DNA from: Gonatopus flavifemur
Taxonomy: Eukaryota; Arthropoda; Insecta; Hymenoptera; Dryinidae
Length of the DNA stretch: 64,000 bases
Direction of reading: 5' to 3'
NCBI GenBank assembly: GCA_018340375.1
Contig: JAFFJZ010000144.1
Span: 16,881-80,880 of the forward strand
The translations under genes and the position numbers were made by a program. Shown here in pieces: positions 1 to 64,000 of this stretch; the first letter of the stretch is position 1, and each line of letters starts with the position of its first letter. The notes under the pieces are model-generated. The model did no database searches, had not been told where the DNA came from, and was given only the letters and a program-made list of their open reading frames with translations.

Positions 1-511
1 AATATGACTTTCAGTGATCAATCGGTTTGTATGAGAGATATCTGATTGGGAGTTTGACAATTTCTCCATCTCATGAGGCGAATGATTTTTATCGGAAATT
101 TCCATGACCTAAAGCTATTGAAACCGATCGTAAATGTTACGTAATGGGAAATTTAATCGGTTTCTATGAAGAATGTCCAATTCGATTAGAGTTCGTACAG
201 ATTTGATCGGTCTGTAGGTTTTAATCGGATTATTCCACTATCCGAATTCATGGGGAATAATAGGACCATTTACGGATCTGAAAATTGAATAGGATTGAAT
301 GAGAAACATCCAATTCGAATTCAGAATTCCTTTCAGCGGATTAAATCATCGGTTTTTATCAGAATTTTCGGTGATTTCGGTCTATCGAAACCAATGGGAA
401 AATTGTAAAAAATTCAAGACTTACTGGGTTTCTATCCAGAATATCCAATTCGATTTGAGTTTGTTTATTTTATTGGTCAATAGGTTTCAATTGGATTATT
501 CGATCATCCCA

Positions 512-772
512 CACTGAAAAAAAAGGTGGGTACAGACAACGGTGATATAGTTGATTCAACAGTAGAATACGATTGGATATATCCAACTGAATCTGAATGT
601 TGCCTCAACTACATACACTGTTGACTCAACTACATGCAGTTGAATCAACCATCATGGTGTCAAGTCAACGATTATACTGTCAATCTGACCGTATATTCGT
701 TGACTTGACTATGATATTCAGTTACCCTAACAACAAAATATAATTGATTTTCGATGGATTTTTTTAATAGTG
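512..772. mobile_element. CACTGAAAA MITE nested in element A
   Basis: It begins CACTGAAAAAAAA. The right end here is TTTTTAATAGTG, and copy 2 (37500-37760) has the cleaner TTTTTCAGTG. Both copies are flanked by CA on each side. It is about 260 bp and noncoding, with many TTGACTCAACT-like words inside. Because both element A copies carry it at the same place, it was inserted before element A multiplied. Confidence 0.6.
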
Positions 773-1429
773 CAATTTATGGGAAATGGAAGGAATATTT
801 ACGGGATTGGATATTCAATAGCAATGAATGAGAAATGTCCAATTCAATTTTAGACTTTATTCCACCGCATTAGCCCTGGTTAAAAAATCCGATAAGATCC
901 GATAGAAACCGATTCAGAATGAATCGGACTGCATAGGATCAATCGGAACAGTTCAATCACCGATTCAAAATCAATAAGAGGTTATCGGAATCTTTTTTCT
1001 GTAGGCTTCAATCAGGGATTCACCAATTAAAAAATCTGCATTTTATGGGAATTAATCAGACTTCACATAATCTATTGGTCTGTATGAGAGATACCTGATT
1101 GGATGATTGAAATTTTCTCCATTCCATCAGGCAAACGGTTTCTATCGGAAGTTTCCACAATTTCAATCTATTGGAACTAATGGGAAAATTTGTGAAATTG
1201 GATGATGAATGGGTTTTAATTGGATTATTCCAACATTCAAATTTATTGGAAATAATGGGCAAGTTTACAGATTCTAAAGTCCTATAGGTATGTACCGGCA
1301 ATAACCGATTCAGTTTTGAAATTTCTTTCATTCCATCAGATCATTGGTTTTTATCAGAATCCCTGGTGACCTCGATGTATTGGAACTAATGGGAAAGTTG
1401 CTGGAATAGGAAACTATAATCATAGAATA

Positions 1430-2870
1430 CCAAGAGAATTCAATTGGAAAATATTTCATTGGTATCAATCGGAATTTTTATCAGTGATGGAATATCCATT
1501 GGATCCCATTGAAAAATATGTTACTGGTACCAATTATAATTGTAATGATTAATAAAATGCTGATTAAATCGAATCAAAAAATATTGTGCCCGTGCGAATT
1601 GGAATTTTTATTATTGATAAAATACCTATCGGATGCCATTGAAAAATATTTGACTGGTATCAATTAGAATCTTCATGATTAATAACATACCGATTGAATC
1701 CAATTGGAAAATATTGTATTGGCATCAATCGGAATTTGCATTGGTCATAAAATACCAAGTGAATACAATTACACAATATTTCATTGATATCAATCGGAAT
1801 AATTATTATTGATGGAATATCAATCGGATCCCATTGAAAAATATTTGACTGGTATCGATTAAAATTTTCATGATTAACGAAATACCGATTCAATCCAATT
1901 GAAAAATATTTTATTGGTATCCATCGGAATTTTTTATCAACCATAAAATACCCATTGAATTCTATTGAAAAATATTTCACTGATATCAATTAGAATTTCA
2001 ATGATCAATCAAATACCTATTTAATTAAATAAGAAACATTTTATTAACATCAATTGGAATTTTTATTATTGATAAAATACCAATTGGATCCCATTGAAAA
2101 ACGTTTTACTGGCATCAATTAGAATTTTCATGATTGATAAAACTCCGAATGAACCAAATTGAAAAATATTGTATTGGTATCAACCGGAATTTTTACTATT
2201 GATAAAATGTCAATTGGATCCTATTGAAAAATATTTGACTGGTATCAAATAAAATTTTCATGATTAATAAAATACCGATTCAATCCAATTAAACAATATT
2301 TTATTGGTATTAATCGGAATTTTTTATCAACCATAAAATACCCATTGAATCCAATTAGAAAATATTTTCTCGGTATCATTTGAAATTTTTGTGATTAATG
2401 AAATACCCATTGAATTCCATTGAAAAATATTTCGCTGATATCAATTAAAATTCCAATAATCAATAAAATCTCAATTTAATCAAATGAAAAATATTTTCTT
2501 GGTATCAATAGGAATTCTTATCATTGATAAAATACCTATTGGATGCCATTGAAGAATATTTGACTGGTATCAGTTAGAATCTTCACAATTAATAACATAC
2601 CGATTCAATCCAATTGAAAAATATTGTATTGGCGTCAATCGGAATTTTCATTGATCATAAAATACCAAGTGAATCCAATTACACAATATTTCATCGATAT
2701 CAATCGGAATTCTTATTATTGATAAAATACCTATTGGATCCCATTGGAAAATATTTGACTCGTATGAATTAGAATTTTCATAATTGATAAAATACCGATT
2801 GAATCCAATTGGAAAATATTTTCTTGGTCTCCATTGGGATTTTTATTATCAATGAACTCCCATGCTCTCA
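1430..2870. repeat. ~65-bp degenerate minisatellite inside element A
   Basis: About twenty head-to-tail units share a pattern of GGTATCAATCGGAATTTT, then TTGATAAAATACC, then GATTGAATCCAATTG, then AAAAATATTTTATT. Period is roughly 65-67 bp and the units have diverged. The same array is present at 38450-39560, and shorter runs occur at 26100-26560 and 28040-28200. Open frames here are a by-product of the period and are not proposed as genes. Confidence 0.85.
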
Positions 2871-2937
2871 TTAAGAACGATACAATCCCTCATATGTCCA
2901 ATGGACTATTACCAATTGAATCTTATTACTATAGGCC

Positions 2938-3068
2938 ACCCATCCCTGACATAAGACAGTCATTTAGTTCACATTGATAGGAAGCGAACCACGGCATCGA
3001 GCGAGCGGGGGATCCAGATCGATCTTCTAGGTTAAGCAACGACAACTGCGGTACAAGGTGGATGGGTG
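2938..3068 (+). ncRNA. 5S rRNA-like fragment (SINE remnant?)
   Basis: About 123 bp here is absent from element A copy 2 (near 39650-39665), so it is an insertion. It contains GTTAAGCAACG followed about 25 bp later by GGATGGGTGA. These match the conserved 3' half of arthropod 5S rRNA, including the internal promoter box C. The rest does not resemble 5S, and GC content is higher than in the surroundings. CACCCATCC at the left edge and GGATGGGTG at the right edge form an inverted pair. Best read as a 5S-derived SINE fragment or pseudogene, not a working 5S gene. Confidence 0.5.
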
Positions 3069-3441
3069 ATCACCATGTTAATAACACATAAATGATCGTT
3101 TGAATTTATTTCAGCAATAACTTGTCATACGTAATGATTGAATAAATGATGTATGTGTTTGTTTAATTGATATAAAATGCGCGTATATAATGTATATAAA
3201 CCGTTCGTTGGTTGGGTTAACAACCAATAAAATCCAATAAGACAATCCCGATGCAGGAATCAATTCATTCCGGTAAATTGTTTTTATCGGATTTAATCGG
3301 ATTTTTTCACCAGGGAAAATGCCGATTAAATCCAGGTAAAAATTATTTTATTGGTATCAATGGGAAATTTCCGATGCAGAAACTCAATCCATTCCGATGA
3401 AATGTTTTTTTATCGGGTCCAATCGGATTGTTTAACCAGGG

Positions 3442-4093
3442 ATTTTACCATTCAAATGCAGATGGAGTCTCATTCATCGAATCATTGAATGCCTCATTGA
3501 ACTCATTCAAATCGCAGCAAAAAGTTCGTGGGATCTTGTTTGTGAATCCCGATCCGAATCATGAAAAAACCTGTAGGATCCGATTGAGAGGCCCTTTGTT
3601 GCCCTGTGAATCCGCTCATCGATTCCAATTCAATTTGGTCTAAATTAACCGGCCACTCGCTCATTGGAACTCCTTAATGAATCGGCAAGATACCTAACGA
3701 ATTCTATTGAGATGACGATATTAATATCACCGACCATGAATCCCAAACCCATGTGCCAACGCGGATTCATTCTCATTAAGTTCATTCGTTATCACCCAGA
3801 TTCAGTACATGATACCCAACTGTCAAAATGCTGATACAATCTCATTGAATAAGATTCTCAAATGCCTGAATCGATTGTGATTCAGTGTAATCGAAGCTTA
3901 TCGTTCTCATACACATTGGAGCCTATTCAATCCATCAGTCATACTCGCTTCTTTTCCTATTCATGAATAAGACAGCCCATGGCAGTGATCCGATTGGATG
4001 CAATCAGCATTTCGACTGCACAATGTTCTGATTCATTCCGATTAGTCGATTGATCAATAGTATTTGGTCGGAATCAATCGTTTTCTTTAACCG
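3442..4093. repeat. Repeat block ending TTTAACCGGGG
   Basis: Noncoding sequence with repeated TTCATTC/GATTCA-type words between the end of element A and the SINE. It ends TTCTTTAACCGGGG, one base off the CCAGGG terminus of element A, so it is probably the 3' part of a related element whose start is lost. The 71-codon frame at 3428-3643 spans the element A boundary and is not considered a gene. Confidence 0.45.
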
Positions 4094-4100
4094 GGGTTGG

Positions 4101-4395
4101 CCAAAAATGTCTTTAAAAATAAAGAACTGAATTTTAAGCAAAAAACATGTTTCGGAGGAGAACACTTGCAGATTGACGACCACGTTGTTTACTACGTTCT
4201 CATGTCATGGAGAGAAAATTGGAACCCTCGAAGAGAATCGAAGCCCCTAAACCAATCCCTACCTGATGTTGCGCGATCTACTATCCTAACGCCCTAACGA
4301 CCTAAGCTAAACCGGTAACTACGTGATTTATTAGAAAAGATCAATGTAAATGACGTGGATATCTGATTCAATCCATCGGTCGAGTATAATAATCT
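4101..4395 (-). mobile_element. tRNA-like SINE, copy 1
   Basis: On the minus strand this matches 35637-35925 almost throughout. It has an A-box-like TTAGCTTAGGTCG (about 4300-4312) and a B-box-like CTTCGATTCTC (about 4231-4242), the layout of a pol III internal promoter. The spacing between boxes is longer than in a normal tRNA and no cloverleaf forms. The distal part continues to the conserved TTTTTGGCCAA end. The 66-codon frame on the plus strand is a chance frame. Confidence 0.6.
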
Positions 4396-4404
4396 ATTAA
4401 CCTA

Positions 4405-5200
4405 CACTGTAAAAAAAAATTCTGGTATTTTTACAACGCTCAACGTAGGTAATCAAGTTACCTACTGTGACTGTAGGTATATTACACAAAATAGTGATTA
4501 TTCCATTTCCTTGTTCATAAAGCAAACTTATATTGTATCATTACTCATGTATACGAAATCACAACCTTCAAAAGTGAAATTACATTATCTTTTAATTTTC
4601 CAATTTTTGGGTAGATTTCCAAATGAGAGTAACATTCCGTTGAAAATGTAAATATTCCATTAGGATGACTGATTTTGATAACACTTGAGTTTATTACATC
4701 ACAAAGCACATTTCATAAAAACCGACTTAAAATTATAATCTTTGAAAGTAGAATCTCAATATTCTGTGATTTTGTGAAGTCAGGTTAGGTTTACCATTCA
4801 TATTGGATTCATGATGAAAAATGCATGAATAATACTCGGATAAGGAAACTTACTGAACGCGGGATTTTTGAAATTCTTCACAATATATATATACAGCTGG
4901 TACCCTGGCAAACATTATATCCGAATTTTGCATATTTCTACAAAATTTCTTGTAATACTCATAATTTAAAATTCTTGAGGAAAATTCAAATTCAAAGAAA
5001 AAATATGAGATTGTGCTCATATTTTCTCTCTGGATTGGGATTTTCTGAGAGATTATAAACAATTCTTATAAGTTATGTGTTACCAAAAATTGGGCAAAAA
5101 TATGTAGAATTCTGACATCATTTCGACCAGGATAATTATTTGTTTTCTTTATTTTTAATTTTTAATAAAACGAACTCACTGAATAAAACATGCACAAATC
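4405..5200. other. AT-rich intergenic sequence with a TA-flanked CACTGTAAAA end
   Basis: TA followed by CACTGTAAAAAAAAA at 4403 looks like the left end of a Tc1/mariner-type MITE. It shares an ACGTAGGTAA word with the segment that ends TTTTTACAGTG-TA at 15900. Its own right end was not found. The rest is AT-rich with no supported gene. Confidence 0.35.
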
Positions 5201-5219
5201 TTCTAAGGTTTTACCTGAA

Positions 5220-7040
5220 ATTTTCATAATCATTAATATTCTTTTATAGGTAATGTTGATTACTTCAAAGTGAGAAATATTCACTCTCAATTTTATTAGT
5301 TATTACAATCGTACATCCTTTAAAAGTAAAGTGAAAGTTAACAAAGTAAAACATCCTTGGGTCTTGTTGCATTATGAGGATTGATAGTATTCTGTATATT
5401 ATTATATATTTCTATCAAAATTCAACTATATTATATTTAATCGGAAGATTAGATATCCTAATCTTTCGAAAAAATAATTTTGGTTTTTCACACTTACTGA
5501 TTTGCTACATTGTACTGTCATTGTGAAAAGCTATTGTTAATCATTTGTCACTCTGAATTTTGAATATAAACGAACTCATTGAACGAATCACGTACAAATC
5601 TTCTGTATTCTTATCTGAAATTTTCATAATCGTTAACATTTTTCATAGACGATGTTAATTAAATTAAAGTAAGAAATATTCACTCTCGACTTTGTTAGTT
5701 ATCACACACATCTTTTATAAATCAAGTGAAAATTAACACCTTTCGGTCTCTTTCAATTATGGAACCTGATAACATGCTTTATATTATTATCATATAATAT
5801 ATATATTTTTGTCAAAATTCACTCATATTATATTTAGTTGAGAGTTATATTTCCTAATCTCCTGAATAAAGACACTTGGTTTCCGACAGCTACTCATTTG
5901 CTGCATCGTAAAATATCACTTTCAAAAATATTGATAATCAATAATACTTATTATAAATAACGTGAATTATATAAAAGTGAGAAATATTTCCTCTCGACTT
6001 AGTTATCACAAACATCCTTTATAAAGTAGAAATTCATAAAGTACAATATCCTTTGGTTTCGTTCAATTATCAAAATTGATTGTTATCCTTTATAGTATTC
6101 GTATGTGTTATATGTTTTTGTCAGAATGTAATTATATGATATCTAGTCGAGAGTTGTATTTCCTAATCTCCTAAACAAAGACAGAATTTGGTTTGTGACA
6201 GCTCCTCATTTGCTGCATCGTAAAATATCACTTTTAAAAATATTGATAATCAATAATACTTATTATAAATAATGTGAATTATATAAAAGTGAGAAATATT
6301 TTCTCTCAACTTAGTTATCACAAACATCCTTTATAAATAAAGTAAAAATTAACATCTTCTGGTCTCTTTTAATCACAAAACTTGATAGCATTCTTTATAT
6401 TGCTATCATGTAATACATATTTTTGTCAATATGTACACGTATTATATTCAGTCGAGAGTTACATTTCCTAATCTCCTAAATAAAGGAAAAATTTGGTTTG
6501 TGACAGCTCCTCATTTGCTGCATCGTAAAATATTACTTTCAAAAATATTGATAATCAATAATACTTATTATAAATAACGTTCATCACACAAGAGTGAGAA
6601 GTATTCTTTCTCGACTTACCCTGCTTTAAAAATCCGATTTATACCTATTACTCGTCAATCAGTTTGAATCAGATTTTTGTCCGAGGATGTTCATATTTGA
6701 TCATATTCAAATCTAATCGGTTTGAATAGGACCAAATTGGAAATGATCACCAAATGAGATAACATCAGAAAATTAGGATTGATACGATCCGCATTTTCTG
6801 ATTATATCCCATTGAGTAAAAATTTCTATTTCGGCCCTATTCAAACCGATTATGTTTGAATGAGATCGAATAGGAAAATTCTCAGACCAAAATCTGATTC
6901 AATCTGATTGACGAGTATAGTCAGTTTAAATCGGGTTAAATCGGATTTTTAAAGCAGAGTAGTTATCACAAACATCCTTTATAGAGTAAAATTTCATAAA
7001 GTACAATATCCTTTGGTTTTGTTCAATCATGAAAATTGAT
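5220..7040. repeat. Tandem array, ~300-390 bp unit, about five copies
   Basis: Successive units repeat the order TTTGCTGCATCGTAAAATA, CAAAAATATTGATAATCA, TTATAAATAA, AGTGAGAAATATT, ACTTAGTTATCACAAACAT. Unit starts near 5500, 5899, 6210 and 6511 give spacings of about 400, 311 and 301 bp. The last unit is split by the 341-bp element at 6619-6959. No coding potential was seen. Confidence 0.8.
6619..6959. mobile_element. CCCTGC...GCAGAG element with TA duplication
   Basis: It is inserted in a tandem unit. Other units read GACTTAGTTATC, while here GACTTA is followed by CCCTGCTTTAAAAATCCG, and TTTTTAAAGCAGAG is followed by TAGTTATC. The duplicated target is therefore TA (6617-6618 and 6960-6961) and the element is 341 bp. 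The terminal inverted repeat is about 16 bp, with a weaker internal inverted repeat around GATTGACGAGTA. No open frame. Confidence 0.8.
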
Positions 7041-7041
7041 T

Positions 7042-7690
7042 GTTATTGATATAATATTTAACAAAAATATTAGAATAAATTGGCCATCCAAGATACATAA
7101 ATGAATATGTAAAGTATTTTGTCCTGTAATAAATTTATATCATGCATTAATCCGATAAATCAATTTTCTTCCGTTTCAAATGATTGTCGCTGTAATATTT
7201 AATGCTTTGATGTTGAATTCCCCGTTATAAAGACAGAAACTTTGTAAGATGCTCATTGTAGCAAACGCAAGGTTGGTGCATACAAAATACTAAGCTACGT
7301 ACGCTACGAATACACAAGTTCTTCAATATTCGAAATCTGAATCTCATCATGGTAACATGTATGCCATATTTGAGATATATGATAATTTATCTTTTTTATA
7401 ATTATTCAACAATGGATGCCTTGCAAGAAGAGTCAAATGAGAATGGTTGAGTGAGGAAAATGCAGATTCAAACAGCGAAATTATAAATCATTTTGTAAAG
7501 TTTTTAATTATAATGAATTGCTTTCAATGAACCCTTTGCTCACTTCATCATTTTCAATCGGTTTGTGAACAAGGTATATCAGGTTCGTTCGTTCTTTCTA
7601 CGTGCCTCAAGTTGCTCCAAATTGTATCACACCAATTAATTTGTTTTTATGGCTGGAAGTAGCGAATCTGAAATACTTGATATGAATTAG
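7042..7690. other. Sequence without recognisable features
   Basis: AT-rich and noncoding as far as can be seen: no long open frame, no repeat shared with the rest of the window that I could detect, and no RNA gene. Confidence 0.4.
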
Positions 7691-7698
7691 GGTAACTC

Positions 7699-7922
7699 CA
7701 CTTACAGAAAGGATTTCTTGAAATAAGAAAATTTTCTTGCCGCTGGGACAAAACTCATTTTCTCTAGAACCTAGAAAATTTTACATAAATCAAGAAAAGT
7801 TCGTTTTCATTTCAAAAGAAATTTTTTTAATCCAAGTAAAATTTTCTAGGCTCAAGAAAAAATGAGTTTTGTCTCAGCGGCAAGAAAAATTTTCCTGTTT
7901 CAAGCAATCCTTTCTGTGAGTG
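7699..7922. mobile_element. CACTNACAGAAAGG foldback MITE, copy 1
   Basis: A nearly complete palindrome: CACTTACAGAAAGGAT and the CTTGCCGCTGGGACAAAAC arm at the left answer the GTTTTGTCTCAGCGGCAAG arm and CTTTCTGTGAGTG at the right. Two more copies lie in the arms of the giant hAT-like element (42767-42975 and 61078-61286). The transcript would fold into a long hairpin. No target duplication longer than two bases was seen. Confidence 0.75.
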
Positions 7923-8123
7923 TTGAGACGCGCTAAGCGAACCCACCTGCTAATTCCATCATTGTTTCAATAAAATTACCTTCAATATAAATGTGACGTT
8001 GAATCGTATTCGATACGTAAGAAAGCAATGTGTTCGAGAATGTTTGAAGGACATTTGTGAACAATGATTGAACTTTTATGGAATGACTTGGTACATTTCG
8101 CACTGTTGAGATGAAACAAAGTT

Positions 8124-8231
8124 CCCATACAGCACACCGGTTCAGAAAGAGTTCATCAAGAGTTCAAACGTGGTACGAAGAATTCATTATGAATTTTTGA
8201 GAATTCTTTTTGAACTTCTGTGCTGTATGGG
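8124..8231. mobile_element. 108-bp CCCATACAGCACA foldback MITE with TT flanks
   Basis: It starts CCCATACAGCACA and ends TGTGCTGTATGGG. TT lies on both sides (8122-8123, 8232-8233). The interior is rich in GAGTTC/GAATTC words. A half-copy end, GTGCTGTATGGG, occurs near 17490. Confidence 0.7.
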
Positions 8232-8692
8232 TTTGCTTCGTATCAGATGGAATTGAGAGCACTCAATCATAAGAGAAAAAGCGGATAAAACTTGTTGTCA
8301 ACTTTTTTTATAAATTACGCGATAAACTTACATCAAAAAAAGGTTATAATTAAGTGCATATCTCTAAATATGAATTGTACTGTATGAATTTGGATTCCTC
8401 ATAGGATTTAGAAACAAAATTATGAAACATTTTTGATAGTTGGAGATTGTTACTTTTAAATTGCTCTTATACTCACCAGGAAATCAGTAAAAGACTGAAA
8501 CTAATACTTAGAGTATGATCCTGGTCGTCGATATCATTATTATACACTGAGAATTTCCGTTGCAATGCCATAATTTATAAAAAAAAGTTGGCTCGCTTTT
8601 TCTTGTGCTTGATTCCCTTGATATCAAGTAAGACATGTACAAAGTATTCGTTGCAAAGATCTTTACATATGTGCTTTTGAAAACATTATCTA

Positions 8693-10255
8693 TTACTCAC
8701 GTATACATATCAAATTCGGGTATCCAGCTGGTGCTATTATATCATTTCCGTTTACCGAGGGCTATAAACATAAATGGCACATTAAAATCTCGTAGAATTT
8801 TGAAAAATAAATTAATACTTACGGGATATATTTTTATCAAAAGATCAGATTGTTCTTTAAAATGCCTCTGAATAATATTAAGAGCTTGCAACTCCTTTTC
8901 AACTCCATCCATTGGACCCATGGGAGCACATAACTTAGTCATCTCTCCAAATTTTAAGATTATCGGAGTTTTACTTTCCAATTTCGGTCCCAAATCTGAG
9001 ATGTTGCGCGTAGTCAATTTGTTGAAATGCCATAGCAAACAAAGTTTGCTTAGTAAACATGGCCACGTTGTCAAAATATCGGACACTTTCGGGATGTCTT
9101 GAAGATTATTTAAATATAGTCTTTGTGCTGGGAAAGTCACTTCCAATGCCTGATGAACTTCTCTTGAAGTATTTTCATTTAAAACTTCCCGGAAATTTAT
9201 TGTATTTAAATATTGGGTACATTGAATGATATTTTGTTGCGGTGCGCCATTTGCATCAGGTTGCCAATTGGGACAACTTGCTCGAAGTGTTTTTGATAAT
9301 TTTCGATATTTCAAAGGTATATTTAAATGATGCGAAAGCGACTTTCGATTGTGAGAACGATGGAGGTAATTATTCCTCTCTTGCAATTTTTTTGCAATGG
9401 TATGATAACCACAGTCTAATCTGCTACCATCTTCATTTCGATCTTCAAATGTGTTTGGATAAGCCTCTATTAATTGCTTACCAACAGTTCTGAAAGCTTT
9501 TAGCGGTATATGTACGTCATGAAACCGCATATCTTCAATTATTGTATGGACAATCGAATTGATGATCGATCCATCTCTTGAATTGTTTTCCAATTCTCTA
9601 AGGATTGTTCCATTGAACAATTCTCGTGGAACTTTATATTCTTCCCACGATTTGAAATTATCGACTTTTTTTTCAAAATTTTCGAGATTGAATTTTCATC
9701 TTGTTGTCCCGTTTCACTTCCAATTTCGCTTCCATTTGTAACTCTGTTTTCATTGTTCCGCCCTTCATTTTCGCTTTCATCCAATGTTGGACATGCTTGA
9801 TCTGCGGATTCTTCAAAAGATGAAGTTGAAGGTTGAGGTTGATTAACGGTAGCTGCCGGCAAAACGTTTGCGTTTTGGATTGATGTTCCTGGTAAAATAT
9901 TTTGATTTTGAAATGATGTTTCTGACATGCGGTTTGTATGTTGATCTGCCGTTTGTGACAGAATATCAAAAGGTTGAACAGAGTTGTCCGACAAGACTTC
10001 AACATTCTGCCATGTTTTAATGTCAAACCATGCTTCATTTTCTTGGAGGATCATAAACACATCTTTAATATAGTGTAGTAATGCGTCGTCATTATTTATT
10101 GCCGTCCCATCTTCTTCCAAAACTAATTTGATACCGTTGATATTCCATTCTTTATTGGTCTCGTCTATAACATTCTGAATTAGGTTTGATGTTTCTTTTA
10201 CGACGATTGCTGCTTTCTTCTCTCTATTGCAGGACCAAATTTTAAAAATGTTCAT
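8693..10255 (-). pseudogene. CIDE-N domain protein of a two-ORF transposon (frameshifted)
   Basis: The first open frame runs 10255-9539 (238 aa). Residues about 3-70 match the CIDE-N domain, the protein-interaction fold of the DFF40/DFF45 and CIDE proteins: FKIWSCNREKKAAIV, then LVLEEDGTAINNDDALL, then MILQENEAW. A Ser/Asn/Gln-rich linker follows. The coding sense then continues in another frame from about 9670 to 8742. The switch lies at a run of eight T (A on the coding strand) near 9665-9672, which suggests a one-base indel or slippage. The second part holds EDMRFHDVHIPLKAF and QLIEAYPNTFED. At its 3' end a donor CCC|GTAAGT (8823/8822) and an acceptor TATAG|CCC (8762/8761) would remove 61 nt, keep phase, and extend into GNDIIAPAGYPNLICIRE before a stop near 8693. 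ATG at 10255 follows a candidate acceptor. The function of CIDE-N in this mobile context is unknown. Confidence 0.7.
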
Positions 10256-10526
10256 CTGTGGAAATACGAGACATGTATGAAAAGAATAACAGCAATAAAA
10301 ATTTTTAATATGAATAATTCTATCTCGTTAAGAAAAACTTGAATATTTCATAATATTCTTCCTAGTAAAAGGGAAATGTGTGTTTTTATTTCACAATATG
10401 CATGTTTCAGATGACTATAACATTACATATTATCATGTATTCACTTTTATAGTCTATATTGGCATTTGTATTTATACCAATCATGCATTGGAATGTGAAT
10501 TTACCTTATATATCTATGATACTCAC
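10256..10526 (-). other. Candidate 271-nt intron between the two transposon ORFs
   Basis: On the minus strand GTGAGT follows the TAA stop of the 912-aa frame directly (donor at 10526). A TTTCCACAG acceptor ends at 10256, directly before the ATG of the CIDE-N frame. Splicing would give TTA-TAA-ATG-AAC, so the two proteins would be in the same frame with one stop codon between them. The sites are seen in the sequence; splicing itself is inferred. Confidence 0.5.
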
Positions 10527-13265
10527 TTATAATTCAGTATCCGTATCAAATGGTACGTATTTTGGTAAATACACCGTGACGGAAGCAATTTCCACTTTTG
10601 GGAATGGGTCTGGGGATAGCAATGCCGCATAAGGAACAAATGAAATATTTTCTGTTTCTAACTGTCTCTCATACGTTTCATATACTCCCACGTGTGAGTT
10701 AAACATTAATTCTTTTTCGATTCCAATAAAACCAATATTAGTGAAATCTTCATTGATAATAATAAGTTGGACTTTGCATATGATTAAGGTATCAAATTCA
10801 GTTTTGCCAAAGCAAATATTCATATTTTTTTTGTACTGCACTCCTAAATATTTAACATTATCAGAGATATATTTTACACCTTTTCCATCAGTAGCAAAAG
10901 CATTTTCAATCAAGTAATTTATATGTGCACTATACATATTTGCTTCATATTTTGTACAAGTTTTATATTCGGCCACAATTTCATTTTTATACGGAATATG
11001 GCTTTGCATTAATTCATGTCTCTCAGCCAGACTTTGAGTCACGTTTTTAAAGTTTGGAATATGTTTAATCATTTTTTTAAAATATTGGTGTTTATTTTCA
11101 AAACGTAACGTCCAAACATGCTTTAAAGGGCCAAAATGTACTATTAAAGCTGGATAGTGTTTCAAATACTCGTGTTTGGGTCGCAAAGGAACATCAGGAA
11201 AACATTGCACTCTCAAACGGAGAAAAGCTTCTATTTCTGTTTGTAAAAAAGCAACTTGACGAATTGACAAAGCTGGGGCACATATTATGGCACATATCTC
11301 CCTCAAATGTAATACCATTTGCCACACAGGATCTTCAAAATTCTTCACAACATCTGCAACTGCTGCAGGAAGTAATAATATCAACTGTCTGATGTGGCTT
11401 GCTGTGCCGGTTAATTTTTTACAATTCTGCAATACTACTGGAGGAATGCACATTTTTACTTCGCCAAAGAATTTGATATTATTCAACCGAAAATTAAGCA
11501 GACCGAGCTTAAACCACTTATTTTTAATAAAATACCGAATGGCAAGTAATACATCATATGAAGCAATGCCTTCAAACACATCGTGAGCTAAACATGGAGG
11601 TAAGCCAGGTGAAGCCACATGATAATGTTTTAATGAATTGAGAATAGAATTATATTTGATACCCTTGACTGATTGTCCATTCCTCTTTGCTTCATCTACA
11701 CATTCGTTGTAATGATCCACAGTTCTCCACTGATGATAACTTAGAATAGATGTGTGAAATTCGTTCCGACTGACCTCACAATATCGGCAGAAATAGGGTA
11801 CACGACTAAAATTTTCATTGAAACCTCCAATTTGATGACTCCCTAAGTTATCACAAACCATAACTAATAGAGTTCCTAAAAAAGTGATATTTCCATTCGG
11901 ACTTGGAATCGAAATACCAACAGTTTCTAATTCTTTCAGATCTGGAATTAGTCTATTACAAACTTTAGCCCACCCAAATTTGGAAATCAAGTTTTCTTTA
12001 CATAGTAATACTAATTTTATATTATCAGTATTTGATCTGAATTCTGGAGGAATATTACCTAAAGTCATATAGATCCCAACAATTTTGAATTTTTTTTTCG
12101 CGGCCCCGAGAGGATTACAAACCTCAAAAGCGTCTTGAAACAAAATTATTTGTAACGCATTCTTATGATTTTTAAAAAATTCATTATTTTTGAAAACAGT
12201 TCCATCTTTGATATAAAAAAAACCGTTCGTATGCTGGGAGGGTTTGGGTTTTTGACAATAATTGAAAATATTTTGATCATTCAGCATCATTGTCAAAGTT
12301 TGTAATATTGGAACATAGCTATAGCGGTGGCCGGAATCCAAATTATTTTCATCAAAAATTATTTCTTCAACTGGAAGACATACATTAAAATTATTCAAAT
12401 AATACCCTCTTCTACGGTATGGAGTACTCGAAATACCTTTATTTTCATAAACGTTATCAAAATTTTGAAAGTTATCAGCGAATATTCCTTGGACTAATTT
12501 TTTGTTTTCATCTGTTAAGGTACTCCCTTCAAGTGAAGATAAAAAATTATTTCGACAAATGTTGAAAGCAGTAAAGATTTTGTTGATAATTTCTTGATGG
12601 ATAGATTCATTAGTGAAGTGTTTTGTGCTTAAATTTAAATGCATGAGAGCCAAGGTTTGTGTGGCGTCTAAAGTGGAACTATTTCCTGATCTTTTACAAA
12701 TACTACTAATCATAGCAGTGTCAGTTTCGCTTATAAAATTATCGTATATTGGAACTTGAAATATTTCCTCATTATTTTCCACGCATTGTAAGGGTTCATT
12801 GCAAACCGTTTCACAAGGAACATCAGGTTCAAAATTTTCCATTGGTTCGATACATATTTCATCATTACTAGCGGGTTGATGCTTTCTAAACATATGAACG
12901 GTGTAGCTATTTTTATTGAAAAACATCCTTCCGTTACGTGAACAATTTTGAATTGGACATTTAACAGGAATATTTTTCAAATGATTTTTCATGTGCTTAT
13001 GCAGATGAGTTATGTTGAAACAATGAAAATTACATTCCGCAACATTACAATTATATTTGGTAGATTGCATTTGTTGATTTTTGTTGTGGTGTAAATAAAT
13101 ATGCCGTCTGAATTTCAAATAAGTGTTGAATTCCCTGTTACAATCACGATACAAACACGGTATTTGTAAATTTTCTAAATCCGTATGTACTCTTTGGTGC
13201 TTATTATATAAGTCAATAGTTTGAAATGCAGTACAACATATTCGACAGGAGATATGAGGAGACAT
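10527..13265 (-). CDS. Zinc-finger transposase-like protein (912 aa)
   Basis: An intact frame of 912 codons. The N-terminus carries about four C2H2 zinc fingers, at roughly residues 7-27, 38-61, 75-97 and 104-130 (for example CRICCTAFQ...KHQRVH and CPIQNC...HMFRKH), presumably for DNA binding. The middle and C-terminal parts resemble a repeat-borne protein family I know from animal genomes: LPPCLAHDVFEGIASYD near residue 552, PKHEYLKHYPALIVHFGPL near 695 and LRFENKHQYFKKM near 725. I regard it as a transposase-like protein, perhaps distantly related to CACTA/CMC types, but I cannot place the superfamily or name the catalytic residues. The next gene on the same strand is the CIDE-N protein, probably part of the same element. 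The frame is open throughout, so the element may be young, although its partner is frameshifted. Element ends were not found. Confidence 0.75.
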   Translation of the reverse strand: MSPHISCRICCTAFQTIDLYNKHQRVHTDLENLQIPCLYRDCNREFNTYLKFRRHIYLHHNKNQQMQSTKYNCNVAECNFHCFNITHLHKHMKNHLKNIPVKCPIQNCSRNGRMFFNKNSYTVHMFRKHQPASNDEICIEPMENFEPDVPCETVCNEPLQCVENNEEIFQVPIYDNFISETDTAMISSICKRSGNSSTLDATQTLALMHLNLSTKHFTNESIHQEIINKIFTAFNICRNNFLSSLEGSTLTDENKKLVQGIFADNFQNFDNVYENKGISSTPYRRRGYYLNNFNVCLPVEEIIFDENNLDSGHRYSYVPILQTLTMMLNDQNIFNYCQKPKPSQHTNGFFYIKDGTVFKNNEFFKNHKNALQIILFQDAFEVCNPLGAAKKKFKIVGIYMTLGNIPPEFRSNTDNIKLVLLCKENLISKFGWAKVCNRLIPDLKELETVGISIPSPNGNITFLGTLLVMVCDNLGSHQIGGFNENFSRVPYFCRYCEVSRNEFHTSILSYHQWRTVDHYNECVDEAKRNGQSVKGIKYNSILNSLKHYHVASPGLPPCLAHDVFEGIASYDVLLAIRYFIKNKWFKLGLLNFRLNNIKFFGEVKMCIPPVVLQNCKKLTGTASHIRQLILLLPAAVADVVKNFEDPVWQMVLHLREICAIICAPALSIRQVAFLQTEIEAFLRLRVQCFPDVPLRPKHEYLKHYPALIVHFGPLKHVWTLRFENKHQYFKKMIKHIPNFKNVTQSLAERHELMQSHIPYKNEIVAEYKTCTKYEANMYSAHINYLIENAFATDGKGVKYISDNVKYLGVQYKKNMNICFGKTEFDTLIICKVQLIIINEDFTNIGFIGIEKELMFNSHVGVYETYERQLETENISFVPYAALLSPDPFPKVEIASVTVYLPKYVPFDTDTEL

Positions 13266-13269
13266 TTCT

Positions 13270-14030
13270 ATTGTTTTAGAACCAAAAAAAAGATGGAAGG
13301 AGTCTAATGAATGATTTGGAAAGAATTTCAGTCAGCAGGATGACGAGTAACTTCTCATGTATCCACTTATTTCATCCAGATCCATGCTTTTCCACTGCAA
13401 TTGGAATTTTTGTCCTTTTCATTCGAACATAATAAAATATTTCATGTTTGGGATATCTATATTGAGGAAGAAATACTTTGAACAATGAAATATTTAGTTG
13501 AACAATTGCAATTCAATACTCACAGGACTTCAATAAATAAATCAAATCAATCAAATCGAATTATAATTTACTAAATCAAAGAAATATTCATTCAATAAAA
13601 CAAATCTTCAATACAGAATCAAATTTTCTGTGCAATCAATTTGATATTCAATTATATTCATTCAACATATATTCATTTCAATCAATTTAATATCGACGTG
13701 GTACTGTTCAACTAAACAATCCGTTGATGCAAGTAATTTCTAATTCAGTCTCATTTTCGAATTACAGTATTTAATGGAATATTTGCAAACAATTTGAATG
13801 AAGAGTTTTATACATCATGTCAATTATTCAATGAGATCAGGGTAATATAGAAACGTGGTGTCGATTCTAATATTTTTCATCAACAAATAATATTGACTGA
13901 TATTCTACATTTAGAGAGCCTTTAGAAGCAGCCATTTTTCTATGAAAGATATTCATTTGAATGTTACCCATTAATTGTATTCATATTATAGCTTTGTTCA
14001 AGTTAGCTACATAGTTTTATACTTGAGGGG
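13270..14030. other. Upstream region of the transposon genes, no feature recognised
   Basis: AT-rich sequence with repeated TTCAATCAA/ATTCATT words between about 13500 and 13700. It presumably contains the promoter and the outer end of the two-ORF transposon, but I found no TATA box or terminal repeat that I would defend. Confidence 0.35.
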
Positions 14031-14034
14031 TGTC

Positions 14035-14270
14035 GTAGCAAAACCAACAATCTCCATTTTTCACGATTTTTCATTTGATGAGTCATATTTCCCCTTCAAG
14101 GTGAGTTTTATTTAATTTCAAATGAAAATGGGTTACCTTATAGGACTACATTCCCAATTATCATGCAATTACTAGATGGGTGAAGAATTGTTAACAATAT
14201 GGAACAGTTTTTTGTTGATACTGAAGAGGTTTTAGAAATGGAGATTGTTGGTTTTGCTATGACACCCCTC
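14035..14270. mobile_element. GAGGGGTGTC TIR element with ACTT duplication
   Basis: The left end GAGGGGTGTCGTAGCAAAAC and right end GTTTTGCTATGACACCCCTC form an inverted repeat that continues through an ACAATCTCCAT stretch, about 35 bp in all. ACTT flanks both sides (14031-14034 and 14271-14274), consistent with a 4-bp target duplication. It is 236 bp and noncoding. Superfamily not assigned. Confidence 0.7.
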
Positions 14271-14619
14271 ACTTCCTTAACAAAGTGTGAAAAATGCAGG
14301 TTTTGATTAATTAATATTTCTGGTCTTCTATAGGGTATAAAGTAATGTATTTAGTACAAACAAAGCCATTGACTGTTTATTTGGTTTTTCAATTTTGTAG
14401 AGCTTTTAGAATGATTTGTAATATGTTTTGAATACGTACCATTACCTGCACTCCTTATGTGATATGATTAGCGCAATCAAGTTCAAACCCATCAAAGTCG
14501 TCTAAAAGATTTGCCGCAGATCCTATGGGACACGACATAATTTTATATTTATTGCCGATTCAAACAGATAAAACATCAAGCTTCACATACAATCCAGTAT
14601 AAAGCCTACAGCCTACAGC
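14271..14619. other. Intergenic sequence
   Basis: Noncoding AT-rich sequence; no repeat or gene recognised between the two TIR elements. Confidence 0.3.
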
Positions 14620-14906
14620 TGTGTGTCATTGTTGAACAATTTCAATAAAAATCAATAGGGTGAACTATTCAGTAGATGAACGACTCACAAAACTTGTAAT
14701 TATTAAAAATTTCTGCCATATTGAAATTATTTGATTGTTTTCACAATAGAAGTAACCTCTTACAAGAACCATCGATTTATTTGAATTTAGCAGAAATTTT
14801 TAGTAGTTACTTTTTTTATGAATCGTTCATCTACTGGTCATCGTTCATCTACTGGATAGTTCACACTATTGATTTTTATTGAAATTGTTCAACAATGATA
14901 CACACA
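14620..14906. mobile_element. TGTGTGTCATTGTTG foldback element
   Basis: Long inverted repeat: TGTGTGTCATTGTTGAACAA at the left answers TTGTTCAACAATGATACACA at the right. The arms continue inward through AATCAATAG...GTGAACTAT and ATCTACTG motifs to about 70 bp. A short GTTCATCTACTGG repeat occurs twice near 14825-14860. No open frame belongs to it, and the target duplication is unclear. Confidence 0.6.
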
Positions 14907-14909
14907 AAT

Positions 14910-15900
14910 ATTACAAATTGGAATTTAGATGTATAAGCATGTTTTTCGCTTTTTTTACACTATCAGCAAAGTATAGTCATACAATATTTCATTTCAATTA
15001 TTTTTCATGCCTGTTGCTGGAAATATATATTTCTTTGATTCGTTTGAGATTCTCATTCGTTTTTCACTCAATTAATTTAACAAAATAATGACAGAAACAC
15101 CGTTCAATTACATTGGAGACTCCAGATATGAACGCGTGCTTCGAGATTTTCATAACCAACAAAATTCAAATTTGTGGTATCCATGTGTTTTCAATAAATT
15201 CATTCAGATTAAAAACTTACTTCGATTAAATCCATTTAGATGAATAATTTATTTCAAATTAATTGAATAATACTTACTTCCAGTGCTTTCAAAAGGTTTC
15301 AATTTAATGTTCACGAGCTCTTCTTTTCACATTTGAAGGCATCGAGTGGCGGCAGGGAAAGAACGAAATTCGAGATTGCTAACTTATTCAAACTTTCATC
15401 GTATTTCCATTAAATTAGATTTTTTCTACCGTTTCTCGGAAAAATACAAAATGAAAATGACATTTTCATAGTCATGAATGTAATTTTACAAAAAAATGGA
15501 ATATTTCAATAGCATTGTATATTAACCATAAAATTCGTTCAACTACCAAATTTTTGTATAATTACATTGTCAAAGAAATCTTTTCAATGATAATGTAAAA
15601 TCTCCCTTTTTGATGTAAGACTTTACAGTGAAGGTGATTTCACAATAATCGGGGATTTGGTTACCTTAAACGTAGGTAACTTTCTTACCAACGACAAGTG
15701 TAACGTTTTTACAGTCCTTAGGGGTGGATTCACATTGCATGAGTGAAATTGATATGTTCCTAATAGGAAATGTACCATCCGAGTGTCGTTTCACAATTTT
15801 AAGGTTGGATTTTGCATACGTTCAACATAACATTGTTACAATATTAATTCTGTAATTTTACAGTTTCAATACGTAAATTTATTTTTGACTTTTTACAGTG
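14910..15900. other. AT-rich region ending in a TA-flanked TTTTTACAGTG terminus
   Basis: No supported gene. From about 15620 to 15900 the text (ACGTAGGTAA, several TTTTACAGT words, terminus TTTTTACAGTG followed by TA) looks like a Tc1/mariner-type MITE related to the one starting at 4405. Its left end could not be fixed. Confidence 0.35.
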
Positions 15901-15901
15901 T

Positions 15902-17390
15902 ATGTGAAAATTGCAATTCGGTTGACAGATGTGAGGTTAAGTTTATGTGATAAAAAACAATGAATGAATTATTTTTGTGAAATGTGTGGTCGTTATTGTT
16001 TAATTATTATGTATTAAAAATCTTTTCAAGCGAAAGTTTAAAATAAATTTCCAGAAACTTGGATTATTCACATAAAGCTCGTTGGATGGTTTTACTCTTG
16101 AAGAGTACTGTCAAAGTTGACATTTGCAAATTGGAGAAAAAAGTCTTATTTTCTGTCTTGAATTTGTTATTAGAGTGGTGATAAACTTGCAGAAAGAATT
16201 TGAAGGTTGGGTGAAATCCATATTGATCAGGAAAGTCGAAACCGTATTGCAAAACTTGGAAAATCTGTTAACGTAGCTGACAATACTGGGGTATCGAGTC
16301 AGCTTTTCCTTACTACATGAAATCTAGGCAGGAGAAATGTATCAAAATTCAGTGAATTCAAGTTGGTGTTGAGTGAGAGAAGACAGAAATATTCATTGGA
16401 TTTTATTGGTTACTATAAAAATGTCAACAAATAAGGAAAGGCTAAGTAGGACTGACTGTATCATCTTTTAATATATTTGTTGCAATAATGTTGTATCATG
16501 CTGCTACGGATGAATGTTATTATATTTGTGAAACAGGTTCAATACACTTGTTTCTTCAACTTATTAGTAAGAAAATACAAAAATGTCCACAATACAAAAT
16601 TATTGAAACAAAAATAATGAAAGATGATACAGTGAGTCCTACATAGCCTTTCCTTATTTGTCAACATTTTTATAATAACCAATAAAATCCAATGAATATT
16701 TCTATCCTCTCTTACTTGACACCAACTTGAATTCACTGAATTTCGATACATTTCTCCTGCCTAGATTTCATGTAGTAAGGAAAAGCTGACTCAATACCCC
16801 AGTATTCTCAGCTACGTTAACAGATTTTCCAAGTTTTGCAATACGGTTTTGACTTTCCTGATCAATATAGATTCCACCCAACCTTCAAACTCTTCCTACC
16901 AGTTTGTCACTACTCTAATAACAAATTCAAAACAGAAAATAAGACTTTTTTCCCCAATTTGCAAATGTCAACTTTGACACCACTCTTCAAGAGTAAAACC
17001 ATCCAACGAGCTTTATGTGAATAATCCAAGTTTCTGGAAATTTATTTTAAACATTCGCTTAAAATAGTTTTGATTAAATGAGTTCTTCATGACTCATATT
17101 ACTACAAAAATGATTTGATCTCTGAGCTTTTTCTGAGAAATATTGATGTAAGTATTTGAATAAAACTCATCCTCACTGCATCAACAAATTATGATTTTTC
17201 ACATATTACAACAGCTATGACTGATTCAATAATTCATGTTGCACTGAATAATAGATTTTTTTAATACATATTAATTAAGAACCAACGTTCACACATTTCA
17301 CGAAAATAATTAATTTTTATTTTTCAATTCAAAGAAGTCAACCTCATATCCGTAAACTATATTTCAATTCTAAAATACAAACAGATTTGT
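15902..17390. mobile_element. Foldback element related to 33639-35620, older copy
   Basis: Two arms (about 16060-16430 and 16650-17045) are inverted repeats of each other, with GAAACTTGGATTATTCAC on the left answered by GTGAATAATCCAAGTTTC on the right. The left outer part (ATTGCAATTCGGTTGACAG, GATGTGAGGTTAAG) matches 33660-33695, where a MITE interrupts the same sequence. The outer ends are eroded. Short frames of about 62-70 codons in the arms are mirrored copies with no recognised domain. Confidence 0.7.
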
Positions 17391-17589
17391 TACATTTTCT
17401 TTCTCATTTATATCACCTGTAATTATATGTAAAAATTAATGGAAAAAACTGTTCAGCTGTTTAAAAATCTTTATGAAATACGTGCTGTATGGGTACTGAC
17501 ATTTCCGATATCAAGTGTGAACAATATTTCATTCATTTTAGAATTGAAAAGTTCATTCTTCTCCATTTTATATATATTTTAGTAAGCAC

Positions 17590-17801
17590 TTGTATAATTA
17601 TTAGAGATGGTTTTACTCCACATTATCAATTAGTTCAACTTATTACATACTAATAAGTAGCTCACTAGTTGTGACCAACCAACGCTAGTTGGATTCAACT
17701 TATCAGTAATTGACCAGTACCTCGCTAGTTTTTTGTGCTCAGTTTTTCCTCTCTAGCGCCTCATCAGTCATAGGAAAAAATTTGTGAAATTTCTACCAGG
17801 G
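17590..17801. mobile_element. CTAG-rich element ending CTACCAGGG
   Basis: The right end TTCTACCAGGG is at 17801. The interior (TAATTATTAGAGA, several GCTAGT words, CCTCATC near the end) matches the reverse complement of 47517-47745 and is mirrored at 60046-60274. The left end is unclear. Noncoding. Confidence 0.55.
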
Positions 17802-17890
17802 TTAAGGACCTTCGAGCGACAGACGAAATATATGATATTTTTCGCATCCTTCTTTTATAAAATATGTAAGAATGACAAATTTCAAATATG

Positions 17891-18156
17891 CACGGAGAAA
17901 AAGGTATCTTAAAAAGTACCATAATTTATGGATTTACTGCGCTGGTCTAACTGAGTCTAAATATTTACCTGAAAAAACCTCTAAAAGTACCATAATGTCT
18001 TGGACTTTTATACGGAAGGTACCATACTTATTTCAAAAAGTCCAAGAAATTATGGTACTTTTAGAGATTCATGCAAGTGAACATTCCGACTCGGGTCAGA
18101 CCAGCGTTGAAAATCCATAAATTATGGTATTTTTCAAGATATCTGTTTTCTCAGTG
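17891..18156. mobile_element. CACGGAGAAAA / TTTTCTCAGTG MITE
   Basis: Terminal inverted repeat of about 45 bp: CACGGAGAAAAAGGTATCTT and ACCATAATTTATGGAT on the left are answered by ATCCATAAATTATGG and TCAAGATATCTG on the right. TG flanks both sides. The 82-codon frame across it is explained by the palindrome and is not proposed as a gene. Confidence 0.65.
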
Positions 18157-18414
18157 TGTGATAATAAAATACATGCATGGGATTGCGCACTGTGAATGCA
18201 AATTCTCATTCCATATTGGTTCTGAAATATAGGAAGCCAAATTTTCTGAATGATAACCTTCAATCGTAAGAATTTTCCATCGATCCCATAATGTTTCAGA
18301 ACCACTATGAAATTAAAATCCTCAATCCCAAGCATGTATTTTATCATCGTATTCATGAAATTTTTATTTCTCACGTGGTTCACGAAAATATTTCGCGCAA
18401 AATTTCGTACCATT

Positions 18415-18522
18415 CCCCAACAGAACCTCAAATTTGTGTACGTCCAGGAAACGCCCAAATACGTTTCTCGGACGTCCTTCGGAGGTTTCCTGGACGTACA
18501 CAAATTTTAGGTTCTGTTGGGG
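18415..18522. mobile_element. 108-bp CCCCAACAGAACC palindrome with TT flanks
   Basis: A near-perfect inverted repeat over almost its whole length: CCCCAACAGAACCT and GTGTACGTCCAGGAAAC on the left answer GTTTCCTGGACGTACAC and GGTTCTGTTGGGG on the right. TT lies on each side (18413-18414, 18523-18524). It has the same length and flank type as the element at 8124-8231, though a different sequence. Confidence 0.75.
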
Positions 18523-18890
18523 TTCACTGTCGTTCAAGCACTCTCAACGACAAGACTCGTAGAGTGTAACCTTATGCGATTGAGAATCATAATTTCAAAA
18601 TTTATAATCACCAAAAGATTATAATTATTCAATTTATTCACTCAATTTCAAACATTATTGATGGTGATGTTATTTTCTCAAATCTCTATCGATTTAGCCC
18701 AAGTCAATTTTTAATGTACTGATACTTGAAATTGTAATTCAATTCCACATGATTTGAAAATTAATGTAATAATACTTGAATATCATTTCATGTACCTTCA
18801 AGTTGAAATTTCATGTACACTGGTACATTAAGAGTGCATTAAAATTCAAGAAATTTTTAACAGTGTGTTGATCTTGAAAAATTTGGTGGC

Positions 18891-19506
18891 GTGTTGGATC
18901 AGTCAGATTTGTTATCGGAAATTCGGAGCATCGTTGATTCTGCTTGTTCAAAACTCAGCAACCAGCTCAACGCGTTTGAAATCAAATTAAATTCTTTATC
19001 CAACACTGGCGGAATTATCCACGAGATTATCCACCTTGGAATCGTCTGCTCCTTCTTCTTCACAAGGTTTTTACAATGAAGAAGATTTGATAGATGAGCT
19101 AAATGAACGACATCGAAGAGCATGTAATATTTTACTCTTCAACGTTGAAGAATCTTCGAGGAATGGGTCTCCTGATCATGTTATAGTTACTGATCTTCTT
19201 TAAAAAATCAGACCTGATACTTACGACAATGTGCAGATTCGCCGTATCGGTAAGAAGAAGGACGCTTCTAAAACTCGTCCGATCTGTGTCACATTTGCAT
19301 CACGGACCATACCCATTGGGATTCTTCGTAACAAATCGTTGTACAATGGTTCAATTAGAATATCGCAAGATCGTACCTTGAAGCAACGGAATCATCTGTC
19401 GAACTTACGCGAAGAGTTGAAGAATCTGAATGACCCTTCAAGGACTATTCGCTATTTCAATGGGATACCTGAGATAGTTCCTGCTCACCAAAGAAAAAAC
19501 GCTTAA
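18891..19506 (+). pseudogene. Non-LTR retrotransposon ORF1 remnant
   Basis: Two frames carry the coding sense. At 18891-19079 the text (LLSEIRSIVDSACSKLSNQL) is probably a short coiled coil. From 19231 it reads RRIGKKKDASKTRPICVTF and later RNHLSNLREELKNLN, ending at 19506. The second part resembles the ORF1 region upstream of the endonuclease in Jockey-like elements. The frames are separated by stops and a frameshift (for example a TAA at 19202). It ends 8 nt before the endonuclease frame begins, as expected for a two-ORF non-LTR element. Confidence 0.55.
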
Positions 19507-19514
19507 TCGACCCT

Positions 19515-20924
19515 TTGGTGTATTATCAGAATGTTCGTGGCTTGAGAACTAAACTTGATCGACTTCATTGCTCTGTTGCTATATCAGATCCATGTTATGA
19601 TATTATTATCTTATCTGAAACCTGGCTGCGCGAGGATATTCTATCTTCTGAAATTGGTTTACATGGCTATGCAGTTTATCGTATGGATAGAAACAGACTC
19701 ACCAGTCAATTTTCGCGGGGAGGTGGTGTCTTAATCGCCGTTAAGGATACCCATCGGAGCTGTGTCGTCTCATCCTCTTATTCCAAAATTGAACATCTTT
19801 ACGTTGAAGTTTATTTTGGTTCTTTGTCGTTGTTGTTTGGGGCTGTCTACATTCCACCTGCTTCGGATTCTTCAATATACTTGGACCATTGTACAAGCGT
19901 TGGCGAAATCCTCCTCAAGGAGAACTTCAACTCCTTATACTTGTACGGGGATTACAATTTACCTCATATTTCCTGGAGCAATATTGATTCCAAATTAACT
20001 TTCTCAGTGTTACCTTGTTCGACTCTCAATGAAATGACTTCTGCGCAATATGTTCTCAAATATTTCAATGAATTAAATTTTTTTCAACTTAATACGTTCA
20101 GAAATTCTCATGGTAACATACTTGATCTCATTTTTTCTGATAACGATCGTATTGATGTCAATATTGCTCTGGATTCTTTTCTCGCGTGTGACAACTTTCA
20201 TCCTGCTTTTGTATCTAAGCTCAACCTACGTGAAAGTGTTTTACTGGTCCCCAATAGAATCATCAAATATAATTTTAATAAGGCGAATTACAGTGTAATT
20301 TGTGGATATTTAGGTTCTATCAACTGGGACGATGAATTGCGTAATCTTAATGTAATTGAAGCTGTTGATTTTTTGTATCTTCATTTATATAATGCAGTTG
20401 ATTCATTTGTACCCAAGTATGTATTAAGGAATAGTTCTTATCCAAAATGGTTTTCTTCGGAATTAATTGAACTTATTCGTCAAAAGAAAATTGCTCACAG
20501 TAGTTACAAAGAGTCAAATTGCTTTGAAGATTGCTTAATCTTCAGTCACTTGCGAGCTCAATGTAAAGTTTTGACTCGCCAATGTTACTTGTCTCATCTT
20601 CATTATGTTCAAGGGTCCATTCCTACAAATGTCAAAAGCTCTTGGAACTTTGTTAATAGTAAGCGGAATCAGAACGGTATACCCCTGGTGATGCATTTAG
20701 ACGGTACTATTGGCAATACTGGTATTGCTGTTTCGAACTTATTTGCATCTTATTTCAGATCAGTTTATCAAAATTATCCCGTTGTTCCTTGTAATTTACC
20801 AGAATCTACTCTCAATGTCAATCTTTCCGATTTATCCATCAATATCGGTGAAGTGTTCAATAAAATCTCATCCTTGGAAAATCTTCCGGTCCTGGTGATG
20901 ATGGTATTCCTCCTAATTTTCTGA
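19515..20924 (+). pseudogene. Non-LTR retrotransposon endonuclease and start of RT (Jockey-like)
   Basis: A 469-codon frame opening with VYYQNVRGLRTK, the N-terminus of the apurinic-type endonuclease of Jockey-like elements. Later landmarks follow in order: ILSETWL (catalytic Glu), GGGVLIAVK, GAVYIPP, YLYGDYNLPHISW, GNILDLIFSD and a degenerate FHPAF where SDH is usual. A linker of about 180 residues precedes the reverse transcriptase. Near 20885 the frame shifts, and the true continuation (GDDGIPPNFLKSC) is in another frame. The enzyme would nick target DNA for target-primed reverse transcription; this copy is broken. Confidence 0.8.
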
Positions 20925-21304
20925 AATCTTGCAAGTTTGTCATTTCTCGGCCTTTGTGGTTGATCTTCAACAATTTTTTATCCTCTGAAATATTTCCTTC
21001 TCAATGGAAATCCAGCTTAATTACTCCTATCTTCAAATCTGGGGACCGTTCTGACCTGAGAAACTATAGACCAATTAGTATCATGAATGTTATGCCGAAA
21101 ATTGTTGAAGATATAGTTACTGATAAAATAACACCACTGTTTTCTGATATAATTTCTGATTTCTAGCATGGCTTTACTTCTGGAAAATCTACCGTAACTA
21201 ACTTGTCTATTTTTTCTCATGTCGTGTCCTCTGCGCTTGATCAAAATGCCTAAGTTGATACTATTTATACAGACTTCTCAAAGGCTTTTGACAGAGTTGA
21301 TCAT
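20886..21304 (+). pseudogene. Truncated reverse transcriptase of the same non-LTR element
   Basis: It continues the previous frame after the shift: SQWKSSLITPIFKSGD, LRNYRPISIMNVMPKI, then an in-frame TAG at about 21165 before HGFTSGKST, a TAA at about 21251 before VDTIYTDFSKAFDRVDH. The last is RT motif A. Both stops are where CAG/CAA (Gln) would be expected, consistent with C-to-T decay. The RT ends abruptly at AT|CCCTG (21304/21305), where another repeat begins. No palm motif with YADD or later RT was found downstream. Confidence 0.75.
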
Positions 21305-22262
21305 CCCTGTTGAAAAAAACCAATCGATTCCAATGGTTTCCGATAGGACATGGTTTATCATTGGAAAATGATGTGTATTTGTCACAGCAACTCCATATGG
21401 ATACCAATGGAAGGTCAACTTTCTGAAATACGAAGAGCGTATTAAAATGTATCGGAATCTGTTGGTATTCCCCCAAAGGTCATCTGATTTAGCGTGTTCG
21501 AATTGGATTCCATGTGGAATGATGAATGATAAATGTTCCTGAATGGAATTCATTTGGAGATACCAATCTGAATACTTTGATATATTTTCGTATGGGTATT
21601 CATTGTATTTTATACGGAAGACCAAATGAACAAGTTTTATCAATGGAATTCATCTGGAATGACAGAAGTGGGTTATTTCATAAACGTTTGTATTGGGATT
21701 CATTGGATTCTATCGGAAATACAGGAAACGTGTGTTTTCAACGGAATCCATTTGGAAATACCGAAGTTTGGACCCTCAGGAATTGAATTTTTTTGAATTT
21801 AAGGAACACATTGGAACCTACACAGTAAAAACAATTCCGTCATTGTGTAAAAAAGAAGTACGTGTCAAAATTCAAGTGTTGAATATTTAACACTTTTGTG
21901 TGTTTATTTAACACACTGATCAAATGCTGTTCGATTGATTCATTTTCAACTCATTAAAATGTTATTCGAGTTCAAATTAATACTTTATAAGTGTCACTCT
22001 GAAATCAACACACGTTGAGTGTGAAGAAAAATGGTTAACATTCGCTTGTGTGTTGAATTTGACGAAAAATTGTTTACTGTGTATTGGAAATTCCCAACCG
22101 CCATTCGATGTAACAGTTTTGAATTGGATCCTATGTGGAAACGCAAAACAAAATGTTTCCGATGGAATCCGTTTAGACATATCATACTAACTCATCCATT
22201 TTTGTATTGGTACTTATCGGATTGTTCCACATGCAACCAATATTGGAAACAAATAGTTTTTC
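21305..22262. repeat. CCCTGTTG repeat that truncates the RT gene
   Basis: It starts CCCTGTTGAAAAAAACC directly after AT and consists of degenerate GGAATTCATTTGG/GGAAATACC words, similar in style to element A. Its right end is not clear; 22262 is where the next element's flank starts. It holds the TA-flanked MITE at 21821-22081. Frames of 63-121 codons on both strands are shadows of the word repeats. Confidence 0.5.
21821..22081. mobile_element. CACAGTAAAAAC MITE with TA duplication
   Basis: The left end CACAGTAAAAACAATTCCGTC and the right end GACGAAAAATTGTTTACTGTG form a ~21-bp terminal inverted repeat with mismatches. TA flanks both sides (21819-21820, 22082-22083), as in Tc1/mariner-type elements. 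The interior has several TTAACAC/GTGTTGA words. 261 bp, noncoding. Confidence 0.75.
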
Positions 22263-22276
22263 CTCATGGTATTTAA

Positions 22277-23210
22277 GGGGTCTTTCTGATACAGGCCTCC
22301 AAGAAAAAATCTTTGTTCTCAAACATTTGTTTCTTATAGAAAAAATTGAGACACCGTTCGAAAATTTGTAGGTACATTTATTAAACATTCAATCTTACAA
22401 GAATATTTTCTTCAGATTCAAACAAATTTTCTTTTCCTTCACACTAATTTAAACAATAAAAAAACTAAAAAATGACGGTGAGAGTGATTTGGGACGACTG
22501 GATGATCTGAAAAAGGAAATAAAAAGGCAAATTATTCCTTATTGAAGTGGCTATCGCATGAACTAGGATCTTTTCGATTGGCCAAAAATTCTCCGATTTC
22601 TATCCGATTTTCCACCCTCAAAAATACATTTTTTCGAAGAATGGCCGCCATTTTGTTATTCTTCAATGAAAAAAAAATATCCTAGTTCATCCCTGGTGAA
22701 AATGAAGCGTGCATTTGGAACGTCGTATAGGAGTGTTATTACCGTCACATGAGAGTGTATTAAGAATCAATTGGCGCAGTTGAGCGTGGATCGAGCGTGA
22801 AGAAAAGCGTTCATGCACGCTGTACTCACGCTTATATTGAAGTAAGCGTGCATTGAACGTATATTGGCCAGAATCACGTTATTGGTACGCTGTTTGAACT
22901 TTATGTGCACGCCGTTTTTTCGCCAGCGATGCGATAGCCACTTCAACAAGGAATAATTTGCAATGTTTTTTTCCTTTTTCAGATCATCCGGTCGTCCCAA
23001 ATCACTCCCACCGTCATTTTTCAGGGGTTTTTTGTTTAAACTAGTAGGACGATGAAAAAATTTGTTTGAATCTGAGAGAAACATCTTTTGTAATATTTAA
23101 TGTTCAGTAAACATACCTATAAATTTTCAAAACGATATCTCAATTCTTTCTATGAGAAAAAAATGTTTGAAGAAAAAATTTTTCTGTAAAATCTTAACCA
23201 GACAAACCCC
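22277..23210. mobile_element. Foldback element with TTAA target duplication
   Basis: TTAA lies at 22273-22276 and 23211-23214. The ends are GGGGTCTTTCTG and CAGACAAACCCC. The arms pair over several hundred bases; for example GATGATCTGAAAAAGG and AAGTGGCTATCGCATG on the left answer CTTTTTCAGATCATC and GCGATAGCCACTT on the right. TTAA duplication with G/C-rich ends is seen in piggyBac and Kolobok elements; no transposase is present. A 238-bp element sits inside near the centre. Confidence 0.75.
22691..22928. mobile_element. CCCTGGTG...CGCCAGCG element with AT duplication
   Basis: It is inserted in the loop-side arm of the TTAA foldback. The left arm of that foldback reads GGCTATCGCATGAACTAGG. 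The right arm, with this element removed, reads CCTAGTTCATGCGATAGCC. Here CCTAGTTCAT is followed by CCCTGGTGAAAATGAAGCG, and TTTTTTCGCCAGCG is followed by ATGCGATAGCC, so AT is duplicated. 238 bp, with internal GCGTGCATT/GCACGCT words. Confidence 0.85.
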
Positions 23211-23984
23211 TTAATCAAATAATACACCCAGAAGAAAAAGGTTGTAGAAAACTGATCAAAGAACTGTAATCATACCTTTTTGATATCCCAAATAGACAAT
23301 CCGATTTCTATTAGATATCTGAAGATGACTGAAAATTTTGTAAGATATCTCAAAATTTTTTCTGAAAGAGATCTCTACGATATCTTAAAGATATCGTACG
23401 CAACACTATTGTCACGTCCAGAGATATTCAAAGAATATTCCTTTCAATGACAATGGCAAAGGAATTAATATAGAATATTAACACCTTAAAATATAAGTTC
23501 CCCTATTTTGTGTCATGAACAAGGATGGGGAGAAACAGAACAATTGGAGGAGGAAAGTTGAATAAAAACATTGAACTTATAAAAATATAAGATTCATTAC
23601 AATGAAGATTCGAATAATTCTACATGAAACAATTCTCTTACAGCTAACTTCAATAACTTTAAATCAGAATCAGAGATTTCAACATACTTTTGTCATATTC
23701 TACTCTTTGTTCTACATCAGTCATATTTCAATTGTATACATATATCGACCTCATCTTTAACATTGGGATTATTGGCTCTTTCAATTCAAACTTACAAGAA
23801 AAATGATTTTATTACATATTTTGGGATCTAAATTATTTCGAAACAACTTTGTTTCTCTGACTTTGATACAATCCTTTAAAAGCTCAATTTCAGCTCTTAA
23901 TTCATTCATATTCCATTAATAGAATACATACATTGTCTTGTTTGGTGTTACTTTAACTGATATAGTCTCTAATTAACAGTTGCG

Positions 23985-24205
23985 AGATTCCAGCCAACTG
24001 AATTTCCCACAACTACCAATTTTTGACGTTCAAACAATTACTCGTGTGATTCCAGCCAACTGAATTTCCCACGAATAATCATGAGTGAATTAAATTTGGA
24101 ATTACCAATTAATATGTGAGATTCCAGCCAACTGAATTTCCCACACAATTAATCGGTGATATAGACTCAATTGACATCTGAGAAATTCTAGCCAACTAGA
24201 TTTTT
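23985..24205. repeat. Four spaced copies of ATTCCAGCCAACTGAATTTCC
   Basis: Three near-identical copies of a ~26-bp word (GATTCCAGCCAACTGAA, then TTTCCCAC) start near 23985, 24048 and 24118, and a diverged fourth near 24183, spaced about 62-70 bp. They lie inside the candidate LTR upstream of its TATA-like site. The regular spacing and conserved core resemble binding sites; that role is inferred. Confidence 0.65.
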
Positions 24206-24377
24206 CTAAGTAGTCGATTTTCGTCACTATGGGGTTGAATTTAAAAGACAATGTATTTGAATATGAGATGAAACAAAGTTGCTCTATACACAAATTGAAA
24301 TGTAATTATTACGATTTCTTCACTCAGTCAAATTTTCACTTACAAAGAGAAAAATCCAAAATATGGCACAATAATCC

Positions 24378-24510
24378 TTGGAAAGAACACAAAATATTTC
24401 AAACACCTTGAAAAAGAACACAAAATATTTCAAACACCTTGAAAAGGAACACAAAATATTTCAAACACCTTGAAAAAGAACACGAAATATTTCAAACACC
24501 TTGAAAAAGA
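24378..24510. repeat. 31-bp tandem repeat, about four units
   Basis: Units of TTGAAAAAGAACACAAAATA followed by TTTCAAACACC, 31 bp each, differ at one or two positions. Inside the candidate LTR. Confidence 0.9.
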
Positions 24511-25059
24511 ATTTAACTTGAAGACTTGAAAACACTTTGAAGTTGTAGTAAAGAAGAACGTTGAACACGAATACTTGAAGATGATGTGTAAGAACTGGAG
24601 CGAATGCGATTACTGCGAATACTAACTTTTGGGCCCAAAACATGGGTTTTTATATGGTCAGTCTCGACCATGGAGAGACTTGTTTTGGTCACTTAGAAAA
24701 ATGCACTTTGCTCCATAGATAATGAGTTCATGCACTGCCCTTATGACGCATCACAAGTACATGGTGTTACGCGACGATGTCTTATCTATCACGTGAAGTT
24801 TAGTTGAAAGTTAGAACTATGACTCAAAATTATCAAAGGAAAGTATCTATAAGAAAGATATTGATTGAATGTTCTTCAAGTTTTCTTAATATTGAATGAT
24901 GCGAGAAGAGTTTTGAATTCAATTTACGAGAATGGTAATTGAATCATATGCAATTATTAGAAGAGTGCTCAATCAATAATTAAGTAATTAAAATTATACA
25001 ATTTATATATTAAAACACAAAAATACATGTATGGAAAAAGACGATTCCGTCACACTATT

Positions 25060-25580
25060 ATATATGTTTTTGATATCTGAAAAGGGATCTTTCAGGAGCT
25101 TCTTTAAGATATCTTAATCAGGTCTTATGGGAGAGCAAAATTAGAAATCCGAAAAATGATATATTTCAGAAGTCATACAAATCCCCTGGTGGTAATGTAT
25201 ATCACAATTTTTCATAATTCTCATGAAAGTCATAATTCTGTATATTTCGTCATTTGTTACAAATTCGAGGAGGAAATATTAGATTTTTCTCACCGAATTT
25301 GTAATTCATGAGGAAATATGAAAAATTGTCACTTTTATGAGAAATTATGGAAAATCATGAGATCAACCTCCGCCAGGGAATCGATACATGAATTCGATGA
25401 AGATGTTTCGAGGAGAACACAGCATGGTACAAATTCATGTATTCAGGTTCATAAATTCATTTTTGTAATAGTTCAAGATATTCAAGAAGTGCAATTGCGC
25501 CTTTAAATAGGATAAAATCTCATCGAGTAACTGCATGATATTTTGTTGGTTTATATATGTAAACGACAGTAAAGATCAGG
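25060..25580. other. GATATCT-rich remnant and intergenic sequence
   Basis: 25065-25150 continues the GATATCT-rich repeat interrupted by the candidate LTR (other half near 23277-23405; similar text at 51260-51480). The rest has a loose inverted repeat around AATTTTTCATAATTCTCATG but no gene. Confidence 0.4.
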
Positions 25581-25583
25581 GTT

Positions 25584-26605
25584 CCCTGGTTAAAAAATCC
25601 AATAGGATCCGATAAAAAACGATTCAAAAATAATCGGAATGAATAGGGTCAATCGGAGAGGCTCAGCTACCGATTCAAAATGAGTAGGAATAGGAATTTC
25701 CGACCTCATTTCAAAATGTATAAGTTTAATTGATCAATGGGTTTCAGTTGAATCATCCCAACATTCGAATCTATCGAGAATAATCGGGAAGTTTACAGAT
25801 CCTAATATCCTACATGAGAAGAAGAGATTAGTTGAAACAAGTAGTTACCTTGTAGGCGCATATGGACCCATTTTTCTTTTTGGTTAGGACAACAATTTTA
25901 TTCATTGATTTGACTAATTTGAAGAACTGGTTGAATCAATAAAAAAATTGGTTATTCTAACGGAAAAAATGGGTCCATATGCGCTTACAAGTTATATAGT
26001 TATTTCAACTAATCTTTTGTTTCCGAGTAAAGCTATATAGTTTCCGAAATAACCAATCCAGTTTCAGAATCGTTTTTATTGCATCAGACCATCGGTTTCA
26101 AATGAATAAAATACCGATCAAATCCGTTTAAAAACTATGTCATTGGCGCCAATCGGAATTTTCATTGATCATAAAATACTGATTGAAACCAATTTGACAA
26201 TATTTAATTAGTATTCATCGAAATTTTTATTGGTAATAAAATACCCATTGAAACCCATTGACAAATATTTAATTGGTATCAATCCGAATTTTTATTATTA
26301 ATAAAAAACCCATTGAATCCCATGGGGAAATATTTCGCAGGGATCAATCAAAATTTTCATGTTCAATAGTGTACCGATTAAATGCAATTAGACAATATTT
26401 CATTGATATCAATCGGAGTTTTCATTGATTATAAAGTACCCATTGAATTATATTGAGAAATATTTTATTGGTATCAGTCGGAATTTTCATTATTAAGAAA
26501 ATACCCATTGGTATCAATCGGAGTTTTCATTATTCATAAGATACCGATTGACCCCAATAGAAAAATATTTTTGTAATCAGATTCAATCAGATATTCTTGA
26601 CCAGG
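25584..26605. mobile_element. CCCTGGTTAAA element A relative with nested MITE
   Basis: It starts CCCTGGTTAAAAAATCC like the internal start at 874, runs into ~65-bp minisatellite units (26100-26560), and ends near TTGACCAGG at 26605 with a degenerate terminus. Between about 25818 and 26037 it is interrupted by a foldback MITE. Confidence 0.6.
25818..26037. mobile_element. Foldback MITE (GATTAGTTGAAAC / TTTCAACTAATC)
   Basis: The arms GATTAGTTGAAACAAGTAG and GCGCATATGGACCCATTTTT on the left are answered by AAAAATGGGTCCATATGCGC and ATTTCAACTAATC on the right. It lies inside the element at 25584-26605. Exact ends and target duplication are unclear. Confidence 0.55.
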
Positions 26606-26620
26606 ATATGTTTGGCAATA

Positions 26621-27900
26621 CAGGCCGGTTGAAAAGTTCCTGCGCTCACCAAGAGATAGCACTGCTAGCTCGAAACTTTTTTTTTCTCAAGTTGGTATAT
26701 CTGTCCTGAGAACACATGCAAAGTTACAAGTCATTCTGTCAATTCATTCTTTGTTTACAAGCCATTTGAAGTTGACGTGTCATTGATTTTTCTTAATATG
26801 GAAAAAATTGAATATCGTGCAGTCATTATATTCTTTGTTTTGAAGGGTTTAAAAGCAAAGGAAATTTATGAACAATTGTTAGAAGTGTATAAGGAGTCCT
26901 CACATTCAAAACGCACCGTTGAATTTTGGGCTGGTGAATTTAAACGTGGTCGTACTAGCCTTGAAGACGATCCACGCGAAGGACGACCAAAAACTGCAAC
27001 CACAGCAGAAATCATTGAGCATGTACATAATACGGTTAGTGAAGATCCAAGTTTGACTAAGCGTGAAATTGCTAATGCCATAGGCATCTCAGACGAACGA
27101 GTACTCCATATTTTACATGAAGAATTACGTATGAAAAAACTGTTTGGAAATTTAGTGCCGCACACGTTAACAATTCAACAAAAACTGGATCGAAAACAAA
27201 TTTCTCAGCGTAATTTGGAGCGTTTTAAGCAGAATAAAACCGACTTCTTGCGTCGTTTTATAACTATGGATGAGACTTGGATCTACCACCATGATCCTAA
27301 ATTGAAACAAGAACGTTTACAGTGGACTGAAACTGGTTGTTCAGCTCCAAAGCAAGTGAAGTCACAACGATCAGCAAAGAAGGTTATGGCATCAGTTTTT
27401 TGGAATTTTGTTCATTGATTATCTCCAGAAAGGTGAAACAATCAACTCCGAATATTACTGCAGCCTTTTGGATCAGCTGGATGAAAAAATTCGTGAGAAA
27501 AGACCTGGTTTAAAGAAGAAAAAAATCATTTTTCATCAAGATAACGCACCTGCTCACAAAAGTGTTTTGACGATGGCTAAATTCGAAGAACTCAAGTACG
27601 AATTGCTTGAACATCCACCGTGTTCGCCAGATTTGGCTCCTAGCGACTACTATCTCTTCAGAAATCTCAAACAATTCCTTCGTGGAAAGCATTTTTCGTC
27701 AAATGAAGAGGCCATAGCAGCCGTAGGCGGTTATTTTGCAGAGCTTCTGGAAAACCATCATAAGGATGGGATGAAATTATTGGAAGATCATTGGAACAAG
27801 TGTATTGAGCTTCTAGGAGATTATATTGAATAAAAAAATATATTTCGTAACAAAAACAGTATTCTTTCATTTCGAGCGCAGAAACTTTTCAACCAACCTG
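26621..27900 (+). mobile_element. mariner element, full length (1280 bp)
   Basis: TA flanks both sides (26619-26620, 27901-27902). The terminal inverted repeats are CAGGCCGGTTGAAAAGTTCC at the left and AACTTTTCAACCAACCTG at the right, continuing through GCGCTC/GAGCGC. Length is typical of mariner. The transposase it carries is frameshifted, so this copy is not autonomous unless rescued in trans. Confidence 0.95.
26798..27833 (+). pseudogene. mariner transposase, DD34D, with one frameshift
   Basis: The N-terminal part runs from ATG at 26798 (an upstream in-frame ATG at 26777 adds seven residues). It has the paired-like helix-turn-helix region (KEIYEQLLEVYKESSHSKRTV, then GRPKTATT), a linker LVPHTLT where WVPH is usual, and TMDETW with the first catalytic Asp near 27270. 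After VMASVFW the frame is lost near 27405, where about ten bases (the Asp/Gly codons expected before ILFIDYLQKGE) appear deleted, and coding resumes in another frame to 27833. The second Asp is in FHQDNAPAH and the third in DLAPSDYYLF, with 34 residues between them. All three Asp remain. The enzyme would cut and paste the element at TA. Confidence 0.92.
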
Positions 27901-27924
27901 TATGCCCCTCCAGAGCAGCGTATT

Positions 27925-28010
27925 AGAATAGCTTAGAGGTTAAGGAGGCAGGTCTTACAGGTAGGTAGATCGGTGATAATTCGAATCTCCTCCAGGTAGG
28001 AATAAATTTC
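27925..28010 (+). ncRNA. tRNA-like sequence with A and B boxes (SINE head?)
   Basis: TAGCTTAGAGG (27930-27940) resembles an A box and GATAATTCGAATC (27974-27986) a B box. No acceptor stem can be drawn, so it is probably a tRNA-derived repeat rather than a gene. Confidence 0.4.
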
Positions 28011-28039
28011 CCAAGTCATATGCGGAGATAGAGGTGTTG

Positions 28040-28490
28040 GCAAATTCTCAATTGGATCCAGTTAGAAAATAATTCATTTACATCAATCAGAATTTTGATT
28101 AATAATAAAATATCCATTGAATTACACCAGAAATTATTCTATTGGTATCAATTAGAGTTTTGATTGATCATAAAATACCGACTGAATCCAATAGAAAAAC
28201 ATTCTATTGGTATCAATGGGAAATTTCCGATGCAGCAACCCAATTCAATCCGATAGAATTTCTTTTTATCGGAATTAATCGGATTTTTTCACCAGGGTTA
28301 GGAATGCCGGTAATTTGTTTTACCGGATTTGATCGGAGTTTTTGTCAATCGTGAATTACCGATTCAATCCAATAAAAAAGTATATTATCGGTATCAGTGG
28401 GAAATCTCCGATGCAGAAACTCAATTCATTCCGATAGAATTTCTTTTTATCGGAATTAATCGGATTTTTTCACCAGGGTTAGGAATGCCG
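28040..28490. repeat. Element A end fragments in tandem
   Basis: Two or more consecutive ~190-bp units each contain TCCGATGCAG, TTTTTATCGGAATTAATCGG and TTTTTTCACCAGGG followed by TTAGGAATGCCGGTAA. Each unit ends with a copy of the element terminus (CCAGGG near 28295 and 28480). Frames of 70-78 codons here are repeats of the same text. Confidence 0.65.
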
Positions 28491-29376
28491 GTAATGTTCA
28501 CTAATGCTGATTTTGAAAAAGTATACAATGAGATCAACCGAATATACGAATGAAATATCATACACTTACTTGGTAAGTTTTCATCCCATGGCCAGGTCAA
28601 TTGCACTTCTGAATCCCTTGAATCCCAATATGTAACATTTTTATGTACAAGATTCAAAATTTTACACGTACTGCACGTGAAAGAATGAGGCAGAAAATTA
28701 TTTATTTTGTTTCCCGAGTTACGGTATCTTGAACGTTATCTCGATTCAAGGATGTAACTATACAGGGGATAACGGAGGGTGCTAAATAATCGATTTTTTC
28801 TTTAAACTGCGATCATGTACGTATATGAGATTTTAATAACATTTTTATTCAAATTATAGAATATGCAAGAAAAAATGATTCTCCAATAATCCCCACATTT
28901 TTTTTCATGAATAATACGTAAAAATCCTGATATATCGTGTGTGACGAGCCCGTCAAAGTTGGAGTATTGTGACGGACTCGTCAGGAAGTCCAGTAACCTG
29001 CAACAAATAAACAAGATTAATATAACGCTCTTTATAAAGTTTAGAATGGAGTCGACACAACCTTACCGTAACCGACTGTTGGTAGGGTACAATCCTGCTC
29101 CCTCGTTTCACCAGTCGTTGAAGGTGAAACCTGTAAATAATTAGCGGTTAGAAAAAAAAGGATTCGATAATTCAAAGTGAATGAATAAAGATAGAGATGG
29201 CATACCGTCTGTAGTCACCATTTAGTCCAGCGCTGGTGACCCGAAATAATTTAGTCTGTAAAATAAAGAAAGTTAGTAAAGGTCAATAAAGACCGAACAA
29301 AAGCACGATACATTGCTTACCACACGGAGGCCCAAATAGTCACCTGTAAGTGAGAACATTATTAGATAATAAGAAG
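28491..29376. other. Left flank of the nested structure
   Basis: No gene recognised. A short hairpin lies at about 28943-28984 (TGACGAGCCCGTCA and TGACGGACTCGTCA). 29040-29300 is somewhat richer in GC, with GGTGACCCGAA near 29233; I could not assign it to an element. Confidence 0.35.
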
Positions 29377-32300
29377 CCCTGGTAGGAAAAAGCGACTGTC
29401 GTTTTGTTCAATAAAGCGACCTAGGAACGACCATAAAGCGACTCTGAGAAAAATTCGTGTTTTTGAGGAATAATCGAGCGTAGGGGAAAAATAAAAAAGC
29501 ATCATTAAGTAGAGGCTTTGATCTATCCATTGACATAAACATCATGCCGAAATTCGATGATTGAGGTACTGTTTGGATCGTTCGAGAAAGAGGAATTTTT
29601 GGAAGGAAATCGGCTCGGTACAACGGAACGCGTTGAGCGTGAGGGGCGGAGCTTGAGTAAACGACACGCGGCGCAGAGGGGCGCGAGGGAGCAACTAATC
29701 ACGCCTACCGAAGCAGGGACGCGGCAACGTAACAAGAACGACGAAACGACCCTGGAACGACCAACAAACGACTTTCACATAATGTTCCGGTGAAATAAAT
29801 TTGTCTTTCATATGGTTGTTATTTCGGAATGCATGAGTATTTGTTCACTGAAAGGGCTATTGATATGTGAATTGAGCGGATGGATACTCATCCCGTGAGA
29901 AACTCATAAAGAGTTCATTTTGGATTGGAAACGAGAAAACGACCGTGAAGCGACCTTAAAACGACCAAAGGGTGACTTTTTCTGAAATTCGCTGATACTT
30001 TCGTTTTTTGATTTGATCGCGATCTCGTTGACGATTTGTGGTTCACATCTTACTTCAGAAAAGCTGTAACCGCATCATAATCCTATTGGAAGATTCCCCT
30101 CAGGGTTAATTATCCGCAAATCAAGTGCGGACATATAAAGCGACTATAGAACGACCAACCGACGACTTTCTTATAAGTTTTAGGTTTCCCGGGGGTTTTC
30201 CATATTGTTACAATTTCAAAGTGAATCAGAAACTGTGAATCGTATCATGTTTTTGAATCATAATCTATGATATTTCGTACGATTCTATATGACACTTCAA
30301 GCAGGCCCTGGTGGAACAAAGCGACTGTCGTTTTGTTCAATAAAGCGACCTAGGAACGACCATGAAGCGACTTTGAGAAAAATTCGTGTTTTTGAGGAAT
30401 AATCGAGCGTAGGGAGAAAATCAAAAAAGCATCATTAAGTAGAGGCTTTGATCTAACCATTGACATGAACATCATGCTGAAATTCGATGATTGAGGGACT
30501 GTTTGGATCGTTCGAGAAAGAGGAATTTTTGGAAGGAAATCGGCTCGGTACAACGGAACGCGTTGAGCGTGAGGGGCGGAGCTTGAGTCAAGGACACGTG
30601 GCAGAGAGGGGAGCAAAGGGGGCAACTAATCACGCCTACTGAAGCAGGGACGCGGCAACGTAACAAGAACGACGAAACGACCCTGGAACGACTAACAAAC
30701 GACTTTCACATAATGTTCAGGTTAAATAAATTTGTCTTTCATATGATTGTTATTTCGGAATGCATGAGTATGTGTTCACTGGAAGGGCTATTGATATGTG
30801 AATTGAACGGATGGATACTAATTACGGGAAAAAATCAGGAAGAGTCCATTTTGGATTGAGAACGAGAAAACGAGCGTAAAGCGACCTTGAAACGACCAGA
30901 AGGTGACTTTTTCGGAAATTCACTGATACTTTCGGTTTTTGATTTGATCGCGATCTCGTTGACAATTTGTGGTTCTTATCTTACTTCAGAAACGCTGTAA
31001 CCGAATCACAACCCTATTGGAAGATTCACCTCAGGGTTAATTATTCGCGAATCAAGTGCGGACATATAAAGCGACTATGGAACGACCAAACGACGACTTT
31101 CGTATAAGTTTTAGGTTTCCCGATGGGTTTTCATATTGTTGCAATCCCCAATTGAATCAGCTGTTTACTGAATGTGATGGATAACAATCACGGGAAGTAA
31201 TCGGGAAGAGTTCATGTTGGATTGGAAACGAGAAAACGACCGTGAAGTGACCTTAAAACGACCAAAGGGTGACTTTTTCTGAAATTCGCTGATACCTTCG
31301 TTTTTTGTTTTGATCACGATCTCGTTGACAATTTGTGGTTCATATCTTACTTCAGAAAGGCTGTATCCGCATCATAATCCTATTGGAAGATTCACCTCAG
31401 GGTTAATCATTCGCAAATCAAGTGCGGACATATAAAGCGACTATGGTACGACCAACCGACGACTTTCGTATAAGTTTCAGGTTTCCCGATGGTTTTTCAT
31501 ATTGTTACAATTTCAAAGTGAATCAGAAACTGTGAATCGTATCATGTTTTTGAATGATAATCTATGATATTTCGTACGATCCTATATGACACTTCAAGCA
31601 GGCCCTGGTGGAACAAAGCGACTGTCGTTTTGTTCAATAAAGTGACCTAGGAACGACCGTAAAGCGATTTTGAGAAGAATTCGTGTTTTTGAGGAATAAT
31701 CATGCGTAGGGAGAAAATCAAAAAAGCATCATTAAGTAGAGGCTTTGATCTATCCATTGACATAAACATCATGCTGAAATTCGATGATTGAGGTACTGTT
31801 TGGATCGTCCGAGAAAGTAGAATTTTTGGAAGGGAATCGGCTCGGTACAACGGAATGCGTTGAGCGTGGGGGGCGGAGCTTGAGTCAAGGACACGTGGCG
31901 TAGAGGGGAGCGAGGGAGCAACTAATCACGCCTACTGGAACAGGGACGCGGCAACGTAACAAGAACGACGAAACGACCCTGGAACGACTAACAAACGACT
32001 TTCACATAATGTTCAGGTTAAATAAATTTGTCTTTCATATGATTGTTATTTCGGAATGCATGAGTATGTGTTCACTGGAAGGGCTATTGATATGTGAATT
32101 GAACGGTTGCATACTAATTACGGGAAAAAATCAGAAAGGGTCCATTTTGGATTGTGAACGAGAAAACGACCGTAAGGCGACCTTGAAAAGACCAAAGGGT
32201 GACTTTTTCGGAAGTTCACTGATACATTCGTTTTTTGATTTGATCGCGATCTCGTTGACGATTTGTGGTTTACATCTTACTTCAGAAAAGCTGTAACCGC

Positions 32301-33283
32301 ATCATAATCCTATTGGAAGATTCCCCTCAGGGTTAATTATCCGCAAATCAAGTGCGGACATATAAAGCGACTATAGAACGACCAACCGACGACTTTCTTA
32401 TAAGTTTTAGGTTTCCCGGGGTTTTTCCATATTGTTACAATTCCAAATTGAATCAGCTGCTTACTGAATGTCCTATGAATATGTAAATCACGCGCATGGA
32501 TACCAACCACGGGAAGTAATCGGAAACAGTTCATTTTGGATTGGAAACAGGAAACCACCGTAAGGCGACCTTGAAAAGACCAAAGGGTGACTTTTTCGGA
32601 AGGTCACTGATACTTTCGTTTTTTGATTCGATCGCGATCTCGTTGACGATTTGTGGTTTACATCTTACTCCAGAAAAGCTGTCACCGCATCATAATCCTA
32701 TTGGAAGATTCACCTCAAGGTTAATTGTTCGCAAATCGAGTGCGAACATACAAAGCGACTATGAAACGACCAACCGATGACTTTCGTATAAGTTTCAGGT
32801 TTCCCGATGGTTTTTCATATTGGTACAATTTCCAATTGAATCAGCTGCTTACTGAATGTCCTATGAATATGTTGATCACGCGCATGGATAACAATCACGG
32901 GAAGTAATCGGGAAGCGTTCATTTTGGATTGGAAATGAGAAAACGACCGTAAGGCGACCTTGAAACGACCAAAGCGTGACTTTTTCGGAAATTCACTGAT
33001 ACTTTCGTTTTTTGATTCGATCGCGATCTCGTTGCGATTTGTGGTTCATATCTTACTTGAGGAAGGCTGTAACCGCATCATAATCTCATTGAAAGATTCA
33101 CCTCAGGGTTAATTATTCGCATATCCAGTGCGGACATATAAAGCGACTATGGAACGACCAACCGACGACTTTCGTATAAGGTTTAGGTCTCCTGATGGTT
33201 TTTCATATTGCTACAATTTCAAATTGAATCAGCTGCTCACTGAATGTCCTATGGATATGTGAATCACGCGCATGAATAACAAT
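29377..33283 (+). repeat. Left arm: CGAC-rich subrepeats
   Basis: A terminal-type unit (CCCTGGTGGAACAAAGCGAC) recurs at about 30312 and 31602. Two subunit motifs alternate: ACGACC...AAAGGGTGACTTTTTC near 29948, 30890, 31252, 32182, 32573 and 32962; and ACATATAAAGCGACTAT near 30130, 31065, 31429, 32358 and 33134. Each cluster holds several CGAC words about 10-15 bp apart. Frames of 60-95 codons within are repeats of the same text and not genes. Confidence 0.85.
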
Positions 33284-33638
33284 CCTCAAGTAAGATATAA
33301 ACCACAGATCGCAACGAGATCACGATCAAATCAAAAAACGAAAGTATCAGTGAATTTCCGAAAAAGTCACCCTTTGATCGTTTCAACCCAAGTAGAAATC
33401 TGACAAGGCATTGTCTAGTCAATATGAGGCCCCTGTAGGGATTTTATAAGGAACTTCTAGTTGATATAAACTAGCAAGTTACTCACCGGTTACTTACAAT
33501 ATATATTAGACAAGTGAAACTCTCAAAAAACTATGGAGGATTTTTTATAAGTATATCTAGACTGTTACTACACTTGTACGCCTCGCCAGAAATCATTGAG
33601 GCCCTTTCAAGATTTATTTGCCAGAAGAAGGCAGTGTA

Positions 33639-35620
33639 ATCTATGAGCCTGTGTGAAAATTGCAGTTCGGTTGACAGATGTGAGGTTAAATTTATCCCTG
33701 GTGAAAATCGAATGTCAGATTATGTCAGATTTAGTGTGATCTGACATAATATGACATATTGTTCCAAAAACCGGTCAGTTTTCGTCAGAATCCGACAAAT
33801 TCTGATCAAAATAGGCCATATGTCACAATCTGACCGGTTTTTGGAACAAATGTCAGAATCTGACATCTGATTTCCACCAGGGATGTGATCAAAAAATGGA
33901 TGAATTATTTTTGTGAAATGTGTGGTGGTTATTTCTTGAATAATGTGTATCAAAAAATCTGTTAGTAAGTGCAAAATGAATTAGTAAATCAGTCATAGCT
34001 GTTGTAACATGTCAAAAAATCGTAATTTGCTGATGTGGTGAAAATGAATCCTATCCAAATACACGACCATATCAACAACAACAATATCAATATCAATCAA
34101 TATCAATATTGATTTACATCAATATTCTTTGGAAAAAAAAAACTCACATTAAATTTCTCAAAACTCACATTTCTCAAGAAACTCACATTAATTTTGTAAT
34201 AATATGAGTCACGAAGAACTCATTTGATCAAAAATATTTCAAGCGAATGTTTAGAATGAATTTCAAAAAGCTTGAATTATTTACTTGAAGCGCGTTGGAT
34301 GATTTTACTCTTCGAATTGAAGAGTATTCTTGGAGTTGAAATTTTCAAATTTGAGAAAAAAGCCTTATGTTCTGAGTTGAATTTGTTGTTAGGGTGACGA
34401 TAAACTTGTAGAAAGAGTTTGAAAGTTGGGTGGGATCTATATTGATCAGGAAAGTCCAAATCGTGTGGCAAAAGTTAGAAAATCTGTCAACTTAGCTCAC
34501 GGCACATGGATATTCTATCAGCTTTTCTTCACTAAACGAAATCTAGGCAGGAGAAATGTATACAAATTCACTAAAATCAAGTTGGTACAGAGTAAGAGAG
34601 GACAGATATATTCATTGAATTTTATTGGTTATTATAAAAATGTTGATAAATAAGGAAAGGCTATAGAAGATCCAATGTGTCGTCTTTTAATATTTTTGTT
34701 CCAATAATGTTGTATCATGTTCCTCCAAATAAATGTTATTATATTTATGAAACAGGTTCAATACACATGTTTCCTCAACCTACTAGTGAAAAGATACAAA
34801 AATGCACACAATACAAAATCATTGAAACAAAAATATTGAGAGAGATAAATTGAGTCATACATTGAGTCATGAGCCTTTACTTATTTATCAACATTTTCAT
34901 AATAACCAATAAAATTCAATGAATATATCTGTCCTCTCTTACTCTGTACCAACTTGATTTTACTAAATTTTGATACATTTCTCCTACCTAGATTTCGTTT
35001 AGTGAAAAAAAGCTGATAGAATACCCACGTGCCGTAAGCTAAGTTGACAGATTTTCTAACTTTTGCCACACGATTTGGGCTTTCCTGATCAATATAGATT
35101 CCACCTGACATTCAAACTCTTCCCACAAGTTTATCATCACCCTAACAACGGATTCAACTCAGAAAATAAGGCTTTTTCCTCAAATTTGAAAATTTCAACA
35201 TGAAGAGTACTCCTCAATTTGAAAAGTAAAACCATCCGTCGAGCTGCAAGTGAATATTCCAAGGTTTTTGCAATTCATTTTGAACATTCTTTTGACATAT
35301 TTTTGATCAAATGAGTTCTTCATGACTCATATTTATTACAAAATCAATATGATCTCTGAGTTTCTGCCTAGAAGTACTGATGTAAGTATTTGAAGAAAAT
35401 TCATTTTCACTGCATCAACAAATTACGATTTTTTGACATGTTACAACAGCTATGACTGATTTACTAATTCATCTTGCACTTACTAACAGATTTTTTGATA
35501 CACATTATTCAAGAAATAAACCCCACACATTTCACAAAAATAATTCATCCATTTTTTGATCACATAAATTTAACCTCACATCTGTCAACCGAACTGCAAT
35601 TTTCACACAGGCTCATAGAT
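33639..35620. mobile_element. 1982-bp foldback element with TA duplication
   Basis: The left end ATCTATGAGCCTGTGTG and the right end CACACAGGCTCATAGAT are a perfect inverted pair with TA on both sides (33637-33638, 35621-35622). The arms continue for several hundred bases: GGTTGACAGATGTGAGG near the left answers CCTCACATCTGTCAACC near the right. Short frames in the arms (for example IYIDQESPNRVAKVRKSV) are mirrored and shared with 15902-17390; no known domain. Confidence 0.8.
33696..33882. mobile_element. 187-bp CCCTGGTG...CACCAGGG MITE with AT duplication
   Basis: It is inserted in the left arm of the foldback. The opposite arm (35565-35580) and the related copy at about 15935-15950 read TTTATGTGAT without a break, whereas here TTTAT is followed by CCCTGGTGAAAATCG, and TTTCCACCAGGG by ATGTGAT. 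AT is duplicated. The interior is itself a palindrome of TGTCAGA and GACCGGTTTTTGGAAC words. Confidence 0.9.
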
Positions 35621-35636
35621 TATTATATTCAACCGA

Positions 35637-35925
35637 CGGATGATTGAATCGGATGAACACGTCACTTGAAATGATCTTTTCTATTGCATCGCGTAGGTAC
35701 CGGTTTAGCTTAGGTCGTTAGGGCGTTAGGATAGTAAATCGCGCAACATTAGGTAGGAATTGGTTTAGGTAGGTTCGATTCTCCCCGAGGTTTCCAATAT
35801 TCTCTCCATCGCATTGAGCGCAAAGTGAACGTTGATGGTAATCTGCAAGTGTCTCTTCTGAAACATGATTTTGGCTCAGAATTCAATTTTTTATTTTCAA
35901 AAACATTTTGGGCCAAAGCATGCAT
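35637..35925 (+). mobile_element. tRNA-like SINE, copy 2
   Basis: Matches the minus strand of 4101-4395. A-box-like TAGCTTAGGTCG at about 35706 and B-box-like GGTTCGATTC at 35772-35781, the latter better preserved than in copy 1. It ends near AACATTTTGGGCCAAAG. No reverse transcriptase or LINE tail recognised. Confidence 0.6.
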
Positions 35926-37499
35926 ATTTTACCGAATAATCATTGTTGATGTATTATTATAACTTCACAATTTTTTTGGCATATAATTGCTGTCAAAAAC
36001 TTGTTGGTAATTGACTAGTATTTAGAGAGTAACTAAATAGTAACTGACCAGTATCTAGTGAATTCCACTAGCAAGTGCCTCATAACACACAGCGTTACAT
36101 TACGAATAATTACCTGGTGAGTTTTCCTCAAAAGGACCTCGTCAGGAGTAAAAAAAAACTCACGAGGCACTAGCCATTGACTAGGCTCATGTTCCAAAAC
36201 CTTACTCTCGTACTCTGGGGTATCGGTTTTCTCTGTTTTCCTGATGGATCGAAAAGAGTTACACTGATACTCTAGAGTACGAGGGCAAGGTTTTGGAACA
36301 TGAGCTAGGCGTAATTTCTACTTAGGAATGTCGCCTTACGGTCGTTTCCTCGTTTCCAATCCAAAATGAACTCTTTCCGATTACTTTCCGTGATTGTCAT
36401 CCATGCGCGTGATTTACATATTCATAGGACATTCAGTAAGCAGCTGATTCAATTGGAAATTGTAACAATATGAAAAACCATCGGGGAACCTAGAACTTAT
36501 ACGAAAGTCGTCGGTTGGTCGTTCCATAGTCGCTTTATATGTCCGCACTTGATTTGCGAATAATTAACCCTGAAGTGAATCTTCCAATAGGATTATGATG
36601 CGGTTACAGCCTTTCCTCAGTAAGATATAAACCACAAATTGTAAACGAGATCGCGATCAGATCAAAAAACGAAATCACCAGTGAATTTCCGAAAAAGTCA
36701 CCCTTTGGTCGTTTCAAGGTCGCTTTACGATCGTTTTATCGTTTCCAATCCAAAATGAACTCTTTCCGATTACTTCCCGTGATTGTCATCCATGCGCGTG
36801 ATTTACATCCCTGGTTAAAAGGTCAAATAGAAACCGATAAAAACCGATTCAAAATTAATCGGAATGAATAGGGTCAATTGGAGAGGCTCAACTACCGATT
36901 CAAGATGAATAGGAATTAATTGGAACGTGGTACATATAGGATTGAATCGAGGATTTACCGATAGAAAAATATTTGTTTTATTGGAATTAATATGACTTTC
37001 AGTGATCAATCGGTTTGTATGAGAGATATCTGATTGAGAATATGAAAATTTCTCCATTTCATGAGGCAAATGGTTTTTATCGGAAATTTCCATGACCTAA
37101 AGCTATTGGAACCGATCGTAAATGTTACGTAATGGGAAATTTAATCGGTTTCTATGAAGAATGTCCAATTCGATTAGAGTTCGTACAGATTTGATCGGTC
37201 TGTAGGTTTTAATCGGATTATTCCACTATCCGAATTCATGGGGAATAATAGGACCATTTACGGATCTGAAAATTGAATAGGATTGAATGAGAAATATCCA
37301 ATTCGAATTCAGAATTCCTTTCAGCGGATTAAATTATCGGTTTTTATCAGAATTTTCGGTGATTTCGGTCTATCGGAACCAATGGGAAAATTGTAAAACA
37401 TTCAAGACTTACTGGGTTTCTATCCAGAATATCCAATTCGATTTGAGTTTGTTTATTTTATTGGTCAATAGGTTTCAATTGGATTATTCGATCATCCCA

Positions 37500-37760
37500 C
37501 ACTGAAAAAAAGGTGAGTACAGACAACGGTGATATAGTTGATTCAACAGTAGAATACGATTTGATACATCCAACTGAATCTGACTGTTGCCTCAACTACA
37601 TGCACTGTTGACTCAACTACATGCAGTTGAATCAACCATCATGGTGTCAAGTCAACGATTATACTGTCAATCTGATCATATATTCGTTGACTTGACTATG
37701 ATATTCAGTTACCCTAACAACAAAATATAATTGATTTTCGATGAAATTTTTTTTTCAGTG
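37500..37760. mobile_element. CACTGAAAA MITE, copy 2
   Basis: Same position in element A as 512-772. It starts CACTGAAAAAAAGG and ends TTTTTTTTTCAGTG, flanked by CA on both sides. Confidence 0.6.
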
Positions 37761-38449
37761 CAATCTGAGGGAAATAAAAGGAATATTTACGGGATTGAAT
37801 ATTCAATCGCATTGAATGAGAAATGTCCAATCCAATTTCAGACTTTATTCCACCGCATTAGCCCTGGTTAAACAATCCGATAAGATCCGATAGAAACCGA
37901 TTCAGAATTAATCGGACTGCATAGGATCAATCGGAACAGTTCAATCCCTGATTCAAAATCAATAAGAGTTTATCGGAATCTCTCTTCTATAGGTTTCAAT
38001 CGGGGATTCACCAATTAGAAATCTGCATTTTATGGGAATTAATCAAACTTCACATAATCTATTGGTCTGTTGAAGAGATATCTGATTGGATGATTGGAAT
38101 TTTCTCCATTCCATCAGCAAACGGTTTTTATCGGAAGTTTCCACAATCTCAATCTATTGGAACCAATGGGAAAATTTGTGAAATTGAATGATGAATGGGT
38201 TTCTTAAGGGAGATTTCTGACTGCATTTGAGGATGTATCGATTTCATTGATCAATGGGTTTTAATTGGATTATTCCAACATTCAAATCTATTGAAAATAA
38301 TAGGCAAATTTACAGATTCTAAAGTCCTATAGGTATGTACCGGCAATAACCGATTCAGTTCTGAAATTTCTTTCATTTCATCAAATCATTGGTTTCTATC
38401 AGAATCCCTGGTGACCTCGATGTATTGGAACTAATGGGAAAGTTGCTGG

Positions 38450-39560
38450 AATAGGGAACTATGATCATAGAATACCAAGAGAATCCAATTAGAAAATGTT
38501 TCATTGGTATCAATCGGAATTTTTATCAGTGATGGAATATCCATTGGATCCCACTGAAAAATATGTTACTGGTACCAATTATAATTGTAATGATTAATAA
38601 AATGCCGATTAAATCAAATTAAAAAATATTGTGTTCGTACGAATTGGAATTTTTATTATTGATAAAATACCTATTGGATGCCATTGAAAAATATTTGACT
38701 GGTATCAATTAGAATCTTCATGATTAATAACATACCGATTGAATTCAATTGGAAAATATTGTATTGGCATCAATCAGAATTTTCATTGGTCATAAAATAC
38801 CAAGTGAATGCAATTACACAATATTTCATTGATATCAATCGGAATAATTATTATTGATAAAATATCAATTGGATCCCATTGAAAAATATTTGACTGGTAT
38901 CAATTGAAATTTTCATGATCGATGAAATACCGATTCAATCCAATCAAAAAATATTTTATTGGTATCCATCGGAATTTTTTATCAATCATAAAATACCCAT
39001 TGAATCTAACGAGAAAATATTTTCTTGGGATCAATTGGAATTTTTATGATTAATGACATACCCATTGAATTCTATTGAAAAATATTTCACTGATATCAAT
39101 TAGAATTTTAATGATCAATAAAATACCTATTTAATCAAATGAAAAATATTTTCTTGGTATCAATAGGAATTCTTATTATTGATAAAATACCTATTGGATG
39201 CCATTCAAAAATATTTGACTGGTATCAATTAGAATCTTCATAATTAATAACATACCGATTCAATCCAATTGAAAAATATTGTATTGGCGTCAATCGGAAT
39301 TTTCATTGATCATAAAATACCAAGTGAATCCAATTACACAATATTTCATTGATATCAATCGAAATTCTTATTATTGATAAAATACCTATTGGATCCCATT
39401 GGAAAATATTTGAGTCGTATCAATTAGAATTTTCATAATTGATAAAATACCGATTGAATCCAAATGAAGAAAATTGTATTGATATCAATCGGAATTTTTC
39501 ATCCATCATAAAATACCGATTGAATCAAATTGGAAAATATTCTCTACGTCTTCATTGGGA
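38450..39560. repeat. ~65-bp minisatellite, copy 2
   Basis: Same units as 1430-2870 but fewer of them, so the arrays have expanded or contracted since the copies separated. Confidence 0.85.
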
Positions 39561-39789
39561 TTTTTATTATTAATGAACTCCCATGCTCTCATTAAGACCG
39601 ATACAATCCCTCATATGTCCAATGAACTATTACCAATTGAATTTATTACTATAGGACACTCATCCATCACCATGTTAATAAGACATAAATGATCGTTTGA
39701 ATTTATTTCAGCAATAATTCGTCATACGTAATGATTGAATAAATGATATATGTGTTTGTTTAATTGATATAAAATGCGCGTATATAATG

Positions 39790-40165
39790 TATATAAACCG
39801 TTCGTTGGTTGGGTGACCAACCAATAAAATCCAATAAGAAAATCCCGATGCAGGAATCAATTCGTTCCGATAAATTGTTTTTATCGGATTTAATCGGATT
39901 TTTTCACCAGGGAAAATGTCGATTGAATCCAGTTAAAAATTATTTTATTGGTATCAATGGGGAATTTCCGATGCAGAAACTCAATCCATTCCGATGGAAT
40001 GTTTTTTTATCGGATTCAATCGGATTTCTTAACCAGGGGAAAGACCGATTCACTCCAATTCAAAATTATCTTATTGGTATCAATAGGAAATCTCCGATGC
40101 AGAAACTCAATTCATTCCGATAAAATTTTTTTTTTATCGGATTCAATCGGATTGTTTGACCAGGG
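39790..40165. repeat. Tandem terminal units of element A
   Basis: Three consecutive units of about 120-130 bp share TATTGGTATCAAT, TTTCCGATGCAG(A)AACTCAAT and TTTTATCGGATTCAATCGG. Each finishes with ACCAGGG (ending near 39912, 40038 and 40165). The outermost is followed by the AT duplication. Confidence 0.75.
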
Positions 40166-41877
40166 ATATTCATAGGACATTCAGTAAGCAGCTGATTCAA
40201 TTGGAAATTGTAACAATATGAAAAACCATCGGGGAACCTGAAACTTGTACGAAAGTCGTCGGTTGGTCGTTCCATAGTCGCTTTATATGTCCGCACTTGA
40301 TTTGCGAATAATTAACCCTGAGGTGAATCTTCCAATAGGATTATGATGCGGTTACAGCCTTTCTGAAGTAAGATATAAACCACAAATTGTAAACGAGATC
40401 GCGATCACATCAAAAAACGAAATCACCAGTGGATTTCCGAAAAAATCACCCTGTGGTCGTTTTAAGGTCGCTTCACGGTCATTTTCTCGTTTCCAATCCA
40501 AAATGAACTCTTTCCGATTACTTCCCGTGATTGTTATCCATGCGCGTGATTTACATATTCATAGGACATTCAGTAAGCAGCTGATTCAATTGGAAATTGT
40601 AACAATATGAAAAACCATCGGGAAACCTAAAACTTATACGAAAGTCGTCGGTTGGTCGTTCCATAGTCGCTTCATATGTCCGCACTTGATTTGCGAATAA
40701 TTAACCCTGAGGTGAATCTTCCAATGGGATTATGATGCGGTTACAGCTTTTCTGAAGTAAGATATGAACCACAAATTGTCAACAAGATCGCGATCAAATC
40801 ACAACACGAAAGTATCGGTGGATTTCAGAAAAAGTCACCCTTTGTTCGTTCAAGGTCGCTTTACGGTCGTTTTCTCGTTTCCAATCCAAAATGAACTCTT
40901 TCCGATTACTTCCCGTGATTGTTATCCATGCCCGTGATTTACATATTCATAGGACATTCAGTAAGCAGCTGATTCAATCTGAGATTGTAACAATATGAAA
41001 AACCATCGGGAAACCTAAAACTTATACGAAAGTCGTCGGTTGGTCGTTCCATAGTCGCTTCATATGTCCGCACTTGATTTGCGAATAATTAACCCTGAGG
41101 TGAATCTTCCAATAGGATTATGATGCGGTTACAGCCTTCCTGAAGTAGGATATAAACCACAAATTGTCAACGAGATCGGGATCAAATCAAAAAACGAAAG
41201 TATCAGTGAATTTCCGAAAAAGTCACCTTTTGGTCGTTTTAAGGTCGCTTTACGGTCGTTTCCTCGTTCCCAATCCAAAATGAACTCTTTATGAGTTTCT
41301 CACGGGATTAGTATCCTTCCGTTCAATTCACATATCAATAGCCCTCTCAGTGAACACATACTCATGCATTCTGAAATAACAATTATATGAAAGACAAATT
41401 CATTTGACCTGAACATTATGTGAAAGTCGTTTGTTAGTCGTTCCAGGGTCGTTTCGTCGCAGTGATGCCAGATTCGGCCGACCCACTCGGTTTACCCTCT
41501 CCATCGACCCCACGCACACAACGAAACCTTCATCCATGTGTTCGAAGTCATTCGTTTCACTTCGCGTAGGCTCGGACAAACGAGAGAGAACTAATTATCC
41601 GTCGATCTTTGTTCTCTCTCGTTGTCCTACAATCGGCCAACTCCGTGCATGATCGGGAAAAGTTTAAAGCCCATGCGGTCGAATCACAGAAAAGTCTTAC
41701 TGCTCTTTCTTTGCCAGGCAATGATTTTATTATAATCAGTATCGAACTAACTTACCCGGCGCCCCGGCTGAGAATTGCCTGGGGCCCTTCGATATTTTTT
41801 TTTGTTTTTTTTTGTTTGACAATTAAGAAGCTAGTTCGATGCTGATTATGAAATGAAATTGATGATATGCGCTCAGA

Positions 41878-42362
41878 TACTGAGAAGGTATACATATTAC
41901 GTTTATGAACTACAGTAACTATGTAAAATGAGAAATCATGCATAGAATAATAACATATTAATTTCTACAGGAATTAAAAATAGTTTCAACACTATGCACT
42001 AATACTAAAAAAAAATTGACTGATATTTAATTTAATTCAATTGAACATAATTAAATATCTATATTTTGTCATGAATCACATGTATCAATATTTTTATTGG
42101 ATTCAAAATTTTCATCATAATTGATATTGTGATTCATGACAAAATATAGATATTTAATTATATTCGATTGAATTGAATTAAATATCAGTCAATTTTTTTT
42201 TAGTATTATTGATTTTGACGAACAATAAATTTTTATGCATAGTATTGAAACTATTTTTAATTCCTGTAGAAATCAATATGTTATTATTCTATGCATGATT
42301 TCTCATTTTACATAGTTACTGTAGTTCATAAACGTAATATGTATACCTTTTCAACATCTGAG
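41878..42362. repeat. Palindrome within the left arm
   Basis: CTGAGAAGGTATACATATTACG to the left is answered by CGTAATATGTATACCTTTTCA to the right (shown here only in part: GGTATACATATTACG). The arms continue through AGAAATCATGCATAG and AAATATCTATATTTTGTC toward the centre near 42105. Its mirror is at about 61700-62180. Confidence 0.75.
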
Positions 42363-42425
42363 CTCATAGCTTAGTGGCAGAGGCAACGGCTTTCGCGCAG
42401 GAGCGGCCGGGTTCGATTCTGCTCA
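42359..42425 (+). ncRNA. tRNA-like sequence in left arm
   Basis: A-box-like TAGCTTAGTGG (42367-42377) and B-box-like GGTTCGATTC (42410-42419) have near-tRNA spacing, and TGAGC/GCTCA at the edges could form a 5-bp acceptor stem. The anticodon and T stems do not pair properly, so a tRNA pseudogene or SINE head is more likely than a working tRNA. The mirror copy is on the minus strand at 61627-61693. Confidence 0.45.
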
Positions 42426-42766
42426 ATTGACTCACTACCTTTGTTTTTGTTTCAAAATCAATCATGAAAAAATTGATTTGTTTCCTCAATGAGAGAGGAA
42501 CAACCCTAATGAATGCATCAATATTTTTACTACCATTGCATGTATATTTTGAAAAATCGAAATGAATATTTTTATCATGTGATGATTGTTTTTCTTTCAG
42601 AATAGGATTCATGGTATCGTCTACACATATAAATTTATATGTTGTTGGTCGATCAATCTTATTTTCGATTTTGGCTCCCGTAGGTTTTTAGAAATAGAAA
42701 GATTTTCATTTCAGGTCGATTTGTAAATTGTACACGGAAGAAAATGATGTTGTTGATATTTTGACA

Positions 42767-42975
42767 CACTAACAGAAAGGATCTCTTGAAACAAGAAAAT
42801 TTTTCTTGCCGCTGTGACAAAACTCATTTTTTTCTTGTGCCCAGAAAATCTCTTCTGAAATCAAAACCAATTTTTCTTGATTCAAGTAAAATTTTCTAGG
42901 CTCAAGAAAGAAAAATGAGTTTTGTCCCAGCGGCAAGAAAAATTTTCTCATTTCACGAGAACCTTTCTGTGAGTG
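42767..42975. mobile_element. CACTNACAGAAAGG foldback MITE, copy 2
   Basis: It begins CACTAACAGAAAGGATC and ends CCTTTCTGTGAGTG, with the same palindromic arms as 7699-7922. Confidence 0.75.
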
Positions 42976-42988
42976 CAACGAAAAATTA

Positions 42989-45900
42989 CACAGGCCTGCG
43001 AAATTTGACTTTTTTCCCCTCAAACAATAATATCTTTTTCCGAAGCATTTTGATCCGCTGAATCCGAATCTGGCTGCAGAATTGCTCTATCACGTCAGGT
43101 TTTGAGATATTTCGACCTAAAATGTGAAAAACACTGTTTTCGACATATTTGGGGTTACGTAAAGTCGAAGGGTAATTTTTTCTCAAAACCAATACATGCA
43201 CCTCAAAGTATAAGTCCTCCTCTTCCAAATGCCGTTGAGTTTGCTCAGCTCCCTTGCGTTTTCAGTGCGATACGACCGTTTGAAAATTGTGTCTCCACCT
43301 ATTTATTGAGTACATGAGCGCACAAATTTAAAATTGTCGTATCTCAATGAAAAAAAAAGATATTTCAGCAAACTCAACGGCATTTGGAAGAGGATGACTG
43401 ATACTTTGAGGTGCATCTATTGGTTTTGTGAAAAAAATTACCTTTCGACTTTACGGAACCTCAAATATGACAAAAACAGTGTTTTCCACATTTTTAGGTC
43501 GGAATATCCCAAATACCTGACGTGATATAGCAATTCTGGAGCCATATGCGGATTCAGCGCACCAAAATGCTTCAGAAAAATGTTGAATGAATGAAGGGGA
43601 TTGACTTTGGATTGTATTCTACATGAAACATCTTGAGTAGGCCAGGCGCATCACAACGATACGCTAAATTTTTTTCTTGAGCGAAATACGGTAGAAAATG
43701 CTTATAGCATATCACATAAATATATATTTATGCAATATGCTACACTATTATAATCGGACGCCTACAAAATTCTCGCGCCGGGCGGTAATATCCTTCGAGC
43801 CAGCACTGCTGAGATCGTAGATTGTTTGTTGCTATGTTCAGACATTATTCCACTAATTCACTCGGAATGTACTGATTGTTGTTCTAATTTTTTCCTCCGT
43901 GTACAAGTATCGAGTGTCCAGTAATTGTTGTGAATTTCGTGTATTTAAAAAAGTTTCACAAATGGCTTCTCGAAAATGTATCAATGCTCCAGATAACTTC
44001 TGCTACATATGTGGAAATTATGTAATAAAGAGACAGCAACAAATAATTTCTAAATGTATTGAAGAACTATACGATAGCTATTTCAAAATCAACATAAAAA
44101 ACCAAGACAAACAATGGGCGCCTCATAAAGTGTGTTCGACATGTGTACGTGAACTTCGGAAATGGTCAAGAGGAGAAAAACATTGTTTTGTTTACAGACT
44201 CAATGATTTGGATGGAACCGCAAAATCATATCAACGATTGTTACTTCTGCTGTTCAAACATAAAAGGATTTAATTCTAAAAATAAAGCAGCGATAAGTTA
44301 TCCTGATATTCGTTCTGTGATTTTACCTACGTATAAAGATCCTGATAGCAAAGAGTTATGCCATCCTGCCCAACCATTTTCATCTGATCCTAGTTTATTT
44401 CAAGAGGCTATAATGAATACTTCAGATCCTGACGATGAATATTACGAGTGCAACGAAACACCACCACTGTTTTCTCAAAGTGAATTGAATGATTTGACAA
44501 GAGATCTTAATCTTCCGAAAGATGCTGCGGAATTACTCGGTTCCAGATTGAAAGAAAAAACATGCTGGATCGTACAACGAACTTTTATTGGTATAGAAAT
44601 AGAGAGAAGGATTTTCTACCGTATTTTGCTCAAGAAAAAATTTAGTGTATTGTTGTGATGTGCCTGGCCTACTCAAAATGTTTGATGTAGAATACAATCC
44701 AAATGATTGGAGACTTTTTATAGATTCTTAGAAACGGAGCCTCAAAGTAGTATTGTTACATAATGGTAATAAATTTGCTTCTTTGCCTATTGGACATTCT
44801 ACTCATTTGAAAGAATGTTATGAAAATTTGGATTTCGTCCTCAAAAAATAAATTACTCCAATCATAACTGGACTATATGTGGTGATCTCAAAATATTAAC
44901 TATGTTGCTTGGTCAACAAGGAGGGTATACAAAATACCCTGTTTTCTATGTGAATGGGATAGTAGGAATAGAGCACGACATTGGATCCAGAAAGATTGGC
45001 CACAGAGAGCATCATTGAACCCTGGAAGTAAAAATGTTGTACACGAAACACTAGTTGACCGCTCCAAAATTCTGCTACCTCCGCTTCATATCAAATTAGG
45101 CATTATGAAGCAATTCGTAAAGGCATTGCCTAAAGATGGTCTTTGTTTCATATATTTATGTGATAAATTCAAGCATTTATCGGATGCGAAGATAAAAGAA
45201 GGCGTTTTTGTTGGTCCAGACATAAGGAAATTGATGCAAGATCCTGACTTTGAAAAAACTATGAATAAAACCGAGAAGCTCGCTTGGAAGTCATTTAAGG
45301 AAGTCGTACAACATTTTTTAGGGAACAGAAAAAGCCCTGATTATGAAAATATAGTCAACAGCATGCTTAACAATTCCAAAACCCTGGGTTGTAATATGAG
45401 TATAAAACTCCATTATTTGCATTCCCATATTGACTTTTTCCCCGAGAATCTTGGTGCTGTCAGTGAAGAGCAAGGGGAGAGATTTCATCAAGACCTTAAG
45501 GTTATGGAGACCAGATATCAAGGAAGGTGGGACGTTAGAATGATGGCTGACTATTGCTGGATGTTAAAGAGAGATGAACCGAATCATGAGTACAACAGAA
45601 AGAGATCAAACAGAAGTTTTGAAGAAACTAGAAAAAGATATCATAAGTCCTTTTGATTTATCTAGTATCTTAGGTCTTGTTTGAAACCAGTGCAGCCCCA
45701 TGTCTGAATTTTATATAAAACGTATATATTTTTCGTTCATACAAATTGTTTAAAAAACTGTAAATATTCATATCTCACATAAAAATGAATCTCGATGTGC
45801 TGTAAAAAAACTGGCGTTATATTTTAGTTCCACAATCTGAATACCTGGAAAGGAACCATTATTGTTCGAAGGGAAAATAAAAACTTATATTCCGCAGGTC

Positions 45901-46720
45901 TGTGAATTATCAACCCTTTGGGGAACCCATTTTTTTGAAGGAAATTTTCCTTGAATATGTGAACATATAAGTTTTTGGGTCGCTGAATAAGAATATCATA
46001 TTAGAAAATTAGAATTTTCATTCCCATACATCCTGGCAGCACCCTCAGGAGATCCTAGAAATATTATAATCTTGGGGATATATTTCACAACTTGGAATAC
46101 TCGTAACTCTGCAAGGAGAAATTGTAGGTAACCGATTAATAGCTTATCTTGAAGAGTAAGAGTAGTACTGGATGATGCAATTAGAAGAAAAGACTAAAAA
46201 ATTGTGCACTCAGTACATGAATTCCAAAGTAATCAAAACCCATTTTCGTGGACCTAATCTTAAATATCTTGAAATGCTTACGCGATGGCCCAATCCTGAC
46301 TCCGGATTTGGATTCTACGCAGAAAATTACTTCAGAAAAGAGAATTTCATTTGAAGGAGAATTTCATTGTCGATCAGTGTAATAAATGCGAATACTCATT
46401 CTGTTGTTGGGACATATTACACAACTTAGAATGGTCGTAACTTTGCGAGAAAAAATCGTACATGAACGTTCAATAGCTCATTTTAAACGGGAAGAGTAGT
46501 GCAAATTGATGAAGTTGAGAGAAAAGATCAAAAAAATTTTATGCGTCCTGTACATAACCTCAAAAGTAGCGAAAAACCGCATTTTTCGCGTATTTACCCT
46601 CAGATATCTCAAAATCCTGACGTGATAGCCCAATTCTGGCTCCGGATTCGGATTCTACGCAGCAAATTACTTCGGAAAATGGTCACCAGTTCCAAGGGGG
46701 AAAAACCTCGCAGGCCTGTG
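42989..46720 (+). mobile_element. 3.7 kb DNA element with TTA duplication, left arm only
   Basis: It begins CACAGGCCTGCGA and ends TCGCAGGCCTGTG, a 13-bp exact-looking terminal inverted repeat. TTA is duplicated (42986-42988, 46721-46723), and the unoccupied site is in the mirror arm near 61065-61072, which reads GAAAAATTATCTATA on the minus strand. Subterminal repeats are present: 43040-43250 and 43370-43570 are inverted, while 46200-46340 and 46500-46690 are direct. A 3-bp duplication with CAC...GTG ends would suit Chapaev3-like (CMC) or Harbinger-like elements; I do not decide between them. It carries the broken gene at 43962-45656. Confidence 0.85.
43962..45656 (+). pseudogene. Transposon protein with N-terminal CYICG cysteine motif, broken
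   Basis: Begins at ATG 43962 with a Cys-rich segment (DNFCYICGNYV, then HKVCSTCVREL), a likely zinc-binding domain. A frameshift near 44190-44220 moves the coding sense into the frame ending at 44658 (WMEPQNHINDCYFCCSNIKGF; LNLPKDAAELLGSRLKEK). 44659-45014 retains the family's text with stops and frame changes (CDVPGLLK-like, FLCEWDSR-like). The last intact part, 45015-45656, reads LLPPLHIKLGIMKQFVKAL, FFPENLGAVSEEQGERFHQD and RWDVRMMADYCWMLKRD. I recognise this as a repeat-borne protein family that I recall from insect genomes and presume to be a transposase, from memory and without a search. At least two frameshifts and several stops make this copy inactive. Confidence 0.7.
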
Positions 46721-46729
46721 TTATCTATA

Positions 46730-47372
46730 CCCGTATGAAAATATTTGGCTGAAAAATTTCTGCAAAACCATGATAAATCTTCAAAGAACATCGCATTTTC
46801 TCTGAAAAACTTTGACAAACTCTGAGAATCCCTGAGATTTTTATGAAAAATCTAATAAATTTGGGACATTCTGTACAGACTGTTCTCAGAGTTTTTCAGA
46901 AACTTTCCAGAACTTTTCAGAGTTTTTTCGTTTGTTTGTAGACAAATAGGAACGAAATTCCGCTCTGAAAAAACTCTGAGAAATCGTCAACATTGGTCTG
47001 ATTATTGAAATATTCTGAAAACCTATAAATAAATGTATATGCTGAATTCAAATATCATATGTCAAAAAGTGTTTGAAAATTTTCAAATTCTTCTTCAATA
47101 GTCAGAAAAATGTTAATAATTTATCATCGTTTTGTCAGAAGTTTTTCAGATAGCAATTCCGTCCTCATTTCTCTGAAAAAAATGAGGAATCCTGAAAAAT
47201 TTCTGGAAAGCTCTGAAAAAATTTAGTACAGAATGTCCCAAATTTATTAGATTTTTCATAAGAATCTCAGAGATTCTCAGAGTTTTTCAGATTTTTGCAG
47301 AGAAATTGCGATGTTTTCCAGAGATTAATCATGGTTTTGTAGAAATTTTTCTGCGGAATATTTCCATACGGG
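46730..47372. mobile_element. CCCGTATG foldback element, ATA flanks
   Basis: It begins CCCGTATGAAAATATTTGG and ends AATATTTCCATACGGG, with ATA on each side. The arms carry TCTAATAAATTTGGGAC and its complement about the centre and many CTCTGA/TCAGAG words. The mirror is at 60419-61058, flanked by TAT. A half copy ending CATACGGG lies near 49925. Confidence 0.7.
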
Positions 47373-47516
47373 ATAGAAGTGATATTTCAGTTGTACAATG
47401 GAAATTATTGTTGCATTAGCCGAAATCTAGCCGTTGCAGCAATATTTTTGGCTATCCAAATATTAAACACGCGAAATAGCTACCACAGCTAATTCCTGAC
47501 TACCATAGCAAATCAT

Positions 47517-47885
47517 CCCTGGTAGAAATGTTACAAGTTCTTCTCTATGGCCGATGAGGCACTAGAAAAGGAAGAAGTAATTGAGAAAAACTAGCAAGGG
47601 GCTAGTCAATAACTGGTAAGTTGGATTCAACTAGCATTGATTGGGAAAACTAATGAGCTACCCGTCACTATCCACTAATCCAAACTAATTAATAATAAAT
47701 AGAGTAAAATCTTCTCTAATAATTACAAGTATTCACTCCAAGTATCCCTGGTAGAAATAAACTGTCAACGATGCCACGGAGTATCATAAAGATTGAATGC
47801 AAATGTACACGAAGAGGAGATTCACGCATTTTGGAGTGTAAAATTACACTCCCTCGCGCGAATGTACATCATATTTTTACCAGGG
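47517..47885. mobile_element. Two adjacent CCCTGGTAG elements
   Basis: The first (47517 to about 47743) starts CCCTGGTAGAAATGTTAC after AT and is the CTAG-rich family of 17590-17801. The second (47746-47885, 140 bp) starts CCCTGGTAGAAATAAAC, ends TTTTTACCAGGG, and has AT on both sides (47744-47745, 47886-47887). The mirror copies are 60046-60274 and 59906-60045. Confidence 0.7.
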
Positions 47886-48424
47886 ATAGATCGAATGGAT
47901 AGACATGAACGTTTTAATCTTGAAATGAATAAAATGTTTCCTGTGCTTATTATCAGAAAATACGGTATTTTTTATTGATTCCCTAGTGGAAATATTTCTC
48001 TGAGAATTTTTGAGAATCTCTGAAAACTCTCAAAATTCGAACATTCCCTGTAAATCTCTGTAAATTTTTATGGAGTTCAGAATGATTGTTTAAATCTCTG
48101 GAAATGTTCTGAGAATCTTTAAAAAACTCTCAAAATTAGAAATTCCATTAAATTGAACTCTAAAAATGAGCACGAATCGAGCAACGATAGTGGCATATTT
48201 GATAATAAGTGCAAATAATGTTTGATTCATTTCAAAACTAAAAAGTTGTCTTCTCTCAATTGTATCTATACTCTAAGTGAAGAGTTGTAGTTATTACTAT
48301 AGTATATACTCTCTACATTTCTAAGAGTGAAATTTTCTCTCTCAATTTGGAGTGCGTTGTGCGTTCACTCTTTTAGAATGATAAAATCACTTTAGCAGAA
48401 TGAATCTTTCAACTTTTCAAACTA

Positions 48425-48589
48425 CACTGAGAGAAATAATGACTGATATCAAGAATTTTAATTTATGAATACTGCCAAGGATGAAGATTCCTTTTGGACA
48501 AATAATATATCAGCTGTAATCAAGAATTTGTGTTATTGGCAGTATTCATGAATTAAAATTCTTGACATCAGTCATTATTTCTCTCAGTG
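48425..48589. mobile_element. 165-bp CACTGAGAG MITE with TA duplication
   Basis: A palindrome with ends CACTGAGAGAAATAATGAC and GTCATTATTTCTCTCAGTG and TA on both sides. The arms of about 50 bp differ at a few positions. The mirror copy is 59203-59367. Confidence 0.85.
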
Positions 48590-48949
48590 TAGAGTGAAAA
48601 GTATCACTCATAAGTACTGAGTGAATTACCTCACCCATTTGTGGATTAAAATCTCACCTTTCTTGAAGTGAAATATCCCAGCTCATTCATATTAAATCGA
48701 CGCTCAGATTTGAAATTTTTCTCACTGCTTGGGTTTGAATCTCCATCAAAGTTTTGTTCACTTTCAAGATAATCATTTCAATCTCTTGGAAACTCATAGA
48801 ATTCTCATATTAAAAGTGATGGTATAGATCTGAAATACCTTGGAGTTCTATATGATACCAGTAATTGATAATCCTTGGTGTAATTCAGACCATACCTTAT
48901 ATCTGAACTACAACTACTTTCTGATACTGAAAAGTACTGGTTGCAGTTA

Positions 48950-49200
48950 ATCGATACCATGTATTAATGAACAATAGGGGGTATATCATTCATCGATGAA
49001 CAATAATGGATATAGTTGATCCATACCATTCATCGATGAACAATAATGGATATAGTTGATTGATACCATTCATCGATGAAAAATATTGGATACAGTTGAT
49101 CCATACCATTCATCGATGAACAATATTGGATACAGTTGATCCATACCATTCATCGATGAACAATAATGGATATAGTTGATCCATACCATATAAACATCAA
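48950..49200. repeat. ~40-bp tandem repeat, five units, left arm
   Basis: Units of CATACCATTCATCGATGAAC followed by AATAATGGATATAGTTGAT(C) repeat with small changes (AATATTGGATACAG variants). The mirror is at 58600-58850. Confidence 0.85.
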
Positions 49201-50066
49201 CAGTACTGAGTATACTCAATCGATACTACATATTCTTGTAGGAAATCATATTCAAGTTGTGTAAAACTGTATATATGAATCTGAATGTTCATCTTATTTA
49301 TGGAATCGAGCAACTGTAGATCTCTTTCAATTCAATAAAACTATTGTAAAATGGAATCTTCCAAAAGGTTTCAAAATTGATATTCCAGTACTGGATCTAC
49401 TGACAGGCATGTCAGTTCTTTGGTTTGATTTTTTATGACAGTGTGTTTTCTGTAATTATTAAAGTTATACAAACAATTTTTCACAAAAACTCTGTAATTC
49501 TACACTTTTGAATCATAAAACATTCATGCTTAAACATAGTTTGAAGTTCTTCGTCTTATTTTCAGATATCCAATATCTCATACGCTGTTGACATTTTTCT
49601 CTTTATTGAAAAATCCTGAAATTCTATAAATACATTCATATGCTGTATTCAAATCTCATGCGTGAAAAAATGTTTGGAATCTTTCTCATTCCTTTCCAAA
49701 AGTCAGAAAAATATGAGCAACTCATCAGAGTCTTGTCAGATTTCTTTCTGAGCGCAATTTCGTTTGAAAAAAATGTAAAAACTCCGAAAAACTCTGGAAA
49801 AAGTCTGTAAAGGATGTCCCAGAACTATCAGATTTTTCATCAAATTTTCAAAGATTGTCAGAGTTCGTCAGTTTCTCAGAGATTATTCATAGTTTGCGGA
49901 CATTCTTCAGTGAAATATTTCCATACGGGAATATACTTACCATTAAACTTCGTATTTCACTCATAAGTTTCTCTATTACTTGCAGTGATGAAATGGAGAT
50001 TTCAAGAATAATATTATATGGATTGATAAAATAGATAGTCGTCATTAGAATCCGTATTTTAATCAC

Positions 50067-50153
50067 CCCAGATAGCATAAGAGTTTTCAAAGAGTTCATA
50101 AAGAATACAATGCATTCATATAGAACTCTTCCAGAACTCTCGTGCTATCTGGG
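50067..50153. mobile_element. 87-bp CCCAGATAGC foldback
   Basis: Ends CCCAGATAGCATAAGAG and CTCTCGTGCTATCTGGG, interior of GAGTTC/GAACTC words like 8124-8231. The flank is AT on one side. The mirror is 57639-57725. Confidence 0.65.
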
Positions 50154-50639
50154 ATGAGAGTCCTTGGTGGAAAAAATTTTTGAATGTGGTTGAATTTTAT
50201 TAAATTCTGTTGAATGTTGCTGAATTTCATTGAATTCCATGTTGAATTTCACTCACAAGTTGAACTCTCTTTTCATGAGAAATCAACAAGAAAATATGAA
50301 TTTCAACAAATTTCAATCAAATCCATTAAACTTTGCCAATTTTCTTTGATTTTTATCAAGATTCGTGGATTCTTGTCAATTTTGAATGAAAACAGTCCTG
50401 ATTGAGAATGAAATTCAACCAATTTTTTCTCGCCAATTATCTATATTTCAATCATAAGAATCTCTGTTACTCGCAGTGATGGAATTGAGATTTCAATAAT
50501 AGTAATATAAGGATCAACAAAATACATAGTTATGACGGATAGCAATCTTTTACTAGGGATGATATTGGTAAATATATACATTTACTACCTGCAAACAAAC
50601 ACCTTCATAATAGATATATTCTTGTGCTCAGAATCTAAA

Positions 50640-52860
50640 TCTTACCTCCAGGCTTCTCCCAAAGTGCATTCGCAAATTTTGTACTCCTTTCCACATCACC
50701 CATGAGGTAGAGTACAAGTGAATGCGTTTTTTTTTCTGAGCCCTCAGAGGAAAGATAGTTTAATCCCAGCCAGAAATACGAACCCATCGATTTCGGTCTC
50801 ATATCGACATGATATCTGGCTTTTCGAAAACAGATTGCAATCGAATAGAGGTCATGTGTTTGATATCAGTTCTAAATCAATGTTGTCTAAACTCCTTGAA
50901 ATGGAAATTCCCTCCCCAAAAGTGAAAATACTGTATAGTCAAACAAGAGTGAAATTCCACTTCTGAAAAGTAAGTTTCCATTCCATACAAATGTATTTCC
51001 ACACCCTCGGCGTGGGAACCTCACTCTTATGAAGGGTTCGAATTCCACCCTCCAAAGCGAGTTAGAATTCCACTTCCTTAGAGTGAAAGTTGATTCGTAT
51101 GGAGTGAAAACCTACTTTTTAAAAGTGAAATCCCAGTTTTGTCAACCTTGCTGTATTTTCTCTCTTTGAAAGTGAATTCCCCGCTTCAAGAAATTCAGAG
51201 AGTGTCATTTGCTTCCTGTTTGGGATTTGGAGTCGACATAAGTTATGTGTCTCACATAAAATTTTTGGATTGTTCTTTCGGATCATTTTGAAGGATATCT
51301 CAAAGAATTCGAAAAGATGTCTGATGAAATACCAGAAGATATCTTCTGGAAATCTTTACGGAGATTTCTTATAGTTTCCTGATGTTATCTTCCAGAATTT
51401 TCAAGAACATCTCCCGTCAAGATATTCTTAAGTCATCCTCAGCTGCTTCACGAGACATCTTCCCGAAACTGCAAGATATTTTCAAGAATGTTCCTGTAGA
51501 ATTCCTTAAAATTGTTATCTAAGAACCCATTTCAACTTATGCATTCTACCTTCCTCTCGGGGTTAACGTGGTGTCCCCAGTAGGCCTAGTCCACGATATT
51601 TTGAGAGGTGTCACACCACCTCCGTTTCCTCATTTTCCCCACCCTGGAGAGGCCCCTTGCGTATTAGCAATGACAATTGCTGTTTAAGCCCCGGATGGAG
51701 TGCTCCTTGTTGCTTCTTCCTTGACGCCTGAAACACTACAAAGCAGTAAGTGTAGTATTGAAACGACTGCCAAAAACGGTATAACACTCGCCCGACAGCC
51801 GAAAATGGGAGGATGTCATACGGACGGAGGAAAAGGCGGCAGTAACTACGAAATTGGAGAGTACTCCTTTTTTGGAGTAATTTTATAAGATTATGACTGT
51901 CTTCATTTTAATGAAAAAGGTAATGAAAAATTAGTCTATTCTGGATACTGTCATTGGAAATGAAGGTTAATTCATGCCATATGATCCTTGAATCAATTGG
52001 ATTTCAAATGCAGCCCTTCAAGAATCAGAAATTAGATTTGAAATATTGACTCAAACTATATTATCAATGCATAAACCGATAAAATAAATATCAATAAATA
52101 AAGAGAACCATGAATAATGTTTATATATATATATATATAATTCATAACGAAAATTATTAGAATTTACAGAAAATAACGGGAAATATGATCGATAATCCAG
52201 TTTACATGTGCAATATCGACATCCTCGATATTGCAATGAAACTGATTCGTCGATATTATACTATGAAATTTAATACTTATCATTAAAGATTAATAATTGA
52301 AAACTCAGAGGAATGCACAATCTAAGACCAGGACCCCGTGGTTCGTCACCTCCACAGTATTTAGAGACTCCAAACCTGCTTAGATGTGAGTGTGCATCAT
52401 TCTCATGCAAAAAAAAAACAATCAAAGCAGAGAGAAGTCCATTAGTCCTTGATATCTTCATTTGAAATGAAGGTACAGCTATTCCACAACATATCCAAAT
52501 CAATTGAATATCGAGTCTAACCTTTGAATGACTATAAACATGTCGATTGAGGAAATGAGTTCATAAACTACCTATGCACAGAAGATGTTTGATCATAAAC
52601 ATTTTAGATGAAGAATCTAAAAACGAAGAGAGATGCATGATCTAATATGAAAACCCGGTGGTTTGTCACTTTTACAGTATTTAAAGACGCTGAATCCTTT
52701 GAGAATATGTGCGCGGACGTATTTATTGGAGTTCATGGAAGAAATAATCGGAATGCAATGAAATTTTTAATGGTACCAAAGGAAACCTGCTCAATTTGGG
52801 AAGCTTGGGCTTGAAAATGAAATCGTAAAAATACCGATGTGAATCAAAGGAAAAGTACTA
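50640..52860. other. Core of giant element, upstream side of the inverted repeat spacer
   Basis: Single-copy in this window. 51260-51480 is a GATATCT/AAGATATC-rich stretch like 23277-23405. 51540-51880 is clearly richer in GC (GTGTCCCCAGTAGGCC, CCACCCTGGAGAGGCCCC) and may be a foreign fragment. A (TA)n run lies at about 52124-52139. Two similar stretches of about 100 bp (52290-52400 and 52610-52710) share GGTTCGTCAC/GGTTTGTCAC and ACAGTATTTA. No gene was supported here; the transposase ends at 52863. Confidence 0.5.
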
Positions 52861-52862
52861 CA

Positions 52863-55498
52863 TTACCCTGCGTATAGATGTAATCCACTTGGCTTTTTTG
52901 ATGATTGGGAACCTCCATACAAATTCTCAGAATTCATCAAAGCCAAGTGACCTTCATCAATAGACATGGTACGAGCATTGGCTTTCCTACTTTTCAATAA
53001 AGATTTGACAACGCAACTCGAGTTCAATGTTTGAGGACCCAGCTTATTCCTTTTTTTGGTTTTGTTATCAGGAATTATGGAAAACGCCCTTTCCGCTGAG
53101 GCCATCGAATGGGGAAGAGTCCTAATTGTGGAAGAAAGCATTCGCAGGTTCGGAAACTGTATATCTCCATCACTGGTACAGAGAGAACTAATTCGCATCC
53201 AGGCGTGATCAAAATCAAGCTTTGCTATATCACGCTTCAAAGTCAGATCTAAAAAATACAAAGAATTCCATTCTTCCCTTGATGCATCTTCATCAAAACC
53301 ACCTACGTTCCGACTAGCGTGAATGATCATCAAGGAAGTTCTGACTCGATCAGATTCAAATAAAGCGATATCTGTTTTGAACGCAGTGAGATGATATAAG
53401 AAACGATCGTTTATTGGAAGCCGTCTCAAAATTTCTGTGGAAGCAATGACGTAAAATTGTAAAAATTTCTGGCGTACCTCATGCACTGTTGAAATGTTGG
53501 AAGAATCGAGCTTTCCTAAATATTCTTCGCATTCACTGCCTAAGTCTATTTCCTCCAAAGGTAATTGGTGCTCGGTTGAAGAAAAATCCATACGATTAAT
53601 CGAGTCTAACCCCTTTATGGATTCAGGTTTCAGAAATTTTCTTAAGAAAAATGCTAGAAAATCAAGGGAGCGTGGTTGCAATAAGTGAACCATTGTTTGT
53701 TCTCTCTGAAAAGACGCATTATACCTATTGAATTGATTGAGAGTATACGATAAAAATAGGAAGTACGCTTTCATCGTAAGATCCTTCATAAGATTGTGAA
53801 ATTTTTCAGCAGGTTTACAATGCTTGGAGGACACTTGTTCAGACAAAAAGTGATCCAGAGTGTTCCAGTTCTCTAATATTCTCACAATGCATTTATGACG
53901 GCTCAACCAACGAGTTTTTCCGAACTTCAAGATTTGTAAATTACTCTCTTGAAAACTATCCTGGAAATCTTTGAATATCGCAGTTCTTTTAGGACTACCA
54001 TTGATGAAAGTAGCTAAACCTGCAATCAATTGCTCACAATCTGGAGGAAGCGCGGCGCAAGCAGTACTTGCTGCCAAAGCGGAAGAATGAAAAACACATG
54101 GGAACACCAAAACCTGTGGATTTTTTTCCATCAATTTGGTCTTGAAAGAAGATCTATTTCCCATCATTACAGCAGCGTTGTCAGTACCTAATGCAATGAT
54201 GTTACTAATCGGAATTTGATTTCGCCATAATGCATTCCTAGAGCTTTCAAACAATTGCGGAGCAGAGCAATCAGCAGCGTCTAAATGGATCATTTGCAAC
54301 AATTCACATTTGACTTCTAACGTATTTGGCGCAACAACATAAAGAGCCATTAATGTCATCCATTTATCGTTGGTTATATCTGACGTTTCGTCTTCGTGAA
54401 CTGAAAATTTTGTGTGGCGTAAAACATCCGATAATCGGTTTGTTTCTTCAACGCAAACAATCTTATTCAAGATATTGGTTAATTTTGTACGACTCGTTGA
54501 CATTTTTTGCAGAACTTCTGGTTCCTTCCCTATATCTTGCATAAGGAGCAATAAGTCCTTCGCATGAATATAAGGAATACTTTTTTCTGCAAAAAATGTC
54601 GCGTAACGAATTTCCGCCGTCTGAACTTTCGTCTTGAGAGTTGTTGAGGACCCATCGTCCAGGTTGGAAGTTTCTGGGTCAATTATTCGCTGACACTGTG
54701 GCGGAGTAGAAGATGAAGCAGCATTCAATTGAGAAGCAAGATTTTCATGTTGGGAGTATCCTGAAAGAACATTATTTGAAGAAGAGGATGCAGGAGGATC
54801 GTTACTACCCGAATTTTCAAATGCTTCAGCAGGTTTCCGGAAAAATCTATCGGAATTTCCAACTGGGTTATCATCAAGAAAATAATAAACGTCTAATACG
54901 CGACTGATAGACGAATCATTATCATCCCTAGCAGGAAGAGGATTGGATTCTTGAAGAAAGTCTGAATTCTCGTACCCCATACAAACGGTATTCGATTGAG
55001 CGATATTATCATGACTTTGCGCATCCATTGGAGTGTTATAATGGTATGAACGAAGAGTGTCAGTACCATCTATAACAATCCTATCATCAGAAGACAGAGG
55101 AATAGGATTGACGCATTGCCCTTCTGGTAATATCTCATCAAAAGACGAAGCTTCCGGACCTGTCGATTTGAGATTTTTATCATCTGCACAAGTTTTAGAG
55201 GGAGAAATAGAAGAATTCAAATTACCTCGGTCGAAATCGAATAATTTTTTGAGTTGCAGATGCTGTTGACTTTTGGCATGTTTTCTGATTCTTGCAGGGC
55301 CATCACATCAAACACTTTTTCGGCATATATCACAAACAATTTTGAACTATCACTTGGTTCTTCACGAACCCACAATTTCCACTCCGGGTCTTCAATCAAC
55401 CAGTTTTGCGAAAAATGTGGATTGTTTTTTTTTCTTTTATTAATCACGAATTCACTAACCTCCATTCTAAACAGAATAAATATTTCCAAATATAACAA
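52863..55498 (-). pseudogene. hAT transposase, core of the giant element (two frames)
   Basis: Upstream frame 55498-55217 (start proposed at the MEVSEFV methionine) carries a BED-like N-terminal domain, SQNWLIEDPEWKLWV. The zinc-ligand positions usual in relatives are changed: KLFVIYAEKVFD has Val and Ala where FCxxC is expected, and the distal histidines are missing. The main frame, 785 codons counted from TTG at 55220, holds a Ser/Asn-rich linker to about residue 195 and then the RNase H-like hAT core: DETSD near 277, TDNAAVMMG with Asp347, CVFH (375-378), TRWLSRHK, and the C-terminal dimerisation motif LPHSMASAERAF with Glu710. The putative D-D-E triad is present. A GTAATT...TGTGCAG segment of 42 nt joins the frames but does not keep phase, so either a one-base indel or different splicing applies. 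It would act on the CAGTG ends in the nucleus. Confidence 0.82.
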
Positions 55499-55751
55499 AC
55501 CAAGCGAAAAGATAGAACACAGAATTCATCAAAATGGAATCGAATTAATCACTTGAAACTTTTTCCAGTTATTAAAACATAAAACTTCATGCAATGATTC
55601 GAAACTGAATGTTATTCATAAACGCCAACCTCCTCGGTCCGTATCACATATGCAATAGATGACAGAAGCGAAAAACATAAACAGTTGGTGTCGCACGGCG
55701 CGTAGTGTTTTGTTTTCTAAGTACGTGGGCGATTTGAAAATCGCATCCTTT

Positions 55752-56254
55752 CCCGAAGGGAACATGAAGCTCCGACGAACGTTCAGAATAGATCATGATA
55801 GATCAGACTGAAGCTCCGTTGGAGCTCAAGTTTAGATTCGGAAACGTTCGACGAAGGTCCGATGAACGTTGAAATGTCCGCTTGAAAAAAGCTTAAATGA
55901 AGGTTCATAGAACGTTTATTAAAGATTCTACGAAGATTCATTCAACCTTCAGTTTTTTATGTTTCAGACGGAATTACAATTATAGTTAGAAATGCCTCAA
56001 TCTTTCATTTTTTCGTGGAAAAATATACTTTGAAAAAAACTTTGATCGAAAAATTGCAACTCGAACGAACCTTTAGCAGACGTTCGATGAACGTTTTATG
56101 AACGTTCATTCAAACTATTTTCAAGTGGACATTTCAACGTTCATCGGACCTTCGTCGAACGTTTACGAATCTAAACTTGAGCTCCAACGGAGCTTCAGTC
56201 TGATCTATCATGATCTATTCTGAACATTTGTCGGAGCTTCATGTTCCCTTCGGG
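55752..56254. mobile_element. 503-bp CCCGAAGGGAAC foldback with TT flanks
   Basis: Left end CCCGAAGGGAACATGAAGC, right end GCTTCATGTTCCCTTCGGG, TT on both sides (55750-55751, 56255-56256). The arms of about 180 bp pair through AGCTCCGTTGGAGCTCAAG and GACGAAGGTCCGATGAACG. It lies upstream of the transposase and appears to interrupt a minus-strand reading frame (see 56258-56465). Confidence 0.8.
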
Positions 56255-56257
56255 TTG

Positions 56258-56465
56258 GTACAATACAGTGCATGAACAAGATTTCTTGATAAATGCTTTT
56301 TGAATATATACATCGATACATTTTGAGGATCAATGTAATTTTCATCAGATTCCAAAGAGGATTTTACACGGGAGAAAACGTCTGAAAAATTAGTACATTC
56401 CTCAATCGCAGAATTAACAGGATAAGTGGAAATATCACTCCCATCGTTAGACAGTCTAGCAAAAT
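56258..56465 (-). pseudogene. Possible upstream exon of the transposase gene
   Basis: On the minus strand an open stretch reads LSNDGSDISTYPVNSAIEEC, then DVFSRVKSSLES and IDPQNVSMYIFKKHL, ending against the foldback element. A candidate acceptor TTTTGCTAG precedes it. Codon usage looks coding but no domain is recognised and no start codon is clear. It could be a lost 5' exon or an unrelated remnant. Confidence 0.3.
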
Positions 56466-56859
56466 TGTATTACAACTTTAAGTGTAAACATGGCGTCTCC
56501 TATATAATCGAATACTCATTTTTGTTACACCGTCTATTGACAGGAGTATTATGCCCCCTTATTCTGTGAATCCTGCTGGGTAAAAGAGATCAAAACGAAT
56601 TCGAAAAAATGAATAGAATTGAATGCGTTTTCTTGTTTCAATGTTTAGAATTGAAGATGATTGAAATCATATTACTCTTAGAACTGAGAACAATTCGAAC
56701 CACTATCATTTTACACGAATTCATAATGGTGAGAATGTAACATAATGCGAAGTTGTGTCGAATTTTAATTAATTCAACAGCATTGATATAAATGCACATA
56801 AACGAAAAGAAGTAGGTTATACAGACTGGAATATTGATTACTAAATATGAGGACAAATA

Positions 56860-59800
56860 TCTAGATTCTAAGCACAAGAATATATTTATTATAAAGATGT
56901 TTGTTTGCAGGTAGTAAATGTATATATTAACAAATATCATTTTATTAAGAGCAAGGAGAAAAGGAAGTTCGTAAAATAATATAAGATTTTCACAACTACT
57001 ATTTACAGTTGCTTAGAGTGAGAAAACAATATTATGGAAAAAAAATCATTCCCTGGGAAATGACTCCGGGCTCGTATGCTTGGGGTTAGTCACCTTGCCC
57101 GCTCGGGTACCGAAGCTGGTTTCGATATGGTTGAAATGTAGCTATACTTAGAGTACGTCTAATTTTCAAAATATTTCTATCTGAACAACTTTGTGGTTCG
57201 TATTTGATTTCCATTGAGAAAGGAGAGTATAATGATTATTGAGAGATTGCTATCCGTCATAACTATGTATTTTGTTGATCCTTATATTACTATTATTGAA
57301 ATCTCAATTCCATCACTGCGAGTAACAGAGATTCTTATGATTGAAATATAGATAATTGGCGAGAAAAAATTGGTTGAATTTCATTCTCAATCAGGACTGT
57401 TTTCATTCAAAATTGACAAGAATCCACGAATCTTGATAAAAATCAAAGAAAATTGGCAAAGTTTAATGGATTTGATTGAAATTTGTTGAAATTCATATTT
57501 TCTTGTTGATTTCTCATGAAAAGAGAGTTCAACTTGTGAGTGAAATTCAACATGGAATTCAATGAAATTCAGCAACATTCAACAGAATTTAATAAAATTC
57601 AACCACATTCAAAAATTTTTTCCACCAAGGACTCTCATCCCAGATAGCACGAGAGTTCTGGAAGAGTTCTATATGAATGCATTGTATTCTTTATGAACTC
57701 TTTGAAAACTCTTATGCTATCTGGGGTGATTAAAATACGGATTCTAATGACGACTATCTATTTTATCAATCCATATAATATTATTCTTGAAATCTCCATT
57801 TCATCACTGCAAGTAATAGAGAAACTTATGAGTGAAATACGAAGTTTAATGGTAAGTATATTCCCGTATGGAAATATTTCACTGAAGAATGTCCGCAAAC
57901 TATGAATAATCTCTGAGAAACTGACGAACTCTGACAATCTTTGAAAATTTGATGAAAAATCTGATAGTTCTGGGACATCCTTTACAGACTTTTTCCAGAG
58001 TTTTTCGGAGTTTTTACATTTTTTTCAAACGAAATTGCGCTCAGAAAGAAATCTGACAAGACTCTGATGAGTTGCTCATATTTTTCTGACTTTTGGAAAG
58101 GAATGAGAAAGATTCCAAACATTTTTTCACGCATGAGATTTGAATACAGCATATGAATGTATTTATAGAATTTCAGGATTTTTCAATAAAGAGAAAAATG
58201 TCAACAGCGTATGAGATATTGGATATCTGAAAATAAGACGAAGAACTTCAAACTATGTTTAAGCATGAATGTTTTATGATTCAAAAGTGTAGAATTACAG
58301 AGTTTTTGTGAAAAATTGTTTGTATAACTTTAATAATTACAGAAAACACACTGTCATAAAAAATCAAACCAAAGAACTGACATGCCTGTCAGTAGATCCA
58401 GTACTGGAATATCAATTTTGAAACCTTTTGGAAGATTCCATTTTACAATAGTTTTATTGAATTGAAAGAGATCTACAGTTGCTCGATTCCATAAATAAGA
58501 TGAACATTCAGATTCATATATACAGTTTTACACAACTTGAATATGATTTCCTACAAGAATATGTAGTATCGATTGAGTATACTCAGTACTGTTGATGTTT
58601 ATATGGTATGGATCAACTATATCCATTATTGTTCATCGATGAATGGTATGGATCAATTGTATCCAATATTGTTCATCGATGAATGGTATGGATCAACTGT
58701 ATCAATATTTTTCATCGATGAATGGTATCAATCAACTATATCCATTATTGTTCATCGATGAATGGTATGGATCAACTATATCCATTATTGTTCATCGATG
58801 AATGATATACCCCCTATTGTTCATTAATACATGGTATCGATTAACTGCAACCAGTACTTTTCAGTATCAGAAAGTAGTTGTAGTTCAGATATAAGGTATG
58901 GTCTGAATTACACCAAGGATTATCAATTACTGGTATCATATAGAACTCCAAGGTATTTCAGATCTATACCATCACTTTTAATATGAGAATTCTATGAGTT
59001 TCCAAGAGATTGAAATGATTATCTTGAAAGTGAACAAAACTTTTGATGGAGATTCAAACCCAAGCAGTGAGAAAAATTTCAAATCTGAGCGTCGATTTAA
59101 TATGAATGAGCTGGGATATTTCACTTCAAGAAAGGTGAGATTTTAATCCACAAATGGGTGAGGTAATTCACTCAGTACTTATGAGTGATACTTTTCACTC
59201 TACACTGAGAGAAATAATGACTGATGTCAAGAATTTTAATTCATGAATACTGCCAATAACACAAATTCTTGATTACAGCTGATATATTATTTGTCCAAAA
59301 GGAATCTTCATCCTTGGCAGTATTCATAAATTAAAATTCTTGATATCAGTCATTATTTCTCTCAGTGTAGTTTGAAAAGTTGAAAGATTCATTCTGCTAA
59401 AGTGATTTTATCATTCTAAAAGAGTGAACGCACAACGCACTCCAAATTGAGAGAGAAAATTTCACTCTTAGAAATGTAGAGAGTATATACTATAGTAATA
59501 ACTACAACTCTTCACTTAGAGTATAGATACAATTGAGAGAAGACAACTTTTAGTTTTGAAATGAATCAAACATTATTTGCACTTATTATCAAATATGCCA
59601 CTATCGTTGCTCGATTCGTGCTCATTTTTAGAGTTCAATTTAATGGAATTTCTAATTTTGAGAGTTTTTTAAAGATTCTCAGAACATTTCCAGAGATTTA
59701 AACAATCATTCTGAACTCCATAAAAATTTACAGAGATTTACAGGGAATGTTCGAATTTTGAGAGTTTTCAGAGATTCTCAAAAATTCTCAGAGAAATATT

Positions 59801-62588
59801 TCCACTAGGGAATCAATAAAAAATACCGTATTTTCTGATAATAAGCACAGGAAACATTTTATTCATTTCAAGATTAAAACGTTCATGTCTATCCATTCGA
59901 TCTATCCCTGGTAAAAATATGATGTACATTCGCGCGAGGGAGTGTAATTTTACACTCCAAAATGCGTGAATCTCCTCTTCGTGTACATTTGCATTCAATC
60001 TTTATGATACTCCGTGGCATCGTTGACAGTTTATTTCTACCAGGGATACTTGGAGTGAATACTTGTAATTATTAGAGAAGATTTTACTCTATTTATTATT
60101 AATTAGTTTGGATTAGTGGATAGTGACGGGTAGCTCATTAGTTTTCCCAATCAATGCTAGTTGAATCCAACTTACCAGTTATTGACTAGCCCCTTGCTAG
60201 TTTTTCTCAATTACTTCTTCCTTTTCTAGTGCCTCATCGGCCATAGAGAAGAACTTGTAACATTTCTACCAGGGATGATTTGCTATGGTAGTCAGGAATT
60301 AGCTGTGGTAGCTATTTCGCGTGTTTAATATTTGGATAGCCAAAAATATTGCTGCAACGGCTAGATTTCGGCTAATGCAACAATAATTTCCATTGTACAA
60401 CTGAAATATCACTTCTATCCCGTATGGAAATATTCCGCAGAAAAATTTCTACAAAACCATGATTAATCTCTGGAAAACATCGCAATTTCTCTGCAAAAAT
60501 CTGAAAAACTCTGAGAATCTCTGAGATTCTTATGAAAAATCTAATAAATTTGGGACATTCTGTACTAAATTTTTTCAGAGCTTTCCAGAAATTTTTCAGG
60601 ATTCCTCATTTTTTTCAGAGAAATGAGGACGGAATTGCTATCTGAAAAACTTCTGACAAAACGATGATAAATTATTAACATTTTTCTGACTATTGAAGAA
60701 GAATTTGAAAATTTTCAAACACTTTTTGACATATGATATTTGAATTCAGCATATACAGTTAGTTATAGGTTTTCAGAATATTTCAATAATCAGACCAATG
60801 TTGACGATTTCTCAGAGTTTTTCAGAGCGGAATTTCGTTCCTATTTGTCTACAAACAAACGAAAAACTCTGAAAAGTTCTGGAAAGTTTCTGAAAACTCT
60901 GAGAACAGTCTGTACAGAATGTCCCAAATTTATTAGATTTTTCATAAAAATCTCAGGGATTCTCAGAGTTTGTCAAAGTTTTTCAGAGAAAATGCGATGT
61001 TCTTTGAAGATTTATCATGGTTTTGCAGAAATTTTTCAGCCAAATATTTTCATACGGGTATAGATAATTTTTCGTTGCACTCACAGAAAGGTTCTCGTGA
61101 AATGAGAAAATTTTTCTTGCCGCTGGGACAAAACTCATTTTTCTTTCTTGAGCCTAGAAAATTTTACTTGAATCAAGAAAAATTGGTTTTGATTTCAGAA
61201 GAGATTTTCTGGGCACAAGAAAAAAATGAGTTTTGTCACAGCGGCAAGAAAAATTTTCTTGTTTCAAGAGATCCTTTCTGTTAGTGTGTCAAAATATCAA
61301 CAACATCATTTTCTTCCGTGTACAATTTACAAATCGACCTGAAATGAAAATCTTTCTATTTCTAAAAACCTACGGGAGCCAAAATCGAAAATAAGATTGA
61401 TCGACCAACAACATATAAATTTATATGTGTAGACGATACCATGAATCCTATTCTGAAAGAAAAACAATCATCACATGATAAAAATATTCATTTCGATTTT
61501 TCAAAATATACATGCAATGGTAGTAAAAATATTGATGCATTCATTAGGGTTGTTCCTCTCTCATTGAGGAAACAAATCAATTTTTTCATGATTGATTTTG
61601 AAACAAAAACAAAGGTAGTGAGTCAATTGAGCAGAATCGAACCCGGCCGCTCCTGCGCGAAAGCCGTTGCCTCTGCCACTAAGCTATGAGCTCAGATGTT
61701 GAAAAGGTATACATATTACGTTTATGAACTACAGTAACTATGTAAAATGAGAAATCATGCATAGAATAATAACATATTGATTTCTACAGGAATTAAAAAT
61801 AGTTTCAATACTATGCATAAAAATTTATTGTTCGTCAAAAATCAATAATACTAAAAAATTGACTGATATTTAATTCAATTCAATCGAATATAATTAAATA
61901 TCTATATTTTGTCATGAATCACAATATCAATTATGATGAAAATTTTGAATCAATAAAAATATTGATACATGTGATTCATGACAAAATATAGATATTTAAT
62001 TATGTTCAATTGAATTAAATTAAATATCAGTCAATTTTTTTAGTATGAGTGCATAGTGTTGAAACTATTTTTAATTCCTGTAGAAATTAATATGTTATTA
62101 TTCTATGCATGATTTCTCATTTTACATAGTTACTGTAGTTCATAAACGTAATATGTATACCTTCTCAGTATCTGAGCGCATATCATCAATTTCATTTCAT
62201 AATCAGCATCGAACTAGCTTCTTAATTGTCAAACAAAAAAAAACAAAAAAAAATATCGAAGGGCCCCAGGCAATTCTCAGCCGGGGCGCCGGGTAAGTTA
62301 GTTCGATACTGATTATAATAAAATCATTGCCTGGCAAAGAAAGAGCAGTAAGACTTTTCTGTGATTCGACCGCATGGGCTTTAAACTTTTCCCGATCATG
62401 CACGGAGTTGGCCGATTGTAGGACAACGAGAGAGAACAAAGATCGACGGATAATTAGTTCTCTCTCGTTTGTCCGAGCCTACGCGAAGTGAAACGAATGA
62501 CTTCGAACACATGGATGAAGGTTTCGTTGTGTGCGTGGGGTCGATGGAGAGGGTAAACCGAGTGGGTCGGCCGAATCTGGCATCACAG
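56860..62588 (-). repeat. Right arm of the giant inverted repeat
   Basis: Mirror of 41460-50640, lacking the TTA-flanked element. It differs by a segment at about 56946-57240 that has no counterpart on the left. That segment includes a GC-richer stretch (CCGGGCTCGTATGCTTGGGG, TTGCCCGCTCGGGTACCG), so it is an insertion in this arm or a deletion in the other. Mirrored subfeatures: tandem repeat 58600-58850, MITE 59203-59367, CCCTGG elements 59906-60274, foldback 60419-61058, CACTNACAG MITE 61078-61286, tRNA-like 61627-61693 (minus) and palindrome about 61700-62180. Confidence 0.85.
61078..61286. mobile_element. CACTNACAGAAAGG foldback MITE, copy 3
   Basis: Mirror of 42767-42975; begins CACTCACAGAAAGG and ends CCTTTCTGTTAGTG. 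Confidence 0.75.
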
Positions 62589-62980
62589 TTTCGTCGTTCT
62601 TGTTACGTTGCCGCGTCCCTGCTTCGGTAGGCGTGATTAGTTCCTCCCTCGCTCCCCTCTTCGCCACGTGTCCTTTACTCAAGCTCCGCCCCTCACGCTC
62701 AACGCGTTCCGTTGTCCCGAGCCGATTTCCTTCCAAAATTCCTCTTTCTCAAACGATCCAAACAGTACCTCAATCATCGAATTTCAGCATGATGTTTATG
62801 TCAGTTGATAGATCAGAGCCTCTACTTAATGATGCTTCTTCGATTTTTTCCCTACGCTCAATTATTCTTTGAAAACACGAATTTCTCTCAAAGTCGCTTT
62901 ACGGTCGTTCCTAGGTCGCTTTATTGAACAAAACGACAGTCGTTTCATGGTCGTTTCGTGGTCGTTCAGTTCTACCAGGG

Positions 62981-63385
62981 AGGAATAAGAAAATGCGAAT
63001 TGTACGTATAAACTATAGGTTACCTGAGTATAGGCTGAGCTAGATGATCGCGAGGGGATTTTCGTGGTAATTTCAACTCTCGAGAACACTTCTCACCACT
63101 GGAAGATGGTTTTCACTGTACACTCGCGAATAAATAATCATTAACAACGTGACGCGGAAAGGATGACAGGTTGTAAACAAACCTAGTCATCCATGTTGTT
63201 TTCACGGAAACTCACCGCGCATGTGCAGGGTGTGCTCAATGCGACCCTCAAGCGAGACAATCGATAGTATCGAGGTCGACCCTGGTTTACGCGGCAACCG
63301 ATAGGTGTCAGAGTCGCCCGTGACTCGAAAATAGTTCAAGCCGGGAATAAGAGGAGGTACCCGAGAGGTATTCTTCACTTCACCA
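62981..63385. other. Right flank of the nested structure
   Basis: Composition changes here to a higher GC content. No gene or known repeat recognised; short frames only. Confidence 0.35.
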
Positions 63386-63623
63386 CAGTGGTCTCAGATT
63401 GGACTCGCAAACGTTACGCACACAAATGCAACTGTACGTCAGTGTATAAAAGAGGGTATGGTTGCGCGCGCAACCTAGCATGCTTTCTCCATTGTTCATC
63501 GGATAGTTGACGGGAGGCAAAGAGAAAGCATGCTGGGTTGCGCGCGCAACCATACCTCTCTTTTTCACACTGACGTACAGTTGGTGTGTGCGTAACGTTC
63601 TGGAATCCAATCTGAGACCACTG
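63386..63623. mobile_element. hAT-type MITE, 238 bp, 8-bp duplication
   Basis: Left end CAGTGGTCTCAGATTGGA and right end TCCAATCTGAGACCACTG are an exact inverted pair. The arms pair over nearly the whole element through GTACGTCAGTGT and GGTTGCGCGCGCAACC to GCATGCTTTCTC. The flanks CTTCACCA (63378-63385) and CTTCACTA (63624-63631) match at seven of eight positions. CAGTG ends plus an 8-bp duplication fit hAT. Its ends differ from those of the giant element, so it was probably moved by another hAT transposase. Confidence 0.88.
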
Positions 63624-63631
63624 CTTCACTA

Positions 63632-64000
63632 TCCCGACCGAAAATCCGCAACAAACGGTGATCTTGCGAGGTGAGAGAATTACTCCACTAAGCAAAGCGA
63701 TAGTTAAATTCCGTTGCGTGCTTGCATCCAACGTTAGCTAGGCTTTGATTTAGGGCCGGGGTGAGAAACCGCTGCCTCAGAGTAAACGCTGGTTAGGGCA
63801 CGACATGACGGGGATGGCGATAATACTCCTACGTCATTAGGGGCAAAATCCAGCCCATGGGGTTACATAGCAGCCACCCTCTCAGGGCTGAAAATACTGC
63901 CGAACTCGCACTTACGAGGCAAATTGCTTGAACTTTCCGTTAGATCTTGGACGGATTCCTTCCGAATCCCTCAGGGCACTCGGTAGCCAATTAGCTTTCA
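63632..64000. other. GC-richer sequence, unassigned
   Basis: Text such as GGGCACGACATGACGGGGAT, CATTAGGGGCAAAATCC and CCTCTCAGGGCTG has a composition unlike the rest of the window and recalls 51540-51880. It could be the untranslated end of a retroelement continuing beyond the window. No open frame of note. Confidence 0.3.

Follow-up and report, generated by a model that had tools for sequence, protein, structure and literature searches.

The locus studied here raises the question of whether a hAT transposon can carry inverted arms of several kilobases and, if so, how such arms come to be almost identical. The excerpted text of a published account gives hAT elements a length of 2.5-5 kb and terminal inverted repeats (TIRs) of 10-25 bp (PMC3942097). 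The window, i.e., the whole stretch of 64,000 nucleotides of Gonatopus flavifemur DNA that was analysed, holds a candidate for which the initial annotation had proposed CAGTG-type ends and the 8-bp duplication TTTCGTCG, and both were recovered, with the ends at 41460 and 62588. The limits of the element, its target site and the unoccupied copies of that site are as follows:

41460..62588, no strand: whole hAT element, 21,129 bp
41452..41459, no strand: target-site duplication (TSD), left copy TTTCGTCG, perfect 8 bp
62589..62596, no strand: TSD, right copy TTTCGTCG, perfect 8 bp
41460..41471, plus strand: left terminus CAGTGATGCCAG, the 12-bp family motif
62577..62588, minus strand: right terminus CTGTGATGCCAG, differing from the family motif at one base
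29389..30038, minus strand: unoccupied paralogue of the target site, matching the joined flanks
30318..30969, minus strand: unoccupied paralogue of the target site, matching the joined flanks
31615..32265, minus strand: unoccupied paralogue of the target site, matching the joined flanks

The two ends, CAGTGATGCCAG and CTGTGATGCCAG, differ by a single mismatch at base 2. When both flanks were joined with one TSD copy, contiguous 649-bp matches (91-93%) were found at three places in the window, which are the empty sites that the annotation had suggested searching for. The TSD together with these three empty target copies in the window confirms that 41460-62588 is a single hAT insertion. In a 16-bp comparison, the terminal match adjoining the exact 8-bp repeat reached 15/16, compared to a best score of 13/16 in 20 mononucleotide shuffles. 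The remaining real pairs that scored at least 13 are palindromic 8-mers within the two arms, which makes them trivial matches, and six further pairs scored 11, i.e., the shuffle level.

An inverted-repeat comparison and an inspection of the core resolved the internal structure of the element:

41460..42988, plus strand: left arm, outer part
46724..50548, plus strand: left arm, inner part
57244..62588, minus strand: right arm, inverted copy of the left arm, 5,345 bp
42989..46720, plus strand: secondary DNA transposon of 3,732 bp that is confined to the left arm; ends CACAGGCCTGCGA, TSD TTA (3 bp)
41460..41850, plus strand: conserved subterminal arm block, about 380-400 bp alignable across subfamilies, with a mirror copy at the opposite end
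50559..50643, plus strand: inner non-homogenised inverted block, left copy, with 6 substitutions relative to the right copy over the first 79 bp
56856..56940, minus strand: inner non-homogenised inverted block, right copy
56941..57236, no strand: 296-bp one-sided heterology that borders the homogenised arm on the inside
52863..55307, minus strand: hAT transposase frame (814 codons) that covers the catalytic core and the C-terminal dimerisation region

Without the insert, the left arm measures 5,354 bp and differs from the 5,345-bp right arm at 15 positions (5 substitutions and 10 indels), and the core (50549-57243), which carries the transposase frame, is 6.7 kb long. The kilobase inverted arms and the transposase of the initial annotation were upheld, while its sizes of about 5.5 kb per arm and about 6.2 kb for the core had to be corrected. 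One 40-bp array and one short 30-bp repeat were the only internal repeats found in the arms. Palindromic blocks make up 31% of the right arm and 14% of the sequence outside the element. Two readings of the internal structure were ruled out: a nested hAT inside the core, for which there was no credible TSD and terminal pair, and arms composed of two complete smaller hAT elements, as no CAGTG-type terminus is present at the inner edges 50548 and 57244.

The search for coding sequence in the arms covered 10 of the 24 listed frames (seven in the right arm and three in the core), none of which scored above the curated Pfam cut-off, and the search for an RNA gene in the arms gave no Rfam gathering match. 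The subterminal block showed weak matches to microRNA families, far below the gathering scores, and its single-strand folding was stronger than that of shuffles on both strands. Its covariation term was unfavourable (+1.08 kcal/mol, with a two-sided change in 6 of 100 pairs), and the block is therefore better read as conserved DNA than as structured RNA; it is likely to be transposase-binding or promoter DNA.

Analysis of the frame in the core supports the assignment of the transposase to the hAT superfamily, as had been proposed from the sequence, and points to a Hermes-type RNase-H-like core. Residues 717-767 matched PF05699 just above the cut-off (22.2 compared to 21.4 bits), all 10 members of the transposase alignment, the window's own included, matched this family, and it was listed for 11 of the 23 homologues at 36-52% identity; no MULE family was among the Pfam matches of the transposase sequences. 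The predicted structure is of moderate confidence (mean pLDDT 59.5), and all eight PDB matches of its fold search at E<=0.001 were Hermes. In the alignment of 10 sequences, D306, D376, E679, C404 and W467 were invariant and H407 was nearly so; C404 and H407 form a CxxH motif (404-407), and we take D306, D376 and E679 to be the catalytic D, D and E residues. The dimerisation region, the Hermes-type catalytic core and the 8-bp TSD that mark hAT membership are all present. The N-terminal zinc-finger part upstream of the frame is broken by a frameshift and a stop, and the window copy would consequently need help from its relatives. The target motifs of the hAT groups Ac, Buster and Tip are nTnnnnAn or nnnTAnnn; among the perfect TSDs, the former was found in 3 of 11 and the latter in 0 of 11.

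Relatives were searched for within the same genome (636 Mb), which yielded 20 loci, with the TSD scored at 19. A perfect score (8/8) was obtained in 12 rows that represent 11 independent insertions with different TSDs, four rows scored 7/8, and three loci had no TSD, namely C46 (damaged end), C207 (a full palindrome) and C218b (mirrored flanks); C375, for which a single exact 12-mer end was found, and C351, whose left end is non-canonical, were left unscored. The relatives have CAGTGATGCCAG ends and, where unbroken, inverted arms of about 0.9-5.4 kb, lengths in the family range from 3.7 to 21 kb (more than 5 kb in 17 of the 19 scored rows), and the 12-bp motif was invariant among the nine and eight representatives of two alignments. 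Several subfamilies make up the family, and the window element is one of its larger members. In the larger copies, the core contains a single hAT transposase gene; in one subfamily of 11-12.6 kb, the arms reach 2.5 kb and the transposase frame is uninterrupted in some copies. At seven of the 20 loci (C46, C348, C229, C370, C207, C351 and C392), the arms were found without a hAT match. The search for further copies thus returned independent insertions whose ends match CAGTGATGCCAG exactly or almost exactly and most of which have an 8-bp TSD of their own, and not the ends and duplications lying elsewhere that the initial annotation had named as evidence against itself; the foldback-type hAT architecture that it proposed holds for the window element and for independent relatives alike. 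A blastn search of the element against an initial set of locus sequences gave no match at E<=1e-5, and no protein relative was found in viral contigs, in which a 16-base end pattern occurred in 34 stretches and a 14-base pattern in at least 120.

The history of the arms can be followed by comparing copies. The arms of the window element and the independent copy C218a are 4.5% apart and their cores are 90.7-96.3% identical in four main blocks; within the window element, the arms are only 0.07% apart. C218a retains the inner end of the arm and, on both sides, the inner block, and it has a comparable one-sided gap where the window element has its 296-bp heterology, which indicates that the long arms are older than the split between the two copies. 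Sides and elements were then compared across the outer 1,440 bp of the arms in six 11-12.6-kb copies (C323a, C360, C346, C361, C396 and C377), a stretch that was chosen because tandem repeats blur the comparison of the 2.46-kb arms. The two arms within one element were 98.75-99.86% identical, while the means between elements were 99.20% for the same side and 99.21% for opposite sides, i.e., there was no side signal. For the inner block of the same six copies, identity within elements was 77-78%, and identity between elements was 98.8/99.2% when the same side was compared and 77.7% when opposite sides were. Thirteen of the 15 informative outer-arm sites were common to both arms of each carrier and none was restricted to the same side, compared to a mean of 1.2 and a maximum of 5 in 2,000 permutations. 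In the tree of the outer arms, the two arms were sisters in C323a, C360, C346 and C361; those of C396 and C377 were not. The first test, which used the 2.46-kb arms, had given within-element identities of 95.75-99.63% in six elements and 90.36% in C392, with arms of different elements averaging 96.0% on the same side and 95.9% on opposite sides; its tree paired sister arms only in C361 (no support), C360, C323a and C392, with C346 unpaired. These comparisons indicate concerted evolution of the arms within an element, in which the inner block past the one-sided heterology does not take part. In the older copies C46, C348, C218a and C229, the arms are 4-8% apart, which means that homogenisation is not continuous.

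That the mirror arms are an assembly artefact, i.e., the product of a wrongly joined haplotype or of a chimeric read, is extremely improbable. The 192-kb contig C12 matches the window locus over 23 kb at 99.2% and carries an 8.4-kb piece a second time; it may represent a haplotig or a local misassembly, and the mirrored flanks of C218b, which lacks a TSD, would suit such an origin; in the window, however, the mirror symmetry stops exactly at the TSD, the flanks show no such symmetry (a score of 10 compared to a shuffle maximum of 16) and jointly restore an unoccupied site that is present three times, and relatives on other contigs, some of 20-53 Mb, have the same layout with TSDs of their own. 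A composite origin, in which the hAT gene would be an unrelated passenger of some other, foldback-type element, is also very unlikely. The absence of a recognised gene from the arms (seven right-arm frames tested) and the seven loci with arms and no hAT match agree with such a composite, but gene-less copies are expected as deletion derivatives, CAGTG ends and 8-bp TSDs suit hAT, no convincing TSD with hAT-like ends lies within the core, and the independent C218a and the 11-12.6-kb subfamily combine arms, core and hAT gene.

We regard as rather unlikely a history without conversion, in which the arms are made anew by inverted duplication of one end through template switching during transposition or repair. 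It would account for the near identity of the arms within young elements, for C207 as one complete palindrome and for the arm-to-arm identity of C218b, which extends 2.1 kb beyond the element ends as end-copying would give, and repeated re-duplication of one end would leave the same appearance as gene conversion. However, the inner block past the one-sided gap is found in 6/6 of the 11-12.6-kb copies and also in the window element and C218a, and this recurrence argues that the arm boundary is inherited and not remade at random places. Gene conversion between the arms, reaching as far as a fixed heterology, is thus the most likely way in which old arms have been repeatedly homogenised; of the two origins named in the initial annotation, repeated homogenisation of old arms is favoured over recent formation.

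The family is very probably a cut-and-paste hAT lineage with kilobase inverted ends, whose ancient arms would have been repeatedly homogenised within elements. The transposase would bind the ends and the subterminal block, excise the element and reinsert it; the arms may pair, either in a stem or through strand invasion, as in the repair of a break or an excision gap, and one arm would be copied onto the other until copying stops at the inner heterology or at the outer flanking DNA. Such copying would render the arms ancient in the lineage and yet new-looking in many copies. It is possible, albeit doubtful, that this copying is part of the life cycle of the lineage and that the long arms are an adaptation for end-matching and not a passive oddity. 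Excision or breakage would then be followed by repair from the opposite arm, which would renew both ends and keep the binding sites matched, and repair would occasionally overrun the end and pull flanking DNA into the palindrome, an overrun that C218b may show.

With the hAT superfamily (Hermes, BuT2, Ac), the family shares the transposase fold and motifs, the 8-bp TSD and the CAGTG-type termini; it differs in its length of 3.7-21 kb and TIRs of about 0.9-5.4 kb from the usual form of 2.5-5 kb with TIRs of 10-25 bp in the excerpted account (PMC3942097), a form that is typical of hAT and not defining. A passage on captured sequences in grapevine describes some hAT elements as unusually long, and long TIRs go unmentioned in it (PMC2528002). 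As far as the excerpts of the cited papers describe it, Galileo of the P superfamily in Drosophila resembles the present family in its long TIRs with internal tandem repeats, TIR-only copies and chimeric copies without matching TSDs (PMC3573991). Galileo has a P-type transposase, a 7-bp TSD and TIRs of up to about 1.26 kb, and the D. mojavensis copies with the longest TIRs are described there as being without a transposase ORF (PMC3573991, PMC2775673). In contrast, a hAT transposase, an 8-bp TSD and longer arms were found here, where long-armed copies retain the gene; the P-type transposase and 7-bp TSD were not. The Foldback (FB) elements of Drosophila, which are known in the quoted portion for their rearrangement capacity (PMC2775673), likewise have very long inverted repeats, a likeness of architecture only and not of kinship, whereas the arms of the window element hold only the 40-bp array and the short 30-bp repeat, and the larger elements encode a hAT transposase. 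Mutator-like elements (Muta1) share long TIRs and have an 8-10-bp TSD in the excerpted description (PMC5225508), but the transposase here is hAT, and not MULE, by family and fold. No hAT with kilobase ends of this kind was found in the literature searched.

The kilobase mirror-image ends that are familiar from Foldback and Galileo therefore occur in the hAT superfamily too. The hAT families with long arms look recently active, given the uninterrupted frames, the perfect TSDs and the 98-99% likeness between copies. The inner block provides a built-in control that separates homogenised from non-homogenised sequence within one element, which allows the rate of conversion in transposon ends and the limits of its tracts to be measured from genome data. 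By analogy with Galileo, the host genome should also be more prone to breaks and inversions where it carries such long inverted repeats.

The hAT transposon at 41460-62588 of the window measures 21,129 bp and is bracketed by two copies of TTTCGTCG. Its flanks, joined with one TTTCGTCG, gave a contiguous match of 649 bp with 91-93% identity at three other window sites; this is the unoccupied target. Because the joined flanks match this target at three places, TTTCGTCG is a true target-site duplication (TSD) and the element ends are exact. Self-comparison of the window placed the inverted matches at 41462-42988 / 62586-61065 and 46721-50548 / 61067-57244 (99.5-99.8% identity), and base 2 of the termini was found to be unequal (right CTGTG vs left CAGTG). 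The left and right arms differ by 10 indels and five substitutions; some of the indels may be sequencing errors, since many lie in or beside base runs, and assembly polishing could conceal or introduce such small differences.

Features of the window element and of related loci on contigs of the same assembly (C plus a number)
42989-46720, left arm: separate DNA transposon of 3,732 bp with a TTA duplication and CACAGGCCTGCGA ends
Core of the window element, minus strand: open frame of 814 codons
Inverted arms within elements, longer: window 5.4 kb; C391 3.3 kb (two blocks); C218b 2.85 kb
Inverted arms within elements, middle: C396, C361, C346 and C323a, 2.3-2.5 kb
Inverted arms within elements, shorter: C370 2.0 kb; C251 1.9 kb; C348 0.87 kb
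Perfect 8-bp duplications, first six: TTTCGTCG (window, C12), GTACAGAG, TTTCCAAT, GGTTGGAG, CTCCCATT, ATTTGGTG
Perfect 8-bp duplications, other five: CTTGAGAT, TCTACAAT, AGTGGGAT, CGACCGTC, TTTCCAGC

A 256-codon frame in the left-arm insert had 2,302 homologues among 2,387 candidates; the 120 listed were mostly nameless, and the named ones came from arthropods and one frog. The left arm of C12 carries an insert at the same position. The stretch C12:56836-90836 is the same insertion as that of the window on a second contig (99.2% over 23 kb), where an 8.4-kb piece is present in a further copy; it may be a haplotig or a real duplication.

Elsewhere in the window, the frames at 8742-13331 come from a different DNA transposon and, as read from the sequence, have C2H2-like fingers; one of these frames had PF02992 (Transposase_21) on four of its 23 homologues. 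The palindromes at 16013-17074 and 34183-35352, related to each other and each about 1.1 kb long, are nearly wholly self-complementary (84-89%), with more inverted matches around the latter, extending over 33637-35622. A 65-bp unit forms tandem arrays at 1422-2846 and 38467-39571, 388-bp arrays lie at 32116-33284 and 40166-41290, and two overlapping frames at 26669-27833, as read from the sequence, look like a mariner transposase with a frameshift break.

The 814-codon frame matched the hAT dimerisation region, barely over the cut-off, and all eight significant PDB matches of its predicted structure (mean pLDDT 59.5) were to the Hermes transposase. It had 23 homologues, the named ones being hymenopteran without exception (Prorops, Venturia, Lasioglossum, Cotesia and several ants); going by such protein names, the host is probably a hymenopteran. 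The window transposase has conserved D, D, E, CxxH and W positions, and the D, D and E presumably have the catalytic roles. The zinc-finger part just upstream is split over frames and contains a stop, while in C396 it is unbroken inside one 850-residue frame that starts at ATG. CxxH and W are reported for both hAT and MULE (PMC5225508). A genome-wide protein search gave 64 matches with 55 of 942 candidates scored, so that the counts are lower bounds: at least 11 matches cover residues 1-813 or 1-814, and in at least five of these, the window among them, the matched part is stop-free.

In the assembly that contains the window (636 Mb, 402 contigs), a query with the arm's first 401 bp gave at least 46 matches (40 of 871 candidates scored), and end queries from two other subfamilies gave at least 40 (40 of 795) and at least 42 (40 of 846). 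Loci were taken mainly for convergent end pairs and thus represent a chosen sample, not a frequency. Twenty were tabulated and 19 scored for duplication; C351, with a non-canonical left end, was left out, and C375 is a later locus outside this scoring. The duplication was perfect (8/8) in 12 of the 19 rows, the window and C12 being one insertion on two contigs, which gives 11 independent insertions with 11 distinct sequences. It was 7/8 in four rows (C348, C391, C219 and C360), and no TSD was found in three of the 19: C46, with a damaged left end, C207, a complete palindrome, and C218b, with mirrored flanks. The palindrome (C207:1626224-1632676) spans 6.45 kb, with family ends and halves 99.9% identical. 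A hAT match was absent in seven of the 20 loci (C46, C348, C229, C370, C207, C351 and C392).

The 12-bp terminus was invariant in two alignments (nine and eight representatives), in which the subterminal 380-400 bp or so could be aligned across subfamilies before similarity faded. In the window, this block (41460-41850) has a G+C-rich hairpin with a long T run after it; the block folded better than shuffles on both strands, and as an RNA it was without covariation support. The first unbroken arm block is 1.66 kb in C377 and 1.44 kb in C360, the arm resuming past tandem repeats, and the arms of C229, C218a and C219 are interrupted by insertions or deletions. The core and inner arm of C396, from a separate subfamily with copies of 11-12.6 kb, are largely collinear with the window element (about 71-84%); therefore, the layout appears older than the split of these subfamilies.

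The window arms differ from each other by 0.07% in substitutions and from those of C218a, an independent insertion of its subfamily, by 4.5%, while the two C218a arms are 4.15% apart. C218a is bounded by a TSD of its own. On both sides it retains the inner arm end and then the inverted inner block; the gap between the two is short on one side and about 300 bp on the other, which is also the pattern in the window. Because C218a keeps this end on both sides, long arms on both sides predate the split; had no homogenisation taken place, the arms of the window element should have diverged at least as much as the window has from C218a. Within the window, substitutions number 5 in about 5,350 arm positions vs 6 in 79 of the inner block (Fisher P = 3.4e-9). 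Across six copies of 11-12.6 kb, arm-to-arm identity over the outer 1,440 bp is 98.75-99.86% within an element; between elements it averages 99.20% on the same side and 99.21% on opposite sides. For the inner 218-bp block, identity is 77.0-78.3% within an element and, between elements, 98.8 and 99.2% on the same side vs 77.7% on opposite sides. Thirteen of 15 informative outer-arm sites were concordant within elements and none was common to same-side arms only, while the maximum over 2,000 label permutations was five concordant sites. However, the C396 and C377 arms did not pair by element in the outer-arm tree, pairing was less clear in a tree from longer arms, and the arms of old copies are 4-8% apart.

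At the level of sequence, these comparisons demonstrate insertion with duplication, common ends, homogenised outer arms and a non-homogenised inner block. The element would move by hAT cut-and-paste, and one arm would be copied onto the other via gene conversion that halts at heterology. The main rival explanation is that each transposition re-duplicates one end, which would also give like arms. At C218b (C218:48656743-48672566), a hAT element without a TSD lies between 2.1-kb flanks that mirror each other at about 99.5%; near-identity (99.6% over 4,992 bp) reaches about 2.1 kb past both element ends, and neither a family terminus nor a TSD was found at the outer limit of the mirrored stretch. 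This one locus hints that arm copying can extend outward into host DNA, although the mirrored flanks may have another cause, assembly included.

Published descriptions give hAT elements a length of 2.5-5 kb and terminal inverted repeats (TIRs) of 10-25 bp (PMC3942097), and a grapevine survey mentions "unusually long" hAT elements in the context of captured sequences, not TIRs (PMC2528002). Among the matches listed for titles and abstract beginnings in open PubMed Central, no hAT element with kilobase arms was found. Galileo, with TIRs of up to about 1.26 kb (PMC3573991, PMC2775673), is the closest analogue in form, but it belongs to the P superfamily. We place the window family in the hAT superfamily and describe its architecture as foldback-type.
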